From the NCBI GenBank assembly GCA_958296165.1, contig OY282447.1:2232001-2296000 (forward strand): a DNA stretch of 64,000 nucleotides, given 5' to 3'. Positions 1 to 64,000 of this stretch are shown in pieces. The DNA is from an uncultured Pseudomonadales bacterium. Lineage in GTDB: Bacteria > Pseudomonadota > Gammaproteobacteria > Pseudomonadales > Azotimanducaceae. Positions within the stretch are counted from its first letter, which is position 1; each line of letters opens with the position of its first letter. Under the pieces are notes generated by a model. It saw nothing but the letters and a program-made list of their open reading frames with translations. It was not told where the DNA came from and ran no database searches. Position numbers and translations under genes: made by a program.

Positions 1-605
1 CCATAGTTCTCCTTGCTCGGGTCGAAGTCCTGTATCAGATGATCCCACGCCGACCATTCCCAGACGATTTCGCAGCCCGACCGCCCGGTGGGTTCGGCTT
101 CAATAATATGCGGCACCGCCAAGCCATTGGCGGGGACGAAGTCCGGGTCGGCACCGGCAGCGATGGCCTCCTCCACCGTTTTGCGTTGCTGCGACAGCAG
201 CAATACATTGCCGTTGGGCATTTTGAGGGAGTCATGATGCAGAAGCGCCCGAGTGCATTTCCAAACGACATTCCCGTGCTGGTCGACTTCACTCACATGG
301 CGGGGCACATGGCCTTGAACCAGCAGATTTCCATTCTCAAGCAACCTTGCGAAGGTGGCGTTGGCGCCCAACTCCCACCTATGGACCACCGCCCCCTGAT
401 CATCAATCAGGTAGGTCGTCTTGCCTCGGGACTTATGGATTAAAGTGTAGCCGCCAAATGCTCCCGGCTCGTTCAGGATCAATCCGACTGTTGGCACACT
501 CACCGCTGCTGGTCGTGGCACTGACCTTTCGCTCGGCTCCACCCTGCTGCAGGCTGGCAGCGAAGCTACCGCCACCGCCATGCCACACAAGACGATAGTC
601 CGCAT
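1..605 (-). CDS. Arylsulfotransferase (ASST)-family lipoprotein, 3' end beyond the window
   Basis: This is a minus-strand reading frame of about 201 codons that runs off the left edge. The start chosen at 605 gives MRTIVLCGMAVAVASLPAC, a short hydrophobic segment ending in a lipobox-like L-P-A-C, so the product is probably an outer-membrane or periplasm-facing lipoprotein. Downstream features fit the arylsulfotransferase family (beta-propeller proteins that transfer sulfate between aryl groups). They are HHDSLKMPNGNVLLL, which carries the family-type H-H-D and P-N-G-N, and EWSAWDHLIQDFD near the edge. The C-terminal half with the remaining propeller blades is not visible, so catalytic completeness cannot be judged. 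Several other sulfotransferases lie to its right, but they are cytosolic PAPS-type enzymes of a different family, so a functional link is only speculative. Confidence 0.72.
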   Translation of the reverse strand, partial: MRTIVLCGMAVAVASLPACSRVEPSERSVPRPAAVSVPTVGLILNEPGAFGGYTLIHKSRGKTTYLIDDQGAVVHRWELGANATFARLLENGNLLVQGHVPRHVSEVDQHGNVVWKCTRALLHHDSLKMPNGNVLLLSQQRKTVEEAIAAGADPDFVPANGLAVPHIIEAEPTGRSGCEIVWEWSAWDHLIQDFDPSKENY

Positions 606-1182
606 TAGGCGCGGACATGCACGAAGGGGGGAGTTTGGAGTCGTTTGGACGTAATGGCGCATATTCGGGACGGGGATTGGCTGGAAGTGGCGGAAGGCGT
701 AGTCTTTCGATCACGTCGTGGATCAGGTTGACTCTGACCTTCATGCGGCGGACATTACGGCCACCTACCGCAGGTGTCAAGTAAGTGGACTGGTCGGGGT
801 GTGCGACGTTTTAGTGCGCCAGCGGTGAGGCAGCGCTTGGCGGCGCTTTTGTGCCGATGGCGCCAGAAGTCTTCGTAGAGTTCGCTGCGGACGCAGGAAG
901 GGAGTGTCAGGAATTCCGTGTGTGGGGGGCCACACTTTGGAGAGCACCGACGGCCCTCCAACAAACATGGGAGCCTACACCGCCTGAAGAAGATTCATGG
1001 AGCTAGTCTTCGAGAAGCTGGGCAGGCAGCCGGGAGCAGCCAAGAGCCCCTCCCCCCGGAAGCGATGGAGTTCATATTTGCTTTCGACGACGGCAAGCCA
1101 GTGAAGCCGTTCGTTTTCGAGGTGAACTTCGATGAAGCGGATTTCGATTGAGCTTTGTCAACATTCAGCAAGGGAGGTCAAT
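606..1182. other. Stretch with no supported gene
   Basis: Several short open frames exist on both strands, but none has a recognisable domain or a convincing start. A plus-strand frame ending at 1151 finishes with an acidic tail (VNFDEADFD), and a good ribosome-binding site follows at about 1171-1177. This may be the edge of a gene region later cut by the IS4 insertion to the right. Confidence 0.3.
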
Positions 1183-1263
1183 ATGAAAAAGGAAAGCCGC
1201 AACGACAAGGCGCTAGACAAGGCGTTGAAGCAAATCCTTTTGGCCCCATTGCTGTCCCATTAA
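1183..1263 (+). CDS. Tiny ORF (26 codons) with a strong ribosome-binding site; possibly a gene cut by the IS4 element
   Basis: An AGGGAGG Shine-Dalgarno sequence sits just upstream of an ATG at 1183. The product is a lysine-rich 26-residue peptide starting MKKESRNDKALDKALK, and its stop codon lies inside the sequence that leads into the IS4 remnant. The strong initiation region and the abrupt end suggest that the 5' end of a real gene was truncated by insertion of the IS. I do not recognise a family. It could equally be a fortuitous ORF. Confidence 0.25.
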   Translation: MKKESRNDKALDKALKQILLAPLLSH

Positions 1264-1349
1264 CAGGGAAGTGAAAGGGGCTTGGATCGTCCTGCGCTGC
1301 TAAGATCGTGTTCTGAGAAAACCAATCGGAACACAGGAGATCCAAGCCC

Positions 1350-2167
1350 GTGGCGCACAATGGCACGGTATTCGCACAGCTGCTCAAGCTGGTGCCGAGA
1401 CATGAGTTCGAGGGGCTGGCGAGGGAGCACGGATCGGGCCGCAAGGCGCGCAAGCTGACGCGGTGGAGCCAGTTCGTGGCGATGGGGATGGCGCAGCTGG
1501 CGGGGCGGAGCAGCCTGCGGGACATCGTGTCGAACCTGTCGGCGCAGTCGCGCAAGCCGTGCCGCCTGGGCGCTGGCGAGGTGTCGAGGTCGTCGCCGTC
1601 GCGGGTGAACGCGGACAAGCCGTGGGAACCGTGCGAGGCGCTGTTCGGGCGGCTGCCGTCGCGCTGCCAGGCGTCGTCGCCGGGCCACGGGTTCAGGTTC
1701 AAGAACAAGCTGCACTCGCTGGACGCGACGGTGATCGACCTGTGCCTGTCGATGTTTCCGTGGGCGAAGTTCCGGCGCGCGAAGGGGGCGCTGAAGGTTC
1801 ACGCGGGGATGGATCACGAGGGCCGTCTGCCGACGTTCGCGGCCGTGACGGAGGGCCGGACGTCGGACATCGAAGTGGCGCGGACGCTGCGCCTGCCGAA
1901 GGGGAGCATCGTCGCGGCGGATCGGGCGCATCTGGACTTCGAGTGGATCAACTCGTTGATTCTGAAGGGGTCTTCCTGGTGACGCGGCTCAAGAAGGGGA
2001 TCGGGCACCGAGTCGTGGAGCGGCGCGGAGCGAACCGACGGCAGGGCGTCACGTCCGACCAGACCATCGAGTTCACGAGCGCGCGCGGGCGCAAGCGGTG
2101 CCCGCGCCGGCTGCGGCGGATCGGCTGCCGGACCCTCGGCACTTTGCGCACGGACGGCACAGCTTGA
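1350..2167 (+). pseudogene. IS4-family transposase (DUF4372-type), frameshifted and truncated
   Basis: The frame starts MAHNGTVFAQLLKLVPRHEF and continues with SGRSSL-type, RFKNKL.SLDAT and LPKGSIVAADR segments. These are typical of IS4-group transposases with the N-terminal DUF4372 region and a DDE catalytic core; the first catalytic Asp lies in LDATVIDLCL. The reading frame breaks near 1975. The continuation (FLVTRLKKGIGHRVVERR and TSDQTIEF) is found one frame over up to about 2167, where the sequence stops resembling the family. The C-terminal third with the catalytic Glu is missing. The right end abuts the stop codon of the glycosyltransferase on the opposite strand (2172). No inverted repeats could be paired because the right end is lost. 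The element is not autonomous. Confidence 0.85.
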
Positions 2168-2171
2168 TGCG

Positions 2172-3800
2172 TCAACGTCGCAGCTTGTAAACCCTCAGGG
2201 CCTTCGGCTCGGCGCCGTCGTCGTGCAAAACCCGGTAGTGGTCGCTCAGCAGGTTGCCAAAAGCCTCCGCGTCTTCTCCGTGAAGGTAGTTGGGAATGGG
2301 TCCCCTGCCCGTCGGCTGCACCACCGTGACCAGATAAGTGGGACGAAGGTTTAGGATGCGCCCCAGCTCGTCCTCCGCCACATAGCCGGCTTCGGCCAAC
2401 GGCCGCAGGACCGCCCTCTTGGCTAGTAGTGAGGGATGGACGATTGCCGAAACCGGCACCATGTCCAGATACCAATAGATAAGTTGGCCATTGAATGCAT
2501 AGATGGTGTCGCCCGGCCGCTGCTCCGCCTTGATGGCCGCCGCCGCGGCCCTGACGGTGTGCCGCTCAGCTAAGTGGTCCGGAACCGTGGCCAAGCGGAA
2601 GGCGGAGGGTGCGGTTTGCGCCAATGCGCCGCCGACCGCGATGGCGGGAAGCAGGTATCCGGCCCAGCGCAAACGCGCCTTGGAACGCAGCCAGGCGATT
2701 CCGTACGCGCCGAAAACCGCACCTATGGGATACAGCTGCAGCCAGTAGTGGCGAAAGACGTTGCCGGTTGCCAAAACGGCCAGAAAAGTGGCTGCGAAAG
2801 CGAGCCACAGCAACTCCAGCTCCGCCCGGCTTGCCGCTGCCTCCTGCGTTGGCGCTCCGGTTTGCGCCGCTTGCTCGGATGTTGGGGAATTTGGCGCTTT
2901 GGGTCGGTCCCTCCATCCATTGCGGAGGGAAACAGCCATGCCGATGACCAGCGTTGCCGAGAAGGGCAGGAGCAACAGCGGCGTCGCCAACGCCTCGTTT
3001 AGGAAACGCCCGTGCAGAAGCAAGGCTCGCCACATGCCGATCTGCCCCGAATAGGCGAGGGCGACCTCAATGTTGGCAAGGCGCAGTTCGGCCAGGGCGT
3101 CCGCGCTCGCGTAAAGCAGAATCAGGCCGGCGGCCGGCAGCAGCCCGGCGCAGGCGAAGAGCGCGGCCGCCCAACGGTGAACGCCTAGGGACGGGCGCAA
3201 GGCGGCGGCGAGGAGCCAAGCGAAGAGCGCCGCAGCCACGAAGCCCAGATTGGAGCGCGTCAGAACCGACAAGGACAGCAGCAAGCCGGCCGCGGCGATT
3301 GCCCACCACCGGTCCCGCCGGGCGAGCAGCAGCCACAGAGCCGCCATGAGCATCGCCATGGCCGGCAGCTCGGTGTGGGTCTCGACTGCATATTCCACCG
3401 CGTGGACTGCGATGAGCGCCAGGCCGCCAAGCCCCGCCGACACCAAGTCGGTGCGGCGGCGGGCGATGGCGAAGACGGCGATGCAGGACATCAGCAGGCA
3501 AAGGTCGCCCACGGCCCGAACCACGAACAGGGATTCGCCGAACGCCGCCATGGCGCCGGCTAGGAGGAGAAAGATCATCGGCGGCTTGTTGTCAAAGAGC
3601 TTGACATAGGGCAGCTCGCCGTCAAGCACCCTCGCCGCGACCACCGTGAACGTGCTTTCGTCGTTGAAGGACTCCCGCTCCAAGCTGCCGACTTGCGTGG
3701 CGCCGACCGCCAAGGCGAACACCAAGGTCCAAGCGGCGGCGCCGGCTGGGATTGCGCACTTGCTCAGGTTCCACTCCGGTCGTCTTTGGCGCGGCGGCAC
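2172..3800 (-). CDS. GT39/ArnT-like polytopic membrane glycosyltransferase
   Basis: This protein of 542 residues has about ten hydrophobic membrane segments between residues 20 and 390 and a soluble C-terminal part. The N-terminal loop after the first helix carries the acidic motif (FNDESTFTVVAARVLDGELP) followed by LFDNKPPMIFLLL. That is the usual signature of GT-C fold, polyprenyl-phosphate-sugar dependent transferases of the GT39/ArnT/PMT-2 superfamily, which act at the periplasmic face. The cytosolic linker at residues 290-320 is rich in Pro, Thr and Ala. The gene is intact, with ATG at 3800 and TGA at 2172-2174. It lies next to degraded transposase sequence on both sides, so it may have moved as part of the accessory block. 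The acceptor (lipid, protein or polysaccharide) cannot be read from sequence. Confidence 0.8.
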   Translation of the reverse strand: MPPRQRRPEWNLSKCAIPAGAAAWTLVFALAVGATQVGSLERESFNDESTFTVVAARVLDGELPYVKLFDNKPPMIFLLLAGAMAAFGESLFVVRAVGDLCLLMSCIAVFAIARRRTDLVSAGLGGLALIAVHAVEYAVETHTELPAMAMLMAALWLLLARRDRWWAIAAAGLLLSLSVLTRSNLGFVAAALFAWLLAAALRPSLGVHRWAAALFACAGLLPAAGLILLYASADALAELRLANIEVALAYSGQIGMWRALLLHGRFLNEALATPLLLLPFSATLVIGMAVSLRNGWRDRPKAPNSPTSEQAAQTGAPTQEAAASRAELELLWLAFAATFLAVLATGNVFRHYWLQLYPIGAVFGAYGIAWLRSKARLRWAGYLLPAIAVGGALAQTAPSAFRLATVPDHLAERHTVRAAAAAIKAEQRPGDTIYAFNGQLIYWYLDMVPVSAIVHPSLLAKRAVLRPLAEAGYVAEDELGRILNLRPTYLVTVVQPTGRGPIPNYLHGEDAEAFGNLLSDHYRVLHDDGAEPKALRVYKLRR

Positions 3801-3879
3801 ACTAGGTGCGGTTGTCCATGTGCATGGTATTCTGCCTTCCTTGGAGTTGCCAATGGAACCTTGGAGTCCGAACCTTGAT

Positions 3880-3918
3880 GGGGTGTGCGACAGATCGTAG
3901 GTCAGCGATCGCTCACAG
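3880..3918 (+). repeat. Dispersed ~35-bp repeat, copy A
   Basis: The core GGGGTGTGCGACAGATCGTA is followed by GGTCAGCGATCGCTC. Two further diverged copies occur in the opposite orientation at 32520-32555 and 60915-60948. Both of those sit upstream of an Rpn-type nuclease N-terminal remnant. This copy instead sits against the 3' end of the ISKra4 remnant. Confidence 0.55.
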
Positions 3919-3924
3919 AGTCCT

Positions 3925-4529
3925 TCACGCGGCGAGTTTGGCGATGCGGTCGTCCCAGTAGTGGTCGAGCCAGCCGCCGAGCCAGGCGCACCGCAGCCAG
4001 AGCACGGGATTGGCGCCGTCGACGCTCCAGCGCATGCCGGCGCATTTCATGCGTCGGCCGACGACGTTCTTGCAGCCCGCCTCGACGATCCCCGAACCGA
4101 TCGGCAGGCCGGCCGCGTGGTAGGCGTCGCAGCGCATCCGGTCGCGCCGTTCGGCGAGGTAGCCGGCCGCCCTGCGGCATTCCTCGACGTCGCCGCCGCG
4201 CCGCCGCAGGTCGGCCAGCACGTCGTCGAGGCGCCCCGCCTCGAGCATCCCGCACAGCTTCTTCGCCCACGCCGCGGCCAGGTCGCCGCCTGCGTCGTGG
4301 CGGGCGCGCGCCGCCGCCCACAGGTATTCCGCGGCGTGGTAGAAATCGACGATCCTGCGGGCGTCCGGGAACCAGTCGTCGAACAGCCGCCGGATCCATT
4401 CGGCGCCGTCGCCGACGCACGCGTCGACGTCCTGCGGCGCGCAGCCCGCCGCCGCCAGTTCGCGCAGCAGCCGCCGCTCGAACGGCGACTCCTCGCCGGG
4501 CGTCTCCGCCGCGGATCGTGCGGCCATCG
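3925..4529 (-). pseudogene. ISKra4-family transposase, C-terminal remnant
   Basis: The minus-strand frame from about 4529 to the stop at 3925 encodes the catalytic C-terminal part of an ISKra4-type DDE transposase. Recognisable pieces are GDGAEWIRRLFDDWFPDA, RRIVDFYHAAEYLW, GLPIGSGIVEAGCKNVVG and RMKCAGMRWSVDGANPVLWL. The second Asp and the final Glu (in GIVEAGCK) of the DDE triad are present, but the N-terminal half is absent. The 5' end is joined to the truncated SGNH-hydrolase gene at about 4529. The insertion or a later recombination therefore removed both the hydrolase C-terminus and the transposase N-terminus. Confidence 0.85.
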
Positions 4530-5647
4530 CGCGTCTCGCGCGTCTCCGCCTTGGCGTTCGATCCAGGCGTATTGACTGATGACGGGGATGCCGCGCGCCG
4601 CGGCCAGGCCGTGGAGCCGGTCGAAGACGGGATCCCCCGATTTCCCCAGGCTGTGCGTCGTCAGGATCACCAGCGCGGCGCCGTCGCGGTCCGCGCGCGC
4701 CTTGAACAGATCCAGGGCGAATCCCGTGTGCGCCACCGCCTGCTCGAACACCGGGGACAGCACATCCTCCTCGAGCGCCGCCCTGTGGTCCGCTATCGCC
4801 GCCGGCCGCTCGCCGGCCAGCCCTTCGTAGCCGGGGCGCCGGCTCAGGAGTTCGAGCGCCTTTCCCTCTGCGACGTGCGAACGCCGGCGGCCCGGGTCCG
4901 GTCGCAAGGCCAGCCACCTGGCGAACCAGGACCTCTGGGTCGCCCGACGCACGATCCTGTCGAAGAGTGTGGTGGGGGCGGGCCGGATATTCAGTGGCAG
5001 CGGGTGTTTCCAATACTCGGGATCGGGGGGCCGCAGCGTCAGGGCGCCGTCTTCGCCGCGCGCGATGCTCGCCCGGGGCAGCCGGTCCGGGTCGAGGCCG
5101 CGCCGCAACGCCGTCAGGACCGGGGAGTTGTTCCAGAAGTCGTTGTGGAAGAACACCAGCACCAGCAGCTTCGGATGCAGGCGCCGGGCGTAGGTGTCGT
5201 AGAAGGGCAACTGCGCGATCTGGCCCGTATCGAACATCCCGAAGGCGGAGGTGGTGACGTCCAGACGGGGCAGGCGCCGGGCGGCGAGGGCTTCGAGCCG
5301 GACATGCAGCTTGGCGGCGACGGGCACCTGCATCGCGTCCACGAAAGAGTCGCCGATCACGCTGACGTGGCAGCTCGCCGCGGCCCGGTCCGGGGGCAGC
5401 GGCTCGCGGTCGAGGAGCCCCAGCGGTTGGCGCGGGAGGCGGTCCAGAAGTCGCGCAGGTTCGTCCGGCGCACTTCCGCGCCCGGCTCGTGTACCGGACC
5501 CACCCGCGGCTCGAAGCGCATGGGGACGGCGCTGCGCATGAACGGCTTGGTCAGCCGCAACCACGCCTCCCCGCCCGCCGCGATGAGGACCAGCGCGGCG
5601 AGCGCGAGGCCGACGTTCCAGGCGGCCAGGCGCAGGGCGCGTCTCAT
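4530..5647 (-). pseudogene. SGNH/GDSL-type hydrolase, copy 1 (frameshift, truncated C-terminus)
   Basis: The start at 5647 gives MRRALRLAAWNVGLALAALV, a signal anchor. The frame shifts near 5420; the continuation begins GLLDREPLPPDRAAA and then VSVIGDSFVDAMQVPVAAK, with the GDS block-I nucleophile of SGNH hydrolases. HNDFWNNSPV follows, resembling the family's Asn block. The C-terminal D-x-x-H block is missing here because the gene is joined to an ISKra4 remnant at about 4529. The second copy at 9288-10019 still has it. The family includes periplasmic esterases and O-acetyl-modifying enzymes on surface glycans. The gene starts 52 bp after the stop of the sulfotransferase at 5700, so the two were probably co-transcribed. 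Non-functional as read. Confidence 0.7.
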
Positions 5648-5699
5648 CCGTCCCGTCCGGCGGCAGCGTTCGCCCCGTCATCGGCCGGGACGGCCCGGT

Positions 5700-6542
5700 T
5701 CATGGGGCCGCGTCCATGACGGCGTAGCCGAAGTGGGCGAGGACGTCTTCATGCCGGCGGAACACGCGGTTGAACGCGGCGAGGTCCTCGGCGCCCAGAC
5801 GCGCGATCTGCCGCGCGTTCATGTCGGTGAGCATCTCGTGGTACCGCGCCTTCACCCGCAGGCGTTGCCGCAGATCCAAGTCGTCGAGCTCGGGCACCAG
5901 CGCCCGGATGTCCCGCGCCACCCGCTCCGGCTCGGCGCACATCGTCTCGTAGGTGAAGAAGACGCCGCAATGTCCGTGCGCTTCCAGGTTGCGGCGCTGC
6001 CGCGCCATGCAGGTGACGGCGTGCCGCGCCGCGGCTTCCGGCAGGTTCTCGGGCGGCGGTGGCGACGGCCTGCCATAGGGGCGTCCGCCCCGGTGGAACC
6101 GGCAGATCCCCTCGCACACCGCGTACGGATTGCGCACCGTGAACAGGAACTTCGCGTTGTGGAAATGCCGCGCCAATTCGTCCACCAGGAGCAGGTGCGC
6201 CGGGGTCTTGGTGTAGAACACGCACGCATCGGGGTCGCGGGCGATAGCCTGGAAGTACCATGCCTTGCGCGTGCGCGGCCAGTCGTAGTTGCGCGGGTCC
6301 GTCACTAGGTCGATCCAGCGCTGTTCGGCAGCCCAGAGCAGGACCGCGGGATGGGGCCAGAGGATGTTCGGCCCCACGTAGCCGAGCATCATCTGGCCTT
6401 CCCGGTCCAGGTTCCAGGTCGCCCGGCTGGTCGCCAGCGCCGCCTTGAGGAAGGTGGAGCCGCTGTTGTTCGCCGAGATGCCGAACAGGTGGGTGCCGAC
6501 GCGGCTCTCCACATCGTGGCGGCAGCCCAATGCCAAGGCCAT
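5700..6542 (-). CDS. PAPS-dependent sulfotransferase, copy 1
   Basis: The product has 280 residues. Near the N-terminus, GTHLFGISANNSGSTFLKA matches the 5'-phosphosulfate-binding loop of the sulfotransferase superfamily. The 3'-phosphate-binding region is NAKFLFTVRNPYAVCEGICR at about residue 130. A C-terminal helical region ends HFGYAVMDAAP. It is cytosolic by composition. A nearly identical paralogue lies at 7907-8749, an N-terminal fragment of a third at 10020-10309 and a C-terminal fragment of another at 17188-17394. The upstream region also matches that of copy 2, so the unit arose by segmental duplication. The substrate is unknown. The context of asparagine-synthetase-like and HprK-like genes suggests a peptide or natural-product target. 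Confidence 0.8.
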   Translation of the reverse strand: MALALGCRHDVESRVGTHLFGISANNSGSTFLKAALATSRATWNLDREGQMMLGYVGPNILWPHPAVLLWAAEQRWIDLVTDPRNYDWPRTRKAWYFQAIARDPDACVFYTKTPAHLLLVDELARHFHNAKFLFTVRNPYAVCEGICRFHRGGRPYGRPSPPPPENLPEAAARHAVTCMARQRRNLEAHGHCGVFFTYETMCAEPERVARDIRALVPELDDLDLRQRLRVKARYHEMLTDMNARQIARLGAEDLAAFNRVFRRHEDVLAHFGYAVMDAAP

Positions 6543-6612
6543 CGCTAATCCGAACCGGGGGTTCTGCCCGGCGACCGGGGCGCTTGTGACGTTCGTGAGT
6601 GAGCGGGGAAGG

Positions 6613-6772
6613 TCAGATCGGCAGGAACCGCAGGGCGGTCAGGATGGCGGCGATGCCGGCGCCCTGAATCCACAAGGGCGCGGTAGAGCTCGCCGCGGTC
6701 GGCGCCGGCCGCATCACGCATTTCCGAAATGATGGCTTCGGCTTGATGGGTGTCGAAGATGCCGGCGGTCAT
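6613..6772 (-). pseudogene. Small coiled-coil/membrane protein remnant (CCDC90/DUF1640-like), frameshifted
   Basis: The ATG at 6772 begins MTAGIFDTHQAEAIISEMRD. After a frameshift near 6690-6670 the frame continues ALWIQGAGIAAILTALRFL and stops at 6613. The pattern of F-D-T-H followed by a charged helix and a C-terminal hydrophobic helix is that of the short DUF1640 (CCDC90-like) membrane-anchored proteins. It is much shorter than the usual coiled coil. A second remnant with ALWIQGAGIVAIL lies at 8953-9000, upstream of sulfotransferase copy 2, which marks the duplicated segment. The family assignment rests on a short match. Confidence 0.4.
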
Positions 6773-6909
6773 GGCGGGCTCCGTGGGACAGGCTCCGATG
6801 ATCACCATTATCGGGAGTTGTCCCGCGTCACGCTACAGGCATGCCGGAGGGCGATGTCGAAGGGCGGGGGCAGGCGGATGTTGTGAAGAGATCCCCGCAC
6901 CAGCACACA

Positions 6910-7839
6910 TCAGGCGAACGTCCATCCCGCCTGCCCCAGAACGCCGGTGCGCAGGTGCGCCTGCGCCAGCACGTCGAGCCAAGCGTCGTACCAGAACCTG
7001 AAGGCGGCCGCGGCGGGCACGCTCCCCGGGTCCCACGCCCAGCGCAGCATGGCGCCCGGCAACCAGGGTTTGACCGCCTTGACGTAGTGCAGCACCCGCG
7101 CGCTTTCGACGTCCACGCCCTCCCGCGCCCGAATGTCCCGCGCCGAGGCCAGCAGGAAGTTGTACGTCGAGCTGATCAGCGTCTGCCGTCCGGCGAAGTA
7201 CCGGTTTTGCAGGAATTGCTTGGTATGCGTCGTGTCGGTGTTGCGCCAGGTTTCCGGCGTCAGCATCGCCAGCAGATCGGCGTAGGTGCCATCGTTCACC
7301 AGCGCGGCGTCGATGACTAGGAACCCGTCGTTGAACGTCCGCTCCAGGACGCCGCCGGCGCCGGCCCGGCCGCCCGGCGGCGCGGGCAGAAAGGTGAGGG
7401 CATCCCGGTGGCGGCCCTCCAGATACGCCTTGTCGCCACAGCACAGCAGGGCTTGCGGGGAATCGAACAGCGAATCCACCGGGGCTCGAAACAGCAGGTC
7501 GCTGTCGCAGAACAGCACCTTGCGGTAACCGCCGAGCCGGAATGCTTCAAGCGCAAAGAAGCGCGCCGGCGTGAAGCCGCGTTGCGGCAGCGCGGCATGC
7601 ACGTGCTCGGCCCGGTCCACCAGCTCCGGCGAGACCGGGTGGAAGCGCACGCCGTCGAAGGCGGCCGCGAGCACCTCGCGCAGGGACTCCGGCAGGCCAT
7701 CGTCATGGACGACCACGATGTCGCCCGCGAACCCGGGATGGTGCCGCAGGAAGGAGCCGATCAGGACGAGCGTGCCCGGCATGAAACGTTCCGTTGTGGC
7801 CGTGGCCAGGCAGACCTTCGGCGGTTCCCGCGACCTCAC
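6910..7839 (-). CDS. GT8-like nucleotide-sugar glycosyltransferase
   Basis: A GTG start at 7839 preceded by GGAG-type sequence gives about 309 residues; a longer frame reaches back into the sulfotransferase but has no convincing start. The protein begins with a strand-loop PKVCLATATTERFMPGTLVL. The metal-binding D-x-D is in KVLFCDSDLLFRAPVD. Later come TFNDGFLVIDAALVN and a late His in HYVKAVKPWL. This order is characteristic of glycogenin/GT8-type retaining transferases of GT-A fold that use UDP-sugars. It lies 68 bp downstream of sulfotransferase copy 2 and probably shares its transcript. Glycosylation of the same product as the sulfotransferase is possible but inferred only from adjacency. 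Confidence 0.78.
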   Translation of the reverse strand: MRSREPPKVCLATATTERFMPGTLVLIGSFLRHHPGFAGDIVVVHDDGLPESLREVLAAAFDGVRFHPVSPELVDRAEHVHAALPQRGFTPARFFALEAFRLGGYRKVLFCDSDLLFRAPVDSLFDSPQALLCCGDKAYLEGRHRDALTFLPAPPGGRAGAGGVLERTFNDGFLVIDAALVNDGTYADLLAMLTPETWRNTDTTHTKQFLQNRYFAGRQTLISSTYNFLLASARDIRAREGVDVESARVLHYVKAVKPWLPGAMLRWAWDPGSVPAAAAFRFWYDAWLDVLAQAHLRTGVLGQAGWTFA

Positions 7840-7906
7840 GCGCCGCTCCGGTGGCCGGGGCCGGCAGACGGCCGGCCCGTCGGGCGAACGTCCATCCCGC
7901 CCGGCC

Positions 7907-8749
7907 TCATGCGGCCGCGTCCATGAGGGCGTAGCCGAAGTGGGCGAGGACGTCTTCATGCCGCCGGAACACGCGGTTGAACGCGGCGAGGTCCTCGGCG
8001 CCCAGACGCGCGATCTGCCGCGCGTTCATGTCGGTGAGCATCTCGTGGTACCGCGCCTTCACCCGCAGGCGTTGCCGCAGATCCAAGTCGTCGAGCTCGG
8101 GCACCAGCGCCCGGATGTCCCGCGCCACCCGCTCCGGCTCGGCACACATCGCCTCGTAGGTGAAGAAGACGCCGCGATGCCCGTGGGCCTCCAGGTTGCG
8201 GCGCTGCCACGCCATGCAGGTGACGGCGTGCCGCGCCGCGAGTTCCGGCAGGTTCTCGGACGGCGGTGGCGACGGCCTGCCGTAGGTGCGCCCGTCCCGG
8301 TGGAACCGGCAGATGCCCTCGCACACCGCGTACGGGTTGCGCACCATGAACAGGAATTTCGCGTTGTGGAAATGCCGCGCCAACTCGTCCACCAGGAGCA
8401 GGTGCGCCGGAGTCTTGGTGTAGAACACGCACGCACCGGGGTCGCGGGCGAAAGCCTGGAAGTACCATGCCTTGCGCGTGCGCGGCCAGTCGTAGTTGCG
8501 CGGGTCCGTCACCAGGTCGATCCAGCGCTGTTCGGAAGCCCAGAGCCGGTTCGCGAGACGGGGCAAGAGGATGTTCGGCCCCACGTAGCCGAGCATCCCC
8601 TGGCCTTCCCAATCTAGGTTCCAGGTCGCCCGGCTGGTCGCCAGCGCCGCCTTGAGGAAGGTGGAGCCGCTGTTGTTCGCCGAGATGCCGAACAGGTGGG
8701 TGCCGACGCGGCTCTCCACATCGTGGCGGCAGCCCAATGCCAAGGCCAT
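7907..8749 (-). CDS. PAPS-dependent sulfotransferase, copy 2
   Basis: This is a near-identical paralogue of the gene at 5700-6542, also 280 residues from the equivalent ATG. The 5'-phosphosulfate loop is ISANNSGSTFLKAAL and the 3'-phosphate site is KFLFMVRNPYAVCEG. Differences from copy 1 are scattered conservative substitutions plus one replaced patch (PRLANRLWASEQ against PHPAVLLWAAEQ). The reading frame is intact, so both copies may be active. The frame remains open upstream to 8989, but the homologous start and the ribosome-binding context favour 8749. The upstream sequence carries the same small coiled-coil gene remnant as copy 1. Confidence 0.8.
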   Translation of the reverse strand: MALALGCRHDVESRVGTHLFGISANNSGSTFLKAALATSRATWNLDWEGQGMLGYVGPNILLPRLANRLWASEQRWIDLVTDPRNYDWPRTRKAWYFQAFARDPGACVFYTKTPAHLLLVDELARHFHNAKFLFMVRNPYAVCEGICRFHRDGRTYGRPSPPPSENLPELAARHAVTCMAWQRRNLEAHGHRGVFFTYEAMCAEPERVARDIRALVPELDDLDLRQRLRVKARYHEMLTDMNARQIARLGAEDLAAFNRVFRRHEDVLAHFGYALMDAAA

Positions 8750-8952
8750 CGCTAATCCGGGCCGGGGTTCTGTCCGACGGAGCCGCAGTTCAGCGAAGCC
8801 CGCGGCGAGCGCGGCCCGATGGTCACGCGCAGGCAGCGAGGCCGGAGGGCCGTTCTTGCACGGTAGCTGGCCTCTCCATCGCAAGCACCGCCAACGCACG
8901 AGGTGCAACGCAGAGTGCCCTTTGCGCACGGGCAGGTCCGGAGAGGCCGGTT

Positions 8953-9000
8953 GCGCAGGATGGCGACGATGCCGGCGCCCTGAATCCACAAGGCGCGCAT
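8953..9000 (-). pseudogene. Second remnant of the small coiled-coil/membrane protein
   Basis: Only about 16 codons survive, reading RALWIQGAGIVAIL. They match the C-terminal helix of the remnant at 6613-6772. The rest is lost. It marks the left end of the duplicated sulfotransferase segment. Confidence 0.4.
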
Positions 9001-9037
9001 GCGTGATCAGGATGTTTTCTTTCTACGGCGCAGACTC

Positions 9038-9232
9038 CTAGCTGCGGGGCGCATATCTTGATCTTTGGCCGGGGTTGGAAAGGGCGTCTTCATCGGCACC
9101 TGGGTCTGACCCTACACGTGTGCTGGTGACCCTCAGCTGGCGGATGGTGGGCTTTGCCCAAGGGCGTTTCGGGGCCGAGGACGCTACGGCCTCGTTCGCC
9201 TTGCTCTGGGCGAAGCCGGGCGTATCGATCAT
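9038..9232 (-). CDS. Candidate RiPP (lasso-like) precursor peptide
   Basis: This 64-residue ORF starts at ATG 9232 behind a good GAGGTG ribosome-binding site with 6-nt spacing. The N-terminal part is leader-like (MIDTPGFAQSKANEAVASS), followed by APKRPWAKPTIRQL, and then a Gly/Asp/Glu/Ser-rich tail containing GSDPGADEDALSNPG. The APKRPWAKPTIR block matches APKKPWARPTIR in the plus-strand frame at 12821-13034. Nothing else in the two proteins is alike, which is the expected pattern for precursors with a conserved leader and variable core. An aromatic-x-x-P-x-[IL] block resembles the recognition motif of lasso leaders, with W in place of Y. The Thr usually found at -2 of the core is not cleanly placed. 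The surrounding genes include an asparagine-synthetase-like cyclase. The function is inferred. Confidence 0.5.
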   Translation of the reverse strand: MIDTPGFAQSKANEAVASSAPKRPWAKPTIRQLRVTSTRVGSDPGADEDALSNPGQRSRYAPRS

Positions 9233-9287
9233 GTCTTCACCTCTGGTGGATTAAGTCTAGGGACTCCCGCTTAGCGGGGGGAACATA

Positions 9288-10019
9288 CTATAAAGTCCCG
9301 TGACAGACCACCTGATTCTGTGCCAGATGTTCGAGCAGGGCTTCCGCCGCCCACTGGTGGCCGGCCGGGCTCCAGTGCGTCTCGCGCGTCTCCGCCCTGG
9401 CGTTCGATCCAGGCGTATTGACTGATGAGGGGGATGGCGCGAGCCTCGGCCAGGTTGTGGAGCCGGTCGAAGACGGGGTCCCCCCGTTTCCCCAAGCTGT
9501 GCGTCGTCAGGAGCACCAGCGCGGCGCCGTCGCGGTCCGTGCGCGCCTTGAACAGGTCCAGGGCGAATCCCGTGTGCGCCACCGCCTGCTCGAACACCGG
9601 GGACAGCACATCCTCCTTTGAGCGCCGCCCGGTGGTCCACAATCGCCGCCGGCCGCTCGCCGGCCAGCCCTTCGCAGCCGGTCCGGGTCGAGGCCGCGCC
9701 GCAACGCCGTCAGGACCGAGGAGTTGTTCCAGAAGTCGTTGTGGGAAGAACACCAGCACCAGCAGCTTCGGATGCAGGCGCCGGGCGTAGGTGTCGTAGA
9801 ACGGCAACTGCGCGATCTGGCCCGTATCGAACATCCCGAAGGCGGAGGTGGTGACGTCCAGACGGGGCAGGCGCCGGGCGGCGAGGGCTTCGAGCCGGAC
9901 ATGCACCTTGGCGGCGACGGGCACCTGCATCGTGTCCACGAAAGAGTCGCCGATCACGCTAACGTGGCAGCTCACCGCGGCCCGGTCCGGGGGCAGCGGC
10001 TCGTGGTCGAGGAGCCCTG
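9288..10019 (-). pseudogene. SGNH/GDSL-type hydrolase, copy 2 (5' truncated, internal deletion, frameshifts)
   Basis: The sequence from GLLDHEPLPPDRAAVSCHVS onwards matches copy 1, including VSVIGDSFVDTMQVPVAAK with the catalytic Ser. Around 9660-9740 an internal block of roughly 180 bp present in copy 1 is missing and the frame shifts. A further shift near 9400 leads into HWSPAGHQWAAEALLEHLAQ, which supplies the catalytic His block absent from copy 1, and the stop lies at 9288-9290. The 5' end is fused to a sulfotransferase fragment at about 10020. It is clearly non-functional, but it reveals the intact C-terminus of the family. Confidence 0.7.
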
Positions 10020-10309
10020 CGGATGCGCGGCCAGTCGTAGGCGCCGGCATCGGTCAGGACGTCCAGCCAACGCTGCTCGGCCGCCCAGACCTTCACCGCG
10101 CCGCGCAGCGGGCTGTCCACCCTCGTCGGCCCGGCGAAACCATGTACAAGGCGGCTCTCGTCCGGCAGGCTCCACGCCTGCCGGCAGGCCGCGAGCGCCA
10201 GGCTCAGGAAGGTGGAGCCGCTGTTGTTCGGCGAGACGATGAACAGATGCGTTTCGATCGTGCGCTCCATGCGCTCAGGACCCTGGCGGGCGCCGTAGAG
10301 CAGGCCCAT
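10020..10309 (-). pseudogene. Sulfotransferase, copy 3, N-terminal fragment fused to SGNH copy 2
   Basis: The ATG at 10309 lies 4 bp after the stop of the asparagine-synthetase-like gene. The N-terminal sequence includes ETHLFIVSPNNSGSTFLSLA (5'-phosphosulfate loop) and AAEQRWLDVLTDAGAYDWP, which is paralogous to AAEQRWIDLVTDPRNYDWP of copy 1. After about 95 codons the sequence jumps at about 10020 into the middle of the SGNH hydrolase. This is a recombination junction inside two coding regions. The 3'-phosphate-binding half is lost. Confidence 0.7.
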
Positions 10310-10313
10310 GTGG

Positions 10314-12191
10314 TCAGAGCTCGCCGAGGATGGCCAGGGCATGGCCGCGCAACCTTTCCTCTCTCGTCGATGCAACCCTGCCGGCGCGCAGGCTGGCCAG
10401 CAGGCGGGGCATGTCGACGTATTGCGTGCGGGTGGACGACGCGGCCCCCGCCTCCAGGGCCCGGAGGAGCGCGGGCAGCACTTCCTCCTCGTAAACGTTG
10501 TCGTACGGGTCGAAGATCAGGTGGGCGTCGGCCTTGGCCAGACGCCAACAGATGTCGGGCGGCAGTAGCGACTGCCCGGCATGGCGCATCAGCCAGCGGC
10601 TCCACTTGCCGCGCCGGAACTGTTCGGACGGCAAGCCCAGGGCGAACTCCAGCAGCCGCCGGTCCAGCAGCGGGTAGCGGTACTCGATGCCGTGGCGCGC
10701 GCCGCTCGCCGCGAGGAGTTCCGTGTCCCGAATCAGATGCCCGTCGCGCAGCAGACGCAACTGCGTGCGCCTCGTGCCGACCCCGCGGCGGTGCGGCACA
10801 GGCCGCGGGGGCTGCCGCCGGGCGAACGCCGGGTCGATGAACGTGTTCGGAAAAGATCGTGGGTTGCGCCACCTCCGCAGCCGGCGGGGCATCGGGGGTA
10901 TCAGGGACCTCACCGTCTCCCCGATCACGTACCGCAGCCCCAGCCCGCGGGCGCGGCATTCGGCGGCCAACCGCGGCCAGCGCCCGCTGAGCAGCAGGTG
11001 CGCGTAGAGCCCCCTGCCGTTGAACGACACGCCCTCGTCCCCGCCCCATCCCGTCAGCAGCACCCTTACGCCATGCTCCGCGGCCTGGCGCTGGACGGAC
11101 GCCTCCAACAACGAGAGCCGCCGGCCCGGATACACGCCGTCGCGCCGCGACATGGCGAGCAATTCTTCGGGGGTGACCTCGAACTGGTGGAACAGGCGCA
11201 GCTCCTCCCGGGCGCACACCGCGTCGAGGACCTCGTACTCCGGCGCGCCGGCCGCGGCCGGCTGGCGGTCGCGCGGCGGCAGCCAGGTGTAGGCGAGCGG
11301 CGGCGGCCGGCCCTCGCGGCGCAGCTCGCGCGCCGCCAGCACCACCATCGTGGACGAATCCAGGCCGCCGCTCAGGTGTACGCCCACGGGGTCGGGGCCG
11401 CGCAGGCGGTCGCGCACCGCCCGTGTGTAGAGGTCCAGGAACTCCTCCGCATACGCGTCGTCGGAGGCCCGCCGCGCCCGCGGGGCCCGCTCCGGCCGCC
11501 AGTATCGGTGCAGCCGCGGCGGCGCGGTCCCGGCCACGGTCAGCGCATGGCCGGGCGGAAGCTTGCGCACCATCGCGAAGAACGTCCGGGTGTTGCTCAG
11601 CGGGTTGCGCCGGACCAGCGAGGTGGCCACGGTGGACTCGTCGAGCCGGTCATCGACGCCGGGCGCGGCGAGCACCGCCTCCACGGCGCTGGCGAAGACG
11701 AAGCCATGCGGGGTTTCGGCGTAGTAGAAGGGCCGGACGCCGATGGGGTCGCGGGCGCAGAACAGGGTGCCGGCGCGCCGGTCCCACACCGCGAAGGCGT
11801 AATCGCCGAGCAGGTGGTCTGGGCAGTCCTGGCCCCAGCGCGCCCAGGCCCGTGCGATCAGGTCCGGGTCGTCGAGGCCGGCGCGTTCGGTGCGGGGCAC
11901 GCCGAGCGCGTCGCAGAGTGCGCCGCGCTCGTCAAGGCGGGCGTCCGCGGCGACCGCGAAGCCGGTGCCCCGGTCGATGCGGAGGCGGGTCCCGGACCGG
12001 CGTTGCCCGGTGGCGGGGGACCCTCCGGCGTCGCGGGACCGCCGGCCGCCGAGGGCGACGGGAGGCTCCGTCCACGCCGCGGCCTCCGCCCCGTAGTCGG
12101 CGAGGGCCGCCAACATGGCGTGCAGCCCTTCCGCGGCCGATCCGTCCGTGGTGCCGGCCCGGCTTGCGTGGATCCCGCAGATTCCGTTCAT
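10314..12191 (-). CDS. Asparagine-synthetase-like protein (candidate lasso-type macrolactam synthetase)
   Basis: I choose the ATG at 12191, giving 625 residues. The N-terminus MNGICGIHASRAG keeps a Cys at position 5 where class II glutamine amidotransferases normally have Cys2. A glutaminase-like domain follows to about residue 230 (DYAFAVWDRRAGTLFCARDP). The C-terminal synthetase domain has the pyrophosphate loop HLSGGLDSSTMVVLAA at about residue 290 and LLTGWGGDEGVSFNG. In primary metabolism such enzymes make Asn. In lasso-peptide clusters homologues adenylate an Asp/Glu side chain and close the macrolactam. The neighbours (sulfotransferases, HprK-like kinases, nucleotidyltransferase remnant, precursor-like ORFs) favour the second role. 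A second, truncated homologue is at 13999-15128. The sulfotransferase fragment starts 4 bp after the stop, which is operon-like. Confidence 0.75.
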   Translation of the reverse strand: MNGICGIHASRAGTTDGSAAEGLHAMLAALADYGAEAAAWTEPPVALGGRRSRDAGGSPATGQRRSGTRLRIDRGTGFAVAADARLDERGALCDALGVPRTERAGLDDPDLIARAWARWGQDCPDHLLGDYAFAVWDRRAGTLFCARDPIGVRPFYYAETPHGFVFASAVEAVLAAPGVDDRLDESTVATSLVRRNPLSNTRTFFAMVRKLPPGHALTVAGTAPPRLHRYWRPERAPRARRASDDAYAEEFLDLYTRAVRDRLRGPDPVGVHLSGGLDSSTMVVLAARELRREGRPPPLAYTWLPPRDRQPAAAGAPEYEVLDAVCAREELRLFHQFEVTPEELLAMSRRDGVYPGRRLSLLEASVQRQAAEHGVRVLLTGWGGDEGVSFNGRGLYAHLLLSGRWPRLAAECRARGLGLRYVIGETVRSLIPPMPRRLRRWRNPRSFPNTFIDPAFARRQPPRPVPHRRGVGTRRTQLRLLRDGHLIRDTELLAASGARHGIEYRYPLLDRRLLEFALGLPSEQFRRGKWSRWLMRHAGQSLLPPDICWRLAKADAHLIFDPYDNVYEEEVLPALLRALEAGAASSTRTQYVDMPRLLASLRAGRVASTREERLRGHALAILGEL

Positions 12192-12820
12192 CCGTCCAGT
12201 ACCGGCAGCTTCAGAGAGGCGGTCCGATTTCCCGACACAACGGCACCGGCACACGGCAGCGCCTGAAAACAAGGTGGGGAAATTTCGATGCAGGGATTTT
12301 AGCCCCCAGCGGGTCCTTGTCAAAATCTCTCTTCACGCCGCCTGCCTTCAGGGCGCAGGCACTCCCTTGCGGGATGATGAACGGCCGCAGTCCGAGGTGA
12401 TGCCGGCGCTGCTGCGCCCGGGCGGCCTCCAGGAACTGGCCGAGGCACGGGCCGCTCCGTCACCGGTCAGCCCTCGACAAGGAGGAAGCCTGCAATAGCC
12501 GCACCCCTTCTTAGGCGGCGGCGCGTCGGTCGAAAGTGTAGAGGGGGTGAGTGGCTGCTCGCCGTGCCGCGGCTGCATGACCCCGTCCAGAAGGTCGCTG
12601 ATCCCACAGGGCCGTGCCGGTGGAGGCGGTGCAGGAGGAGGGGGCTCGCGGCGGCGCTTGGCGACGCATCGAGGACGCGCTCCAAACGCCAATCCCTGCC
12701 TAGTTCAAGCATCTTCTGGCCATTCATCGGCGTTACAATGCTTCGGGTCGAGGTTGCAGGCAGGCGTCTTGCCCGCCGCCGGAGGAGCGGCGGGACCGCC
12801 GCGAGGAGATCAAAGCGAAG
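12192..12820. other. Divergent intergenic region between the minus- and plus-strand halves of the cluster
   Basis: No supported gene was found on either strand. The region separates the divergently oriented asparagine-synthetase-like gene and the precursor/HprK unit, so it should hold their promoters. It contains the 48-bp repeat at 12721-12768 and a GAGGAGA ribosome-binding site just before 12821. Open frames present here show no family resemblance. Confidence 0.35.
12721..12768 (+). repeat. 48-bp repeat upstream of precursor-like gene, copy 1
   Basis: The core TGCTTCGGGTCGAGGTTGCA matches TGCTTCGAGTAGAGGTTGCA at 17442-17489 in the same orientation, with about ten mismatches over the whole length. 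The first copy ends 52 bp before the precursor-like ATG. It may be a leader or promoter segment shared by the two plus-strand units. Confidence 0.45.
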
Positions 12821-13034
12821 ATGGCCGAGAGTACACCCCCGTGTAGCCGATGCGCCGAAGAAGCCCTGGGCCAGGCCGACCATCCGAATAGTGGACGGCG
12901 AAGTTGAAAGTGGCGCACAGATCAATACGATTGAAACCGCCTTCTACTACCTACTACACAACGTCCTGACGCCGGCCGTGACCCTTGAAGGCGTAGCCGC
13001 GGCCCCCGAGGGCGCGGGAGCGACTCTCGCGTGA
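12821..13034 (+). pseudogene. Candidate RiPP precursor peptide, one-base frameshift in a C run
   Basis: ATG 12821 follows a GAGGAGA site. As read, the frame stops after 28 codons. Removing one C from the CCCCC run at 12836-12840 gives a 70-residue peptide that starts MAESTPRVADAPKKPWARPT, continues IRIVDGEVESGAQINTIE and stops at 13032-13034. Its TGA overlaps the GTG start of the HprK-like gene (13031), as expected for coupled genes. APKKPWARPTIR matches the minus-strand ORF at 9038-9232. If the core begins at the Gly of SGAQINTIE, a Glu falls at position 8, the usual spacing of a lasso macrolactam. The 40-residue remainder would be unusually long, and the -2 Thr is absent. The frameshift could be a sequencing error, a decay event or phase variation. 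Confidence 0.5.
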
Positions 13035-13981
13035 GCCGCTCGCTCCACCGCTACACGGCCTACGGGCTGCGGGTGCAATCGCCCATCGCGCTGCCCTTCG
13101 TCCCCGCTTCCAGCGCCCCGCACCACGAGCCGGACGTCACCATCCACGTCGGCGCGGCGCCCCTGGCCCTGCCCGCGCCGGTGGACAAGCGCGGGCATTG
13201 GCAAAGCGCGCCCGGCGCGTTCCTGCTCAACGTGGATGGGGTGGCCCGGTATTTGGTCAGGGCAGGCCGCAACATCCTGGTTGAGCCGCGCGGCGGCGGC
13301 GACGGCGACGTGGGCGTGTTCCTCGCCGGCTCGGTGTTCGCCGCGCTGCTGCAGCAGCGCGGCGTCGTCACCTTGCACGCCAGCGCCATCGAGACCCCGG
13401 CCGGCGCCGTGCTGTTCCTCGGCCGCTCCGGCGATGGCAAGTCTTCGCTGCTCGCGGCGATGGTGCAGCGGGGGCACGCCATGCTCGCCGACGACGTCAC
13501 CGGCGTGATTCTGGACTCCGGCGGACGTCCGACGGCGTTGTCCGCGTTTCCCTGCGCGCGCCTGTGGGCGGACGCCTTGGACGAATTGGGCTGGCAGGCC
13601 CCAACGCGGGGCCGCGTGCAGAAAGGCTTGGAGAAGTACTTGGCGCCAGTGGGGCGGTTCCGCGCCACCCCCTTGGCTGTGTGCGCCGCCTACATGCTGA
13701 CGCCTTCCCCCGGGAGCGGCATCGAGATCGAACCATGCACGCGCCACGCGACCTTCGAGCGCCTGTTGAAATACACCTACCGCAGGCGATACCTGTCCGG
13801 GCTCGGCCAGCGCCCGGCGCACTTTCGCGCCGTCGCGGCAATGGCGGGGCAGGTGCCGGCCTTCAGGGTGAAGCGGCCCGAGCACCCGTTGCAGATCAAT
13901 GCGCTGGCGGACGAAATCGAGCGGTCTCTGTGCGAGCGCGGCGCCGAGACCGTCTCCCCTGCGGCCGGCGCTTCCGGGTGA
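13031..13981 (+). CDS. HprK-like serine/peptide kinase, copy 1
   Basis: The 316-residue protein starts with GTG at 13031, overlapping the preceding frame by 4 nt. After an N-terminal domain beginning MSRSLHRYTAYGLRVQSPIA, the kinase core includes VTLHASAIE and then the Walker A loop LFLGRSGDGKSSLLAAMV at about residue 140. MLADDVTGVILDSGG follows and resembles the Asp-containing catalytic segment of HPr kinase. True HPr kinase/phosphorylase acts on the PTS protein HPr. Homologues with this domain layout in lasso-peptide clusters phosphorylate the precursor peptide. No PTS gene is nearby, so the second role is more likely. A closely related domain is fused to a sulfotransferase at 18486-20540. 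Confidence 0.78.
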   Translation: MSRSLHRYTAYGLRVQSPIALPFVPASSAPHHEPDVTIHVGAAPLALPAPVDKRGHWQSAPGAFLLNVDGVARYLVRAGRNILVEPRGGGDGDVGVFLAGSVFAALLQQRGVVTLHASAIETPAGAVLFLGRSGDGKSSLLAAMVQRGHAMLADDVTGVILDSGGRPTALSAFPCARLWADALDELGWQAPTRGRVQKGLEKYLAPVGRFRATPLAVCAAYMLTPSPGSGIEIEPCTRHATFERLLKYTYRRRYLSGLGQRPAHFRAVAAMAGQVPAFRVKRPEHPLQINALADEIERSLCERGAETVSPAAGASG

Positions 13982-13998
13982 CGCTAAGGGAGGGGTCC

Positions 13999-15128
13999 GT
14001 GTCGATCTTCTGGCTCGCCTCCTACCCGAAGTCCGGCAACACCTGGCTGCGGGCGGTGCTGACCAACTACTTGTACGCCGCCAGCCGCGGCGGGGCGCCC
14101 AAGGCGGAGCATGCGCCGGAGTACGCCCTTGTTGACGCCGTGGCCCGGCGGGAGGAACTGCGCATCCACCACTGCGCACCGAGTCCCGACGACATGCTCG
14201 CCATGCTGCGCCGCGACGGGGCCTTGCCGGGCGTGCAGGTCCACCTCAACGAGGAGGCGGTGCAGCGCCGCGCCGAGGAGCTGGGCGCACGCACGCTGCT
14301 GTCGGGTTGGGGCGGGGACGAGGGCGTGTCGTTCAACGGCTTTCGGGGCTATCCCGAGCAACTGCTGCTCACCGGGCGCTGGCTCAGGTTGCTCGCCGAT
14401 GTGCGCTCGCGCAGGGATGGTCCGCTCATGCATATGGCCCAAGTTGTGCTGCTGCTGGCGCGTCCGCACCTGCATCGGGCCGTCAGCCGATGGTGGCGGG
14501 GCAAGCAGCCGGACCGTCGGCGCTGGCTCATCGCCCCCGCGTTCCGGCGGGAGGTGAAGCCCTTGCGCCTGGGGACTTTTCGAGAGGTCGGTGCGCGGCG
14601 CACGCAGTTGCGGCTGCTGCGCGGTGGGCATTTGAGCAAGCGCCTGGAGGGCTGGGCGAGCGGCGCCGCCCGGGGCATCGAGTACCGCTATCCGCTGCTG
14701 GACCGCCGGCTGCTGGAGTGGTATTCGCCAAGCGCCAATAGGCGTCGCCGTGATCGTGCTTCGTCCTGGGGCTGCCACCCGAGCAGTTCCGGCACGGCAA
14801 GTGGGGCCGCACGCTGATGCGCCGCACGTTCGACCCAGTGCTCCCCCCTGAAGTCTGCTGGAATCAGGTCAAAACCGACCCGGCCCGGGTGGAGGCCCTG
14901 ACCGACGCCTTCGCCGAAGCGCTGCCGACGGCGCGGCGCGAGATCGCTGCCTGCGCCGCGACGCCCCGGGGCCGATACATCGACATGTCGCGCTTGCTTG
15001 AACGCTTGGACAAGGATCGATTTCGAGCGGACCCGCAGCTTGCGCCCGTTCTCAACGCCCTGCAGTTCCTGGACTTCCAGGTTCAGCCGGAAGGCTGCGG
15101 CGGCTACTCCGGCGGCGAACCAGTTTGA
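13999..15128 (+). pseudogene. Chimera: sulfotransferase N-terminus joined in frame to an asparagine-synthetase C-terminus, then frameshifted
   Basis: GTG 13999 follows AAGGGAGGGG, 17 bp after the kinase stop. The first 28 codons read VSIFWLASYPKSGNTWLRAV, the phosphosulfate loop of a sulfotransferase and nearly identical to the start at 18486. At about 14090 the frame passes without interruption into the middle of an asparagine-synthetase-like protein (APEYALVDAVARREELRIHH, then LLSGWGGDEGVSFNG). Its PPi-loop lies in the deleted part. Near 14730, after LLDRRLLEW, about 40 bp of extra sequence breaks the frame. FVLGLPPEQFRHGKWGRTLM resumes in another frame and runs to the stop at 15126-15128. 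The gene has suffered an in-frame deletion that fused two neighbours, and then an insertion. Confidence 0.75.
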
Positions 15129-15799
15129 TCCTCAAGAGGACGCAGACGCTGCCGCAACGTCTCCCGATAGTCGGCGCCCCCAGCGTAGAACCACCCCCCG
15201 TACACGCACCTTGGCGCCGTTCCCTCCACCGGAAGCGCCCGGTGCTCAAGCGTCTTGTGAATCCGAAACAGGCAAGCGTCGCCGAATCGACCCGTCGCCA
15301 CCGTTTGAAAAACCTCCTTGGTCCTCCTGCTTCGAATTTGAAAGCCGCCGCCGCTGAAGGGCTTGGAGGACAGGTTAATGGTCAGCCCGTACAGCTTCCC
15401 ATACATGGCGTCGTCGTGCCAGCTATCAAAGTGCCCGCAGTGCCCGCCGCCCGGAAGGATCTTGAAGCAGCGGCCGTTGAAGCGTTGAATGGCCTCTTCA
15501 GAACCGGTGAACTCGGCAATCGCCTCGAACAGACGGGGCTGGTTGAGCAGCAGGAGAAACATTGTCAGCAGCGGCCCCGCGCGCATTGCGAGTTCCCTAG
15601 CGAACACCTCGCCTTTCTTGTCAGTGTCTTCGCGGGTGTCGAATTGGCCGGCCTCCAGCATCCGGGGGACGCGCCCCAGAATACCGTCATCCACAAAACC
15701 CTTGAACACGACGCAATGGCGGTGCGCGAACTCCCGCTGCTGCGCAGCCCACCGGTCGTCCTTGACGATGCGCGGGCCGCCGGTCCTGAGCTGAATCAT
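15104..15799 (-). CDS. 2-oxoglutarate/Fe(II)-dependent oxygenase
   Basis: The start at 15799 (MIQLRTGGPRIVKDD) gives 231 residues. The iron-binding H-x-D sits in HCGHFDSWHDDAMYGKLYGL at about residue 120. It is followed by TINLSSKPFSGGGFQIR and a second conserved His in FRIHKTLEHRALPVEG, whose spacing fits the distal His and the 2OG-binding Arg region. This is a small cytosolic dioxygenase, probably hydroxylating a peptide or a natural product. It converges with the preceding chimeric gene, overlapping it by 25 bp. It lies inside the sulfotransferase/kinase cluster, so a tailoring role on the same product is plausible but inferred. Confidence 0.7.
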   Translation of the reverse strand: MIQLRTGGPRIVKDDRWAAQQREFAHRHCVVFKGFVDDGILGRVPRMLEAGQFDTREDTDKKGEVFARELAMRAGPLLTMFLLLLNQPRLFEAIAEFTGSEEAIQRFNGRCFKILPGGGHCGHFDSWHDDAMYGKLYGLTINLSSKPFSGGGFQIRSRRTKEVFQTVATGRFGDACLFRIHKTLEHRALPVEGTAPRCVYGGWFYAGGADYRETLRQRLRPLEDQTGSPPE

Positions 15800-15839
15800 G
15801 CCGCCTTCAGCAGAGCGCCGCCACCATGAAGCCGATGTC

Positions 15840-16330
15840 GCCGGGCCGCCGTCTACGGCGATCCTCCTCATCCACGATGGTCAGGGTAGCCGGTCTGGAA
15901 CAGCAGCGCCTCGACGGACATCTCATCGACGTCGAAGGCCGACAACAGCGCCTCCGTGCCAACCATGCCCCTCCAGGTCCGGAGTGGGGATGCCGCGCCG
16001 CAGCACGGTGTCGATCACGAACTTCGGCGAGCCGGTCTCGAACCAGTGCGCCTTGAACTTGCGCTGCCGGAACAGCAGCAGGATGTCGAAGGGTGTCAAT
16101 AACAAGGGGTTGTACACCTTAGGCTTTGCCAAGCCAGCTATAGCCGTTGTACCAGCGGCGCACCTCGCCGCGGTCCAAGCCGGGAAGCTGCGGCTTGAAC
16201 ACGGCGACAGATCGCCCTCCGTGTAGCCGCAAATGGCGGAGTAGCACGGGTCCGAAGTGATGTTGGTGAGATTGTCCAAGCCGGAGCGCTGCACTGCCGA
16301 CGCTTGGCGGCGCTGTTGTCGGGGACGCTC
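15840..16330 (-). pseudogene. AAA-ATPase-like/PD-(D/E)XK protein (PF09820/PF08011 type), multiply frameshifted remnant
   Basis: Reading the minus strand with frame changes recovers the family signature in order: LDNLTNITSDPCYSAICGYT, then VFKPQLPGLDRGEVRRWYNG, YSWLGK, KVYNPLLLTPF, then AHWFETGSPKFVIDTVLRRG, and finally SVEALLFQTGYLTIVDEED. At least three shifts are needed. The family consists of large proteins of unknown function common in Bacteroidetes and symbiont genomes, often multicopy. Only a central portion is left here, lodged between two 2OG-oxygenase genes. Confidence 0.6.
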
Positions 16331-16439
16331 ATGGCCGCATTATAGCCCTCCGCCGGCGCCTCAACCCTGGTTGCATGGCGAGCCGCCAACGAGATAACGT
16401 TGGACTTCCCGAACCGTTTGCGGCAACTGGAGTCAGGAG

Positions 16440-16673
16440 ATGCAGCATGAGATCCTCCCTCCCGAGAAACGGATGACCGGTCTTGGGGAGTGCCGCGTCG
16501 AGCCGCAAGACAACAGCATCGTCCTGTTCCCCAGCCGCTGCGTCCACGAGGTTACGCTGCTGGAGCGCGACCCCACCGACTTCGGCGCCGGACACGTCCG
16601 CGGCAGGGTGCTGTTGGGCCACGCGCAAACGCCTCGGAGCGCCCGCCTCATTGAGGGGATGCAAAATGTCTGA
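16440..16673 (+). pseudogene. 2OG-Fe(II) oxygenase, C-terminal remnant
   Basis: The frame contains EPQDNSIVLFPSRCVHEVTL followed by a Gly/Arg-rich strand (GAGHVRGRVLLGHAQTP). This is the second half of the jelly-roll of prolyl-hydroxylase-like 2OG oxygenases, with the distal iron His in C-V-H-E-V and the 2OG-binding Arg. The iron H-x-D part is missing. The stop overlaps the ATG of the next gene by a few bases, so the two were once translationally coupled. Confidence 0.55.
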
Positions 16674-17165
16674 GCTTGCAGGGTCAACCGCCATAGCGCG
16701 CGCGCTCATCAGCCCGGACCTGCTGAACCAGGCCGAAGCAGCACTCCAGCGCAAACTGGCCGAGAATCCGCACGACGCACGGGCCCTGCGCGGGCTTGGC
16801 GACTTGCGGCGCCGGCGGGATGAATTCGGCGCGGCGCTGAAAACCTATCGTGTACTACAGCACCTGCGATGCGATGCGATGACGAACTGGCTGGTCGCTG
16901 TGGCAAGCGGCGAGCGGTTGCCATGGCCTGCGCCCGAGGGCGTTCAGCCCTCGCCGTTCATCCGCATAAAGAAACTTCCTCAACGCGGCGCAGCAGGAGC
17001 GCCTCCTCACGATGACGTGCGCTGACCCCAAGACATCTATTCCAGCCAGTATTTACTCCGATAAAAAACGGCAGTGGCGCCGTGAGCGGCGCAACGCGCT
17101 GCATGCGGACAGGTCGGTCATTCGGGAGATTCGTCGTTGGTTCGTCCCGAAGCTGCGGTGCCCGG
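16666..17165 (+). pseudogene. TPR-containing 2OG oxygenase, N-terminal remnant (frameshifted)
   Basis: ATG 16666 follows GAGGGG and overlaps the end of the preceding remnant. The first 70 residues hold one tetratricopeptide-type helical pair (NQAEAALQRKLAENPHDARA through EFGAALKTYRVLQHL). The next segment, PSPFIRIK, continues after a one-base shift near 16978 as FLNAAQQERLLTMTCADPKT and SIPASIYSDKKRQWRRERRN, resembling the N-terminal entry of 2OG oxygenases. The sequence then passes into an unrelated sulfotransferase tail at about 17166. The catalytic part is absent. Confidence 0.45.
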
Positions 17166-17187
17166 CCGCGCCTCGCTGCGCCCGATG

Positions 17188-17394
17188 GGCGCGGCGGAGA
17201 AAATCCGTGCATTGATTCCGGCGCTCGACGACCTGAACCTGCGCCGCCGCCTTGCCGTCAAGGAATATGACGCAGTGCTGACCGACATGAACGCGCAGCA
17301 TATCGACCGCCTTGACGCCGCCCAGGTCGCCGCGTTCAACCGCGTGTTCTCCACCCGGCGGGAAGACCTAGGCTACTTCGGCTACAGCCTCATG
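17188..17394 (+). pseudogene. Sulfotransferase C-terminal remnant (plus strand)
   Basis: The segment AEKIRALIPALDDLNLRRRL and VLTDMNAQHIDRLDAAQVAA through EDLGYFGYSLM is clearly paralogous to the last 70 residues of the sulfotransferases at 5700 and 7907. It lacks both PAPS-binding sites. It is the fourth separate trace of this gene family in the window. Confidence 0.65.
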
Positions 17395-17441
17395 GGGCAG
17401 GCGGCCGAGGCACCCCGCCGAGCACAGCGGCAGCGGCGTCC

Positions 17442-17489
17442 GGTTCATCTTCGCTACAGTGCTTCGAGTAGAGGTTGCAAGCAGGCATC
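17442..17489 (+). repeat. 48-bp repeat, copy 2
   Basis: This matches 12721-12768. Here it is not followed by a precursor-like gene, because the sequence diverges immediately after it. Confidence 0.45.
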
Positions 17490-17724
17490 CAGATCCACGC
17501 GGACTCGTTTAATCTCGTTCATGGTTCGCTCCGTTGGTTGATGGGCAACCCGCGCCATTCCGGCCTCCGAGGCCGCGCGAATGGAGCGGGAGCGGACCCA
17601 AGGCGATTGCATCTGGGAATCTTTGGTGGATTATGTGGCCAAAACGGCCCCGGGGCGAGTGCGCGGTAAACCGCCTCGGGTGACCGGAGACTACACTCGT
17701 TGAGTCAAAGGGAGGCAGGAGCAC

Positions 17725-17763
17725 ATGAAATCATCTACGAGATACTCCCCAGAAGTGCGGGCT
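17725..17763 (+). pseudogene. IS3-family OrfA, 5' scrap
   Basis: A good ribosome-binding site (GGGAGGCAGGAG) precedes ATG 17725. The first codons read MKSSTRYSPEVRA, which is the usual start of IS3-family OrfA helix-turn-helix proteins, and the similarity then ends. A C-terminal scrap of an IS3-type OrfB lies far away at 58341-58392. Confidence 0.4.
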
Positions 17764-17824
17764 CTCGGGCGGTGGGCTGGCGCCGGACCATCAGAGTGAC
17801 CATGACTCGCAGTGGTAGGCGATC

Positions 17825-18466
17825 GTGTCGGTAGCGTCAAAGTCAATCACCTACGGGACCGCTCCGGCGCTGCCACGGGTCGAGAAGCCGGCCCTGGTGC
17901 GCTGTCTCGGTCCCGTGGACGTCGAAGCGCTGCGGGGGCGGGTCGGGCGGCTGTCGGAGAAGGTGTGGCGGCAGGAAGACGCCGCAAAGGAGAACGACTA
18001 CTTCTGCTTCGCCCACACCCAACACATCGTGTTCCGGTTCATCGAACGCAACTGGACGCCGCTGCGCTACTACTCGACGCCGATATGGACGGTCTGGCAG
18101 CGGCTGCTGCTGCCGGTGATGGCGCAGGCAGCGGCACCTTGTGGCTACGCCCAGCCGGTCTACCCCAAGGCGATGCTGGCTAGGCTTGCGGCCGGGCACG
18201 GGATCGACCAGCACATAGACGGCGAGGGCTCGCACCCGTTGACGCATCGCATCCACGTGCCGTTGCAGACCAATCCGCGGGCGACGCTGACGGTGGCGGA
18301 CGCCGAGTTCCATCTGGAGGCCGGCTACGCCTTCGAGGTCAACAACCTTCTGCCGCACAGTGCGTTCAACGGCGGCGAGGAGGATCGGATCCACTTCGTC
18401 TTCGAGGTGTTCGAGGGCGCCGGCCACCGGAGAGGCCCGGAGTCCGCTGCGAGCAGCGGCTTCTGA
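17825..18466 (+). CDS. Aspartyl/asparaginyl beta-hydroxylase-like 2OG oxygenase
   Basis: The protein has 213 residues from GTG 17825. The jelly-roll carries the iron ligands in IDQHIDGEGSHPLTHRIHVP (H-x-D) and in EVNNLLPHSAFNGGEEDRIH (distal His and a substrate/2OG Arg). The H-R-I-H-V-P-L and V-N-N...H...N patterns are typical of the aspartyl/asparaginyl beta-hydroxylase family, which hydroxylates Asp or Asn side chains or free amino acids. The gene ends 19 bp before the sulfotransferase-kinase fusion and is co-directional with it, so it probably belongs to the same operon and may tailor the same peptide. Confidence 0.75.
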   Translation: MSVASKSITYGTAPALPRVEKPALVRCLGPVDVEALRGRVGRLSEKVWRQEDAAKENDYFCFAHTQHIVFRFIERNWTPLRYYSTPIWTVWQRLLLPVMAQAAAPCGYAQPVYPKAMLARLAAGHGIDQHIDGEGSHPLTHRIHVPLQTNPRATLTVADAEFHLEAGYAFEVNNLLPHSAFNGGEEDRIHFVFEVFEGAGHRRGPESAASSGF

Positions 18467-18485
18467 AGCCGAGGGAGCGCACGCG

Positions 18486-20540
18486 GTGTCCATCGTCTGG
18501 CTCGCCTCCTATCCGAAGTCCGGCAATACTTGGCTGCGGGCGGTGCTCACCAACTACTTGCGAGACGACGGCGAGCCGGTCTCGATCAACGCCTTGGCCG
18601 GCGGGCTCCTAGCCAGCGACCGCGAGACGTTCAGCGAAATCGTCGGGCTGGATTCCTCGGACCTGACCCCGGAGGAAATCTTGCGCCACCGGCCGCTATT
18701 CCACGAGTCGCTGGCCCGGGAGCTGGCCGGGCGCCCGGCCGGGGCAGGCAGGCGCCCGGTGCAATCGGCGCCGGCCTTGGTCAAGGTCCATGACGCATAC
18801 CTCCACGCCCGGGATGGCGCGGCGCTGTTCCCGAAAGTCGCGACGAGCGGGGTGGTCTACCTAGTCCGTAATCCCCTGGACGTTGCGGTGTCCTACGCGC
18901 ACCATCGGCAGAAGTCCATCGACGCCACGGTGCGGTGGATGAACGAGCCGGCGGCAGCCGAAGGGGAGGTGGTCGGCGGCATTCACGTCCAGTTGCCGCA
19001 ACCACTCACGACGTGGAGCGGCCACGCGGCGAGCTGGCTGGACCAGGAGGAGTTGCCGGTACATGTCGCGCGCTACGAGGACCTGCTCGCGGACCCAATG
19101 GCCGCGTTCGGCGCGATCGTGCGCTTCGCCGGCCTCGACCGGGACGGGACACACCCCGAAGGACCCGGGCAACCGAGCGCATCCGCGCGCCTCGCGCGGG
19201 CCATCGGCCATGCCGCCTTCTCCCGCCTGCGGGCCCAGGAGGAAGACTCCGGTTTCTCGGAAAAGCAGCCGACGGCGCCGTCGTTCTTCCGGGCCGGGGT
19301 GGCGGGGTCGTGGCGGACCGCGCTGGCCCTCTCGCAGGTGCAAGCATTGGTGGATGCGCACGGGCCGATGATGGCGCGGCTCGGCTACCTGCGCGAAGCC
19401 GAGGCTTTTCTCACCGACGACGCTCTCGGCCCCCCCGACCGCCAAGTGGCACCGGCCCAAGGGGGCCCCCGCTGCACGCGGCGCCGCCGGACTGTCTTGC
19501 GCCGGAACACTCGGAAAGAGCCCAGCGGGTGCGACGGCGAATCCCGCATGAGCCGCTCGCTACGCGATTACCGGGCGTACGGGCTGTGGGTGCGCTCACC
19601 CATTCCCTTGCCGTTCGTGCCAGCTCCCCTGCCGCCAGCCTGTGAGCCGGAGGTGACAGTTCGCGTCGGCGCGACGGCGAAGGCGCTCCCGGCGCCAGCA
19701 GACGAACGCGACCTGTGGGAAGCCGCCCCCGGCGCCTTCCTGATGAATGTGCCCGGCGTAGTCCGATGCCTGGTCACCGGCGGCCGCGACATCCTCGTCG
19801 AGCCGCATGGCGATAGCGACCACGACGTGAGCATCTTTCTCACCGGCTTGATGTTCTCCGCACTGTTGCAGCAGCGGGGCGTGACCACCTTTCATGCCAG
19901 CGCCATCGAGACGGATTCGGGCGCCGTGCTGTTTGCGGGCTGTTCGGGCAGCGGCAAGTCGTCGCTGCTCGCGGCGCTCGTCGAGCGCGGCTACCCGATG
20001 CTGGCCGACGACGTGGCGGGGGTGGTGCTGGACGCAGGTGGCCATCCGATGGTGCTGTCCGCCTTTCCCCAAATGCGCCTGTGGGCGGACGTGCTGGACA
20101 AGCTGGGTTGGCGGAACCGGGCGCGGGGGGAGGTTCGGGAGGCGCTGGAGAAATATCTGGTGCCGGTGGAGCGGTTTCGGGCCGAGCCGCTGGCGGTGCG
20201 TGCCGTCTGCGTGCTGACGTCCCATCAACGAGAGGATGTCGAGATCGAGACCGTATCGCGGGCCGACGCTTTCCGGTGGTTGCACATGTACACGTACCAC
20301 AAGCAGCGCCTGCACGGGCTGGGGCAGCAGCCGGCGCACTTCCGCACCGTCACCGCGATGGTGAGGCGGGTGCCGACCGCGCGCGTGGCGAGGCCCGCAT
20401 ATCCGCTCCGCCTCGACGCGCTGGCGGACCGGGTCGAGGAGCACTTGCGGGAGATGAACCGGCAGGGTGCAGCGAGCGGGCAGCGGCCCGTTGCAGGGAC
20501 GAGCCCGGAACAGGGCATGCGTCCACTCGCCGACGCATAG
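18486..20540 (+). CDS. Sulfotransferase-HprK-like kinase fusion protein
   Basis: One uninterrupted frame of 684 codons starts at GTG 18486. Residues 1-315 form a sulfotransferase: the 5'-phosphosulfate loop is SIVWLASYPKSGNTWLRAVL, and the 3'-phosphate region is GVVYLVRNPLDVAVSYAHHR. After a basic linker (TRRRRTVLRRNTRKEPSG) an ATG at 19548 begins MSRSLRDYRAYGLWVRSPIP, the start of an HprK-like kinase nearly collinear with that at 13031. Its Walker A is FAGCSGSGKSSLLAALVERG, followed by MLADDVAGVVLDAGG. At 13.0-14.0 kb the same two functions are separate genes in the opposite order. The linker composition suggests a lost stop codon joined two adjacent genes; translation may also restart at 19548. 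A designed bifunctional enzyme is the alternative. Confidence 0.75.
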   Translation: MSIVWLASYPKSGNTWLRAVLTNYLRDDGEPVSINALAGGLLASDRETFSEIVGLDSSDLTPEEILRHRPLFHESLARELAGRPAGAGRRPVQSAPALVKVHDAYLHARDGAALFPKVATSGVVYLVRNPLDVAVSYAHHRQKSIDATVRWMNEPAAAEGEVVGGIHVQLPQPLTTWSGHAASWLDQEELPVHVARYEDLLADPMAAFGAIVRFAGLDRDGTHPEGPGQPSASARLARAIGHAAFSRLRAQEEDSGFSEKQPTAPSFFRAGVAGSWRTALALSQVQALVDAHGPMMARLGYLREAEAFLTDDALGPPDRQVAPAQGGPRCTRRRRTVLRRNTRKEPSGCDGESRMSRSLRDYRAYGLWVRSPIPLPFVPAPLPPACEPEVTVRVGATAKALPAPADERDLWEAAPGAFLMNVPGVVRCLVTGGRDILVEPHGDSDHDVSIFLTGLMFSALLQQRGVTTFHASAIETDSGAVLFAGCSGSGKSSLLAALVERGYPMLADDVAGVVLDAGGHPMVLSAFPQMRLWADVLDKLGWRNRARGEVREALEKYLVPVERFRAEPLAVRAVCVLTSHQREDVEIETVSRADAFRWLHMYTYHKQRLHGLGQQPAHFRTVTAMVRRVPTARVARPAYPLRLDALADRVEEHLREMNRQGAASGQRPVAGTSPEQGMRPLADA

Positions 20541-20643
20541 AGTATCACGCGGGAAAGCGCGTTTTGCCCGGCCGGCAGCGGCGGTGCTACCGCGCTTCAG
20601 GATCGTGGCCCGGCCTGCCGCGAGACAGGAACGTGGCGTGCGC

Positions 20644-20745
20644 GGGACATCGACCTGCTGGTTTCGTCGCGAACGTTTCAGGCCGCCGAGCGGGTACTGC
20701 TGGAAAACGGCTGGTCGCGGGTCGAGCCGAGTTTCCCTGAGACAC
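20644..20745 (+). pseudogene. Nucleotidyltransferase remnant (NTP_transf_5-like)
   Basis: The frame reads ARDIDLLVSSRTFQAAERVL and LENGWSRVEPSFPE. This is the catalytic D-I-D-L-L-V metal-binding strand and following helix of the nucleotidyltransferases that accompany HprK-like kinases and sulfotransferases in lasso-type clusters. Sequence on both sides does not continue the family. It lies about 100 bp after the fusion gene and is the decayed end of the same operon. Confidence 0.5.
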
Positions 20746-20749
20746 CAGC

Positions 20750-21095
20750 CGCAACCGCTCCAAGAGCAGGGCGAAGGGGAAGGGGCTGGACGTGGTCGAC
20801 ATGTCGGACCGTTGGCATCCAGACCCTCCCGCGTCTATTGCGGTCTGTATTTCCTCCCCTTGCTTCTTCAGACGGTCCCCGATCTTGTCCGCCGCTGCTC
20901 GAAGATGGAAGCGAAGTGCTCGTCGCCGAGGGCCCGGCGTCGGAGATTCATCCACTTCTCTCCCAACGCCGCGAACTGAGCCACTACCTTCGCACGCTTT
21001 CGGATTGCCCGACGCAGCGCCTGCCGGCGGCGTCCGTGGCGCGGTATGTAAAATGGTGTAACCACGAACGCTCTCCGGGGGAAAATCGTTGTCAA
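20750..21095 (-). pseudogene. Unrecognised helical protein, possibly frameshifted
   Basis: Two overlapping minus-strand frames join sensibly. FAALGEKWMNLRRRALGDEH with FASIFEQ continues, one frame over, as AADKIGDRLKKQGEEIQTAI. The combined sequence is a run of charged amphipathic helices. I recognise no family, and the plus strand holds only the edge of the nucleotidyltransferase remnant here. Confidence 0.25.
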
Positions 21096-21125
21096 ATCAT
21101 ATGCTTATGGAAACAGGTTGGCGGA

Positions 21126-21300
21126 TCATGCGACGAGGAACTCCTGCTTTCGTCGGGCGTGCAGGAACTTGCGGCGGATGGATCGCTTGTCCGGATGCGT
21201 CCGGGCGATGTTCTTAGGCCAGCCGCCGGATGACCGCCAGGCAGGCCGCGCCGTTGCCCTTGCGGTTGCGTGCGCCGCAGCCGCCGGAGAGCGCTCCCGC
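21126..21300 (-). pseudogene. Transposase C-terminal remnant (ISAs1-like)
   Basis: The minus-strand reading RKGNGAACLAVIRRLA continues, after one frameshift, with KNIARTHPDKRSIRRKFLHA and RRKQEFLVA before a stop. This resembles the last helix-turn region of ISAs1-type DDE transposases (N-x-A..A..RRLALN). Only about 55 codons survive. The family call is tentative. Confidence 0.4.
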
Positions 21301-21545
21301 ATCGCCTCGATCCCTCCAACCCGGTGGCAAGGGAGTAGAGTGTTTGCAACGCATCGCTTCGGTCAGCCGCCGCATGGTCGACCCGCTCGGCACCAGCTAC
21401 CACTTGGGCGCGCAGACGCAGGATCTCCGCCAGGGGAGAGCTTGGAACGGGGCAGGCTGCAAGCCGCGGTTGGCCATCGCATGCGCGGGCACCTACCGAG
21501 CCCGCGCCGACATCGGACGGTCATCGGCCACAGCTGGGGAGCGGG

Positions 21546-21644
21546 AACGTCAAGATTCCGACGGAAGAGATCGCCGCGATGCCGGGTGTTGAACCTGCGA
21601 GGGCCTTTGGCTCTGTGGATCGTCGGCGAGGGATGCGGACATGA
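21546..21644 (+). pseudogene. C-terminal scrap of a paralogue of the following lipoprotein
   Basis: The frame NVKIPTEEIAAMPGVEPARA parallels the C-terminus of the next gene (NAARIPKEEIAAALGIEVAP). It ends in a TGA that overlaps the ATG at 21641 (ATGA). A tandem duplicate has been almost entirely deleted, leaving a coupled start. Confidence 0.4.
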
Positions 21645-22294
21645 CGCTCTTTCGTCTGCTGGCAGGGACTTTGGCCTGCGCGATACTCGCCGGCTGCAGT
21701 CTCCACCCTATCTTCTTCTATATGCGCATTCGCCACGATCTTGCGGCGTCCGTGGCGGGCGCCGTCGACCGATCGGAACTGCGACTCCTGGTGGACGACG
21801 ACTTCCCCGACACGGACTACTTCTGGGAGGACGCCAGCGACCTGGGGCAGGTGCTGCATGTGCGGCTGTCCACGAGCAAGGACCTAGTGGAGTTCGGCAA
21901 CAGGAAGGGCCTCGTCGGGCGCGTCCGCTGGTACTTCTGCGACAAGCCCAAACAAAAAGTGAGTCTGGGATATCCTCGTTTCTTTGTGGACGCGCAAGAC
22001 AGTTTGACGTTGGCGATGAAGTCCTGGGGCATGGTCACTCGCCCAATGCCCTCTCCCGCAGCCGATCGCCACGGTCGGTTCGCGTACGATGCGATCGTGT
22101 ACGTTCGCGATTCGCCGCCGCAGAACGAATTCAACTTTTACGAACCCTTCGATCTGGAGCGCGAGCTGCGGGACGTGTGCGTGTATGTGTTGATTCCGGG
22201 CAAGCTGGGCGGCTACAAGACCAACGCGGCCAGGATTCCCAAGGAGGAGATCGCGGCCGCGCTCGGCATCGAGGTCGCGCCACGGGGTGGGTGA
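21641..22294 (+). CDS. Hypothetical lipoprotein
   Basis: The product has 217 residues. The N-terminus MTLFRLLAGTLACAILAGCS is a clear lipoprotein signal peptide with lipobox L-A-G-C, so the mature protein should be membrane-anchored in the envelope. The rest is a mixed alpha/beta soluble domain with aromatic-rich patches (DFPDTDYFWEDASDL, VRWYFCDKPKQKVSLGYP). I do not recognise a named family. The start codon overlaps the stop of a decayed paralogue upstream. No neighbouring gene suggests a role. Confidence 0.65.
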   Translation: MTLFRLLAGTLACAILAGCSLHPIFFYMRIRHDLAASVAGAVDRSELRLLVDDDFPDTDYFWEDASDLGQVLHVRLSTSKDLVEFGNRKGLVGRVRWYFCDKPKQKVSLGYPRFFVDAQDSLTLAMKSWGMVTRPMPSPAADRHGRFAYDAIVYVRDSPPQNEFNFYEPFDLERELRDVCVYVLIPGKLGGYKTNAARIPKEEIAAALGIEVAPRGG

Positions 22295-22681
22295 GCCGCG
22301 CCTGACGCGGGCGCTTGGCCCCGGCGGACGGCGGGAGGAGAGCGCGCACTCGAGGAGTTGGCGCGCAGCCACGGCTCCCGGAGGCACCCGAAGTCCTCCA
22401 TGCCGACGCCCGCGCGACCGCCCGCGTCTCGTGCAGGCCGTGGCGTCTGGCGCTGTCGCCGCTCCGAGCGTCCTCGACATCTTGAAAACCGACGGAATCC
22501 CCCGCATCCCGTCTCCTTCCTTGGATCGACGCGCCGATTCTGCGCCACGCTCTCCCTCGACATCCCCCGCATTCTCGAATGCGATTGCCTTGGCTTGGAA
22601 GCGGAAACGGCATGATCCAACCAAGCCGTGGTACGATGCGCTCGGCCGTTGCATCTAGCGGAGGTCGATCCGCAAGCTCAA
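22295..22681. other. Intergenic stretch before tRNA-Cys
   Basis: No supported gene. Open frames on both strands here have no family resemblance and lack convincing starts. The tRNA promoter should lie in the last 60 bp. Confidence 0.3.
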
Positions 22682-22755
22682 GGCTGGATGGCAGAGTGGT
22701 TATGCAGCGGACTGCAACTCCGTGTACGCCGGTTCGATTCCGACTCCAGCCTCCA
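22682..22755 (+). tRNA. tRNA-Cys (GCA)
   Basis: The 74-nt sequence has the acceptor stem GGCTGGA paired with TCCAGCC, an anticodon loop CTGCAAC with anticodon GCA, and the T loop TTCGATT. The discriminator U73 is typical of tRNA-Cys, and the CCA is encoded. The T stem has one C-A mismatch (GCCGG against CCGAC), which may be real or a sequencing error. It sits just left of the convergently oriented lptF. Confidence 0.92.
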
Positions 22756-22770
22756 ACGCCGCAACTGCGC

Positions 22771-23838
22771 TCAGTTTGGCCGTGCGCTGCGGCGCACCAG
22801 CCACGCCGCCAGAGCCAGCATCGCTCCATGCACGGCCCATAGCCCCACATATGCGGGCGCCACACCGTCGGCCACCAAGCCGCGCATCGTCACCAACAGC
22901 AAGTAGTAGCCCACGAACAGGCCCACGCCGGGCAGCAAGCGGGCGAATCGCCCGGCACGCGGCGCCGCGCGAGCGATGCCGAATGCGAGGAATGCGGATA
23001 CAACGGTCATCAGCGGCAGGGCACAGCGCCACTGCAGCTCGGCCGCCTGCGCCGCATCGCTCGCATCGAGCGACGAGGTAGGCAGTTTGCGAACGTCGTC
23101 GAGCGGTTCCGGCAGGTTAGTCTCCATGCGTTGACCCAAGCGCTTGAAACGCACCACGCGATAGCCGGGCTGGCCGGGCACGCCCTCGTAGCGAACGCCG
23201 TCCTTCAACTCCAGGAAGCGGCTGCCGGTGCTGGGCAGGCGATGCTGACGGCCGCTCTGCGCCCAAACCGTAACGCTCACCGGGCCTTCTCGTTCGCCGA
23301 CGAAGACGCCCTGCAAGGTGTTGGCAGAGCGGTCCACCGCCTGTGCGTAGGTGACGCGGCGACCTTGCGAATAGACGTGGAAGGCGCCCGGGATGACGGC
23401 GTCCAGCTCGCTGTCCGCCAACTGCTCGAGTGACAGCGCGGCATAGAGGCGGCGCGCCTCGGGAGTCACCGCAAAGGACAACACGGCCACCAACGCAGCG
23501 ACCGGGATAGCGCTGGCGAGCAGCCAGGCCACGGCTTGTCCCGGCACGACGCCGCCGCTGGTCAGCGCGGCGTACTCCCGTTCCGCATGCAAGCGGCCGA
23601 AGGTGAGCAGCACCGCAAGACAGAGCGCGAACGGCGCGGTCACTTGCACGAACTCGGGCACACGCAGGGCGAGCAGCATCCACAACGCCTGCGCGGTGAA
23701 GCGACCGGTAGCCGCCTCTTGCAGGAAGCCGGTGAAGCGCGCGCCCAAGCCAACGGCCAAGAGCAGCGCGAACACCGCGAGGAATACCAGCAACAACTCG
23801 CGGCTGATGTATCGAAACGCAACGCCCACTTGGAACAC
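22771..23838 (-). CDS. lptF: LPS export ABC transporter permease LptF
   Basis: The protein of 355 residues has the LptF/LptG layout. Three N-terminal membrane helices (VAFRYISRELLLVFLAVFAL onwards) precede a periplasmic beta-jellyroll-like domain between about residues 125 and 255. Three C-terminal helices follow (LPLMTVVSAFLAFGIARAAP onwards). LptF pairs with LptG and the LptB2 ATPase to pull lipopolysaccharide from the inner membrane to the Lpt bridge. The gene is divergent from pepA with about 120 bp between them, the conserved gammaproteobacterial order. That order also favours LptF over LptG. lptG is not downstream; tRNA-Cys follows instead. Confidence 0.88.
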   Translation of the reverse strand: MFQVGVAFRYISRELLLVFLAVFALLLAVGLGARFTGFLQEAATGRFTAQALWMLLALRVPEFVQVTAPFALCLAVLLTFGRLHAEREYAALTSGGVVPGQAVAWLLASAIPVAALVAVLSFAVTPEARRLYAALSLEQLADSELDAVIPGAFHVYSQGRRVTYAQAVDRSANTLQGVFVGEREGPVSVTVWAQSGRQHRLPSTGSRFLELKDGVRYEGVPGQPGYRVVRFKRLGQRMETNLPEPLDDVRKLPTSSLDASDAAQAAELQWRCALPLMTVVSAFLAFGIARAAPRAGRFARLLPGVGLFVGYYLLLVTMRGLVADGVAPAYVGLWAVHGAMLALAAWLVRRSARPN

Positions 23839-23957
23839 TTGGAACGCTAGAGCATCTGGGCCGCTACAGCGCCTACAGCACCGAAGAACTCGATTCCGCT
23901 AGCTCGATTCAATAGAATGCACCGTCGCAACGCTGTCGGTAAGCAGGCAGGGGCATT

Positions 23958-25400
23958 ATGAGATATTCCATCAAGACTGGCAGCGTAGCCGCGGTGAAGA
24001 CGGCCTGCCTCGTAGTGCCGCGCAGCCGTGCCATTGCCACCGCCGAGGCGCTCGGCATCGGTGAGCAGGCACGTTTGACGCTGGCCGGCACGAAGAATGA
24101 AACCGGCAGCGTCGCCAGCCTGTTCAGCAGCGGCAAACCGTCGCGGCTGCTCGTCGTCGGCAAGGACGACGAAGCAACTACCGAAGCGGCTTTCCACAAG
24201 AACGTCGAGGCAGCCGCCAAGGCCGTCGCCGGCCTCGACGTCGCGGATGCCACTCTTTGCCTGGACGATTTCGAGGTCGACGGTCGCGATGCGCAATGGA
24301 AAACGCGCATCGCCTTGGCCGCCATCTCGCAGGCGAGCTATCGGTTCGACGTCTACAAGTCCAAACGGCCCAAGAAGTCGAAGGCCAAGCTGCGCCGCGT
24401 GGCCGTCCTCGCCAAGGATCGCGCCGCGGTCGCACCGGCCGTTCGGCACGCCCAGGCCCTCGATGGCGGCCTGGCGCTGGCCAAGGATCTCGGCAACCAG
24501 CCTCCCAATGTGTGCAATCCCACATTCGTGGCCGAAGCGGCGAGCGCCTTGGCGGCCGACGGCGTCGCCGTGGAGGTGATCGAAGAAGACGGCATGGCGG
24601 AGCTCGGCATGGGCGCCTTCCTGGCCGTTACCAAAGGCACCGACACGCCGGCCAAGATGGTGGTCGTTCGCTACCAGGGCGCGGCGGCGAGCGAAGCGCC
24701 TTGCGTGCTGATCGGCAAGGGCATCACTTTCGATACCGGCGGCATCAACATGAAGAGCACCGCCGGCATGGCGGAGATGAAGTTCGACATGTGCGGGGCC
24801 GCCAGCGTGCTCGGCGCCGCCAAGGCCGCCATCGATGCCCAGCTGCCCATCAATCTGATCGCCATCGCCGCGGCCGCGGAGAACATGCCGGGCGGCCGCG
24901 CAACGCGGCCGAGCGACATCGTCACGACCATGTCCGGGCAAACGGTGGAAATCCTCAACACCGACGCCGAAGGCCGCTTGGTGTTGTGCGACGCGCTCAC
25001 CTATGCCAGCCGCTTCAAGCCGCGCGCGGTGATCGACGTGGCCACGCTCACTGGCGCCCAGGTGGTGGCCCTCGGTTCCCAGGCCAGCGCCCTCTATGCC
25101 AACGACGACGGCTTGGCCGATGCCCTGCTCGCCGCCGGCGAACAAAGCCGCGACAGGCTCTGGCGCATGCCGCTTTGGGATGAGTACCAGGAGCAGCTCA
25201 AGAGCAAGTTCGCAGACATGAAGAACATCGGCGGCAGCGCCGCGGGTTCCATCACCGCCGCCTGCTTCCTGTCTCGCTTCGCCAAGACATTCCCGTGGGC
25301 GCATCTCGACGTCGCCGGCACTGCCTTCAAGAGCGCTTCCGGCGCCACTGGCCGGCCGGTGCCCGCGCTCTTCCAATACCTGTTGGGATTGGTGCGCTAA
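23958..25400 (+). CDS. pepA: Leucyl aminopeptidase PepA
   Basis: The protein has 480 residues, close to the family norm of about 500. After an N-terminal macro-like domain the M17 catalytic domain contains VLIGKGITFDTGGINMK, with metal-binding Lys and Asp. It also has the M17 signature NTDAEGRLVLCDALTYA, with the metal-binding Asp and Glu and the catalytic Arg. It is a cytosolic hexameric di-metal exopeptidase; in E. coli it also binds DNA in Xer recombination. It is followed by holC after 6 bp and then valS, the canonical operon order. Confidence 0.95.
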   Translation: MRYSIKTGSVAAVKTACLVVPRSRAIATAEALGIGEQARLTLAGTKNETGSVASLFSSGKPSRLLVVGKDDEATTEAAFHKNVEAAAKAVAGLDVADATLCLDDFEVDGRDAQWKTRIALAAISQASYRFDVYKSKRPKKSKAKLRRVAVLAKDRAAVAPAVRHAQALDGGLALAKDLGNQPPNVCNPTFVAEAASALAADGVAVEVIEEDGMAELGMGAFLAVTKGTDTPAKMVVVRYQGAAASEAPCVLIGKGITFDTGGINMKSTAGMAEMKFDMCGAASVLGAAKAAIDAQLPINLIAIAAAAENMPGGRATRPSDIVTTMSGQTVEILNTDAEGRLVLCDALTYASRFKPRAVIDVATLTGAQVVALGSQASALYANDDGLADALLAAGEQSRDRLWRMPLWDEYQEQLKSKFADMKNIGGSAAGSITAACFLSRFAKTFPWAHLDVAGTAFKSASGATGRPVPALFQYLLGLVR

Positions 25401-25406
25401 CGCCCG

Positions 25407-25829
25407 ATGACGCGCATCGACTTCTACATTCTCGGCGACGTCGACCACCTCGCCAAACAGCGCTTCGCCTGTCGTTTGGCGCAAAGGGCGCTGCAGGCAG
25501 GTCAGCGCGTATACGTTCGCGCCGCTACGCAAGACGCCGCCGATCTTGACGAACTCATGTGGGAATATCCGCCGGACGGGTTTCTGCCGCACGCGCGCTT
25601 GGCTGACGCGAAGGCGGAACCCATCACCATCGGCGCGGCGGATCAGCAGCCCGAGCAAGCGCAGGTGCTCATCAACTTGGAGGGCGACATTCCGGACTTC
25701 TTCACCAGCTTCGAGCGCGTCTCTGAAGTGGTTCTGGCGAACGAGCGCGGCGCTGGCCGCGACAAGTACCGGCGCTACCGGGAACGCGGCTATCCGCTCT
25801 TCCATCACGAGCTCGACAACTGGGAGTAG
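25407..25829 (+). CDS. holC: DNA polymerase III subunit chi
   Basis: The 140-residue protein starts [20 protein letters not shown] and contains [20 protein letters not shown] and [20 protein letters not shown], the recognisable chi-subunit strands. Chi links the clamp-loader complex to single-stranded DNA-binding protein. Its position between pepA (6 bp gap) and valS (23 bp gap) is diagnostic. Confidence 0.93.
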
Positions 25830-25852
25830 GGAACAGGCCGGAAATATCCGCC

Positions 25853-28648
25853 ATGAGCATTGCCAACCGATACGACCCAGCCGCGATCGAGCGCGACCTC
25901 TACGCCGAGTGGGAGCACAGCGGCGCCTTCGCGCCGAGCGGCAACGGCGCACCCTACTGCATCGTCATCCCGCCCCCCAACGTCACCGATCGGCTGCACG
26001 TCGGCCACGCCTTCCAGCACACGCTCATGGATGCGCTGATCCGCTATCAACGCATGAACGGCCGCCGCGCCTTGTGGCAAACGGGAACCGATCACGCGCA
26101 AATCGCCACGCAGATGGTGGTAGAGCGCCAGTTGGCCGCGCAGGGCATCGCCTTGCAGGACATCGGCCGGGAGAAGTTCATCGACCGCGTGTGGGCGTGG
26201 AAGGAAAGCACCGGCGGCGCCATCACCCAGCAGATCCGCCGCATGGGATCGTCGGTGGATTGGAACCGCGAACGCTTCACCATGGACGAGGGCTTCTCGC
26301 GCGCCGTGCTCGAAGTATTCGTTCGACTCTACGAGGATGGCCTGATCTATCGCGGCCAGCGGCTCGTGAATTGGGATCCGCAATTGAAGACGTCGATTTC
26401 GGATTTGGAGGTGGAGAACGTCGAGGAACCCGGGCACCTGTGGCACATCCGCTATCCATTGGCGGATGGCGTGTACACGGCCGACGGCGACGATCACCTA
26501 GTGGTCGCCACAACCCGCCCCGAAACCATGCTCGGCGACACGGCCGTGGCGGTTCATCCCGACGACGAACGCTATCGCTCGCTGGTAGGCAACAGCGTGA
26601 TCCTGCCTTTGGCAGGCCGCCGCATTCCGATCATCGCGGATGGCTACGTAGATCGAGAGTTCGGCTCCGGCTGTGTGAAGATCACGCCAGCGCACGACTT
26701 CAACGACCACGCCATCGGCACTCGGCACGGCTTGCCGCTGGTCAACATCTTCAACGCCGACGCCAGCGTGAACGACAACGCGCCGGTGCCGTACCGGGGG
26801 CTGGACCGATTCGAGGTGCGCAAGCGCGTGGTGGCCGATCTCGAAGCTGCCGACCTCGTGGAGCGCGTGCAAGACCACACCATGACGGTGCCGCGCGGCG
26901 ATCGCTCCAAGGCCACCATCGAACCGTGGCTTACCGACCAGTGGTTCGTGAAGATCGCGCCGCTCGCAGGGCCCGCCATCGAGGCCGTGCGGGATGGCAG
27001 GGTGCGTTTCGTTCCCAAGCAGTACGAAAACATGTACTTCGCCTGGATGCGCGACATCCAGGACTGGTGCATCAGCCGCCAGCAATGGTGGGGGCATCGC
27101 ATCCCGGCCTGGTACGACGACGCCGGCAACGTCTACGTGGGGCGCACCGAAGCCGAGGCCCGCGCCAAAGCGGGATTGGCCGACCATGTTGCGCTGCGCC
27201 AAGACGACGACGTGCTGGATACATGGTTCTCGTCCGCGCTGTGGACGTTCGGCACTTTGGGTTGGCCGGAACGCACGCAGGAACTGGCCGACTTCCACCC
27301 CACCGACGTGCTGGTGACGGGCTACGACATCATCTTCTTCTGGGTGGCGCGGATGATCATGATGACCTTGCGCTTCACTGGCGAAGTGCCGTTTCGGAAG
27401 GTGTACATCCACGGCATGGTGCGCGACGCCACCGGGGCCAAGATGTCCAAAACCAGCGGCAACGGGTTGGATCCGCTAGACATCGTGGACGGCATTGCCA
27501 CCGAAGAGCTCGTGGCCAAGCGCACGGCCAACATGACGCAGCCGCAAATGGCCGCCCAGATCGCCGCCCGCACGCGGCGCGAGTATCCCGACGGCATCCA
27601 ACCCTATGGCACCGATGCCGTGCGCTTCGCGTTCTGTGCCTTGGCCTCGCAAGGCAGAGACTTGGCGTTCGATTTGAAACGCATCGAGGGCTATCGGAAC
27701 TTCTGCAACAAACTGTGGAATGCCTCCAAGTTCGTGCTGTCGCACGTAGATGGCGCGGCCCAAGACAGCGCGGCCTTAAACGGGCCGGTGGCCTTGAGCG
27801 CCGCAGACCGCTGGATACGTTCGCTCACCGGGCGGCTGGCTGCCAACGCCCACGCGGCGATCGCCGACTACCGCTTCGATCTATACGCCAATGCGGTGTA
27901 CGAGTTCGCCTGGCACGAGTACTGCGATTGGTACGTGGAGCTCGCCAAGCCGGTGTTGTTCGACGCGCAAGCGCCGCCGGAGCATGTGCGGGCAGTGCGC
28001 AAAACCCTGCTGGAGACGCTTGCGGCGCTGTTGCGCATTGCCCACCCCATCGTGCCGTTCGTCACCGAAACGCTTTGGCGGCACATCGCTCCTCGTGCGG
28101 GCCTGGGCGGCGACACCATCATGCGGCAGCCGTTTCCCAGCCCAGACGACCTGCCCGCCGACCTCGGCGCGGAGGCGGCAGTCGCTTGGCTCAAAGGCGT
28201 GACCACGGCGATTCGCAACATCCGCGGCGAAATGAACGTAAGCCCCGCCAAGGAAGTGGAACTGTTGCTGCAAGATGGCGATACGGCCGATCGGCAACGT
28301 CTGGCCGCAACCGAGGCGCTGCTCAAGCGCTTGGCGAAAGTCGGCGCCTTGCGCTGGCTTGCGGAGGACGAAGAGCCGCCGCCTGCATCCGTGCAAGTGG
28401 TGGGCCGGTTGAAGGTGATGGTGCCGCTGGCTGGCTTGATCGACGCGGACGCGGAATGTGCCCGGCTGCGCAAGGAGATCGACAAGCTGAACAAGGATTT
28501 GGCGCGTGTAGACGCGAAGCTAGGCAATGCCAACTTCGTCGCCAAGGCGCCGGCGGCGGTGGTGGCGAAGGAGCGTGACAGGGGTGCCGCGTTGCGCGCT
28601 CAATTCGCGGTTCTAGACGCTCAGTTGAGCCGCTTGGAAGCAGCATGA
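25853..28648 (+). CDS. valS: Valyl-tRNA synthetase
   Basis: The protein has 931 residues, normal for class I ValRS. The HIGH-type motif is in [16 protein letters not shown] at about residue 42. The editing (CP1) domain includes [13 protein letters not shown], and the KMSKS motif is [16 protein letters not shown]. The C-terminal coiled coil ([20 protein letters not shown]) is complete. It charges tRNA-Val in the cytosol. The stop overlaps the next start by 4 nt. Confidence 0.96.
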
Positions 28649-29586
28649 ACGACGCACTGAAGGTCTTCGCCGGGCGCTCCAATCCCGGCCTTGCGGATGA
28701 AATCTGCGATTGTCTGGGCATCGAACGCAGCAGCCTGACGATCTCGCGTTTTTCCAACGACAACTTCTCCGTGCAGATCGACGAGAACGTGCGTGAACGC
28801 GACGTCTTCGTCGTGCAGGCGTTCACCGAACCGGCCAGCGATTGCATCATGGAGTTGCTGATTACGCTCGATGCCCTGCGCAGCGCTTCGGCGAGCCGCA
28901 TCACCGCGGTGATCCCCTATTTCTCCTACGCCCGCTCGGACAAGAAGGACGCGCCGCGCATCTCCATTGCCGGCCGCCTGATCGCGGACTTGCTCAAGAC
29001 CGCCGGCGCCAATCGCGTGCTGACCATGGATCTGCACGCCGAGCAGGTTCACGGCTTCTTCAGCATCCCCGTCGATCACTTGACGGCCATCCCAATCGTC
29101 GCCGAACACCTCGCCAACACTTGCGACTTGGGCAACGCGGTAGTGGTCGCAAGCGATGCCGGCGGCGCCAAACGGGCCGGCAAGTTCGCCACTCGCCTTG
29201 GCCTGCCGCTCGCCATCATCGACAAGCGCCGCGTGAGCGACACCGAAGTGCGCCAAGGGCATGTGGTGGGCGACGTGCGCACCAAGGACGCCATCGTCTT
29301 CGAGGACGAAATCGCCACCGGCGGCACGATCGTCGAAACCGCGCACACTCTGCACAAAGCCGGCGCCAGGCGCGTCTTCGCCGGCGCCACCCACGGCGTA
29401 CTGGTCGGCGACGCGACGAGCCGGTTGGAACGCGCCCCGATCGCGTCCTTGACCGTGACCAACACGGTACGCGTAGACGCCACCAAGAGCGTGGCAGGGA
29501 TGACGGTGCTCTCCGTGGCGCCGCTGATGGCCGAAGCCATTCGCCGCATCCACACCGGCGAGAGTGTGGGCGCGTTGTTCGCCTAG
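28645..29586 (+). CDS. prs: Ribose-phosphate pyrophosphokinase
   Basis: The 313-residue protein overlaps valS by ATGA. It makes PRPP from ribose 5-phosphate and ATP. Visible motifs are [20 protein letters not shown] (ATP-side flag region), [19 protein letters not shown] and [20 protein letters not shown]. The PRPP-binding loop is [18 protein letters not shown], with E-D where the commonest enzymes have D-D. Attachment to valS is not the usual enterobacterial location of prs, so this may be a lineage-specific arrangement or a second PRPP synthetase-like gene. Confidence 0.88.
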
Positions 29587-29631
29587 CGCTACTAGCCAAG
29601 CAGCCCGAAAGGGCAATTCAGCAAAACGACA

Positions 29632-31317
29632 CTAGCTGCGCAGCGTTACTCCGGCCAGCGCACCGGTGTGTTCGCCTTGCTCCATGAACACTTGCCCGTT
29701 GACGATCATGTGGTCGTAGCCGCGGCCCTTCTGCACGTACCGACCCGCACCGCCTGGAAAGTCGTGCTTGTACTCCGGCAGCTCCATCCCTAGGTTGTCG
29801 ACGTCGATCACGTTCACGTCCGCGAACGCGCCGGCGCGGAGAACGCCGCGATCCTTGATGCCGAAGATGCCGGCGGTGTCGCTGGTCCAACCGCGTATGG
29901 CTTCCTCGAAGCTCATCACGCCACGGGCCTTCACCCAATAGGTGAGCAGCCATGTTGGCGAGCTAGCGTCCATGATTTGACCCACGTGGGCGCCGGAATC
30001 TGCCAGACCCATCGCTACGTTGGGGTTGGTGATCATCTCCTCGATGGCGTCCATGGACTGGTTCAAGCCGGGGTGCCAGAGCACAACCCGACCCTTGTGC
30101 TTGCGATTCAGTTCCACGAAGGCGGCCACTTCGGATTGGCCAGTGCGCTCCGCGTAGGCGGCGAGCGAGCGGCGGCGGTCGTGGACGTAATCCAAGTCGT
30201 CGTCCGCGAGGATGTATGTCTGCTCGAAATCAAGCCCCGGCGGTTGGTCGAGATCGAGCAAGCGGGCGCGGACAGACGCATCCTCCAACGCCGCCAAGCG
30301 CTGCGCGAAGGGCAGGGCGTGCAGTTCCTTCCACGCCGCGCTGGCGCCGAACGGGTTGCGATGATCCAAGCTGAACAGCCCGCCGATGCCACGGGCACTG
30401 GTTTGCGGGCGCAGCATCGCGCCGTTGGCGTTCTCTTCCTCGGCGAAGCCGATCACGCGCCGGTAGAGGTCCGGGCGGCGGTAGCTGTGGGCAAGGCCGA
30501 ACGTCGCCCGGACGTTGTTCTCACGCGAGAGCTGGCCCACCCAGGCGATTTCTGCGCGGGTCTTCGGCAGATGTTCTTCACGGTCGCGTTCGCCGATGCG
30601 CAGAGCGCCCTCGAAGACGCCTTTGCCGCGCCGGCCCAGCACGCCGCCGATGGCCAAGAGTTCGCTGGGGTCGGCGTGCGTGCCCGGTACGTAGCGGCCA
30701 TCCGGCACCTTGTGCAGAAAGGTACGGGAGGTGGAGAAGCCCAAAGCGCCAGCGCCGATGGCTTCGTCTACCAAATCGCACATCTTTTCTACGTCGTCGG
30801 CGTTGGCGGGCGCTTCATCCAAGCTGCGCTTGCCCATGGCGTGGATGCGCACGGCGCAGTGGCCTACCATGCCGCCGACGTTCACGCCCTTGTCCAAGCG
30901 GTCGATGAATTGCAGATATTCGCCGAAGTGCTCCCAATCCCACGGCAGGCCGGCGTTGATGGATTCCTGCGGGATGTCCTCCACGGATTCCATCATTTCC
31001 GCTAGATAGCCGCGATCCTCCGGCTTGCACGGCGCGAACGTGACGCCGCAGTTGCCAGTGACCACCGACGTCACGCCGTGGTAGCAAGACGAAGACGCGA
31101 TGGGGTCCCAAGCGATTTGCGCATCCAAGTGGGTATGGATGTCGACGAATCCGGGCGTAATGGCTTTGCCCGTAGCGTCGATTTCGCGCCCGGCCTTGCC
31201 GTCCACTTGGCCGATGGCAACGATGCGCTCGCCAGCTATCGCAAGGTCGCCCACCCTTCCCGGCGCCCCGGTGCCGTCGACCAGCGTGCCGTTGCGGATG
31301 ATGAGGTCGTAGGCCAT
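29632..31317 (-). CDS. N-acyl-D-amino-acid deacylase / amidohydrolase family 3
   Basis: The protein of 561 residues starts MAYDLIIRNGTLVDGTGAPG, the typical beta-sandwich entry of D-aminoacylase-type amidohydrolases. The metal site is GFVDIHTHLDAQIAWDP at about residue 55. SSSCYHGVTSVVTGNCGVTF follows, where the Cys-containing loop is characteristic of D-aminoacylases. Later come VLWHPGLNQSMD and GLADSGAHVGQ (metal-ligand Asp/His region). It probably hydrolyses N-acyl-D-amino acids or related amides. It converges with prs and has no operon partner. Confidence 0.85.
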   Translation of the reverse strand: MAYDLIIRNGTLVDGTGAPGRVGDLAIAGERIVAIGQVDGKAGREIDATGKAITPGFVDIHTHLDAQIAWDPIASSSCYHGVTSVVTGNCGVTFAPCKPEDRGYLAEMMESVEDIPQESINAGLPWDWEHFGEYLQFIDRLDKGVNVGGMVGHCAVRIHAMGKRSLDEAPANADDVEKMCDLVDEAIGAGALGFSTSRTFLHKVPDGRYVPGTHADPSELLAIGGVLGRRGKGVFEGALRIGERDREEHLPKTRAEIAWVGQLSRENNVRATFGLAHSYRRPDLYRRVIGFAEEENANGAMLRPQTSARGIGGLFSLDHRNPFGASAAWKELHALPFAQRLAALEDASVRARLLDLDQPPGLDFEQTYILADDDLDYVHDRRRSLAAYAERTGQSEVAAFVELNRKHKGRVVLWHPGLNQSMDAIEEMITNPNVAMGLADSGAHVGQIMDASSPTWLLTYWVKARGVMSFEEAIRGWTSDTAGIFGIKDRGVLRAGAFADVNVIDVDNLGMELPEYKHDFPGGAGRYVQKGRGYDHMIVNGQVFMEQGEHTGALAGVTLRS

Positions 31318-31619
31318 GCGAATCTCCGTGTTGACCGTGTGACGGTGAGACTAGCCCCGGCGCCTTCGCCAACGCAACTCTAGCCGTCTTGGGAGTGCGT
31401 CAACGCAAAGCAGAAATGTCCCCTCTGCCGGCCCGACGCCCGGAATCGTTGTTGCGGGGTTCAATCGGATGAGCCGATGGAGCGCAGGCGCGACAGCCCA
31501 AGTTCTACGCACAGCGGTGCCGGCACAGCCATCGCCGGTGGCCGTGGCACTCTGAGCACAGCGTCGTGCCGTCGCAGAGTCAGAAGCGCGGCTCGTCGCT
31601 CTGTTCGTGGTTCATGGGG
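31318..31619. other. Intergenic stretch upstream of the deacylase
   Basis: No supported gene. The first 60 bp should hold the deacylase promoter (leftward). The rest has only short open frames without recognisable content. Confidence 0.3.
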
Positions 31620-31931
31620 TTACTGCGTTGGCCGCGCCACGGATCGTCTTCGCGGTGGTGGTGCAGAACGGAACGCTCTCACACTGTCTCTTTCCTGTTC
31701 GACTTCAAGCTCCACCGCTCTCATGTAGTCTTGTACATGGCGGCGGCGATCCGCTTCGGCCAACAACGCCGTGCCTGATGCAGCACCGGCTTCATCGCCT
31801 TCGGCAAGGGCGTCTTGGATACCGAGCACCAACCCTTCACGACCGTCATCGCTCGACATGGCTTCCTGGACGATCTCTTCGTCTAGGTTGCTCTTGACGG
31901 CTGCGGTAGTCGGCCAGTCGTTCTCGTGCAT
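31620..31931 (-). CDS. Possible antitoxin partner of the RelE/HigB-like toxin
   Basis: The frame from ATG 31931 begins MHENDWPTTAAVKSNLDEEI and is acidic in its first 70 residues and basic at the end. It overlaps the toxin gene's 3' end by about 85 bp, further than is usual for toxin-antitoxin pairs. No helix-turn-helix of the HigA type is evident. Position and charge are the only support; it may be a decayed antitoxin or a spurious frame. Confidence 0.3.
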   Translation of the reverse strand: MHENDWPTTAAVKSNLDEEIVQEAMSSDDGREGLVLGIQDALAEGDEAGAASGTALLAEADRRRHVQDYMRAVELEVEQERDSVRAFRSAPPPRRRSVARPTQ

Positions 31932-32217
31932 GTCTGATCTCCCGTTGCTGATTGCTCTTGTCACTGCCGCCTAGAAGTATAAGCCGTCCTGTGTCCGCTT
32001 TGGCGTAGTAGACGCGGTAGCCGGGACTGAACAACATCTTGATCTCGTACAGTCCACCAGAGAGAGGTTTCGCCATCGTCGCTAGGCGTTGGGGATCGTT
32101 GATGCAACGTTTGACCGCCATCTGCACGCGGTTTTTGTTGGGGCCTGGTAGTTGTTTCAACCAGCGCAGGTATGGCATTCGCCCACTGAGAGTGGTGTAG
32201 TGGATCGGCTCTGGCAT
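31846..32217 (-). CDS. RelE/HigB-like toxin (addiction-module killer type)
   Basis: This frame of 123 codons has the core of the Gp49/RelE-type addiction-module killer family. It begins MPEPIHYTTLSGRMPYLRWL, followed by GLYEIKMLFSPGYRVYYAKA (the beta-strand motif E-I-K..PGYRVY). It continues with RLILLGGSDKSNQQREIRHA, where G-G-D-K-S is the family hallmark, written G-G-S-D-K-S here. Such toxins are ribosome-dependent mRNA interferases. The usual C-terminus would be around RERLADY; the last 20 residues are an extension that runs over the downstream frame. Confidence 0.65.
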   Translation of the reverse strand: MPEPIHYTTLSGRMPYLRWLKQLPGPNKNRVQMAVKRCINDPQRLATMAKPLSGGLYEIKMLFSPGYRVYYAKADTGRLILLGGSDKSNQQREIRHARERLADYRSRQEQPRRRDRPGSHVER

Positions 32218-32250
32218 GGGTCATATTACGCGTGGATGGGCTGGATTGGC

Positions 32251-32384
32251 CTAGGCGATCGCCGACAAGTCCTCGGCCGCGCCGAGGTCCAGGTCGTCCG
32301 CCCAGCCGGCGTGACGAGACGCAGCAGGTCGGCCAGCACCGCGCCGAGGATGTAGAGGTACTTGTGTGCCGCGTCGTGATCCAT
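32251..32384 (-). pseudogene. Rpn/YhgA-type recombination-promoting nuclease, N-terminal remnant 1 (frameshifted)
   Basis: ATG 32384 starts MDHDAAHKYLYILGAVLADL. After one shift near 32310 the frame continues GWADDLDLGAAEDLSAIA and stops at 32251. It matches, almost residue for residue, the 47-codon ORF at 60588-60731. It resembles the first 45 residues of Rpn-family PD-(D/E)XK nucleases (H-D..Y..LF..P..V.DLL..F....W...LD). The catalytic domain is absent. Confidence 0.55.
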
Positions 32385-32519
32385 GCGGCGCACGATAGGC
32401 GCACCGCAGCCGCGTGTATGCAGTACATCGGCCCGGCGCAGCGTGCGTGAATGTCACCGGCCGCTGTGCGAGATCCGCGCATGCCGCGGCGCGACATCGC
32501 CACCGGCTGCCGTGCGAAC

Positions 32520-32555
32520 GGGCTATCGCGAGCCTACGATTTGTCGCACGCCCCG
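32520..32555 (-). repeat. Dispersed ~35-bp repeat, copy B
   Basis: On the minus strand it reads GGGGCGTGCGACAAATCGTA followed by GGCTCGCGATAGCCC. It lies about 140 bp upstream of the Rpn remnant start, as does copy C at 60915-60948. Confidence 0.55.
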
Positions 32556-32642
32556 TCTTGGCGGCGCCACTGCGCCGCCGGCTTGGCGTGCGGATTCACC
32601 ACGTCGCCGTCGTGCAGCACGTCGGTCAAAGTCTCCCATGGA
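32556..32642 (-). pseudogene. Phytanoyl-CoA dioxygenase, C-terminal scrap
   Basis: The minus-strand frame reads LTDVLHDGDVVNPHAKPAAQ and then runs into the repeat, where it stops. It is a paralogue of the C-terminus of the intact gene at 34125 (PIDVLHDGDVVNPHAQLAAH). A third member of that gene family was therefore broken here. Confidence 0.6.
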
Positions 32643-33054
32643 AGCCATCCCGAATCCAATGGACCCACTCTTGCTGCTGTTTCGCTCCTCGCGAATCATC
32701 AGGCTTCTGCGTACTGGTCGAAGATTTCGGCCCCTGGCTCGGCAGATCGACAAAGAACTGCGCGGTGTCCGACGCACCGACGTAGGTCAAGCACTTCGGA
32801 AAGTTAGCGTGCTCTACAGTACCAGAGTCTTGGCGGAGGACAACCCGCACATACTTCCTCGCCTTTGAAGGCGATGTATGATCTGGAACGCAAGGTTCCA
32901 GAGCTACGATATTCGCCGTGGGAACAATAAACGGAGACAACTGTGTTCTGTTCGTGTCATCGCTCGCAAACCAATACTCAAGAACACCAAACACATAGGC
33001 TAGGACGTTTTCAGTTTTGCAATTCTTGTCCTCGATGACGCACTGTCGCTTCAT
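32626..33054 (-). CDS. Hypothetical soluble protein or C-terminal part of the adjacent membrane protein
   Basis: The 142-codon frame starts MKRQCVIEDKNCKTENVLAY and overlaps the upstream gene by 44 bp. It is less GC-rich than its surroundings. Reading upstream in this frame gives PYFYLRVFSLSPELSVG, a plausible continuation from the upstream membrane protein. The two could therefore be one gene split by a frameshift near 33100. I recognise no domain. The last 20 codons overlap the dioxygenase scrap in another frame, suggesting that the true end is nearby. Confidence 0.45.
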   Translation of the reverse strand: MKRQCVIEDKNCKTENVLAYVFGVLEYWFASDDTNRTQLSPFIVPTANIVALEPCVPDHTSPSKARKYVRVVLRQDSGTVEHANFPKCLTYVGASDTAQFFVDLPSQGPKSSTSTQKPDDSRGAKQQQEWVHWIRDGFHGRL

Positions 33055-33736
33055 ACCAACCGACAGCTCTGGCGACAGCGAAAAGACACGCAGATAGAAG
33101 TATGGCTGCTACCACTAGAAAGCCCTGCGGACCGACCTCCAAGAGTTTCCATGCACGAAGCCGCTTACCGTCTAGGAACTTCGTCTTTACCAGACTCATC
33201 CATTTCTCCACTACTTTCGAACGGCCATGGTCGAGCATTTCGCAAAAATACTTCGCGTCGTCTAGGAAGCTTTTGGCCAAGCCACTGCGCCTCTTGCTGC
33301 TATCAACCTGTTCTTCTTGTTCCCTAGCTCTGATATCACGGTGGCGGACTCTAAAGGTCGACGGTTTCGAATCTCTGTCGATCGGTGGAAGCTGCAATGC
33401 TTGGATGACCCAACGGAGTCTGTCAAGGCTAGCTTGTCCACCAAAGACAGCAGGGAGCAAGTGTGCGAGAAGAAGCCAGAGAGCCAATAGTATGCTAATG
33501 ATGAAGGTTACGCCAAAATACCATATTCGATAAGATAGGTAAGAGAGGAGGAGGAAGGAGAGGAGGAAGAGGAGGACGAAGAAGAGCTTGTCGACCTTGG
33601 CTAACCAAGCGAATAGAAGGTCTAGCGAACTAGCGAAGTTCAGGTAGTCGATATTGAAGCTGTCGTAGTATGACTGGGAGAAGAACAACCCGAGCGCAGC
33701 AGCCCCAAAGAACAACGCGAACGGAAGCCCTCTCAT
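33011..33736 (-). CDS. Hypothetical membrane protein, AT-richer than its neighbours
   Basis: ATG 33736 gives about 241 residues, beginning MRGLPFALFFGAAALGLFFS. Three or four strongly hydrophobic N-terminal helices (including KLFFVLLFLLSFLLLSYLSY and TFIISILLALWLLLAHLLPA) are followed by a charged cytosolic region with REQEEQVDSSKRRSGLAKSF. A final hydrophobic helix follows (FLVVAAILLSACLFAVARAV). The codon composition (Leu as CTC/CTT/TTG mixtures, low GC) differs from nearby genes and suggests transfer. No family is recognised. Confidence 0.5.
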   Translation of the reverse strand: MRGLPFALFFGAAALGLFFSQSYYDSFNIDYLNFASSLDLLFAWLAKVDKLFFVLLFLLSFLLLSYLSYRIWYFGVTFIISILLALWLLLAHLLPAVFGGQASLDRLRWVIQALQLPPIDRDSKPSTFRVRHRDIRAREQEEQVDSSKRRSGLAKSFLDDAKYFCEMLDHGRSKVVEKWMSLVKTKFLDGKRLRAWKLLEVGPQGFLVVAAILLSACLFAVARAVGWYEATVRHRGQELQN

Positions 33737-33931
33737 GGCGCAAGAGTCGCTGCGGTTGGCAAGACCCACAGAGACCGACGAGGCGCACCGAACTCGCCCG
33801 AGCGATCGTGTGTTAGGCGGCTGGCCTGATCCTCCGCAGCGGGGAAAGTCTCGCGCCAAACCGACATCGACCGCGGGAACAAGCTACGATTAAACCCACC
33901 AAGAAGATTATGCCTTCGTGCAGGCACTCGT

Positions 33932-34093
33932 TCAATACCAGCAAGTTGCTGGATCTGCGGCGCGGTGCAGCGCCGCGAGTTCGTCTTCTCGCCCGACGAA
34001 CACGGGCGGGGACGACCGATCGGACTCGTCCACATAGGCCTGAAAGCGGTCGAACACGGCATCGACGGTGGGATGTGCGTCCGGTGCCGCCAT
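33932..34093 (-). pseudogene. AAA/STAND ATPase N-terminal scrap
   Basis: The 53-residue minus-strand frame begins MAAPDAHPTVDAVFDRFQAY. It contains PVFVGREDELAALHRA, the F-V-G-R-E..L..L entry that precedes the Walker A loop in STAND/AAA-type ATPases. It then runs into unrelated sequence and stops. The P-loop itself is missing. The surrounding 33.74-34.12 kb contains nothing else recognisable. Confidence 0.4.
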
Positions 34094-34124
34094 CGTATAC
34101 CCGAGTGCCCGGCCAGCCGTCCGG

Positions 34125-34970
34125 CTACGCCCGGTGATGCGCCGCGAGCTGGGCGTGCGGGTTCACCACGTCGCCGTCGTGCAGTACGTCGATGGGGTCG
34201 CGGCCGTCCACGCCTATGCCGAAGCGGTGATAGCCGAGCAGCCGCAGCAGCTGCTCCGGCAGCTCGCGGGCCACGGCCCGGGGCACGGAGACCAGCTGGA
34301 TTTCCTGCGGGCGCAGATACGCCACGTTGTGGCTCATGAAGAAGCCCAAGCGTTCGCGATCCTTGGAGTTGTTGGCGCCGCCGCCGTGCCAGAGGCCGCC
34401 TTCCCACATCAGCATGGTGCCGGAGCGCATCTCCACTTGCAGCGTCTCTACGTTCTGATCCGGCTTGCGGTCGTACCACTTGTGGCTGTACGGCACGATG
34501 TGCGTCGCGCCGTTCTCGATGTCGTAGTCGTCCAAGGCGATCAGCGCGTTGCACACGAAGTGCGGATGTGGCCTTGGGATCGGCCACAGGCCGTCGTCCT
34601 GGTGCAGGAATTGGCGGGTTTCGCCCGGCAGCACGTTGAAGAGCGTGGTCACGTTGATCTGCGTGCGTTTGCCGAGCACGCCTTCCACGAGCGCCCGGAT
34701 GCGCGCGTCTAGGAACAGATGGTCTACCGCACGGGTCTTCGCCAGTAGGTTGTGGGCGCGCCACGTTTTGCCGGTGTTGGTGCCGATGGCGCGCATTTCC
34801 GTGATCGGCACTTCGGTATCGAAGGCTTTGCGGATGCGCGCCACTTCGTCCGGCGCGATGAAGTCCTCGACGATCGTGTAGCCCTGCCGCTCGATCTCGG
34901 CAACGCGCACGGTGATGTTCAAGCCATCGATCGCCAAGTCTTCGGCGGGCTGTTGCGCCGTGGCGTTCAC
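34125..34970 (-). CDS. Phytanoyl-CoA dioxygenase family protein B
   Basis: GTG 34970 overlaps the stop of the upstream gene by 4 nt and gives 281 residues. Iron ligands are visible in TRQFLHQDDGLWPIPRPHPH (H-x-D) and in the late His of MWEGGLWHGGGANNS. The 2OG-binding Arg is probably in RERLGFFMSHN. This is a cytosolic Fe(II)/2OG dioxygenase of the PhyH family, whose members hydroxylate fatty-acyl chains, small metabolites or phosphonates. It is translationally coupled to a second PhyH paralogue, so the two may act sequentially or as a heteromer. Confidence 0.85.
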   Translation of the reverse strand: MNATAQQPAEDLAIDGLNITVRVAEIERQGYTIVEDFIAPDEVARIRKAFDTEVPITEMRAIGTNTGKTWRAHNLLAKTRAVDHLFLDARIRALVEGVLGKRTQINVTTLFNVLPGETRQFLHQDDGLWPIPRPHPHFVCNALIALDDYDIENGATHIVPYSHKWYDRKPDQNVETLQVEMRSGTMLMWEGGLWHGGGANNSKDRERLGFFMSHNVAYLRPQEIQLVSVPRAVARELPEQLLRLLGYHRFGIGVDGRDPIDVLHDGDVVNPHAQLAAHHRA

Positions 34971-36016
34971 GTCTTGGCCTCGACCTCGGCTGCCTTTGCA
35001 CTCGTCTCGCGCTTGACCTGCTCCATGCGCTCGCGATTGCGCTCGGACGTCATCTTGCCGTCGTGGCGCATGTAGTCGTAGGTCGGGCGCGGCGTAGTGC
35101 GGCCGGCGGCTGGTTCGGTATCGAACAGGCTGCGGTACTGATCGATGTCCTGGCCGCCTTTGCTGCCGGGTTCGGCGGCAGAGACGCGATCCATGTCCCA
35201 ATCGCTCTTGCCGAACGGGAACAGGCTGTAGATGTCCATGAGGCCGGCGAAGCGAACGGGATTTCTGTCCAACGCCTCTTGGGTGACCGTGTCGCGGTAG
35301 GCTTCTTCCGTCTGGCGGCGACGGCGCATGTATTCGCACTGCAAGGTCATGCGCAAGCCGGGCGTCTTCTTGGGGTAGGAGCCGTGCCAGGTGTGGTTGC
35401 CCCAGATCACCATCGAGCCAGCCGGGGCTTCCACGGGCGTGGCGCGATCGGCCCAGTATTGGGCGTCCGAAGGCGTGACTTGGCGTCGCCATTTGTGGCT
35501 GCCGGGCACGAACGAGATGCAGCCATCGTCCAACGTGTAGTCCGTGAGCATGAAGTGCATGTTGCAGTTCTGCACTTGTTCCGGCTGGGCGACCAGGGCG
35601 GGGTCCAGATAGTCGCCGTGGATGCCGGTGCGTATCTCGCCCGGGCCTTTCACCCACGCCGCGCACAGGCTCAGCACGCAGTCCGTGCCCAACAGATATT
35701 CGGCCAGCCCCAAGCCGGCCGGATTGTAGGTGAGCTTCTCGAACATCGGGTCTTCCCACAGCATGAAGCGCTGGATGTCGTTGACGTTGGCCCAGCGTTC
35801 GGGCGCGAGGCCGTCCGGCCCGTAGCGGCGCAGCATGGTGCGCTCCAATGCCTCGCGCACGGCTTGGCAGAACTCGGGCGGGCCTACCTTCTGCGGCGGC
35901 ACCACGGTGAAGCCGAGCAACTCCAGCTCGACGATGTTGGATTCCAGGCCGAGCTGGCGCAGCTCGCGCAGCAAAGGGGCCAGCGACCCAACCGATTTCC
36001 AGTCCTCGATTTCCAT
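34967..36016 (-). CDS. Phytanoyl-CoA dioxygenase family protein A
   Basis: The 349-residue protein starts MEIEDWKSVGSLAPLLRELR. The H-x-D iron motif is in GEIRTGIHGDYLDPALVAQP. The second His is in MVIWGNHTWHGSYPKKTPGL, followed by the Arg in RMTLQCEYMRRR. Between them DGCISFVPGSHKW is the usual P-G-S-H-K strand of PhyH proteins. The C-terminal 60 residues are a charged tail (ERMEQVKRETSAKAAEVEAK), longer than in paralogue B. First gene of a two-gene operon. Confidence 0.85.
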   Translation of the reverse strand: MEIEDWKSVGSLAPLLRELRQLGLESNIVELELLGFTVVPPQKVGPPEFCQAVREALERTMLRRYGPDGLAPERWANVNDIQRFMLWEDPMFEKLTYNPAGLGLAEYLLGTDCVLSLCAAWVKGPGEIRTGIHGDYLDPALVAQPEQVQNCNMHFMLTDYTLDDGCISFVPGSHKWRRQVTPSDAQYWADRATPVEAPAGSMVIWGNHTWHGSYPKKTPGLRMTLQCEYMRRRRQTEEAYRDTVTQEALDRNPVRFAGLMDIYSLFPFGKSDWDMDRVSAAEPGSKGGQDIDQYRSLFDTEPAAGRTTPRPTYDYMRHDGKMTSERNRERMEQVKRETSAKAAEVEAKT

Positions 36017-36058
36017 CCTTATTCCGTCCCTTCTACCTCCGTCTAGCGAACACGCGAC

Positions 36059-37060
36059 CTACTCGGCCACGCGGATGACGCGGGTGCCAACGTTGCCACC
36101 CGCGAGCATGTCGATGAACGCTCTGGGAGCTTCCTCCAAGCCGTGGAACTCGTCCTGCAAGGGCTTGAGGGCGTTGGAATCCACCCACTCGCGCATCCTG
36201 GCTCTTGCTTCGGCGTAGCGATCGGCGTAATCGAAGACCAGAAAGCCCTCCATGCGCACGCGGTTGTTCACCAAGAGGCCGGGGATGCCGCGCGGGCCGG
36301 GGGCCGGATTGCCGGTATCGTACTGCGACACCACGCCGCAGCAGACGATGCGGCCATGTGCCCGCATGCGCCGCAAGGCGGCGCCTAGAATCTCGCCGCC
36401 GGTGTTGTCGAAGTAGATGTCGATGCCGTCGCCGCAGGCCTCGCGGAACTCGCCGCGGAAATCCGGGCTGCGATGGTTCACAGTGGCGTCGAAGCCGAGT
36501 TCCTCAGTGAGTAGGCGGCACTTCGCGTCGCTGCCAGCCACGCCCACAACCCGGCAGCCGCTGATCTTCGCCATCTGGCCGGCCAAGTGGCCCACGGAAC
36601 CAGCCGCGGCGGAGACCACCACGGTCTGGCCGGGCTTCGGCTCGCCCAAGTCGAACAATCCGAAGTAGGCCGTGAGGCCATTGGTGCCGTACACGCCCAA
36701 GTGATGCGCCGGGTCGCCGCTGCCTTCCACCACGTTGACGGCGCCGGCCTTGTGGACGGAATAGTCCTGCCAGCCGGCCGGGCAAGTGACCAAGGCGCCA
36801 ACGGGTATCGCGGCGGCGTTGGATGCTTCCACGCAGGCCACCGCGGCGCCGCCCATCACGATGCCGCTGCGCGGTGCGCCGGCGTAGCTAGCGCTGCCTT
36901 GCAGACCAGCGCGTTGGCCAGCGCCGACGGTGAGCGCCAACGTGCGGCACAACACCTCGCCGGCGCCGGCTTGCGGCGCTTCGACGATGCGCAACGCGAA
37001 GTGATCGAGCTCGAGCTTATCTTGCGGCAACGCCGCGATGACGATCTGGCGGTTGTCCAT
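36059..37060 (-). CDS. NADP-dependent medium-chain oxidoreductase (MDR, PTGR/CurA-like)
   Basis: The start at 37060 (MDNRQIVIAALPQDKLELDH) gives 333 residues, the usual length of the zinc-free MDR subfamily that includes prostaglandin/leukotriene reductases and CurA. The nucleotide-binding Rossmann motif is VVSAAAGSVGHLAGQMAKIS. The family hallmark GVYGTNGLTAYFGLFDLGEP (T-G-L-T-A-Y-F-G) is present, as is DIYFDNTGGEIL. It should reduce activated double bonds using NADPH. It is divergent from the SDR at 37165 and may share a control region with it (about 100 bp). Confidence 0.88.
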   Translation of the reverse strand: MDNRQIVIAALPQDKLELDHFALRIVEAPQAGAGEVLCRTLALTVGAGQRAGLQGSASYAGAPRSGIVMGGAAVACVEASNAAAIPVGALVTCPAGWQDYSVHKAGAVNVVEGSGDPAHHLGVYGTNGLTAYFGLFDLGEPKPGQTVVVSAAAGSVGHLAGQMAKISGCRVVGVAGSDAKCRLLTEELGFDATVNHRSPDFRGEFREACGDGIDIYFDNTGGEILGAALRRMRAHGRIVCCGVVSQYDTGNPAPGPRGIPGLLVNNRVRMEGFLVFDYADRYAEARARMREWVDSNALKPLQDEFHGLEEAPRAFIDMLAGGNVGTRVIRVAE

Positions 37061-37164
37061 GCACTCCCTCGTGAGCGGATGTGGCGGCAAGCTTAGCCGA
37101 TCCGACCGCATCCGGCACGGAGCGTTCTCGCCTGTCTTGCCCACAACGACCGTATACTTCCACG

Positions 37165-37983
37165 ATGGATTTGGGGTTGACGGGCAAACGCGGGCTGGTG
37201 ATCGGCGCCAGCCGCGGAATCGGCAAGGCGATTGCTTTGGCGCTGGCGCGCGAAGGCGTAGAACTCGCCATCGTCGCTCGCACCGAGGGCGAACTGAATC
37301 ACGCGGCGCTGGAGATGAACATCGTCGCCGGGCCGCGCATCGTGCCGATGCCTTGCGATGTGACGGATCGCGCCGCTGTGGAAGCCACTGTAGACGCGGC
37401 GGCGAAGGAACTCGGCGGCTTGCACATCCTCGTCAACAGCGGCTCGCTGCCGGGCGGTTCGGCAACCGCAACCGGGCCGATAGACAGCATCGTGGACGAA
37501 GATTTCCTTGCCGACTTCAACGTGAAGTACATGGGTGCGCTGCGTTGCGCCCGCGCCGCGATTCCGCACCTGCGCGACGCTGGCTGGGGTCGGATCGTCA
37601 ACATCAGCGGCTTGAACGCGCGCATTGCCGGCAACATGAGCGGTGGCGCCCGCAACGCTTCGCTAGTCCACTTCACGCGCACCTTGGCCATGCAGTTGGG
37701 GCGCGACGGCATTACCGTGAACTGCATCCACCCCGGCATTACGCGCACCGAGCGCACGGCGGCCGTGCTGCGGGCGCGAGCGCAGCGCAAGGGCATGACG
37801 CCGGACGATGTAGAAGCGGCGGACTACGCGCCGGGCAGCGGGCGCGGCAACTCCATCGGTCGCATGGTGGACGCGGTGGAAATCGGCCACATCGCGGCCT
37901 TCCTTTGCTCTAACAAGGCCTGGGCGATCAACGGCGAAGTCATCGCCGCCGACGGTGGCGGCACCTCGGCGGTGTACTACTAG
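37165..37983 (+). CDS. SDR-family protein lacking the canonical YxxxK
   Basis: The 272-residue Rossmann protein starts MDLGLTGKRGLVIGASRGIG, with the nucleotide loop G-A-S-R-G-I-G. PCDVTDRAAVEATV and ILVNSGSLPGG replace the usual N-N-A-G. VNCIHPGITRTERT is a standard SDR C-terminal strand. At the active site the sequence is NISGLNARIAGNMSGGARNA followed by SLVHFTRTLA. Alignment by the downstream helix puts Gly and Asn where Tyr and Lys of YxxxK belong. It may therefore be a binding protein or use altered chemistry. It converges with the next gene by a 4-bp overlap. Confidence 0.8.
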   Translation: MDLGLTGKRGLVIGASRGIGKAIALALAREGVELAIVARTEGELNHAALEMNIVAGPRIVPMPCDVTDRAAVEATVDAAAKELGGLHILVNSGSLPGGSATATGPIDSIVDEDFLADFNVKYMGALRCARAAIPHLRDAGWGRIVNISGLNARIAGNMSGGARNASLVHFTRTLAMQLGRDGITVNCIHPGITRTERTAAVLRARAQRKGMTPDDVEAADYAPGSGRGNSIGRMVDAVEIGHIAAFLCSNKAWAINGEVIAADGGGTSAVYY

Positions 37984-38984
37984 GCCGCCCCAACCGCATA
38001 GGGCATGAGCCTGAGCGGAATCGTGTAGAGGTCGAGCTGTGAACGCACGGCGTTGATGCCCTCGCGCAGCGCTTGCCACTCGCCTGGGCAATCGGCCTTC
38101 AGATAGCGAAAGAACGCGGCGTGCTTGGCGAGCCGCTGACCGCTGCCGAATACCGCCGGGTTCGCCTCGATCAAGGCGGCGGAATCGTCGAAGCGCCGGC
38201 TGATCTCGCCGCGCCCACCACGATCCCGAACCGCGATCCAGTAGGGGTCGCCGGCGATCGCCAAACTGCCGCTTATTGGCTGGAACACGAAGTCCACATC
38301 GAAATCCGTGAACATCAAATGGCTGCTGCGCATCCATCGCACCAGCCGGCGCGCGGAGCGCTCGTTCGCTTTGCTCACCTCCCGGCTCGCGGTGTAGCCG
38401 GGCACGCTGGTGGCGACGACCAGATGGGCGCGTGCTGGCGACTGCAGCGATCTGAACGTGTCGAGCAGAAACAGGTTGAAGCCGGCCAGCGTGCCGACGA
38501 ATGCCTCGTGGTACTGGCCGTGGACGCCCATGTAGGTGAACAGCGCGTCCGAGCCGCTCTCCACGAAGGCCGCGAGCGGCGCGATCTCCCAGTCGTACAG
38601 CGTCGCCGCAACGGTCTCTTGACGTCCTTCGGCGCCTGCGAAGGTCACGCGCAACCGCCGCCCGCTGTCGGCCGCTAGGTTGATGGCGGGCTTCGGACAG
38701 GCGTGTTCCGGCTTGCCGGGCCGCGCCCGCTGCACGAAGATGACGCCGCCAACCACCGTCATGGTCTCCATGCGCAAGAGATCGGGCGTGCCGGTGGCGT
38801 CACGCCTCGCCCGGTGTTCGAACGTCAAGCGTCGCGTGTTGCGGCGCGCCGGAACGATGCCTTGGCTGCGCAGGCCATTCTTGTTGAACGTAATGGTGGT
38901 TTCGCCAGGGTCGGCCATGCCAGCCGTTGCAGCGCTGCCGAAGATCAGGACGCTTGTGGCCCATAGCACGACTCTGCCCGCCAT
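37980..38984 (-). CDS. Hypothetical secreted protein
   Basis: The 334-residue protein has an N-terminal signal peptide, MAGRVVLWATSVLIFGSAAT, with cleavage likely after AGMA. A conserved-looking central segment reads YMGVHGQYHEAFVGTLAGFN, and RWMRSSHLMFTDFDVDFVFQ follows. The C-terminal quarter is helical. I recognise no family. It is probably periplasmic. It converges with the SDR gene and stands alone. Confidence 0.55.
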   Translation of the reverse strand: MAGRVVLWATSVLIFGSAATAGMADPGETTITFNKNGLRSQGIVPARRNTRRLTFEHRARRDATGTPDLLRMETMTVVGGVIFVQRARPGKPEHACPKPAINLAADSGRRLRVTFAGAEGRQETVAATLYDWEIAPLAAFVESGSDALFTYMGVHGQYHEAFVGTLAGFNLFLLDTFRSLQSPARAHLVVATSVPGYTASREVSKANERSARRLVRWMRSSHLMFTDFDVDFVFQPISGSLAIAGDPYWIAVRDRGGRGEISRRFDDSAALIEANPAVFGSGQRLAKHAAFFRYLKADCPGEWQALREGINAVRSQLDLYTIPLRLMPYAVGAA

Positions 38985-39111
38985 GATTTATACGTTGCCA
39001 AGCTGCTCGCGCGGAAAAACAAAGCTACTGCGGTGCGTCGATGCGAGCAAGGGTGCGCTAGCGGCGCTTGCGATAGTATCCGAACCACTTGGCAGGCATG
39101 GGTAGCGCGAC

Positions 39112-40764
39112 GTGGAAGAACAGGCAGCGGCGGTAGCGGACTGGTATCCCAAACGCCGTTTCGGCGACTTGCCCGACGACATGGCGCGCCGCTTCGGCAG
39201 CCGCGAGGCGCTGGTCTTCAAAGACGAGCGCTTTACGTTCGCGCAACTGCGCGATGAGATCCGCCGCGCTGCCAAGGCGTTGATGGCGCTCGGCGTAGAG
39301 AAAGGCGATCACGTTTCGCTGTGGCTGAACAACCGCTCTGAGTGGATGTTCTTCATGTATGCCTTGGCGAAGATCGGCGCCGTGCAGGTGCCGGTGAATA
39401 CCCGCTTTCGCAGCCACGATCTGGACTATGTGCTGCGCCAGTCCGACAGCGCGATGCTGATTACCCATGACGTTTCCGGGCCCATCGATTATCTCGCCAT
39501 CGTGCGTGAAGTGGTGGCGCTGCCCAGCACCGGCGACTCTGTGGACGATCCCTCCTTTCCCGCGTTGAAGCGTGTTGCGATCGTCGGCGCAGGAGAATAC
39601 GCGGGCACCGCATCTTGGCAGGCCGCTCTCGGCCGAGCACGGGAGGTGACGGACGATGCACTCGATGCCCGTGCCGCATCGGTACACCCGGATGATCCGG
39701 TTTTCATCATGTATACATCCGGCACTACCGGCTTTCCCAAGGGAGTAGTGCATAGCCACAAGTTAATCCGCAATGTGGAGGAGCGCGCCTTCCGCATGGC
39801 CATTACGGAACGCGATACGATCCTCAACTATCTGCCGCTGTTCCACGCCTTCGGCTACTCGGAGGCCGCGTTGATGTCTATGCTCACGGGTGCGCGGCAA
39901 TTGCTCACCGAAACCTTCAACCCCGATCAGGCGCTCGACTTGGTGGAGCGCGAGCGAGCGACCATCGCGCATGGCTTCGAGGCACATCTACAAGGCTTGA
40001 GCGATGCGCAGGAAGCGAAGCCGCGCGATTTGAGCAGCCTGCGCACCGGCATCTTCGCCGCCGGCACGCACAGCGCCACGCCCATAGCCTATCGCGGCAG
40101 TCGATCGCTCAAGCCGCTCAAGGCACTCTCGGCGTTCGGCATGACGGAAGTGTGGGTGGGCGCTTGTCTCTCGGCGCTCGACGACGACGAACCGCATCGT
40201 TTGGAATCTTCCGGCTACCCGGCGCCCGGTTACGAAATCAAGGTGGTCGATCCAGAAACGGGCAAAGAGTCGCCACAAGGCGTGCCTGGCGAACTGCGCG
40301 TGCGTTCCTATGCGCTGATGCTCGGCTACTACAAGAAACCCAAGGAAACCGCCGAATCCTACGATCAAGACGGCTGGTTCATCACGGGCGACATGGCGGA
40401 GCGCCAAGCCGATGGCTATTTCCGTTTCCTCGGCCGCTTCAAGGACATGCTCAAGGTCGGCGGCGAAAACGTGGATCCGATGGAAGTGGAAGGCTTGCTG
40501 CTTGAACATCCCGCCGTGCAGCAAGCCGCTGTGGTCGGCCTGCCAGACGTTCGCCTGGCGGAAGTGCCGGTGGCATTCGTGGAGTGCAAGCCTGGGGCAA
40601 CCATCGAAGCGGACGATGTGCTCGCCTATTGCCGCGGCAAGGTGGCCAGCTTCAAGATTCCGCGCCACGCCGTTCTTGTCGACGCCATGCCGATGACCGC
40701 GTCCGGCAAGATTCGCAAAGTGGAATTGCGCGCACAAGCAAGAGCGCAACTGCTGAGCGATTGA
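39112..40764 (+). CDS. AMP-dependent acyl-CoA synthetase/ligase
   Basis: The protein has 550 residues from GTG 39112. The ATP/P-loop motif is VFIMYTSGTTGFPKGVVHSH at about residue 200. Downstream motifs are SAFGMTEVWVG and GWFITGDMAERQADGYFRFL (acyl-adenylate motif), then GRFKDMLKVGGENVDPMEVE (hinge). The C-terminal catalytic Lys is in MTASGKIRKVELR. The enzyme activates a carboxylic acid to its acyl-CoA via acyl-AMP. The chain-length preference cannot be read. The co-directional binding-protein gene begins 26 bp later. Confidence 0.92.
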   Translation: MEEQAAAVADWYPKRRFGDLPDDMARRFGSREALVFKDERFTFAQLRDEIRRAAKALMALGVEKGDHVSLWLNNRSEWMFFMYALAKIGAVQVPVNTRFRSHDLDYVLRQSDSAMLITHDVSGPIDYLAIVREVVALPSTGDSVDDPSFPALKRVAIVGAGEYAGTASWQAALGRAREVTDDALDARAASVHPDDPVFIMYTSGTTGFPKGVVHSHKLIRNVEERAFRMAITERDTILNYLPLFHAFGYSEAALMSMLTGARQLLTETFNPDQALDLVERERATIAHGFEAHLQGLSDAQEAKPRDLSSLRTGIFAAGTHSATPIAYRGSRSLKPLKALSAFGMTEVWVGACLSALDDDEPHRLESSGYPAPGYEIKVVDPETGKESPQGVPGELRVRSYALMLGYYKKPKETAESYDQDGWFITGDMAERQADGYFRFLGRFKDMLKVGGENVDPMEVEGLLLEHPAVQQAAVVGLPDVRLAEVPVAFVECKPGATIEADDVLAYCRGKVASFKIPRHAVLVDAMPMTASGKIRKVELRAQARAQLLSD

Positions 40765-40790
40765 CGGCGTATTGACTGGGTTGACTGCTG

Positions 40791-42668
40791 ATGAACCGTC
40801 GCGCAGCGGCCGCACGGACTTGCGCCACGCTGATCGCCGTGTGCGCATCGGCTGCAATCGCGCAACCGCCGTGCGCCGATCCAGAATACCGCCACGGCAT
40901 CTCCTACGTGTTGCCGCTGCGCTACCAAGCCGATTTCGGGCACTTCGCCTACGCCAATCCGCAAGCGCCGAAAGGCGGCAGCATTCGTGTGCCGCAGATG
41001 GGCACGTTCGACAACTACAACGCCATCGTCGAAATCGGCCGCATCGCCGCCGGCTACGGTGCGATGGGCAGCTTGGTGTACGACCGCCTGTTGGAAGACA
41101 GCATCGACGAACCCGCGAGCGCCTACGTGCGCTTGGCCGCCGGCGTGGCGGTGGAGCAGGACTATCGCTGGACCGCGTTTAGGCTGCGCTCAGACGGCCG
41201 CTGGCACGACGGCCAACCGATCACTGTGGACGATGTGCTCTTCACCTTCGACGCCATCCGCGAACACGGCTCTGTGGCGTTGCGCACCGCCCTTGCGGAT
41301 CTGGCTGAGATCGTCGTAGTCGGCACGAACGAGCTTTGCTTCGTCACCCGCGCCGGCGCCCAACCGAACCCGATCTTGCCGTTCATCTACGGCCGCATCG
41401 CCATCCTGCCGAAGCACTACTGGCAAGGGCGCGACATCACCAAGACCACAACCGAGCCACCCCCCGGCAGCGGCCCGTATCGTCTGCGCCGTGCCGAGTT
41501 CGGGCGCAGCTTGATCTACGAGCGCGTGCCGGACTACTGGGGCCAAGACATTCCCGTAAACAAAGGCCGCTACAACTTCGACAGCGTGAAGTTCGACTAC
41601 TTCCGCGACGAAAACGTGATGCTGGAAGCGAACAAGGGAGACGTCGTGGACGTGCGTGAGGAGTCCATCTCCAAGAACTGGGCCACGCAGTACGATTTCC
41701 CGGCCGTGCAGCGAGGCTTGTTCAAGGCCGAGCTGCGGCAAGTGACGCGCATTTGGGGCCTGTGGTGGCCGACCTTCTGGAACTTGGATCGCAAACGCTT
41801 CCAAGACATCCGCGTGCGCGAAGCGCTTTGGCTGCTGCGCGACTTCGACTTCATCAATCGCGTGTATTTCTACAACTTCTACAATCACGGCGTGAGCTTC
41901 TTCCAGAACTCCGCCATGGCGCACAGCGGTTTGCCCAGCGCACGGGAACTTGCGCTCTTGGAACCGTGGCGCGGCCAGATTCCCGACCGCGTCTTCACGC
42001 AACCGTTCCAACAGCCGCCGAACGACGGCTACGGCATCAACCGCGACAACATCAAACGGGCGCTGGAGTTATTCGACGAGGCCGGCTGGCACATCGTAGA
42101 CGGCGTGATGCGCAACAAGAAAACAGGCGAACCGTTCACGATAGATTTCATTTTCGTTTCCCCGTTCGGCATCCGTTCCAACACACCCTATATGGGGCAG
42201 CTCAACCGCCTCGGCATCGCCACCACGGCACGGGCGCCGGAAGTCTCCAACTGGCTCTACCGCAGCCGCACCGGCCGCTTCGACGCCAACGGCGTAAACT
42301 ACGACCCGACCCACATGCCGGGGCTGCAGCTGCGCAATCGGTTCGGCAGCGCGAGCGCCCAAGTAGACTACGGCCAGAACTGGCCGGGCATCGAAAACGC
42401 GGCGATAGATGCGTTGATAGAGGCCGTCAACCGCGCCCGCAGCGCAGACGACCTCTACGCCGCCACGCGCGCGCTAGATCGCGTGCTGCTGTGGAGCTTC
42501 TACTTCATTCCCGGCCCTTCCGCACCAGGCATGAGGCTCGCCTTCTGGGATCGCTTCGGAGAAGTCGGCAGCGAGGGCTTGGCGCACGTGCCCTACATCG
42601 ATGCTTGGTGGTGGGACGAAGAGAAGGCGGCGCGGGTGGCGGCCGGCATGGCGGCGCTGGACGGTTGA
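40791..42668 (+). CDS. ABC-transporter substrate-binding protein, family 5 (YejA-like)
   Basis: The 625-residue precursor has a signal peptide ending in SAAIAQPPCADPEYR. The start of the mature protein reads HFAYANPQAPKGGSIRVPQM, followed by GTFDNYNAIVEIGR. The P-K-G-G-x-I-R and F-D-x-x-N-P/Y patterns are typical of YejA-type peptide-binding proteins. FYNFYNHGVSFFQNSAMAHS and PGPSAPGMRLAFWDRFG also fit. It would bind an oligopeptide in the periplasm. No permease genes are adjacent, so it is an orphan or works with components elsewhere. Confidence 0.85.
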   Translation: MNRRAAAARTCATLIAVCASAAIAQPPCADPEYRHGISYVLPLRYQADFGHFAYANPQAPKGGSIRVPQMGTFDNYNAIVEIGRIAAGYGAMGSLVYDRLLEDSIDEPASAYVRLAAGVAVEQDYRWTAFRLRSDGRWHDGQPITVDDVLFTFDAIREHGSVALRTALADLAEIVVVGTNELCFVTRAGAQPNPILPFIYGRIAILPKHYWQGRDITKTTTEPPPGSGPYRLRRAEFGRSLIYERVPDYWGQDIPVNKGRYNFDSVKFDYFRDENVMLEANKGDVVDVREESISKNWATQYDFPAVQRGLFKAELRQVTRIWGLWWPTFWNLDRKRFQDIRVREALWLLRDFDFINRVYFYNFYNHGVSFFQNSAMAHSGLPSARELALLEPWRGQIPDRVFTQPFQQPPNDGYGINRDNIKRALELFDEAGWHIVDGVMRNKKTGEPFTIDFIFVSPFGIRSNTPYMGQLNRLGIATTARAPEVSNWLYRSRTGRFDANGVNYDPTHMPGLQLRNRFGSASAQVDYGQNWPGIENAAIDALIEAVNRARSADDLYAATRALDRVLLWSFYFIPGPSAPGMRLAFWDRFGEVGSEGLAHVPYIDAWWWDEEKAARVAAGMAALDG

Positions 42669-42732
42669 TCGTGTACGCCACGATCTTTCCAAGGCGTGCG
42701 CACTCACTGACAGCTCGAGAGGGGTAGAGGTA

Positions 42733-42999
42733 GTGGCGGAAAGAGATCGGCGGCTTCGCCCGCCCGCGTCACAGGCGGATGAGGATCGAAGAGTGCTGGC
42801 TGCGGTCGAGCGCTATCGGAAGGGCGACGTCTCTACAGGCGCAGCGGCCGAGTGGGCGGGCATTCCGAAGACTCTGCTGCTAATGAAGCTCGGCGACCAC
42901 GGCATTGACACATTCGACATGGCGGCGGAGGAGCTTCAGCGAGACCTAGACGACGCTCGCCGTTTTCTGCAACACCGTTGCCGAGGCGACGCCGAATAG
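42733..42999 (+). CDS. UPF0175-family small protein
   Basis: GTG 42733 follows an AGGGG site and gives 88 residues. The segment VERYRKGDVSTGAAAEWAGI, followed by PKTLLLMKLGDHGIDTFDMA and EELQRDLDDA, matches the UPF0175 pattern (..Y..G.IS...AAE.AG.......L...GI...D...EEL..D). The family is a compact helical, probable DNA-binding protein often encoded beside toxin-like genes. Here it stands alone, 64 bp after the binding-protein gene. Confidence 0.65.
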   Translation: MAERDRRLRPPASQADEDRRVLAAVERYRKGDVSTGAAAEWAGIPKTLLLMKLGDHGIDTFDMAAEELQRDLDDARRFLQHRCRGDAE

Positions 43000-43065
43000 G
43001 AGTTTAGACGTTCACTCAGCCTAGCGAGTGCAGGTCGGTCCGGCTCGCCCGCCGCCAGCACACCT

Positions 43066-43980
43066 TCACCCAACCTCCCGCCGTATCGCTTCGTAAGCCT
43101 GGCCGAGCACGTCCACCATCGCGTCCACGCTCCGAGCCCCGGCCTGGAAAATCGCCGTGGCGTTCAACGCGCCCCACTCGAAGCCCATCGCCTGCACTTC
43201 GGCGGCGCGGGCGGCAACGCGATCCGTTTCGCTGTAGAAGCGCTTGCCCTCCTCGTCTCTGGGCGGCACGTCCAACATCATCTGATAGCCGATGGTGGCC
43301 GGGTCGCGGCCGGCGGCTTCGGCGTAGGCGGCGATCTTTGCTTTGCAGCGTTGCGCTAGCGCAGGATCGGTGATGGCGGTGGCCAGCCAGCCATCGCCGC
43401 GCTCGGCAACGCGCCTGAGGGCCGCCTCCGAGGCGCCGCCGATCCAAATTGGCAGATCGCGGCCCTGCGGCGGCTTGGGTTCCATGGCCATCGCGGTGGA
43501 ACTGTAGAACTGGCCCTGGTAATCCACCTGGGCATCGCTCCAATAGGCGCGGAGGATGTCGATGGCTTCGTCCATGCGCTTGCCGCGGGTGTGGAAATCC
43601 TCTTCCAAGGCGTCGAACTCCGACTCCTGCCAGCCAACGCCAACGCCGAGGCGCACGCGGCCGCCCGAGAGCGTGTCGAGCGTGCTCACCTGCTTCGCCA
43701 CCAGCACGGGCTGGCGCTGCGGCAAGACGAGCACTTCTGTGCCAAGGCCGATCCGTTCGGTAACGGCAGCGATGTGCGAGAGCGCCATCAAGGCTTCGAG
43801 GATCGGCATTTTCGGCGGATACATGGGCGCTTCGCGCTCGGCGGTTGGAAAGCCCATGATGACGTGGTCGAAAATATCCAGCTGATCGAAGCCGATGTCT
43901 TCGATGGCGCGCGCCAAGCGCAGCACGCCAGCGCCGCCCTCCCGGTAGCTCACGCTTGGAAACTCTACAGACAGTTTCAT
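43066..43980 (-). CDS. LLM-class flavin-dependent oxidoreductase
   Basis: The 304-residue TIM-barrel protein contains DQLDIFDHVIMGFP, ERIGLGTEVLVLPQRQPVLV, AKQVSTLDTLSGGRVRLGVG and GWQESEFDALEEDFHTRGKR. These are the standard luciferase-like segments, including G-R-x-x-L-G-V-G-x-G-W. It uses FMN or F420 as cofactor. ATG 43980 is supported by homology of the first strand (MKLSVEFPSVSYREGGAG). It lies downstream of the candidate structured RNA on the same strand, which could control it. Confidence 0.85.
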   Translation of the reverse strand: MKLSVEFPSVSYREGGAGVLRLARAIEDIGFDQLDIFDHVIMGFPTAEREAPMYPPKMPILEALMALSHIAAVTERIGLGTEVLVLPQRQPVLVAKQVSTLDTLSGGRVRLGVGVGWQESEFDALEEDFHTRGKRMDEAIDILRAYWSDAQVDYQGQFYSSTAMAMEPKPPQGRDLPIWIGGASEAALRRVAERGDGWLATAITDPALAQRCKAKIAAYAEAAGRDPATIGYQMMLDVPPRDEEGKRFYSETDRVAARAAEVQAMGFEWGALNATAIFQAGARSVDAMVDVLGQAYEAIRREVG

Positions 43981-44098
43981 CGCACCCCCGCTGCGAAATA
44001 ACGAACGAGCGCCATCTTAGCCGAACGCCGGGCGTCGCCGATCGCGAGGCGGCTCGCGGCTGCGAAAGTGGGTGAAATCGAGGGTGCTGGATGTGAAA

Positions 44099-44131
44099 CC
44101 GGGGCGCCGTTGGCTAGCAACGACGCCCCGG
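44099..44131 (-). terminator. Strong hairpin at the end of the candidate small transcript
   Basis: CCGGGGCG and CGTTG pair with CAACG and CGCCCCGG around a GCTAG loop, with a single C-A mismatch, giving 13 base pairs. On the minus strand it is followed only by TTTCAC, so a classical U-tract is lacking. It may act as a weak or factor-assisted terminator, or as a structural element. Confidence 0.4.
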
Positions 44132-44242
44132 TGATTGGCAGGGGGCTTGCGCCCTCTGTTGCCTAAAGGCGATTCAGAGGGGTTGCCCCCCAACAAACGA
44201 TTGCACTGATCACCTCCTTATTTCCGCCCAACACGGTGTGCG
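44099..44242 (-). ncRNA. Candidate structured small transcript/leader RNA
   Basis: Between the predicted promoter and the hairpin at 44099-44131 the minus strand holds TAAGGAGGTGATCA, an exact complement of the 16S rRNA 3' end, 6 nt before a GTG. A 10-codon reading frame (44206-44174, VQSFVGGQPL) follows. Successive hairpins can be drawn: GGGG/CCCC inside the peptide frame, GCC-TTTA-GGC, CAG.GGG/CCC.CTG, then the terminal 13-bp stem. The layout is that of a leader-peptide or attenuator RNA or an sRNA. The next gene on the strand is the LLM oxidoreductase at 43980. No known RNA family is recognised. Confidence 0.4.
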
Positions 44243-44270
44243 ACTATACTGAGTTGAAGGTCTTGTGCAA
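44243..44270 (-). promoter_or_regulatory. Predicted sigma-70 promoter for the small transcript
   Basis: On the minus strand a -10 box TATAGT (44248-44243) matches the consensus at five of six positions. It lies 16 nt after TTGCAC (44270-44265), a partial -35. Transcription would start near 44236, about 18 nt before the strong Shine-Dalgarno sequence. Confidence 0.4.
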
Positions 44271-44375
44271 GCGTTTTGTTCGTTGCGGCGTGTACGAATT
44301 GCGCCGCTCACGAATGGTCAGGTTGGCCAGCTCGCAGCGCACGCGGCTTAGCGCTCATTGCACGAGGAGCCGGAG

Positions 44376-45095
44376 TTGAGCCCAACGCGATTTCATTGGC
44401 CGATGAGCCAGCAGGCGGTTTCGGTGCCGGTGGATGTGCATTGGAATCCGCGCCGGCGCACGCGCATGGCCATCTCCTTCGCGCCCGATGGGGCCGTGCG
44501 CGTGGAAGCGCCGCCAGGCACGACGATCGACGAAGTGCATGGCCTGCTGAATACGCACGAACGCTGGGTGCGCTATCGCAGCCGCGCTGCCGCCGAGAAC
44601 GCCACCTACTGGTATCCCGCCGAGTACGAGGATGGCGCCGTGCTGTTCTTGCGCGGCCGGCCCTTGGTGCTGCGGCCAAGTGTTAACAACACCGTGGAGC
44701 TGCGCGACGGCGAGCTGCTGGCGCCGCCGCAGCAAGCCAAGCGAGCGGTTTGGGCTTGGTACAGCCGCCAGGCGGACGCGATCCTAAAGGAAGCGGTGGA
44801 GCTGGCGGCTGCGGCGCTGCCTTGGGTGAAGCACGTGCCGCCGTGGCGGCACCGCTACATGAAGAGCAGGTGGGGCAGTTGCTCCACGAGCGGCCGCGTC
44901 TCGCTCAACACCCATCTCGTGAAGTTGCCGGCAGCGTTGATCGAATACGTGATTCTGCACGAGCTGTGCCATCTGCGGCATATGAATCACAGCCCGCGCT
45001 TCTATGACCTATTGGGTACGCATCTTCCCGCCTGGAAGGAGCGGCGGCGCGAGCTCGGCCACCACACGGGCTTGCTGTCGGAACCGCCGCCGTAA
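44376..45095 (+). CDS. YgjP-like (DUF45) metallopeptidase domain protein
   Basis: The catalytic helix VILHELCHLRHMNHSPRFYD carries the H-E-x-x-H zinc motif. It is preceded by KSRWGSCSTSGRVSLNTHLV, the W-G-S-C strand characteristic of the YgjP/DUF45 family of M48-like peptidases. The N-terminal beta-rich domain includes VDVHWNPRRRTRMAISFAPD. The start is ambiguous. A TTG at 44376 has AGGAG 6 nt upstream, while the first ATG is at 44403 without a ribosome-binding site. No export signal is seen, so the protein is cytosolic. Confidence 0.85.
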   Translation: MSPTRFHWPMSQQAVSVPVDVHWNPRRRTRMAISFAPDGAVRVEAPPGTTIDEVHGLLNTHERWVRYRSRAAAENATYWYPAEYEDGAVLFLRGRPLVLRPSVNNTVELRDGELLAPPQQAKRAVWAWYSRQADAILKEAVELAAAALPWVKHVPPWRHRYMKSRWGSCSTSGRVSLNTHLVKLPAALIEYVILHELCHLRHMNHSPRFYDLLGTHLPAWKERRRELGHHTGLLSEPPP

Positions 45096-45118
45096 CTCGC
45101 TTTCGATGCGCGCCGCGG

Positions 45119-46552
45119 CTACGGTGCCTTGAGCTGCGTCTTGGCGATGCGTTCGAGGGTCGCAAGGCGCAGCTCGTTCTCCACCGTTGCGTATTCCGGC
45201 AAGCCGGCCAAGTTGTGCGTTTCGCGCGGGTCGGCGTTGCGGTCGAACAGCAGATAGCTCTTGCCGTCGCGGTTCAACGCCATCTTCCAATCCTGCGTCA
45301 TCAGCATGAACTCGCCGCGGAACTCGGAGAGAGCATCGTCTCGATGGGGCGCGTCGGCGGATGCCAGAGCCGGGCAAAGCGACTGCGCGAACTGGCGATG
45401 TTCGAGTTCCCCGCCGGCGAGCTCCACCAGCGTTGGCCCGAGGTCGCAGTTCTCCGCGAGGGCGGCGCTCGCCGAGCCGCCGCCAGCCGCAGTTGCCGGC
45501 GTTCGTACGATCAGCGGCACCCGCAGCGCGCCGTCCAAGAAGACCGTCTTGTAGATGAGATCCCAGTCGCCGTTCATCTCGCCGTGATCCGAGGTGAAGG
45601 CGATCACGGTGTTGTCCAGTTCGCCGCGCTGCTCGATCACGCGCACGATCTGGCCGATCTGGTCGTCGATCAACGTCACGTTGCCGGCGTAGTTGGCGCG
45701 CATGGCGGCCGCATCGCTTGGTGATGCGCCATCTCCCGGTTCGAGGATCGGGCTGTGGTGTTCCATGTGGTAGTCGAGCCAACCTTGCGGGCGTGGATGG
45801 TCTTCGGCAGGGCGCGGCACCGGCGGCGGCATATCTTCCGGGCGATACAGGCTGGCGTAGGGTTCCGGCGCATCCCACGGTTCGTGCGGGCCGCCGAAGC
45901 TCACCCAGCAGAACCACGGCTCATCGCGGCCGTAGCTCTCCAAGTAGCGCTTGGCTTGCTGGCCAACGTAGACGTCCGCGTAGTCTTCGAGCGGCAGCGC
46001 AGAGGGTCGCGCCACGTGCGGCTTGTTCTCAAAGCGCTCGGCGAAGTCTGCTCGGTAGGCGTCCAGCAAGCCCTTGTGTTCCCACAGCGCGGTCATGTGG
46101 CTCATCACGCTGGCACTGGCGCGCGGGCCACCGATCTCGTCGACGTCGTCCAAGCCATAGGCGTTCAGCAGATGGGCGCGCTCGCGCAGATCTCCGCTAT
46201 GCGGGTGCAGGTGCGTCTTGCCGAACAGGCTGGTGCGATAGCCCAAGTCGCGGATGGCGCGCATCCACGTGGGTGCATCGGCCGGCAGCGTGTACTGCAG
46301 GTTGTTCCACACCGCGTTGTTGTGCGGGTAGCGCCCGGTGGCGAGCGTGACGCGCGCTGGAACGCAAATCGGCGTGGTGGTGATGCATTGCGTGAAGCAC
46401 ACGCCTTCAGCGGCGATGCGATCCAACGCCGGCGTGCGCATCCAATCCTGCATGCAGCCGAGTGCGTCCCAGCGCTGCTGATCGGTCATCACGAAGAGTA
46501 TGTTGGGCCTGTTGGGCTGGTTGGGCTGATCGGACTTGTCGGGTTTGCTCAT
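45119..46552 (-). CDS. Sulfatase (formylglycine-dependent arylsulfatase type)
   Basis: The 477-residue protein has the sulfatase N-terminal metal site PNILFVMTDQQRWDALGC. The modification motif is TTPICVPARVTLATGRYP (C-x-P-x-R, Cys to be converted to formylglycine). Asp/His metal ligands are in VIAFTSDHGEMNGDWDLIYK. No signal peptide precedes it; the N-terminus is a hydrophilic run with repeated Q-P-N units (SDQPNQPNRPN) encoded by imperfect 9-bp repeats. A cytosolic sulfatase implies import of a small sulfate ester. No formylglycine-generating enzyme gene is visible here. Confidence 0.9.
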   Translation of the reverse strand: MSKPDKSDQPNQPNRPNILFVMTDQQRWDALGCMQDWMRTPALDRIAAEGVCFTQCITTTPICVPARVTLATGRYPHNNAVWNNLQYTLPADAPTWMRAIRDLGYRTSLFGKTHLHPHSGDLRERAHLLNAYGLDDVDEIGGPRASASVMSHMTALWEHKGLLDAYRADFAERFENKPHVARPSALPLEDYADVYVGQQAKRYLESYGRDEPWFCWVSFGGPHEPWDAPEPYASLYRPEDMPPPVPRPAEDHPRPQGWLDYHMEHHSPILEPGDGASPSDAAAMRANYAGNVTLIDDQIGQIVRVIEQRGELDNTVIAFTSDHGEMNGDWDLIYKTVFLDGALRVPLIVRTPATAAGGGSASAALAENCDLGPTLVELAGGELEHRQFAQSLCPALASADAPHRDDALSEFRGEFMLMTQDWKMALNRDGKSYLLFDRNADPRETHNLAGLPEYATVENELRLATLERIAKTQLKAP

Positions 46553-46598
46553 GGCGCTCTGCGATACTCTTGGCTGTGTGTTCGTTAAGAATCTCGCT

Positions 46599-47480
46599 AT
46601 GTCCGAACAGTTTCAACTCATGAAAACCGGCGCCGGCTTCATCGCCGCCTTGGATCAGAGTGGCGGCAGCACGCCCAAGGCGCTCAAGCTCTACGGCGTG
46701 GAGGAATCGGCTTACGCCACCGAGGCCGAGATGTTCCACCACGTCCACGCCATGCGCACGCGCATCCTCACCAACGAACGGGTCGACCACCGCGTGCTGG
46801 GCGCGATCCTCTTCCAGAACACGCTGGATCGAGAGATGGCTGGCCTGCCCACGAGCGAATACCTGTGGCAGCGCAAGCGCATCCTGCCCTTCTTGAAGGT
46901 GGACTACGGCCTCGCCGACGAGGCCGATGGCGTACAGTGCATGAAGCCCGTTCCGGACTTGGCCGAGCGCCTGCCGGCAGCGCGTGCCAAGGCAGTGTTC
47001 GGCACCAAGATGCGCTCGGTCATCAAGGCCGCCAACCCGCACGGCATCCGCGCCGTCGTAGATCAGCAGTTCGAGCTCGCAGCCGAGATTCTCGGCCACG
47101 GCCTCACGCCCATCATCGAGCCGGAGGTGGACATTCACGCGCCGGACAAAGCCGCCTGCGAGGGCATGCTGCGCGACTGTCTGCGCGCCGGTCTGGATGC
47201 GCTCGGCGGCGATGCCGCGGTGATGTTCAAGCTCACGCTGCCGGAACAGGCGAACTACTACCGCGAGTTTTGCGCACACCCTAAAGTGCTGCGCGTGGTC
47301 GCGCTCTCCGGCGGCTACTCGCGCGATGTCGCCAACGCCAAACTGGCCGCCAACGCCGGCGTGATCGCGAGCTTCTCGCGGGCGTTGACGGAGGGCTTGC
47401 ATGTGGCGCAGAGCGACGCGCTGTTCTCCGCTCAGTTGGATGAATCCATCGCCAGCATCGTCGCCGCCTCGGCCACTTGA
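46599..47480 (+). CDS. Class I fructose-bisphosphate aldolase
   Basis: ATG 46599 gives 293 residues, starting MSEQFQLMKTGAGFIAALDQ followed by SGGSTPKALKLYGV. The active-site region is RKRILPFLKVDYGLADEADG. The Schiff-base Lys is probably in AAVMFKLTLPEQANYY, and the phosphate-binding end is VVALSGGYSRDVANAKL. These match the short bacterial class I aldolases. It cleaves fructose 1,6-bisphosphate in glycolysis or gluconeogenesis. It is divergent from the sulfatase with about 46 bp between starts. Confidence 0.9.
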   Translation: MSEQFQLMKTGAGFIAALDQSGGSTPKALKLYGVEESAYATEAEMFHHVHAMRTRILTNERVDHRVLGAILFQNTLDREMAGLPTSEYLWQRKRILPFLKVDYGLADEADGVQCMKPVPDLAERLPAARAKAVFGTKMRSVIKAANPHGIRAVVDQQFELAAEILGHGLTPIIEPEVDIHAPDKAACEGMLRDCLRAGLDALGGDAAVMFKLTLPEQANYYREFCAHPKVLRVVALSGGYSRDVANAKLAANAGVIASFSRALTEGLHVAQSDALFSAQLDESIASIVAASAT

Positions 47481-47555
47481 GGCTTGCGTGCAGCCAGGCG
47501 CCTAATGGCGCGCTTGAAGGAAGTTCAGGGCACGAACGTGATCCTCGTCCTACTC

Positions 47556-47585
47556 TCACCTTCCTGAGAGTCACCTTCCTGAGAA
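47556..47585 (+). repeat. 15-bp tandem repeat upstream of the TonB receptor
   Basis: TCACCTTCCTGAGAG is followed directly by TCACCTTCCTGAGAA. The pair lies 85-115 bp before the receptor start and could be an operator, but nothing else supports that. Confidence 0.4.
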
Positions 47586-47669
47586 CGTGTCTTGGTCGTA
47601 CACGCCACGACGTCACGCGGCCACGACGAAGAGTAGTTCTCGCAAGGTAATCCGGCTGGGAGAAAGAAA

Positions 47670-49421
47670 GTGCGCAGATGGTTCGCGTTGATGGCGATGC
47701 CGCTCCATTGCGTTGCAAGTGCCGCAGAAGACATTGCGGGAAGTGCCGCGGCAGTTGCCGAAGCGGAGTTGGAGACGGTGACGGTGCTGGGCCAAAGAGA
47801 TCAGTCCGTCGTGGTCGTGGAGATGGATGAACCGGAGGGATCGCTAGCCTACGGCTTGCTGGCGGAATTGCCGGGCGTACACGTGCAGAGCAGCGGCGGG
47901 TACGGCACGTTAACGACGGTCAGAGTGCGCGGCGGCGAAGCCGATCACCTTCTCGTCGTTAGGGACGGCGTGAAGTTGAACGCGCTGGCCGGCCCTGATT
48001 GGGGAGTGCCGTTCAAGGGCGCAGCCACCAAGGCGTATTTTCTGCCCGGCGCACAGGGCGCGATGTGCGGGGGCGGCGCGGCCTCCGGCGTGCTGCGCTT
48101 GGAAACTCCTAGGCCGGAGAAATCCAGCCTAGTGGTGAGTCCTTCCGTCGGGAAGCGCTACCGGCACGGCAAACTGGCGGGGAGTTTGGCAACCGAGAGC
48201 GGCTATTTGTCCCTCGATTGGGAGCGAGACGAGGACTTCGGGCGCGGCTCCGCGCAGCGCGGCGACGAGGACGTGGACGGCTTTCGCTACACCGATCTCC
48301 GCGCAAGAGCGGGCACGGCCCTGCGCGATTGGCGCTTCGACTTGGCCATTGAAGGGCTTACAGGGAGGTCGGACTACGACCCGGGTGATTCCTCCACTTG
48401 GCACAGCCGAAGGATCTACAGAGCAGAGGTTGCGGCGCACGAAGATTGGACGTGGCGCTACAGCAAGGTGGCCACTCGGCGCGAGCACGTCAACGCTTGG
48501 GGCGAGAGCGCTACGGAAGGCGAGCGCGACCACCACTCGTTGGCGTGGCAGCGCACGGAGAACCTCTCTGTCCTCATCGAGAGGGAAGCTGAAGATTATC
48601 GCCAGGAATCCTCTTACATCCGTGGCGCCATTGACACGCTCACGGTGTACTCGGTGTCCGTTCAGCACCAGCGCCGTTCGAGATTCGTGGACTGGGCCTT
48701 CGCGCTGCGGAAGGACTGGAACTCCGCCTTTGAGGACTTCGTCGATTACAGGTGGGGGCTGAAGACGCGCCGAGCGGGTTGGGCGGCACAAGGATTCGTT
48801 GGCGTAGGAACGGGCGCGAGGAGGCCGACGCCGTTGGAGCTGGCCGGATGGCCCGGCTTTGTGGGAAACGCGGCTTTGGCGCCCGAGGAAAACCTATCCA
48901 TCGAAACGGGCGTAGAGGGGGAGACATGGCGCGTAGCCCTGTTCAGAGAGCGGGCGGTGAACGCCATAGACGGTTGGGCCTGTACCGAACCCACCGCCGG
49001 CTTGTATTGCCAAGCGCAGAGAACGGCCGTCAATCTGCCCGGTGCGGCGCGCAGAACAGGCGTGGAGTTGCAGCTGCATCGAGGCGGGCTCAAGGTCGCC
49101 TATACCTATGTGGATGCGCGCAACGAAGGGCAGTGGGAGCTGCGCCGGCCGAGGAATCTGCTCGCGGCCTCGTACCGGCGGCAGATCGCAAGGGGAGTGT
49201 CCGCGCAGGTCGCCCTCAACTGCTCGTCGAGATTCAAGGATTACGGCGTGGCTTCGGTGCCGGGGCATTGTCTGACGCATCTCGACATCCTGTGGGAGAC
49301 GTCTTTGGGCCGTGTGCGAGTGCGGGCAGACAACGCTCTGAACAAGGACTACCAGCCGTTGTACGGCTACAACGGCGCGGGTAGATCAGTCGTGTTGAGG
49401 ATGGAGGTGCCCATTCTCTAG
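47670..49421 (+). CDS. TonB-dependent outer-membrane receptor (BtuB-like)
   Basis: The 583-residue precursor starts at GTG 47670 behind GGGAGAAAG. A signal peptide precedes ELETVTVLGQRDQSVVVVEM, which carries the TonB-box-like TVTVLG. The plug domain includes LLAELPGVHVQSSGGYGTLT, TVRVRGGEADHLLVVRDGVK and GAQGAMCGGGAASGVL. The remaining 430 residues alternate polar and aromatic strands, ending in the C-terminal strand RSVVLRMEVPIL. At 583 residues it is close to BtuB (about 600). No cobalamin riboswitch is recognisable upstream, so the substrate is open. Confidence 0.88.
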   Translation: MRRWFALMAMPLHCVASAAEDIAGSAAAVAEAELETVTVLGQRDQSVVVVEMDEPEGSLAYGLLAELPGVHVQSSGGYGTLTTVRVRGGEADHLLVVRDGVKLNALAGPDWGVPFKGAATKAYFLPGAQGAMCGGGAASGVLRLETPRPEKSSLVVSPSVGKRYRHGKLAGSLATESGYLSLDWERDEDFGRGSAQRGDEDVDGFRYTDLRARAGTALRDWRFDLAIEGLTGRSDYDPGDSSTWHSRRIYRAEVAAHEDWTWRYSKVATRREHVNAWGESATEGERDHHSLAWQRTENLSVLIEREAEDYRQESSYIRGAIDTLTVYSVSVQHQRRSRFVDWAFALRKDWNSAFEDFVDYRWGLKTRRAGWAAQGFVGVGTGARRPTPLELAGWPGFVGNAALAPEENLSIETGVEGETWRVALFRERAVNAIDGWACTEPTAGLYCQAQRTAVNLPGAARRTGVELQLHRGGLKVAYTYVDARNEGQWELRRPRNLLAASYRRQIARGVSAQVALNCSSRFKDYGVASVPGHCLTHLDILWETSLGRVRVRADNALNKDYQPLYGYNGAGRSVVLRMEVPIL

Positions 49422-49465
49422 CTGGCTGCTTGGGGGAGAGCATCGGCGCGGTTCGGCGAACCGCG

Positions 49466-50383
49466 TCAAGCAGCCAATTCTTCGATGTGTATATGCACGC
49501 AGCGAGCGAGCGCCGCCAAATCGTAGCCCCCTTCGAGCACTGAGACGACGCGACCGCCGGCGTGCTGTTTCGCTGCGGCAACGACGAGCTGCGTTACCCA
49601 GCGGAAGTCGTCCTCGTCGAGCAGGAGTTCACCTAGCGGATCGGCCGCGTGGGCGTCGAAGCCAGCGGAGACGAGGATCAGCTGGGGCTGGAAGGCGTCC
49701 AGCGCCGGCAGCCAGTCTCGTTCCACGGCGCGGCGGAACGCGGCACCCTTGGTGCCTGCCGGCAGCGGCGTGTTGACGATGTGCGGCCTATCCACGTCTT
49801 GCAGACGATACGGGTAGTGTGGGAATTGGAAACAGGAGCACACCAGCGCCGCCGGGTTGTCCATGAACGCCGCCACCGTGCCGTTGCCGTGGTGGACGTC
49901 GAAATCCAAGATGGCCACGCGGTCTATCACGGGCTGGCTGAGCGCGTGCGTGGCAGCCACCGCGATGCCGTTCAGCAGGCAGAAACCCATCGCCGCGGAC
50001 TCTTCCGCATGATGGCCCGGCGGGCGCACCGCACAGAACACGCGCCGCTCTGCGCCGTCGAGGACCACGTCTACGCCCGCCAAGGCGGCGCCGGCGACGG
50101 CCCGCGCCGCTAGCAAGGATCGCCGGCCCATGAAAGTGTCTGGTTCGAGTTGCACCAAGCCTTGCTGCGGCGTCAGCCGTTCGAGCGCGTCCAAGTAGGC
50201 CGCGTCGTGAACGCGCAGCAGAGCTTGGCGCTCGGCCAACGGCGCCTCGCGCACGTCGAGTTCAGCCATCAGCCCGGTAGCGCCGAGGTGTTCGAGCACC
50301 GCCGTCAGGCGTGCCGGCCGTTCCGGGTGGCGAGGCATCATCTGGTGCTCCAGGCAGAGCATATTCGTGAGCAGCGCCGTCAC
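49466..50383 (-). CDS. Histone-deacetylase/acetoin-utilisation family deacetylase
   Basis: The 305-residue arginase-fold protein includes LEHQMMPRHPERPARLTAVL and VFCAVRPPGHHAEESAAMGF (active-site His pair). It also has VAILDFDVHHGNGTVAAFMD (zinc ligands) and ILVSAGFDAHAADPLGEL (third ligand), so the catalytic set is complete. Bacterial members deacetylate acetylpolyamines or small acylated substrates. Its start overlaps the stop of the ankyrin gene by 4 nt, indicating coupled translation. Confidence 0.92.
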   Translation of the reverse strand: MTALLTNMLCLEHQMMPRHPERPARLTAVLEHLGATGLMAELDVREAPLAERQALLRVHDAAYLDALERLTPQQGLVQLEPDTFMGRRSLLAARAVAGAALAGVDVVLDGAERRVFCAVRPPGHHAEESAAMGFCLLNGIAVAATHALSQPVIDRVAILDFDVHHGNGTVAAFMDNPAALVCSCFQFPHYPYRLQDVDRPHIVNTPLPAGTKGAAFRRAVERDWLPALDAFQPQLILVSAGFDAHAADPLGELLLDEDDFRWVTQLVVAAAKQHAGGRVVSVLEGGYDLAALARCVHIHIEELAA

Positions 50384-51027
50384 GCCAAGGCCGCCTCCAA
50401 CGCTCGCCGGATATGCTTGTTGCGGGCGTAATCGAGTGGCGTCTTGCCGGCCCGATCCGTGACGTGGGGATCAGCGCCAGCGGCGAGCAACAGCGGCGCG
50501 ATGCAGCGCTTGCCGCGTTGCGCGGCGCGGTGCAAGGGCGTGGCGCCGCGACGGTTCTGGAAATCCAAGTCCGCGCCGCCGGCGAGCAGCACCTTCACGC
50601 ATTCCGCGTAGCCCAGGTTCACGGCACGATAGAGCGGCGTCTCTCGGGCATCGTCGTAGGCGTGTACGTTGGCGCCCAGCTGCAGCAGCCGTTCGGCGAC
50701 ACAGGGCAGATCGAAACGGCAGGCCATGTGCAGCGGCGTGACCTTGCGGTTGTTGCAGATGGAGGGCGGCGTGCCGTAATCGACGAACATCTCCACGATC
50801 TCGATGCGCTCGCTCTGCTGCTTGTCCGCTTCGGCAATCGCGCCGCCATGACCTTCGTAGCCGGGAACGCGGCAAGCGACGATGAATAGGTGATCCGCCC
50901 AGCCCCAGTCACAGTTCTCGCGCAGATAGCCAGCGACGACAGCCGGCGCGGGAAAACGCACCGCATTCACCAATTCGGGCGGTGGCCTTAGATCAACGCG
51001 GGCATAGATCGGCTTCTGACGCGGCAT
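50380..51027 (-). CDS. Ankyrin-repeat protein
   Basis: The start at 51027 (MPRQKPIYARVDLRPPPELV) gives 215 residues. From about residue 100 there are four ankyrin repeats: NRKVTPLHMACRFDLPCVAE, RETPLYRAVNLGYAECVKVL, GATPLHRAAQRGKRCIAPLL and GKTPLDYARNKHIRRALEAA. The N-terminal 95 residues are unique. Ankyrin stacks mediate protein binding; no signal peptide is seen. Coupling to the deacetylase suggests a shared process. Confidence 0.85.
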   Translation of the reverse strand: MPRQKPIYARVDLRPPPELVNAVRFPAPAVVAGYLRENCDWGWADHLFIVACRVPGYEGHGGAIAEADKQQSERIEIVEMFVDYGTPPSICNNRKVTPLHMACRFDLPCVAERLLQLGANVHAYDDARETPLYRAVNLGYAECVKVLLAGGADLDFQNRRGATPLHRAAQRGKRCIAPLLLAAGADPHVTDRAGKTPLDYARNKHIRRALEAALA

Positions 51028-51125
51028 GTGGCGCTTGGCAGGAACGCTCTTGCGGCTACGCTTGCAGCATACGCGGTTGAGGGTGTGCGACAACAACGGG
51101 TCTTTTGTCGACGGCCGCTTCCTCG

Positions 51126-51281
51126 CATCGCATTCTGTTCGAGCGCGACGTTTCCGCCTTCGAGAACGTGGCGAATCTGGATCGCCTACCGGCGACCGGC
51201 GCTTGGGTCATCGCGCAGCCCATGAAGATTCGCGGCGGCAGCGGCGGCCCTCTGCGAATCGTCGCGTTGCTACCCGGCTAG
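51126..51281 (+). pseudogene. Cyclase-family protein (kynurenine-formamidase-like), C-terminal remnant
   Basis: The frame reads FENVANLDRLPATGAWVIAQ then PMKIRGGSGGPLRIVALLPG and stops. This is the conserved end of the cyclase (PF04199) family, with P-M-K-I-x-G-G-S-G-G-P. Sequence further upstream is out of frame or unrelated, so only about 50 codons remain. Confidence 0.6.
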
Positions 51282-51409
51282 TGCCGGCGTTGTGACGACC
51301 TTGAGATCATCCGCGACAGCGCTTGCTCTGAGCGCGTGTGTTCCCTCCTGGAACCACAAGTGTGCCGGCAATACGCGGCCCGCCCCTTTCGTCGTGCTGG
51401 CACTTCGCC

Positions 51410-53529
51410 TCACTGTCGGCGGTCCGGGCCCTCTACCGTGAAGACAAGCTCCGGCACAACCACTTCCCAAACGTCGCACGCGCAATGGTCGCGGTACTCC
51501 GCTGGCGAAAGCTCTCGATCCCACGTCACGATGGCCGCAACGCGTGCTTGAGCTTGCCTAGGTTGCCCGTTCATCGCCGGCGGGCTGTATTGTTGCGCAA
51601 GCCGACCGACTAGCACCCCGCGATCGAATAGCTCCCAACGTTCGTTTTCACGCAGCTCGAGGCAGTCGCCCGCATTGAGTTCTCGAATGTGTCGGTGAAC
51701 CGGATCGTCGATCGGTCGGCGGCCGGCGAATCCCAAGTCCACGTCCTTAAGGTCGAGCCGCGACCAGATCTTCGCCATTTCGGATGTTGGCGGCGGCAGG
51801 ACGGGCGGCTGGCAGTGTAGCGTGGAGTGCGCCGATGAAGAGGCCAGCAACGGCGTCCGCAGACGATTAGATCCATCGAAACACATGAGCGCGAGCGTGA
51901 GCCGAGCTCGGGTCATCGCCACGTAGTACAGCCGGCGCTCGTCGTCGCGCCGGTCCTCCCAGCCGCCGTCCAATACCACTACATGGTCGAACTCCAAGCC
52001 TTTGGCGCGGTGCGCCGTCAATAGCAGCAAACCGCGTTGGCGGCGTCGCACATCGCGGCTCCACTCCGCCAGCCACTCGATGCATTGTTGGGTCGGCGCC
52101 CGCGCGCCGCCGCTCTCTTGTTGGTATTCGGCTAATGCCTCCCGGAGCAGATCGTTCCATGGCGTTGGCGGCCGCTCGTCGAGCCAGGCCCTACAGTCGT
52201 CAGCGTCCACCATGTCTTGCCGATCGCGCAGCCATTCGATGAGCGCTTGAACTTCCCGCACGCGCCAAACGCCACCGAACTCTTCGTTGCCCATCTGCAC
52301 CGGGATGCTCAGCAACTCGCAGCAGGCACGCACCGGCTGCAGGTAGCGCCCTCTCTGGCGATGATGGCGCACTTGGCCCAATCCCAATTCTGATTCCCAC
52401 AGGCGGCCAAGCGCTGCAACGCCAGTAGCACTGCTTGCGCTTGGGCGATCGGATCACGTGCGCAGGGCAATAGTTGCACACGTCCTTGAGCAACCGGATC
52501 CAGTTCGGCCCACGGCCCGCCAGCCGGTTCGCCAATCCGTTCGCGGTCGGGACGAATCGGATGCTCGGACTTCATCCGCGATTCGGCGGGACGGATGAGC
52601 GCGTTTGATGCCTCGATGATGTGCGCCGTGGAACGGTAGTTCTCGGCGAGAAAGAAGCGCTCGGCGCCATAGTCCTGCTCGAATTGGCGGATGAACTTCA
52701 CGGATGCGCCGTTGAACGAGTAGATGTTCTGGTCGTCGTCGCCCACCACTAGGAGGTGCTGCTTGTCGTCGGCGTCAGGCAATGTTCGACCCGCCAGAGC
52801 AGCAATCAGGGCGTACTGCTCGTCGTTGATGTCTTGGAACTCGTCCACCAGTATCCAGCGCAGGCCGGCCAGCAGCTGCGCCCGCTGTTGGTCCGCATCT
52901 TCCGGCGGCATGCCGTCGCCTCGCAGCAAGGCGGTCGCCTCGCGCAGCACATCCTTGAAGGTGTCGTCGTCCGGTTGATGCACGCCGGCGCTGAAGCTCG
53001 CGCCCACCAGGCGCATGGCCAAGCCATGGCAAGTATGCGCAGCAACGCCACGGGCGTCTTCGCCGATCAGCTCCGCCAAGCGGCGGCGAATGTCCGCGGC
53101 GGCGTGTCGGTTGTAGGCCAACGCCACGATGCTGCGTGGGTCTTCTCGTCGCACGCGAACCAGATACGCGATGCGATGCACAAGCACTCGCGTTTTCCCG
53201 GAGCCGGGGCCGGCCAGCACCAGTGCGCTCTGCTGTCCGTCGTCAGCGACTACGCTGCGTTGATCGGTCGCCAACGTTTCCACGATGCGTCGCCACGACT
53301 CCGGCGTGGTTTGCCGGGAGTATTCTTGGCTCGGCATCCAGCGACGCAGAAACTCGTCCTGCTTGAGGCTGAAGTAGTCCATCGTCAGCCGAATCGCAGC
53401 CGCCATTTGCCGTAGGCCGCGCTGCGCATATTCCGCCATGACGTGGATCTGCAGTACTTGGTCTGCGTAGTGCAGTCGCAGGGGCTCGAAGTCCGCCTTG
53501 AGAAACTGCCGACGTCTATCTTGGCTCAA
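51410..53529 (-). pseudogene. Giant exonuclease-RecQ-UvrD helicase, 3' (UvrD) part, frameshifted
   Basis: The frame from the IS1380 edge reads LSQDRRRQFLKADFEPLRLH, then LVLAGPGSGKTRVLVHRIAY (Walker A), ILVDEFQDINDEQYALIAAL (Walker B), VVGDDDQNIYSFNGASVKFI and the Q-x-x-R-x-type region. One base is missing near 52355: AKCAIIARE changes frame to GRYLQPVRACCELL. The rest includes LLTAHRAKGLEFDHVVVLDG and YYVAMTRARLTLALMCF, the UvrD/Rep C-terminal motifs. It is the continuation of the RecQ part at 55275-58280. Joining the two at the TTGA target site gives an uninterrupted frame (MSIHLSQDRRR). A superfamily 1 motor is thus appended to a RecQ motor. Confidence 0.8.
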
Positions 53530-55274
53530 CCCTATTGTTGCATTAGATTCTCAATCTATCCCCTTGGGATTGAGCGGCACGGCGAGTCGTAGTCGGTTCT
53601 CCCGACGAAACGAAGCGGGAGAAGAGTAGGCGCGCACCAAGGGAAGGCGCGACGAAGGCGTTTCGGCGAGGACGATTCGGATCCTCCCCGATTGGATCCA
53701 ATGCGGATTTTCGGCGTTGCCGCTCAAACGCACCGGCGGTTGGCCTGAGCGGCGCCGCTCCGACGACGCCTTTCGGCCCTTTCGAAAACCGATGCCGAAT
53801 CGTTCTGCGGATCTCGGAAGCGGCGGCCTCCCTTGGTACGATGGAGGTGCTCAAACAAACATCGAAGGAGGCCGCCGAAGTGAAGATTAGCAGGAACGCC
53901 GTGCGCGGAAAAGCGAACCGGGCGCTGGAAATCCGATTCGAGGCGCAGCGCCTCACGTCGCACGCCGGGCTGGTCGTCTTCCAGCGGCTGTTCGCCCGGC
54001 TGGGGCTGAAGGAGCGCCTGCGGCCGTGCTTCCGGCACCTGCCCGAGCGCGCCTACCCGCCGCACGCCGTCGTCCTGCTGCTGGTGGTTCACCTGCTGCT
54101 CGGCTGCCGCAGCCTGCGCGACATGGCGCGCTACCGCAACGACGAGGCGGTGCGGCGCGCGGTGGGGCTGCGGCGGCTGCCGGACGTGTCGACGGTCTCG
54201 CGCGCGCTCGCCGGCATGGACGGGCGCTGCGTCGACAAGATGCGGGCGGCGAACCGGGAACTGGTGGTCGAGCGGCTGCGGGCGCTGCGCCCGGGGCGCG
54301 CGACGGTCGACTTCGACGGCTCGGTGCTGGGCACGAAGCGGCAGGCGGAAGGCACGGCGGCGGGCTACAACCCGCAGCGCAAGGGCCAGCGCAGCTACTG
54401 GCCGCTGTTCGCCACCGTGGCGCAGACCAGCCAGGCGCTGGACGTGCTGCACCGCCCCGGCAACGTGGCCGATTCCACGGGAGCCCGGGAGTTCATGGAC
54501 GAAACGCTGGCCCGCCTGCGCGACGCGCTGCCCGGAACGCGGCTGGAGGCCCGCGCCGACGGCGCCTTCTTCGGCGAGGACGTCCTCGGCCTGTTCGAGC
54601 GGCGCCGCGTCGACTACTCCGTGTCCGTGCCCTTCGAGCGCTTCCCGGCGCTCAAGCAGCTGATCGAGAGCCAGACCCGATGGCGCAAGGCCGGCCGGGA
54701 CGCCGAGTGCTTCGAGCCGGACTGGAAGCCGAACAGCTGGGCCAGCCAGCGCCGCATCGTCGTGATCCGCCGGCGCGTGCCGATCCGCCGCCCGGGGCCC
54801 CTGCAGCTCGACCTGTTCGAACCCCGCGCCCACGGCTTCGAGTTCAAGGCCGTCGTCACCAACAAGCGCCAGAGCGCCCGGCGCGTCGCCCTGTTCCACG
54901 ACGGCCGCGGCGCCCAGGAGGCCCTGTTCGCCGAACTCAAGTCGCAGTGCGGACTGTCCCGCGTCCCCGCCCGCCGCGAACCCGCCAACCGCCTGTTCGC
55001 GCTCGCCGCCATGCTCGCCCACAACCTCGCCAGAGAACTCCAGATGGCCGCCCGCGCGCCGCAACGCCGCGCCAGCGCCAAGCGCTCGCCGCTTTGGAAC
55101 TTCGAGCAGCTGCGCACGATGCGAAACGACTTCCTGCTGCGCGCCGGACGCTTCCTGTACCCGCAGCGAAAACCCGTCCTTTCCATCATGTGCGACCCCA
55201 GGACCGAGGCCACGATGAACGACTACCTCGCCGCTTTCGCCCTATAGATCGGCGTACTTAATGCAACATTAGGG
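53530..55274 (+). mobile_element. IS1380-family insertion sequence, complete
   Basis: The 1,745-bp element begins CCCTATTGTTGCATTA and ends, on the other strand, CCCTAATGTTGCATTA, giving imperfect terminal inverted repeats of about 16 bp. It is flanked by a 4-bp target duplication (TCAA at 53526-53529 and 55275-55278; TTGA on the gene strand). Both features match the IS1380 family. It splits the giant helicase gene and must be a recent insertion, because ends, duplication and transposase are all intact. Confidence 0.9.
53880..55247 (+). CDS. IS1380-family transposase
   Basis: GTG 53880 lies 8 nt after AAGGAGG, giving 455 residues; a longer frame from 53841 has no ribosome-binding site. The DDE domain includes RATVDFDGSVLGTKRQAEGT (first Asp), AAGYNPQRKGQRSYWPLFAT, LDVLHRPGNVADSTGAREFM and LEARADGAFFGEDVLGLFER (second Asp). 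NKRQSARRVALFHDGRGAQE with the following E-A-L-F-A-E-L-K-S-Q-C-G-L is the terminal Glu region. All are typical of IS1380 transposases, and the frame is intact. Confidence 0.93.
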   Translation: MKISRNAVRGKANRALEIRFEAQRLTSHAGLVVFQRLFARLGLKERLRPCFRHLPERAYPPHAVVLLLVVHLLLGCRSLRDMARYRNDEAVRRAVGLRRLPDVSTVSRALAGMDGRCVDKMRAANRELVVERLRALRPGRATVDFDGSVLGTKRQAEGTAAGYNPQRKGQRSYWPLFATVAQTSQALDVLHRPGNVADSTGAREFMDETLARLRDALPGTRLEARADGAFFGEDVLGLFERRRVDYSVSVPFERFPALKQLIESQTRWRKAGRDAECFEPDWKPNSWASQRRIVVIRRRVPIRRPGPLQLDLFEPRAHGFEFKAVVTNKRQSARRVALFHDGRGAQEALFAELKSQCGLSRVPARREPANRLFALAAMLAHNLARELQMAARAPQRRASAKRSPLWNFEQLRTMRNDFLLRAGRFLYPQRKPVLSIMCDPRTEATMNDYLAAFAL

Positions 55275-58200
55275 TCAAGTGGATGGACATGGCCGGGCGA
55301 AAAATAGTGAGACCTTTGTTGAGGCGGATGATCTGCTGCTCGTGCAGCCAGAGCAGCGCCCGATCGACTAGCCTATCCGGCTTCTTGAATCGGTTCTTGA
55401 GATCCATATCGGACTTCACTTCGTGCAGCAGTTTGCCGAGTGTGGTCTCGGCGAGAAGATCCAAGCCTTGGCTTCCCGGCGCCAAGCAATCGAGCAGATG
55501 CGCCAACAGCCGCTGTGCTGCGTCTCGGCGCAAGTTGGCGGTCTTGGCAAGTGCCGGCCAATCTCGATTCAATGTCACGCGCAGGTTTTCGTTGTCCAGC
55601 GAGCGCAGTCCGATACTGCCCGCGGCACCGTCGTCTCCGTACCCGTCGCGTTCGATGCTGCGCAGAAGGCTGCGCACCCTTTCGGGCAGTGCCTCATGGC
55701 CCTCGTCCTTCAGCCGCTGCGTGGCGACGCGCAGATGCAGCACCTGCGAGTCGCCCTTGGCCATGTCCGGCGCGACCTCTCGAAGGCTGTCGATCAACGC
55801 CCTCTCCAGCCGCGCCGTTTCTTGGAGACGTCCGCGCGAGTGGCGCCGCACGCCGTGGTGGACGTAGGCCGTCAGCACGGTGTCGTTGCTGGCGATGCCG
55901 AAGTCCTCCAAGTCGTACAGCGCCTTGCGCACGCCTTCGGGCTTCAAGCCGCACACGCCCATCAGTTCGTCGGTGGAAACCCCCTCATCGGCGTCTGCTT
56001 CGATGAGCGCGCGCACGATGTCCAACAACTGCTGTCGATAGGGTCCCTGCACCGTCGCCAGCTTGGCGCCGGCCTGTTCAATCGATTGAACGCGCAGCGA
56101 CGACGGGAATATCTGTGTGCGATTCTCCTCGCGCGTCAGCAGCTCGGCGTCCTCCAGCCAGGAGATGGCAGTTCGCACTCTGCTGTCGTCGGTAGCGGAG
56201 TCGCGCTCGAACGCCGTGTCGTCTTCGTTGCGGAGTACCTCGCCGGCCGTGGCGATGACTTCGCCGTTCATTCGTTTGCGCCGATCTAGGTTGCGCAGCG
56301 CCCGCAATGCCGCTTGGATTTCCCGTGGCGCGAGACGGGAACGAGACGACAGGCTGAACTGTCTCTCCAGATCGTCTGTAGAGTAGAGAAGCGCGCAACG
56401 CGCCGCTCTTTGATCGCGGCCGGCCCGACCGGCTTCCTGCAGGTAGTTCTCCAACGAGCCTGGGAGGTCGGCGTGTATCACCAACCGCGCATCCGGCTTG
56501 TCGATGCCCATGCCGAAGGCGTTGGTGGCCACGATCACGGGCAAGCGGCCGTTGATGAACCGATCTTGCGCATCCTTCTTGAGTTCGGGCGACAGTCCGG
56601 CGTGGAAGTGAGCCGCGTTGATGTCGTTGCGACGCAGAAACTCGGCCACTTCCTCGGTGCGGCGCCGCGTAGCGCAGTAGACGATAGCGCCGCCGGGCGT
56701 CGCGCTGGAACCGGTGGGTCCGCCGGGAGAGTTCGACGTCAACAGACCGTGAATGTGACCGAACTTCTCGGCTGCGGTTGTGTGTACGACGACGAAGTCC
56801 AGGTTGTCGCGTTCGCTGCCGCCATCGAAGAGCTCCAGATCAACGCTGAGCTCTTCCCGGAAGTGCTGGACGATGTCGTCCTTGACATCGGGTTTCGCCG
56901 TGGCCGTCAGACACAGGATGGCCGCAAGCGGTTCGCGCTCGCGAATGAAACGGGCAACGTAGCGGTAGTCTGGGCGAAAGTCGTGCCCCACTTGGAAAGG
57001 CAGTGCGCTTCGTCCAGCACCCAGATGCCGACCTCGCGTTGTTCAATGGTCTGCCTAACGGCGCGGCTGCGTAGCTGCTCAGGCGCGACAATCAGCATGC
57101 TGGCGTCGCCGAGCCGTACCCGATCAAGCGCATCGGCGCGTTCCGGCATGGACAGCAAGCCGTTCACGGTGACGCAGGAGGCGATGCCGCGCTTTGCCAA
57201 TCCCGCGACCTGATCCGCCATCAGCGCCACCAGAGGCGAAATCACCACCGTAAGAGCCCCGGTCTTGTCGTAGCGGGAGAGCGCGGGAAGCTGATGGCAC
57301 AGCGATTTGCCGACGCCAGTTGGAAGAATGCCGAGAAGATGACGGCCACCGAGCGCCGCCTCGACGATCGCTTGCTGCATCGATCTGCCGTCGTTGCACT
57401 GCGGTTTTGTTCGGAACTCCGCGTAGCCGAACCATCGCTTGAGTTCGCTTTTGGCGTTGTGCCGCTCTTGGCACCACGAGCAACCTGCGTTTTCGCAGGG
57501 CGTATCCCGTAAACGCCGCACCAAGGCACCAGCGTCGGCGAATTGGTGGCGTACCCACGGCGGCATGACAGAGTTGCCGCCGGCGACCGAAAGCCACGCC
57601 AACGCGAACGCGAGCGGCCAGCCGTGGCGCGCCAGCGCGCCAAGAACTTCTCGGCCGGCGACGAGACAGACTGACTTCGACAGTTGGCGGGCGATGGCCA
57701 GCCGCGCTTCGGGCAGGGTGGGGCGTGGCGCGTTGCGCAAACGGGCGAAGTAGGCGTCGAACGCGGCGCCGCTGGAATCAGAGGTGGTGAGCCAATGCCA
57801 CGCGGTCAGCAGGTCCGGTTGCGCGCCCGCCAGTGCTTCGATTTGCTGGCCAGCCACATCCAACGTCAATCTGGCATCGAGCTCGGGATCGTTCACGCGG
57901 CCACGCGTGAGCTGCCCGTCTTGGTAGTGCTTCACCAAATGGTGATAGGGGTGGCGCGGGAAGGCCAGCGGGCTCAGGCAGAGCGTGTCCAGCACCGGCA
58001 GGCGCAGCAGACGCAGGTTCGCGTTAGCTGCCTGCAGGTGGGGGATGTCGAACCGAATCAGGTTGTGGCCTAGCAGGACTTCCGAGCCGTCGGCAAAGTC
58101 GTCGAGTTGCCTCAACGCCGTTGCTAGGTCGCCGCCGCGCCATTTAAAGCTCTCCGTGCCCCGTATGGCAGCGAGGGCGTAAATGCGGTCGCGCCTGCCG

Positions 58201-58280
58201 ACTTCGATGTCCAATGCCAGACAGTTGCGCGGCAAGACGTTGGCGCCGCTGGCAATCTCGCGACGGTTATCGTCAGCCAT
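55275..58280 (-). pseudogene. Giant exonuclease-RecQ-UvrD helicase, 5' (exonuclease and RecQ) part, frameshifted
   Basis: ATG 58280 begins an N-terminal DEDD-type 3'-5' exonuclease domain (LALDIEVGRRDRIYALAAIR with D-x-E, then LLGHNLIRFDIPHL). From about residue 310 the RecQ DEAD/DEAH motor follows, with GILPTGVGKSLCHQLPALSR as Walker A and GIWVLDEAHCLSKWG as the DEAH box. One base is gained or lost near 56990, after SKWG. HDFRPDYRYVARF continues in another frame with the helicase C domain (VATNAFGMGIDKPDARLVIH and LQEAGRAGRD). The coding sequence then runs to the IS1380 insertion at RPAMSIHL. Without the IS and shifts the whole gene would encode about 1,700 residues. It is probably a DNA-repair or recombination enzyme, now inactivated. 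Confidence 0.8.
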
Positions 58281-58340
58281 CGTACTCGTTCAGTACATGT
58301 GGCACTGGGCTCGGCAGCCTCCCGATCTACAGGGTTTCGT

Positions 58341-58392
58341 TCAGCGCACAAAGTACTCGTTCGGGGTGAGGTAGTCGAGGGCCGAGAGCGGG
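58341..58392 (-). pseudogene. IS3-family OrfB C-terminal scrap
   Basis: The last codons read PLSALDYLTPNEYFVR and then stop, the usual end of IS3-family integrases ([RP]-H-S-A-L-x-Y-L-T-P). Nothing further upstream in the frame matches. Confidence 0.5.
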
Positions 58393-58513
58393 GTTAGTAT
58401 GAGTTACGCGGTGGTCGGATGCTGACTGTTATGTTAGGCGCGCGTGCCATCCAGCCGAGGGAAACCGTGGAGGTCCAGTTGACTATCGGAAAGAGGCGAA
58501 CCGAGTAGGCCCC

Positions 58514-59779
58514 ATGATGGCAAAGATTGAGGGGTTTCGGGTAAAGAACTACGGGGTGTTGAAGGATGTGACGCTCGGCAAGCTGTGGGACACCCCGCAT
58601 GCGGACGGGCTTACGCCTCTCACCGCCGTGATCGGCAAGAACGGTGTGGGTAAGAGTTCGTTGCTAGACGCCTTCGGTTTTTTGGCGGATTCCCTCAAGT
58701 CAGGTGTGGAGGAGGCGTGCGATATGCGCGCCCGTGGCGGGTTCGAGCGCATTCGTTCGCAAGGCGCGGACGGTCCGATTGAGTTCGTCGTGTACTACCG
58801 CCAAGCGCCGAACCAACGGCCAATCACTTACGAGTTGGCGATCGCGACGGATAGGGAACACCGCCCCTACGTTGTAAGCGAAAGACTGAGACAGCGGCGC
58901 AAAGGGCAGAAGCGCGGCCGACCGTTCTCCTTTCTGCGGCTGAACGAGGGTGAGGGTGATGTTTGGGCCGGGCAGTTGCCGGGAGTGGACGAAAAGGACA
59001 CGGTCGGCGATCCCATGCAGCGAATAAGACGCGAGGGAGAGGGATCCGAAACCGATCATGTCGAGCTCAAGGACAAGCGTCGCCTTGGCATAGCTACGCT
59101 GGGCACCCTCGCCGACCATCCGCGCATTGCTTCTTTCCGGGAGTTTATTCAAGGGTGGTATCTCAGCTACTTTACGCCAGACGCAGCGCGCGGATTGCCC
59201 TTGGTGGGGCCGCAGAGGCACTTGAGCGAGCGTGGCGACAACCTCGGCAACGTCGTGCAGTTCATGCAACGAGACCACCCGGCGGCATTCAAGCGCGTTC
59301 TGCAAGACATCGCGAAGAAGATTCCCGGCATAGAACGAATCGAAACCACGGTGAGCCCTGATGGCCGGCTGCTTCTCCGCTTTAATGATCGCGGATTTGA
59401 AGATCCGTTCTTCGCTGGGCAAATGTCAGACGGCACGCTGAAGATATTCGCCTATCTGCTGCTGTTGAACGACCCGCAGCCGGCGCCGTTCATCTGTATC
59501 GAGGAACCCGAAAACGGCGTGTACCACAAGCTGCTCGAGACGCTTGTTGCGGAGCTGCGCGAGCTCGGCCATGGACGCAACGCGCCGCAGATATTCGTAA
59601 CCACGCATCAGCCGTACTTCGTTGACGCCTTGGCGCCTAACGAGACTTGGATCATGGAGAAGCAGGAGGACGGTTTCGCGAAGGTCATACGGGCGAGCGA
59701 CGTTGACACCGTTGTCGCATTGACCGACGAAGGGCTACCGTTGGGCGGGCTCTGGTACAGCGACTATCTGGATCGGTAG
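58514..59779 (+). CDS. AAA-family ATPase (AAA15/21, OLD-like) of a two-gene module
   Basis: The 421-residue protein starts MMAKIEGFRVKNYGVLKDVT, the ABC/SMC-like first strand, with Walker A in TAVIGKNGVGKSSLLDAFGF. The signature-like segment is FFAGQMSDGTLKIFAYLLLL. Walker B is PFICIEEPENGVYHKLLETL, and the switch His is in QIFVTTHQPYFVDALAP. These are the hallmarks of overcoming-lysogenisation-defect-like and AAA15/21 ATPases used in anti-phage and genome-stability modules. It stops 2 bp before the DUF4276 gene, so the two form one operon. Confidence 0.85.
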   Translation: MMAKIEGFRVKNYGVLKDVTLGKLWDTPHADGLTPLTAVIGKNGVGKSSLLDAFGFLADSLKSGVEEACDMRARGGFERIRSQGADGPIEFVVYYRQAPNQRPITYELAIATDREHRPYVVSERLRQRRKGQKRGRPFSFLRLNEGEGDVWAGQLPGVDEKDTVGDPMQRIRREGEGSETDHVELKDKRRLGIATLGTLADHPRIASFREFIQGWYLSYFTPDAARGLPLVGPQRHLSERGDNLGNVVQFMQRDHPAAFKRVLQDIAKKIPGIERIETTVSPDGRLLLRFNDRGFEDPFFAGQMSDGTLKIFAYLLLLNDPQPAPFICIEEPENGVYHKLLETLVAELRELGHGRNAPQIFVTTHQPYFVDALAPNETWIMEKQEDGFAKVIRASDVDTVVALTDEGLPLGGLWYSDYLDR

Positions 59780-59781
59780 AC

Positions 59782-60439
59782 ATGCACTTCGAAGTGCTGG
59801 TGGAGGATAGGTCCGCCAGCATCGCCGTAGGTCACCTGCTTGAGAAGATGCTCGGGCCGAACAACGCCGACCACTCTTGGCGCGTGATCTCCTACAGGGG
59901 CCTTGGTCGTATTCCGAAGAGTCTCGCCGGCAGCACGAATGCGGACAAGAGAATCCTTCTGGACCGCCTCCCAAGGCTGCTCCGCGGCTATGGCCGAAGT
60001 CTCGATCCGTCGCTGTGCTGCGTTGTCGTGGTGGTGGACGCGGACAGCAACGACTGTGTGGAATTCAAGCAAGAACTGCTGGATGTCCTCTCACAATGCC
60101 AGCCGCGACCAAGGACAATGTTTCGGATCGCCATCGAGGAGAGCGAGGCTTTGGTTGCTCGGCGACAGGCGTGCGGTGTTGGCCGCGTATCCGAAGGCTC
60201 GACGAGCCGTTCTGGATGCTTATGTGCAGGATAGCGTCTGTGGTACATGGGAAGTGCTCGGTGCTGCGGTATCGTCCAAGCGAGAGAGAAGTGATCTGCT
60301 CAGCTGGCCCCAGTCCGGGATCGCCAAGTGCCGCTGGGCGGAAACCATCGCGCCGCACATGGATGTGGATGAGAATGCGTCGCCGAGTTTTCGTGCGTTT
60401 CGTGACGGCATCCGAGCGCTGGCGAATGACTCAACCTGA
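59782..60439 (+). pseudogene. DUF4276 (TOPRIM-like) partner of the AAA ATPase, single-base frameshift
   Basis: The N-terminal frame begins MHFEVLVEDRSASIAVGHLL, with the conserved early E-D, followed by CCVVVVVDADSNDCVEFKQE (D-A-D metal-type motif) and RTMFRIAIEESEA. At GAGGCTTTGGTT near 60150 an extra T shifts the frame. Without it the protein continues WLLGDRRAVLAAYPKARRAV to SFRAFRDGIRALANDST, giving about 218 residues. This is the DUF4276 pattern with the catalytic E-S-E-A-W-L. The lesion is in a T run, so a sequencing error is quite possible. Confidence 0.7.
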
Positions 60440-60587
60440 TTGGGTTTGTGGCTCCTTTTCGAGTCGGTTGGTTCAGTCACGGAATACACCAGTTGGACGC
60501 GGATGCCGGCAAACGCCAACGGACTGTTGCGGATGAATAATCTAAGAAAATCAATTACTTGACGCACAGATGCGGATGCCTGCGGAC

Positions 60588-60731
60588 CTATGCGAACCAA
60601 CGATCGGCCGATACGTCCTCGGGCGTGGCGAGGTCCAGCTGGTCCGCCCAGCCCGGGATGACGAGCCGCAGCAGGTCCGCCAACACCGAGGCGAGCATGT
60701 AGATGTATTTGTGGGCGGCGTCGTGATCCAT
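60588..60731 (-). pseudogene. Rpn/YhgA-type nuclease N-terminal remnant 2
   Basis: The 47-codon frame MDHDAAHKYIYMLASVLADL with RLVIPGWADQLDLATPEDVS ends at a stop. It matches remnant 1 at 32251-32384 and the first residues of Rpn-family recombination-promoting nucleases. Unlike remnant 1 it has no frameshift, but the nuclease domain is absent. It may persist as a small peptide gene or be pure debris. Confidence 0.5.
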
Positions 60732-60914
60732 GGCGACGGACCATAGGCGCGCCGCAGCCCCCTGTATGTAGGACATCGGCCCGAACTCCAGAATGTCGTG
60801 CTCATCGCCCCGACGCCAGGGGCGTCAATGCCGCCATTCGCCGTGCGACATCGCCCTCTGTGAATGTGCGAGATCGCCGCAGCCTGTCCATGTTCCAATT
60901 GGCAATGGCTCTAC

Positions 60915-60948
60915 GAGCAATTGCTGGCCTACGATTTGCCTACACCCC
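60915..60948 (-). repeat. Dispersed ~35-bp repeat, copy C
   Basis: On the minus strand it reads GGGGTGTAGGCAAATCGTAG followed by GCCAGCAATTGCTC. It lies about 185 bp upstream of Rpn remnant 2. Confidence 0.55.
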
Positions 60949-61035
60949 GTGGCGGGCTTTTTGTTCCTCGATGGCAGTGCGGTACGATTCCGGCGGCAAT
61001 GGCAACAACGTTGAAATAGCCAACTCAAGCGCACT

Positions 61036-63600
61036 ATGGCGAATAGCACGGAACATGAGTTCGAGCGCAGCGAGCTCTCCGGCCTGCCGAGGGCGCTGCG
61101 CAACGACGTGCGTTTGCTGGGCAGCTTGCTCGGTCACGTGATCGCCGATCATCGCGGCGATGAGTTCGTGGCTCGCATCGAAGTCATCCGGGCGCTGGCA
61201 AAGAGCGCCAGACGCGGCACTGCCGCCGACTGGGCTCGGCTGAGCGAGCGTCTGGCGGCGCTGCCGGAGGCCGATCTCGCGGATTTCGCCCGTGCCTTCA
61301 ATCAATTCCTGAATCTGGCCAACATAGCGGATCAACGCCAAGCGGCGCGGGATGTCGTTTGGCCGCAGACCGTGACCGCCGAGCAGCTCGAGGGCGTGCG
61401 AGTGGAACTGGTGCTCACCGCCCACCCAACCGAAGTGCTGCGGCGCACGCTGATCCAGAAGTACAACGCCATCGCCGCCTTGCTGGAAGAGCACGAGCAG
61501 GCGGCAGAGGCAGATAGGCCCCGCGTTGACGCCGGCTTGCAGCGCTTGATCGCGGAAAGCTGGCACACCGACGAAATACGGCGCGAAAGGCCGGCGCCGC
61601 AGGACGAGGCGCGGTGGGGCTTCGCAGCGGTCGAGAGCTCGCTCTGGCAAGCCGTGCCGGCCGTCATGCGCGAACTGGACGATCGCCGCGGCGATGTGCT
61701 GCCGGGGCATGTGATGCCGTTCTCCTTCGCGTCTTGGATGGGCGGCGACCGCGACGGCAATCCGCGCGTTACCGCGGCAGTCACGCGGCAAGTGTTGCTG
61801 CTGGCGCGTTGGATGGCCGCCACCTTGTTTCTGAACGATGTGGAGGAACTCATCGCCGCGCTTTCCATGCACGCCGCAACGCCGGCGTTGCGGCAAGCCG
61901 CTGGCGATGCGCCGGAACCGTATCGGGCCGTATTGAAAGGGCTGCGCGAAGGGCTGGCGGCAACGCTGCGGTGGACTGAGGCGGGGGGCGCTCCGGGCGC
62001 AGACGCGATCCTGTTGGACGAGGATCTGCTTCGCCCCTTGCAGCTCTGCTACGAGTCGCTCGTGCAGTCCGGCTTGGCGCAAATCGCCAACGGGCCGCTG
62101 CTCGATACGCTTCGCCGCGCCCGCTGCTTCGGCGTGAGCCTGGTGCAACTCGACATTCGCCAGCACGCGGAGAGGCACACAGCAGTGCTGGACGAGCTGA
62201 CGCGCTATCTGGGCGACGAAGGCTATGCGTCCTGGCCGGAATCTCGCCGAGCTGCTTGGCTGCTAGAGGAACTTGGCGGGCGCCGGCCGCTGTTTCCGAA
62301 CGCCTGGCCGCACAGCGAAGAGAGCCGCGAAGTGCTCGAAACGTGTACCGCCATTGCCGAACGAGACGGCGCTGGCGTGGCGGCTTACGTGGTGTCGATG
62401 GCGTCGGCGCCGAGCGACGTCTTGATCGTCGCGCTGCTGCTGCGGGAGGCCGGCGTTTCCAAACGGCTGCCTGTAGTGCCCCTTTTCGAGACCTTGGACG
62501 ACCTCGAACAGGCGCCGCAGACCGTCGACGCTCTGCTCTCCATGCCTTGGTATCGCGCCTACGTGGGCAGTCGCCTGGTAGTGATGATCGGCTATTCCGA
62601 TTCCGCGAAGGACTGCGGCCAGCTCGCTGCCGCCTGGGCGCAATATCGCGCTCAGGAAGCGCTCGCAGAGGTGGCCGCCAAACACGGCGTCGAGCTGACG
62701 CTGTTTCACGGCCGAGGCGGCGCGGTGGGGCGCGGCGGCGGGCCGTCGGCGCAGGCCATCGCGTCGCAACCGCCCGGCACCGTTGCCGGTTCCATCCGCG
62801 TTACCGAACAAGGCGAGATGATTCGCTTCAAGTTGGGTACGCCAGCCATCGCCCAAGCGACGTTGAGCCACTACCTGACGGCCACTTTGGAGGCCACCGT
62901 GCGTCCGCCGCGACGGCCGAGCCGCGCCATGCGGGCGCGCATGCAGGCTCTCTCCGAAGCGTCCTTGACTGCCTATCGAGCGTGCGTGCGCGACGACGGC
63001 TTCGTCGACTTCTTTCAAGCGCTAACGCCGGAACGGGAGCTGGCGGCGCTCGCTTTGGGCAGCCGCCCGGCGCGCCGCACGCCGGCCCGCGATCTAGACA
63101 GCCTGCGTGCGATTCCCTGGGTATTCGCGTGGACGCAAGCGCGTCTGATGTTGCCGGCTTGGCTGGGCACGGAGTGCGCCATGGCGCAACTCGCCGAGCA
63201 CGGCCCGAGCAGCTACGGCGAACTGCGCCGGTGGCCGTTCTTCGCCATGCAGGCAGACATGCTGGCACTGGTAGTGGCGCAAGCGGACGCCACCTTGGTG
63301 CGCTACTACGCGCGCCGCCTGACAACGCCCGGCCAACAGCGGCGAGCGGAAGACCTGTTGGCGCGCTTGGCTGGCTTGGAGAGCAACATCCTAGCCCTCA
63401 CCGGCGCCGCGGAGCTGCTGGCTCACGCACGTTCGCTGCGCGACTCGATCAAGGTGCGCAACACCTATCTGGACCCCCTCCATCTGCTGCAAGCGGAACT
63501 GTTGGCGCGACGCCGCGGCGGCGGCAACTCGGAGGCTGTGAACCGTGCTTTGCAGGTGACTATGGCGGGGATTTCGAGCGGCTTGAGGAATACGGGATAG
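61036..63600 (+). CDS. ppc: Phosphoenolpyruvate carboxylase
   Basis: The 854-residue protein contains VELVLTAHPTEVLRRTLIQK with the catalytic His, ASWMGGDRDGNPRVTAAVTR, MIGYSDSAKDCGQLAAAWAQ and LTLFHGRGGAVGRGGGPSAQ. The C-terminus ends SSGLRNTG. All are signatures of PEPC, which carboxylates PEP to oxaloacetate to replenish the TCA cycle. The length is slightly below that of E. coli Ppc (883). It stands alone, and the preceding 300 bp hold only Rpn debris. Confidence 0.96.
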   Translation: MANSTEHEFERSELSGLPRALRNDVRLLGSLLGHVIADHRGDEFVARIEVIRALAKSARRGTAADWARLSERLAALPEADLADFARAFNQFLNLANIADQRQAARDVVWPQTVTAEQLEGVRVELVLTAHPTEVLRRTLIQKYNAIAALLEEHEQAAEADRPRVDAGLQRLIAESWHTDEIRRERPAPQDEARWGFAAVESSLWQAVPAVMRELDDRRGDVLPGHVMPFSFASWMGGDRDGNPRVTAAVTRQVLLLARWMAATLFLNDVEELIAALSMHAATPALRQAAGDAPEPYRAVLKGLREGLAATLRWTEAGGAPGADAILLDEDLLRPLQLCYESLVQSGLAQIANGPLLDTLRRARCFGVSLVQLDIRQHAERHTAVLDELTRYLGDEGYASWPESRRAAWLLEELGGRRPLFPNAWPHSEESREVLETCTAIAERDGAGVAAYVVSMASAPSDVLIVALLLREAGVSKRLPVVPLFETLDDLEQAPQTVDALLSMPWYRAYVGSRLVVMIGYSDSAKDCGQLAAAWAQYRAQEALAEVAAKHGVELTLFHGRGGAVGRGGGPSAQAIASQPPGTVAGSIRVTEQGEMIRFKLGTPAIAQATLSHYLTATLEATVRPPRRPSRAMRARMQALSEASLTAYRACVRDDGFVDFFQALTPERELAALALGSRPARRTPARDLDSLRAIPWVFAWTQARLMLPAWLGTECAMAQLAEHGPSSYGELRRWPFFAMQADMLALVVAQADATLVRYYARRLTTPGQQRRAEDLLARLAGLESNILALTGAAELLAHARSLRDSIKVRNTYLDPLHLLQAELLARRRGGGNSEAVNRALQVTMAGISSGLRNTG

Positions 63601-63610
63601 CGGCGCTAGC

Positions 63611-64000
63611 TCAAGGATTTCCGGCGGCGCTGCGGGTGGAGAGATTGGTGAGATTGCCCGTGCGGCGGGCTTCAAGGAGGCTCATCACTTCGATCGTTTG
63701 GTCTGCGGTAACGGTAAGGCGCCACTTGCCGGCGCCGTTGCCCAGCCGGCCCTCGAAGCCGTCGCCGCCCGTCTCTAGCTGCAGCGCCGTGACTTCCTTC
63801 GCATATCCGGCCGGCAGATCGAGCACCACCTCCTGTTCGCCGGCGCTGCCGTCGTCGTCCACCGCTGCAATCATCACATGAGCGTCTTGAGTGCCCGGAT
63901 TGATCAGTCGCAGCCGGCTCGCTTGGTTCTCGTTGCTGCCTGGATTGAACACCACCACCTCGTGGCCGCGCCCGCTGCGCGGCGCCACGTCGTGCATGCT
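63611..64000 (-). CDS. Secreted/surface protein C-terminal domain (5' end beyond the window)
   Basis: The visible 128 residues are a beta-rich domain: EVVVFNPGSNENQASRLRLI, NPGTQDAHVMIAAVDDDGSA, then LDLPAGYAKEVTALQLETGG and EVMSLLEARRTGNLTNLSTR at the end. The pattern V-F-N-P-G-S-N-x-N-Q-x-S-x-L-R-L-I-N occurs as a C-terminal module of large secreted proteins in marine gammaproteobacteria. The open frame continues past the right edge, so the Met at 63997 is unlikely to be the start. The function of the whole protein is not visible. Confidence 0.55.
   Translation of the reverse strand, partial: SMHDVAPRSGRGHEVVVFNPGSNENQASRLRLINPGTQDAHVMIAAVDDDGSAGEQEVVLDLPAGYAKEVTALQLETGGDGFEGRLGNGAGKWRLTVTADQTIEVMSLLEARRTGNLTNLSTRSAAGNP

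Follow-up and report, generated by a model that had tools for sequence, protein, structure and literature searches.

A sulfotransferase- and kinase-bearing lasso-peptide gene cluster of an uncultured Pseudomonadales bacterium and the possible function of its counterparts in related genomes as hubs for scattered cassettes

Gene content of the locus

A lasso cyclase gene, precursor genes and tailoring genes, found by profile searches and tblastn, lie within positions 3925-20745 of the window (the whole analysed stretch of 64,000 nucleotides), where an earlier note had read a strongly rearranged, lasso-like RiPP cluster. The cyclase gene (10314..12191, minus strand) encodes a protein of 625 aa (ATG at 12191) with an SGGLDS loop, and its GATase_7 and Asn_synthase domains are matched within 10314-12323 (-) (E 2.5e-33). 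Against the NCBIfam lasso cyclase model NF033535 it gives E 1.1e-95 and 321.6 bits, which is below the curated cut-off of 525 bits; every cyclase place in the nine genomes searched is likewise below it, and 6 of 398 genomes of the phylum have a match that passes (best two candidates per genome scored). Provided that translation starts at 12191 (MNGICGI), position 2 is Asn and not Cys, and the protein is an asparagine-synthetase-like cyclase lacking the catalytic Cys2, the N-terminal nucleophile of housekeeping AsnB. A search of the PDB returned asparagine synthetases and their relatives only. In the tree, AsnB of E. coli and the AsnB-like protein of the window genome pair at 100/100, away from the cyclases, and this placement rules out AsnB identity; the single outside lasso cyclase in it (Priestia) joins the AsnB pair weakly (92/43), and 17 of the 57 inner branches were drawn open, with long branches flagged. 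The second asparagine-synthetase-like gene that had been noticed is a truncated Asn_synthase match (E 1.9e-5) in ORF 13564-14817 (+), belonging to a chimera (13999..15020, +) of the first 25 codons of a sulfotransferase (13999-14073) and a cyclase of another cassette type that is truncated and frameshifted.

Both precursor-like ORFs proposed earlier are precursors, one intact and one broken. Precursor 1 (9038..9232, -; 64 aa) has an ATG preceded by GAGGTG, a leader that ends in APKRPWAKPTIRQLRVTSTR and the core (V)GSDPGADEDALSNPGQRSRYAPRS, with Ser as the C-terminal residue, and it was recovered at E 6.9e-7 in a local search in which it was not a seed. It has a leader, an N-terminal core residue and an Asp/Glu acceptor at 7-9 when counted from Gly, the exact core start being ambiguous. 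Precursor 2 (12821..13034, +) is spread over three frames, which carry its start, its leader and its C-terminal end, and it overlaps the start of kinase 1. The family carries a W-x-K-P leader and C-terminal Tyr/Ser; tails mostly end in Tyr-x3-Ser, and most share the core end Glu-x3-Tyr-x3-Ser. Lasso rings are generally known at sizes of 7-9; automated assignment, numbering from the conserved Gly, gave 8-11 in 57 tails and goes beyond that range, the ring position being ambiguous.

Two HprK-like kinase genes are present, kinase 1 at 13031..13981 (+) with a GRSGDGKS P-loop, HASA and ADDV, and kinase 2, a profile match, at about 19548..20540 (+). Their profile scores are under the cut-offs (Pfam Hpr_kinase_C 21-26 of 33.3 bits; TIGR04352 33-35 of 200 bits), and the name kinase therefore depends on E-values between 1e-8 and 1e-4 together with the P-loop, HAS and ADD motifs, which we take to be kinase marks. 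With such a predicted kinase, matched below cut-off, and a C-terminal Ser, the cluster has the gene features of phosphorylated lasso peptides of the paeninodin type. The AlphaFold model of kinase 1 (7 alignment rows) was too poor to use (mean pLDDT 44).

All six sulfotransferase traces were recovered. Copy a (Sulfotransfer_3, PAPS-dependent; 5700..6542, -; E 2.2e-13) and copy b (7907..8749, -) are 93% identical; a Sulfotransfer_1 gene lies at 18486..19547 (+; recognisable to about 19500); fragments at 10031..10309 (-) and 17065..17403 (+, C-terminal) and the 25 codons of the chimera complete the set. As the Sulfotransfer_1 gene has no stop before kinase 2, the two share one unbroken frame (18360-20540), an arrangement also found in region L037, and may be fused.

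Several hydroxylases of the 2OG type accompany them, some as weak matches: an aspartyl/asparaginyl beta-hydroxylase-like protein (Asp_Arg_Hydrox; 17825..18466, +; E 2.8e-10), a 2OG-Fe(II) oxygenase (2OG-FeII_Oxy; 15104..15871, -; E 6.8e-7), and TPR-2OG hydroxylase fragments at 12373..12447 (+; 25 aa) and 16440..17025 (+; weak matches). The expected GT8 glycosyltransferase is present (6910..7959, -; E 1e-14), and the nucleotidyltransferase remnant is a scrap of 37 aa (20640..20750, +), 89% identical to the hub gene. A PMT_2-type membrane glycosyltransferase (2172..3800, -; PF13231 E 3e-11) has a 99% identical copy beside the hub of genome G117 (L037). At 3925..4690 (-) a transposase remnant, presumably ISKra4-like (PF06782 E 0.027, weak), runs into the frame of an SGNH/GDSL-like hydrolase or acyltransferase (4692..5681, -; PF13472 E 0.018, weak), which has orthologues in relatives and a disturbed 3' end; a second, broken SGNH gene lies at 9541..10029 (-). 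Part of an arylsulfotransferase (ASST) gene (1..662, -) crosses the left window edge and may have a role in the cluster; the complete gene in region L018 matches PF05935 at E 9.3e-24.

Left flank and related genomes

The earlier note saw no RRE and no transglutaminase-like protease; this holds for the window, but both are present 5.8-8.6 kb to its left, and they were only apparently missing because they lie outside. The profile search that it had proposed as a check thus found RRE, protease and cyclase. The PqqD-like RRE (B1) is located at C1:2225988-2226167, 5.8 kb left of the window (E 1.7e-18), and the leader protease (B2; Transglut_core3, E 5.7e-23), a transglutaminase-like Cys protease, about 8.5 kb left of it and fused to a nucleotidyltransferase; Cys and His are present in 9 of 9 proteases listed. 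AlphaFold gave a model of the fusion too poor to use (2 alignment rows, mean pLDDT 33). RRE, fusion and an ABC exporter span 5.8-10 kb left of the window, in a half cluster which directly adjoins it and also holds a TPR-2OG hydroxylase, a second GT8 and a rhamnosyltransferase-like gene.

Scattered genes in relatives would have spoken against a cluster, but seven other genomes have the same tailoring genes in linkage with the cyclase; in only four of these seven, however, does the protease lie within 20 kb of the hub cyclase. Relative to a near copy, a stretch of 3.8 kb with the remains of another lasso cassette separates kinase 1 from the Asp-hydroxylase gene. The enzymes are mostly under purifying selection, with dN/dS of 0.23-0.55 against near copies; the exceptions are AspH (0.67, nine differences) and a 47-aa sulfotransferase match (0.67), and kinase comparisons with G121 and G123, 48-55% identical paralogues (dN/dS 0.45-0.66), were excluded as near copies. 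At third codon positions the cyclase is 91-96% identical to the copies in seven genomes, while valS of the same genomes is 48-60% identical there, and from this contrast recent horizontal transfer of the cyclase among the seven and the window genome is deduced. Two plasmid searches returned 5 and 6 records, all below 60% identity. The host presumably originates from a sponge.

The seven related genomes have one lasso protease each, yet 4-13 cyclases, 5-23 precursor ORFs and 2-5 RREs (including two short partial matches), and in five of them the protease is in one frame with a nucleotidyltransferase. Their cassettes, often precursor-GT8-sulfotransferase, are scattered over the chromosome, with hypervariable precursors that have one leader motif in common. 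The one-protease layout is absent from the window genome, which has two proteases and two cyclases, and also the fewest precursor ORFs of the family, namely two, one of them broken, of 88 in eight genomes (counted in 66 regions, some truncated ORFs and precursor 2 of the window among them). Cyclases were counted from a hand-made list of 53, composed of the places of at least 225 bits in the nine-genome search and a divergent second type. Not included are G118:3855135 (225 bits), near which no lasso genes were found; G000:1584028 (about 149-161 bits), which groups with AsnB; G119:1757841, G120:2650401, G120:1502534 and G122:1745951 (about 149-161 bits); partial places of short length; and G120:3088735 (155 bits), which lies 2 kb from an RRE and is perhaps a further cyclase. 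Three doubtful places were kept, namely G119:3404361, which is 487 aa long and probably broken, and L083 and L103, which are without SGGxDS. A lasso protease occurs in at least 45 of the 398 phylum genomes, with three at most per genome (best 11 candidates per genome scored); for cyclase numbers this control, with the two best candidates per genome scored, is of no use. Among the matches scored for 206 genomes of the family, 201 genomes had none; in the fragmented assemblies this absence may be only apparent.

Discussion

We are confident that the window half and the left-flank half form one lasso-peptide hub, and from its gene content we infer the order of steps, the modified residues, threading and function as follows. 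The RRE would bind the precursor leader (KRPWAKPTIR), the kinases would phosphorylate the C-terminal Ser, the sulfotransferases would modify the precursor while it is still linear, with the conserved Tyr as the most likely site, and the hydroxylases would act on Asp/Asn in the DED ring segment. The protease would cut off the leader, upon which the cyclase may activate the ring Glu/Asp and close the macrolactam onto the core N-terminus round the tail; nucleotidyltransferase and GT8 would attach sugars, and the ABC protein would export the product, a predicted threaded macrolactam that probably serves warfare or signalling inside the microbial community.

The locus could also be a dying relic, whose lasso genes are real and yet yield no product in the window genome, as the IS remnants, the broken precursor 2, the chimeric cyclase, the doubled and truncated genes and the low number of precursor ORFs would fit. 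We find this unlikely, since open reading frames are kept by precursor 1, RRE, protease fusion, cyclase and exporter as well as by GT8, the sulfotransferases and both kinases, and most enzymes have the dN/dS values given above. It is less probable still that the asparagine-synthetase homologue forms a non-threaded macrolactam of another RiPP class: the cyclase is under the lasso model cut-off and threading is unreadable from sequence, but RRE, Transglut_core3 protease, cyclase and ABC protein are together the gene set of a lasso cluster, annotated as such on a Priestia plasmid, and the score with NF033535 far exceeds that with the albusnodin/ikarugamycin model (86.2 bits). A housekeeping AsnB, unlinked and with chance neighbours, deserves practically no weight, for although both cyclase copies match Pfam Asn_synthase, the tree separates them from the AsnB pair and the linkage to tailoring genes is kept in eight genomes.

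Returning to the lasso hub, one protease per genome against many cyclases and precursors suggests that in the seven genomes the hub serves scattered cassettes in trans. We lean slightly towards a wider hub-and-spoke reading, by which the single protease and the RREs would serve paralogous cyclases and precursors in trans, and hub and cassettes would be exchanged between distant, probably cohabiting bacteria as an interchangeable arsenal, the window being a copy of the hub. In titles and abstract openings, with the terms used, no account of one lasso protease serving many dispersed cyclases was found. Lasso clusters are normally regarded as self-contained units, and in the prochlorosins, which are lanthipeptides, one promiscuous step gives many products; if the reading is true, one protease that supplies about a dozen cyclases and twenty or so precursors would roughly be the lasso counterpart. 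Productive orphan precursors would then also be explained, a leader tag that many cyclases accept would become available, and lasso tails would be expected to be phosphorylated and sulfated at once. The recent transfer suggests that distant bacteria draw on a common chemical arsenal.

In kinase-bearing lasso clusters RRE and protease are generally separate, as they are here. Those of paeninodin and of S. yanoikuyae (SyanK) share with the present cluster an HPr-kinase homologue and precursors ending in Ser (PMC8498205), but differ in that the window cluster has several sulfotransferases, GT8s, Asp- and TPR-2OG hydroxylases and a nucleotidyltransferase-protease fusion, and its relatives have dispersed cyclases. 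The pseudomycoidin cluster of Bacillus pseudomycoides, in which a nucleotidyltransferase glycosylates the phosphate, also combines kinase and nucleotidyltransferase, and nucleotidyltransferase-B2 fusions are already published for Firmicutes (PMC8498205); the cluster described here is, in contrast, proteobacterial, with sulfotransferases, GT8 and hydroxylases. Asp/Asn hydroxylation had been called unusual in the earlier note; however, Asp hydroxylation as such is already known for lasso peptides, as CanE beta-hydroxylates Asp in canucin A of Streptomyces (PMC8498205). Hydroxylation of a lasso precursor by a 2OG-dependent enzyme is thus common to both, though predicted here, while the text on canucin A mentions no sulfo or phospho genes (PMC8498205). 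By their description, the gene cluster families named "highly modified lassopeptide" from the microbiomes of marine sponges resemble the present cluster in the tailoring classes that accompany the lasso genes (hydrolases, oxidoreductases, sulfo-, glyco- and nucleotidyltransferases); unlike the present analysis, the section on these families gives no precursors, one-protease layout or transfer analysis (PMC9426513). Because such clusters have been published (PMC9426513), this kind of cluster is already known, and the new element is the one-protease layout.

Gene Content and Flanks of the Locus

The gene families listed in an earlier note on this DNA were all recovered at their places by profile and tblastn matches. 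That note did not see the RRE (PqqD-like) and the transglutaminase-like protease, which is true inside the window but false for the locus, as both lie left of the window edge. They were looked for by profile across the whole window genome (G000; 5.07 Mb, single contig), in which the window covers C1:2232001-2296000. Transglut_core3 was above the cut-off at two places, C1:2223437-2223697 (E 5.7e-23) and C1:2626885-2627175 (E 4.1e-22), with five more places only weak (E 0.005-0.35), and PqqD at C1:2225988-2226167 (E 1.7e-18) and C1:2625543-2625746 (E 2.4e-15). The first places are 8.3-8.6 kb (Transglut_core3) and 5.8-6.0 kb (PqqD) left of the window, in the left flank (L018), where the gene order is an O-antigen-ligase-like protein with very many leucine-rich repeats, a nucleotidyltransferase-protease fusion (594 aa), ABC exporter, RRE, TPR-2OG hydroxylase, GT8, rhamnosyltransferase-like protein, IS element, and an arylsulfotransferase extending into the window. 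Transposase genes (DUF4372/DDE), presumably IS1595-like, flank the hub, i.e., the lasso cluster shared with related genomes (window 1350-1982; L018 16476-17334). A sulfotransferase and an HprK-like kinase share one stop-free open frame in two genomes (window 18360-20540; 2232-4469 of L037, the hub locus of G117), and judging by this frame, a bifunctional phospho/sulfo enzyme is possible.

The second Transglut_core3 and PqqD places are parts of a second lasso locus of G000 (L019), with the order kinase, sulfotransferase, nucleotidyltransferase fragment, kinase, sulfotransferase, TPR-2OG hydroxylase, precursor-like ORF (C-terminal end RKPWTPPRLETNGASDIDAGTAASHQDGVTSYMP), cyclase, RRE, exporter remnant and protease fusion. 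Similar precursor-like ORFs, with SHQDGVTSYMP in common, are present in G119 and G120, where cyclase third positions are 96-98% identical to L019. Beside each lasso locus of G000 stands a protein (2003 aa, L018 2731-8742; 2031 aa, L019 12863-18958) in which approx. 1500 residues of leucine-rich repeats are followed by half of an O-antigen ligase domain (Wzy_C, C-terminal half); this architecture is odd and eukaryote-like.

Precursor Peptides

The first profile, built on five seed peptides including window precursor 2, matched a non-seed ORF at 9038-9250 (-) with E 6.9e-7; this precursor 1 (9038-9232) has 64 aa from ATG, with GAGGTG 5' of it. In the 15-row alignment, a leader Trp and Lys and a Tyr near the C-terminal end are invariant. 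Since the 15 rows had been found with core sequence included, the profile was rebuilt on only 18 residues of the leader and taken through three rounds (ORFs kept with a 12-60 aa tail), giving 51 ORFs with 48 distinct tails. C-terminal Ser is present in 39/48, Tyr 4-7 places from the end in 45/48, and both in 38/48, against a background of 0.5% of 12,270 ORFs for both; for the 33 tails independent of the 15 rows, the counts are 28, 30 and 27, respectively. In the wider set, for whose selection the core was used as well, 67 of 78 tails have the Ser end, and the acceptor-Tyr spacing is 4 in 42 of 71. Precursor 2 (12821-13034 (+)) is broken, its start, leader and end being spread over three frames, and gives no support for function; its L037 copy is disturbed further. 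At L080 8393-10188 (G118), one precursor occurs three times, the copies having the same tail and alternating with pieces of TPR-2OG hydroxylase.

Cyclases and Rearrangement

The hub cyclase (10314-12191 (-)) scores 321.6 bits against NF033535 (cut-off 525) and 174.3 bits against TIGR01536. In a 60-row tree it groups with cyclases of the related genomes G117-G123 (nine rows, 100/100). Clustering with housekeeping AsnB was rejected, as the window cyclase stands apart from E. coli AsnB and the AsnB-like protein of G000, a separate pair (100/100), in agreement with the earlier note. Deep forks are weak, and a Priestia lasso cyclase joins the AsnB pair at 92/43; the topology therefore sets the cyclases apart from AsnB, yet does not assign them a position within the characterised lasso cyclases. 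The second copy (14068-15020) is truncated and long-branched; it forms a 100/100 group with the L080 (G118) and L100 (G121) cyclases and thus derives from another cassette type. In DNA comparison, window 12347-14014 and 17777-20508 are contiguous in G117, so in the window approx. 3.76 kb stands between kinase 1 and AspH (17825-18466 (+)), which accounts for much of what had been called strong rearrangement. The L103 and L083 cyclases (one clade) are without SGGxDS, and the precursors belonging to them carry long cores in which Cys and HEDE(F/Y)Y are present.

Selection, Transfer and Distribution

Most of the enzymes are under purifying selection. Against near copies, dN/dS is 0.40-0.47 for the cyclase (four genomes), 0.23-0.26 for the kinases and Sulfotransfer_1 gene (versus G117), 0.38-0.55 for the GT8 and Sulfotransfer_3 genes (0.67 in a single 47-aa match), 0.67 for AspH (nine differences; 0.53 on a 61-aa piece) and 0.54-0.84 for precursor 1; outside the window, it is 0.40-0.72 for the protease fusion and 0.40-0.42 for the exporter. 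Between G000 and G117-G123, protein identity is 55-73% for valS and 89-96% for the hub cyclase, and third-position identity is 48-60% and 91-96%, respectively, a difference attributed to recent horizontal transfer. From valS (55-58%), G120-G122 probably belong to another family.

The precursor family (E 1e-6) occurs in at least 5 of the 206 family genomes examined, with up to 34 candidates scored in each, those five all single-contig assemblies; G015, of the same genus as G000, has no match to precursor, protease or RRE. The full-length protease fusion is present in 3 of 117 relatives (G000, G013, G053), and any match in 8. Among 11 named cyclase loci, ten come from MAGs labelled 'uncultured Pseudomonadales' or 'Gammaproteobacteria' in a single accession range (OY282353-OY282519), and one is from Phycicoccus (29% identical).

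Whole-genome counts gave one protease in each of G117-G123 and two in G000, with 2-5 RREs per genome. Cyclases and precursor ORFs, respectively, number 2 and 2 in G000, 4 and 7 in G117, 11 and 23 in G118, 5 and 5 in both G119 and G120, 13 and 22 in G121, 6 and 7 in G122, and 7 and 17 in G123. Eleven of 53 cyclases are within 20 kb of a protease, and 69 of 88 precursors are within 10 kb of a cyclase. The G118 protease is unfused, with no cyclase within 20 kb, and G122 encodes its protease and its nucleotidyltransferase in separate frames. The scattered cassettes may be served by other, unrelated proteases; over 66 fetched regions, the local protease profile matched nine hub proteases and no further protease below E 0.08. 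Across the phylum, the protease occurs in at least 45 of 398 genomes, three being the most per genome among the matches listed. Precursor-GT8-sulfotransferase cassettes at L118, L090, L092 and L095 have no cyclase inside the fetched 13-15 kb.

Comparison with Published Lasso Systems

According to PMC8498205, HPr kinases target the C-terminal Ser of linear precursors, the phosphate is glycosylated by a nucleotidyltransferase (fused to B2 in several clusters), and Asp is hydroxylated by CanE. PMC9426513 describes 'highly modified lassopeptides' of sponges, accompanied by sulfo-, glyco- and nucleotidyltransferases, and by analogy a sponge host might be supposed for these bacteria. Leader removal with a penultimate Ile, Thr being usual, is reported in PMC10368454, and such an Ile would fit the T/V/I found here, if the core begins one residue before Gly.
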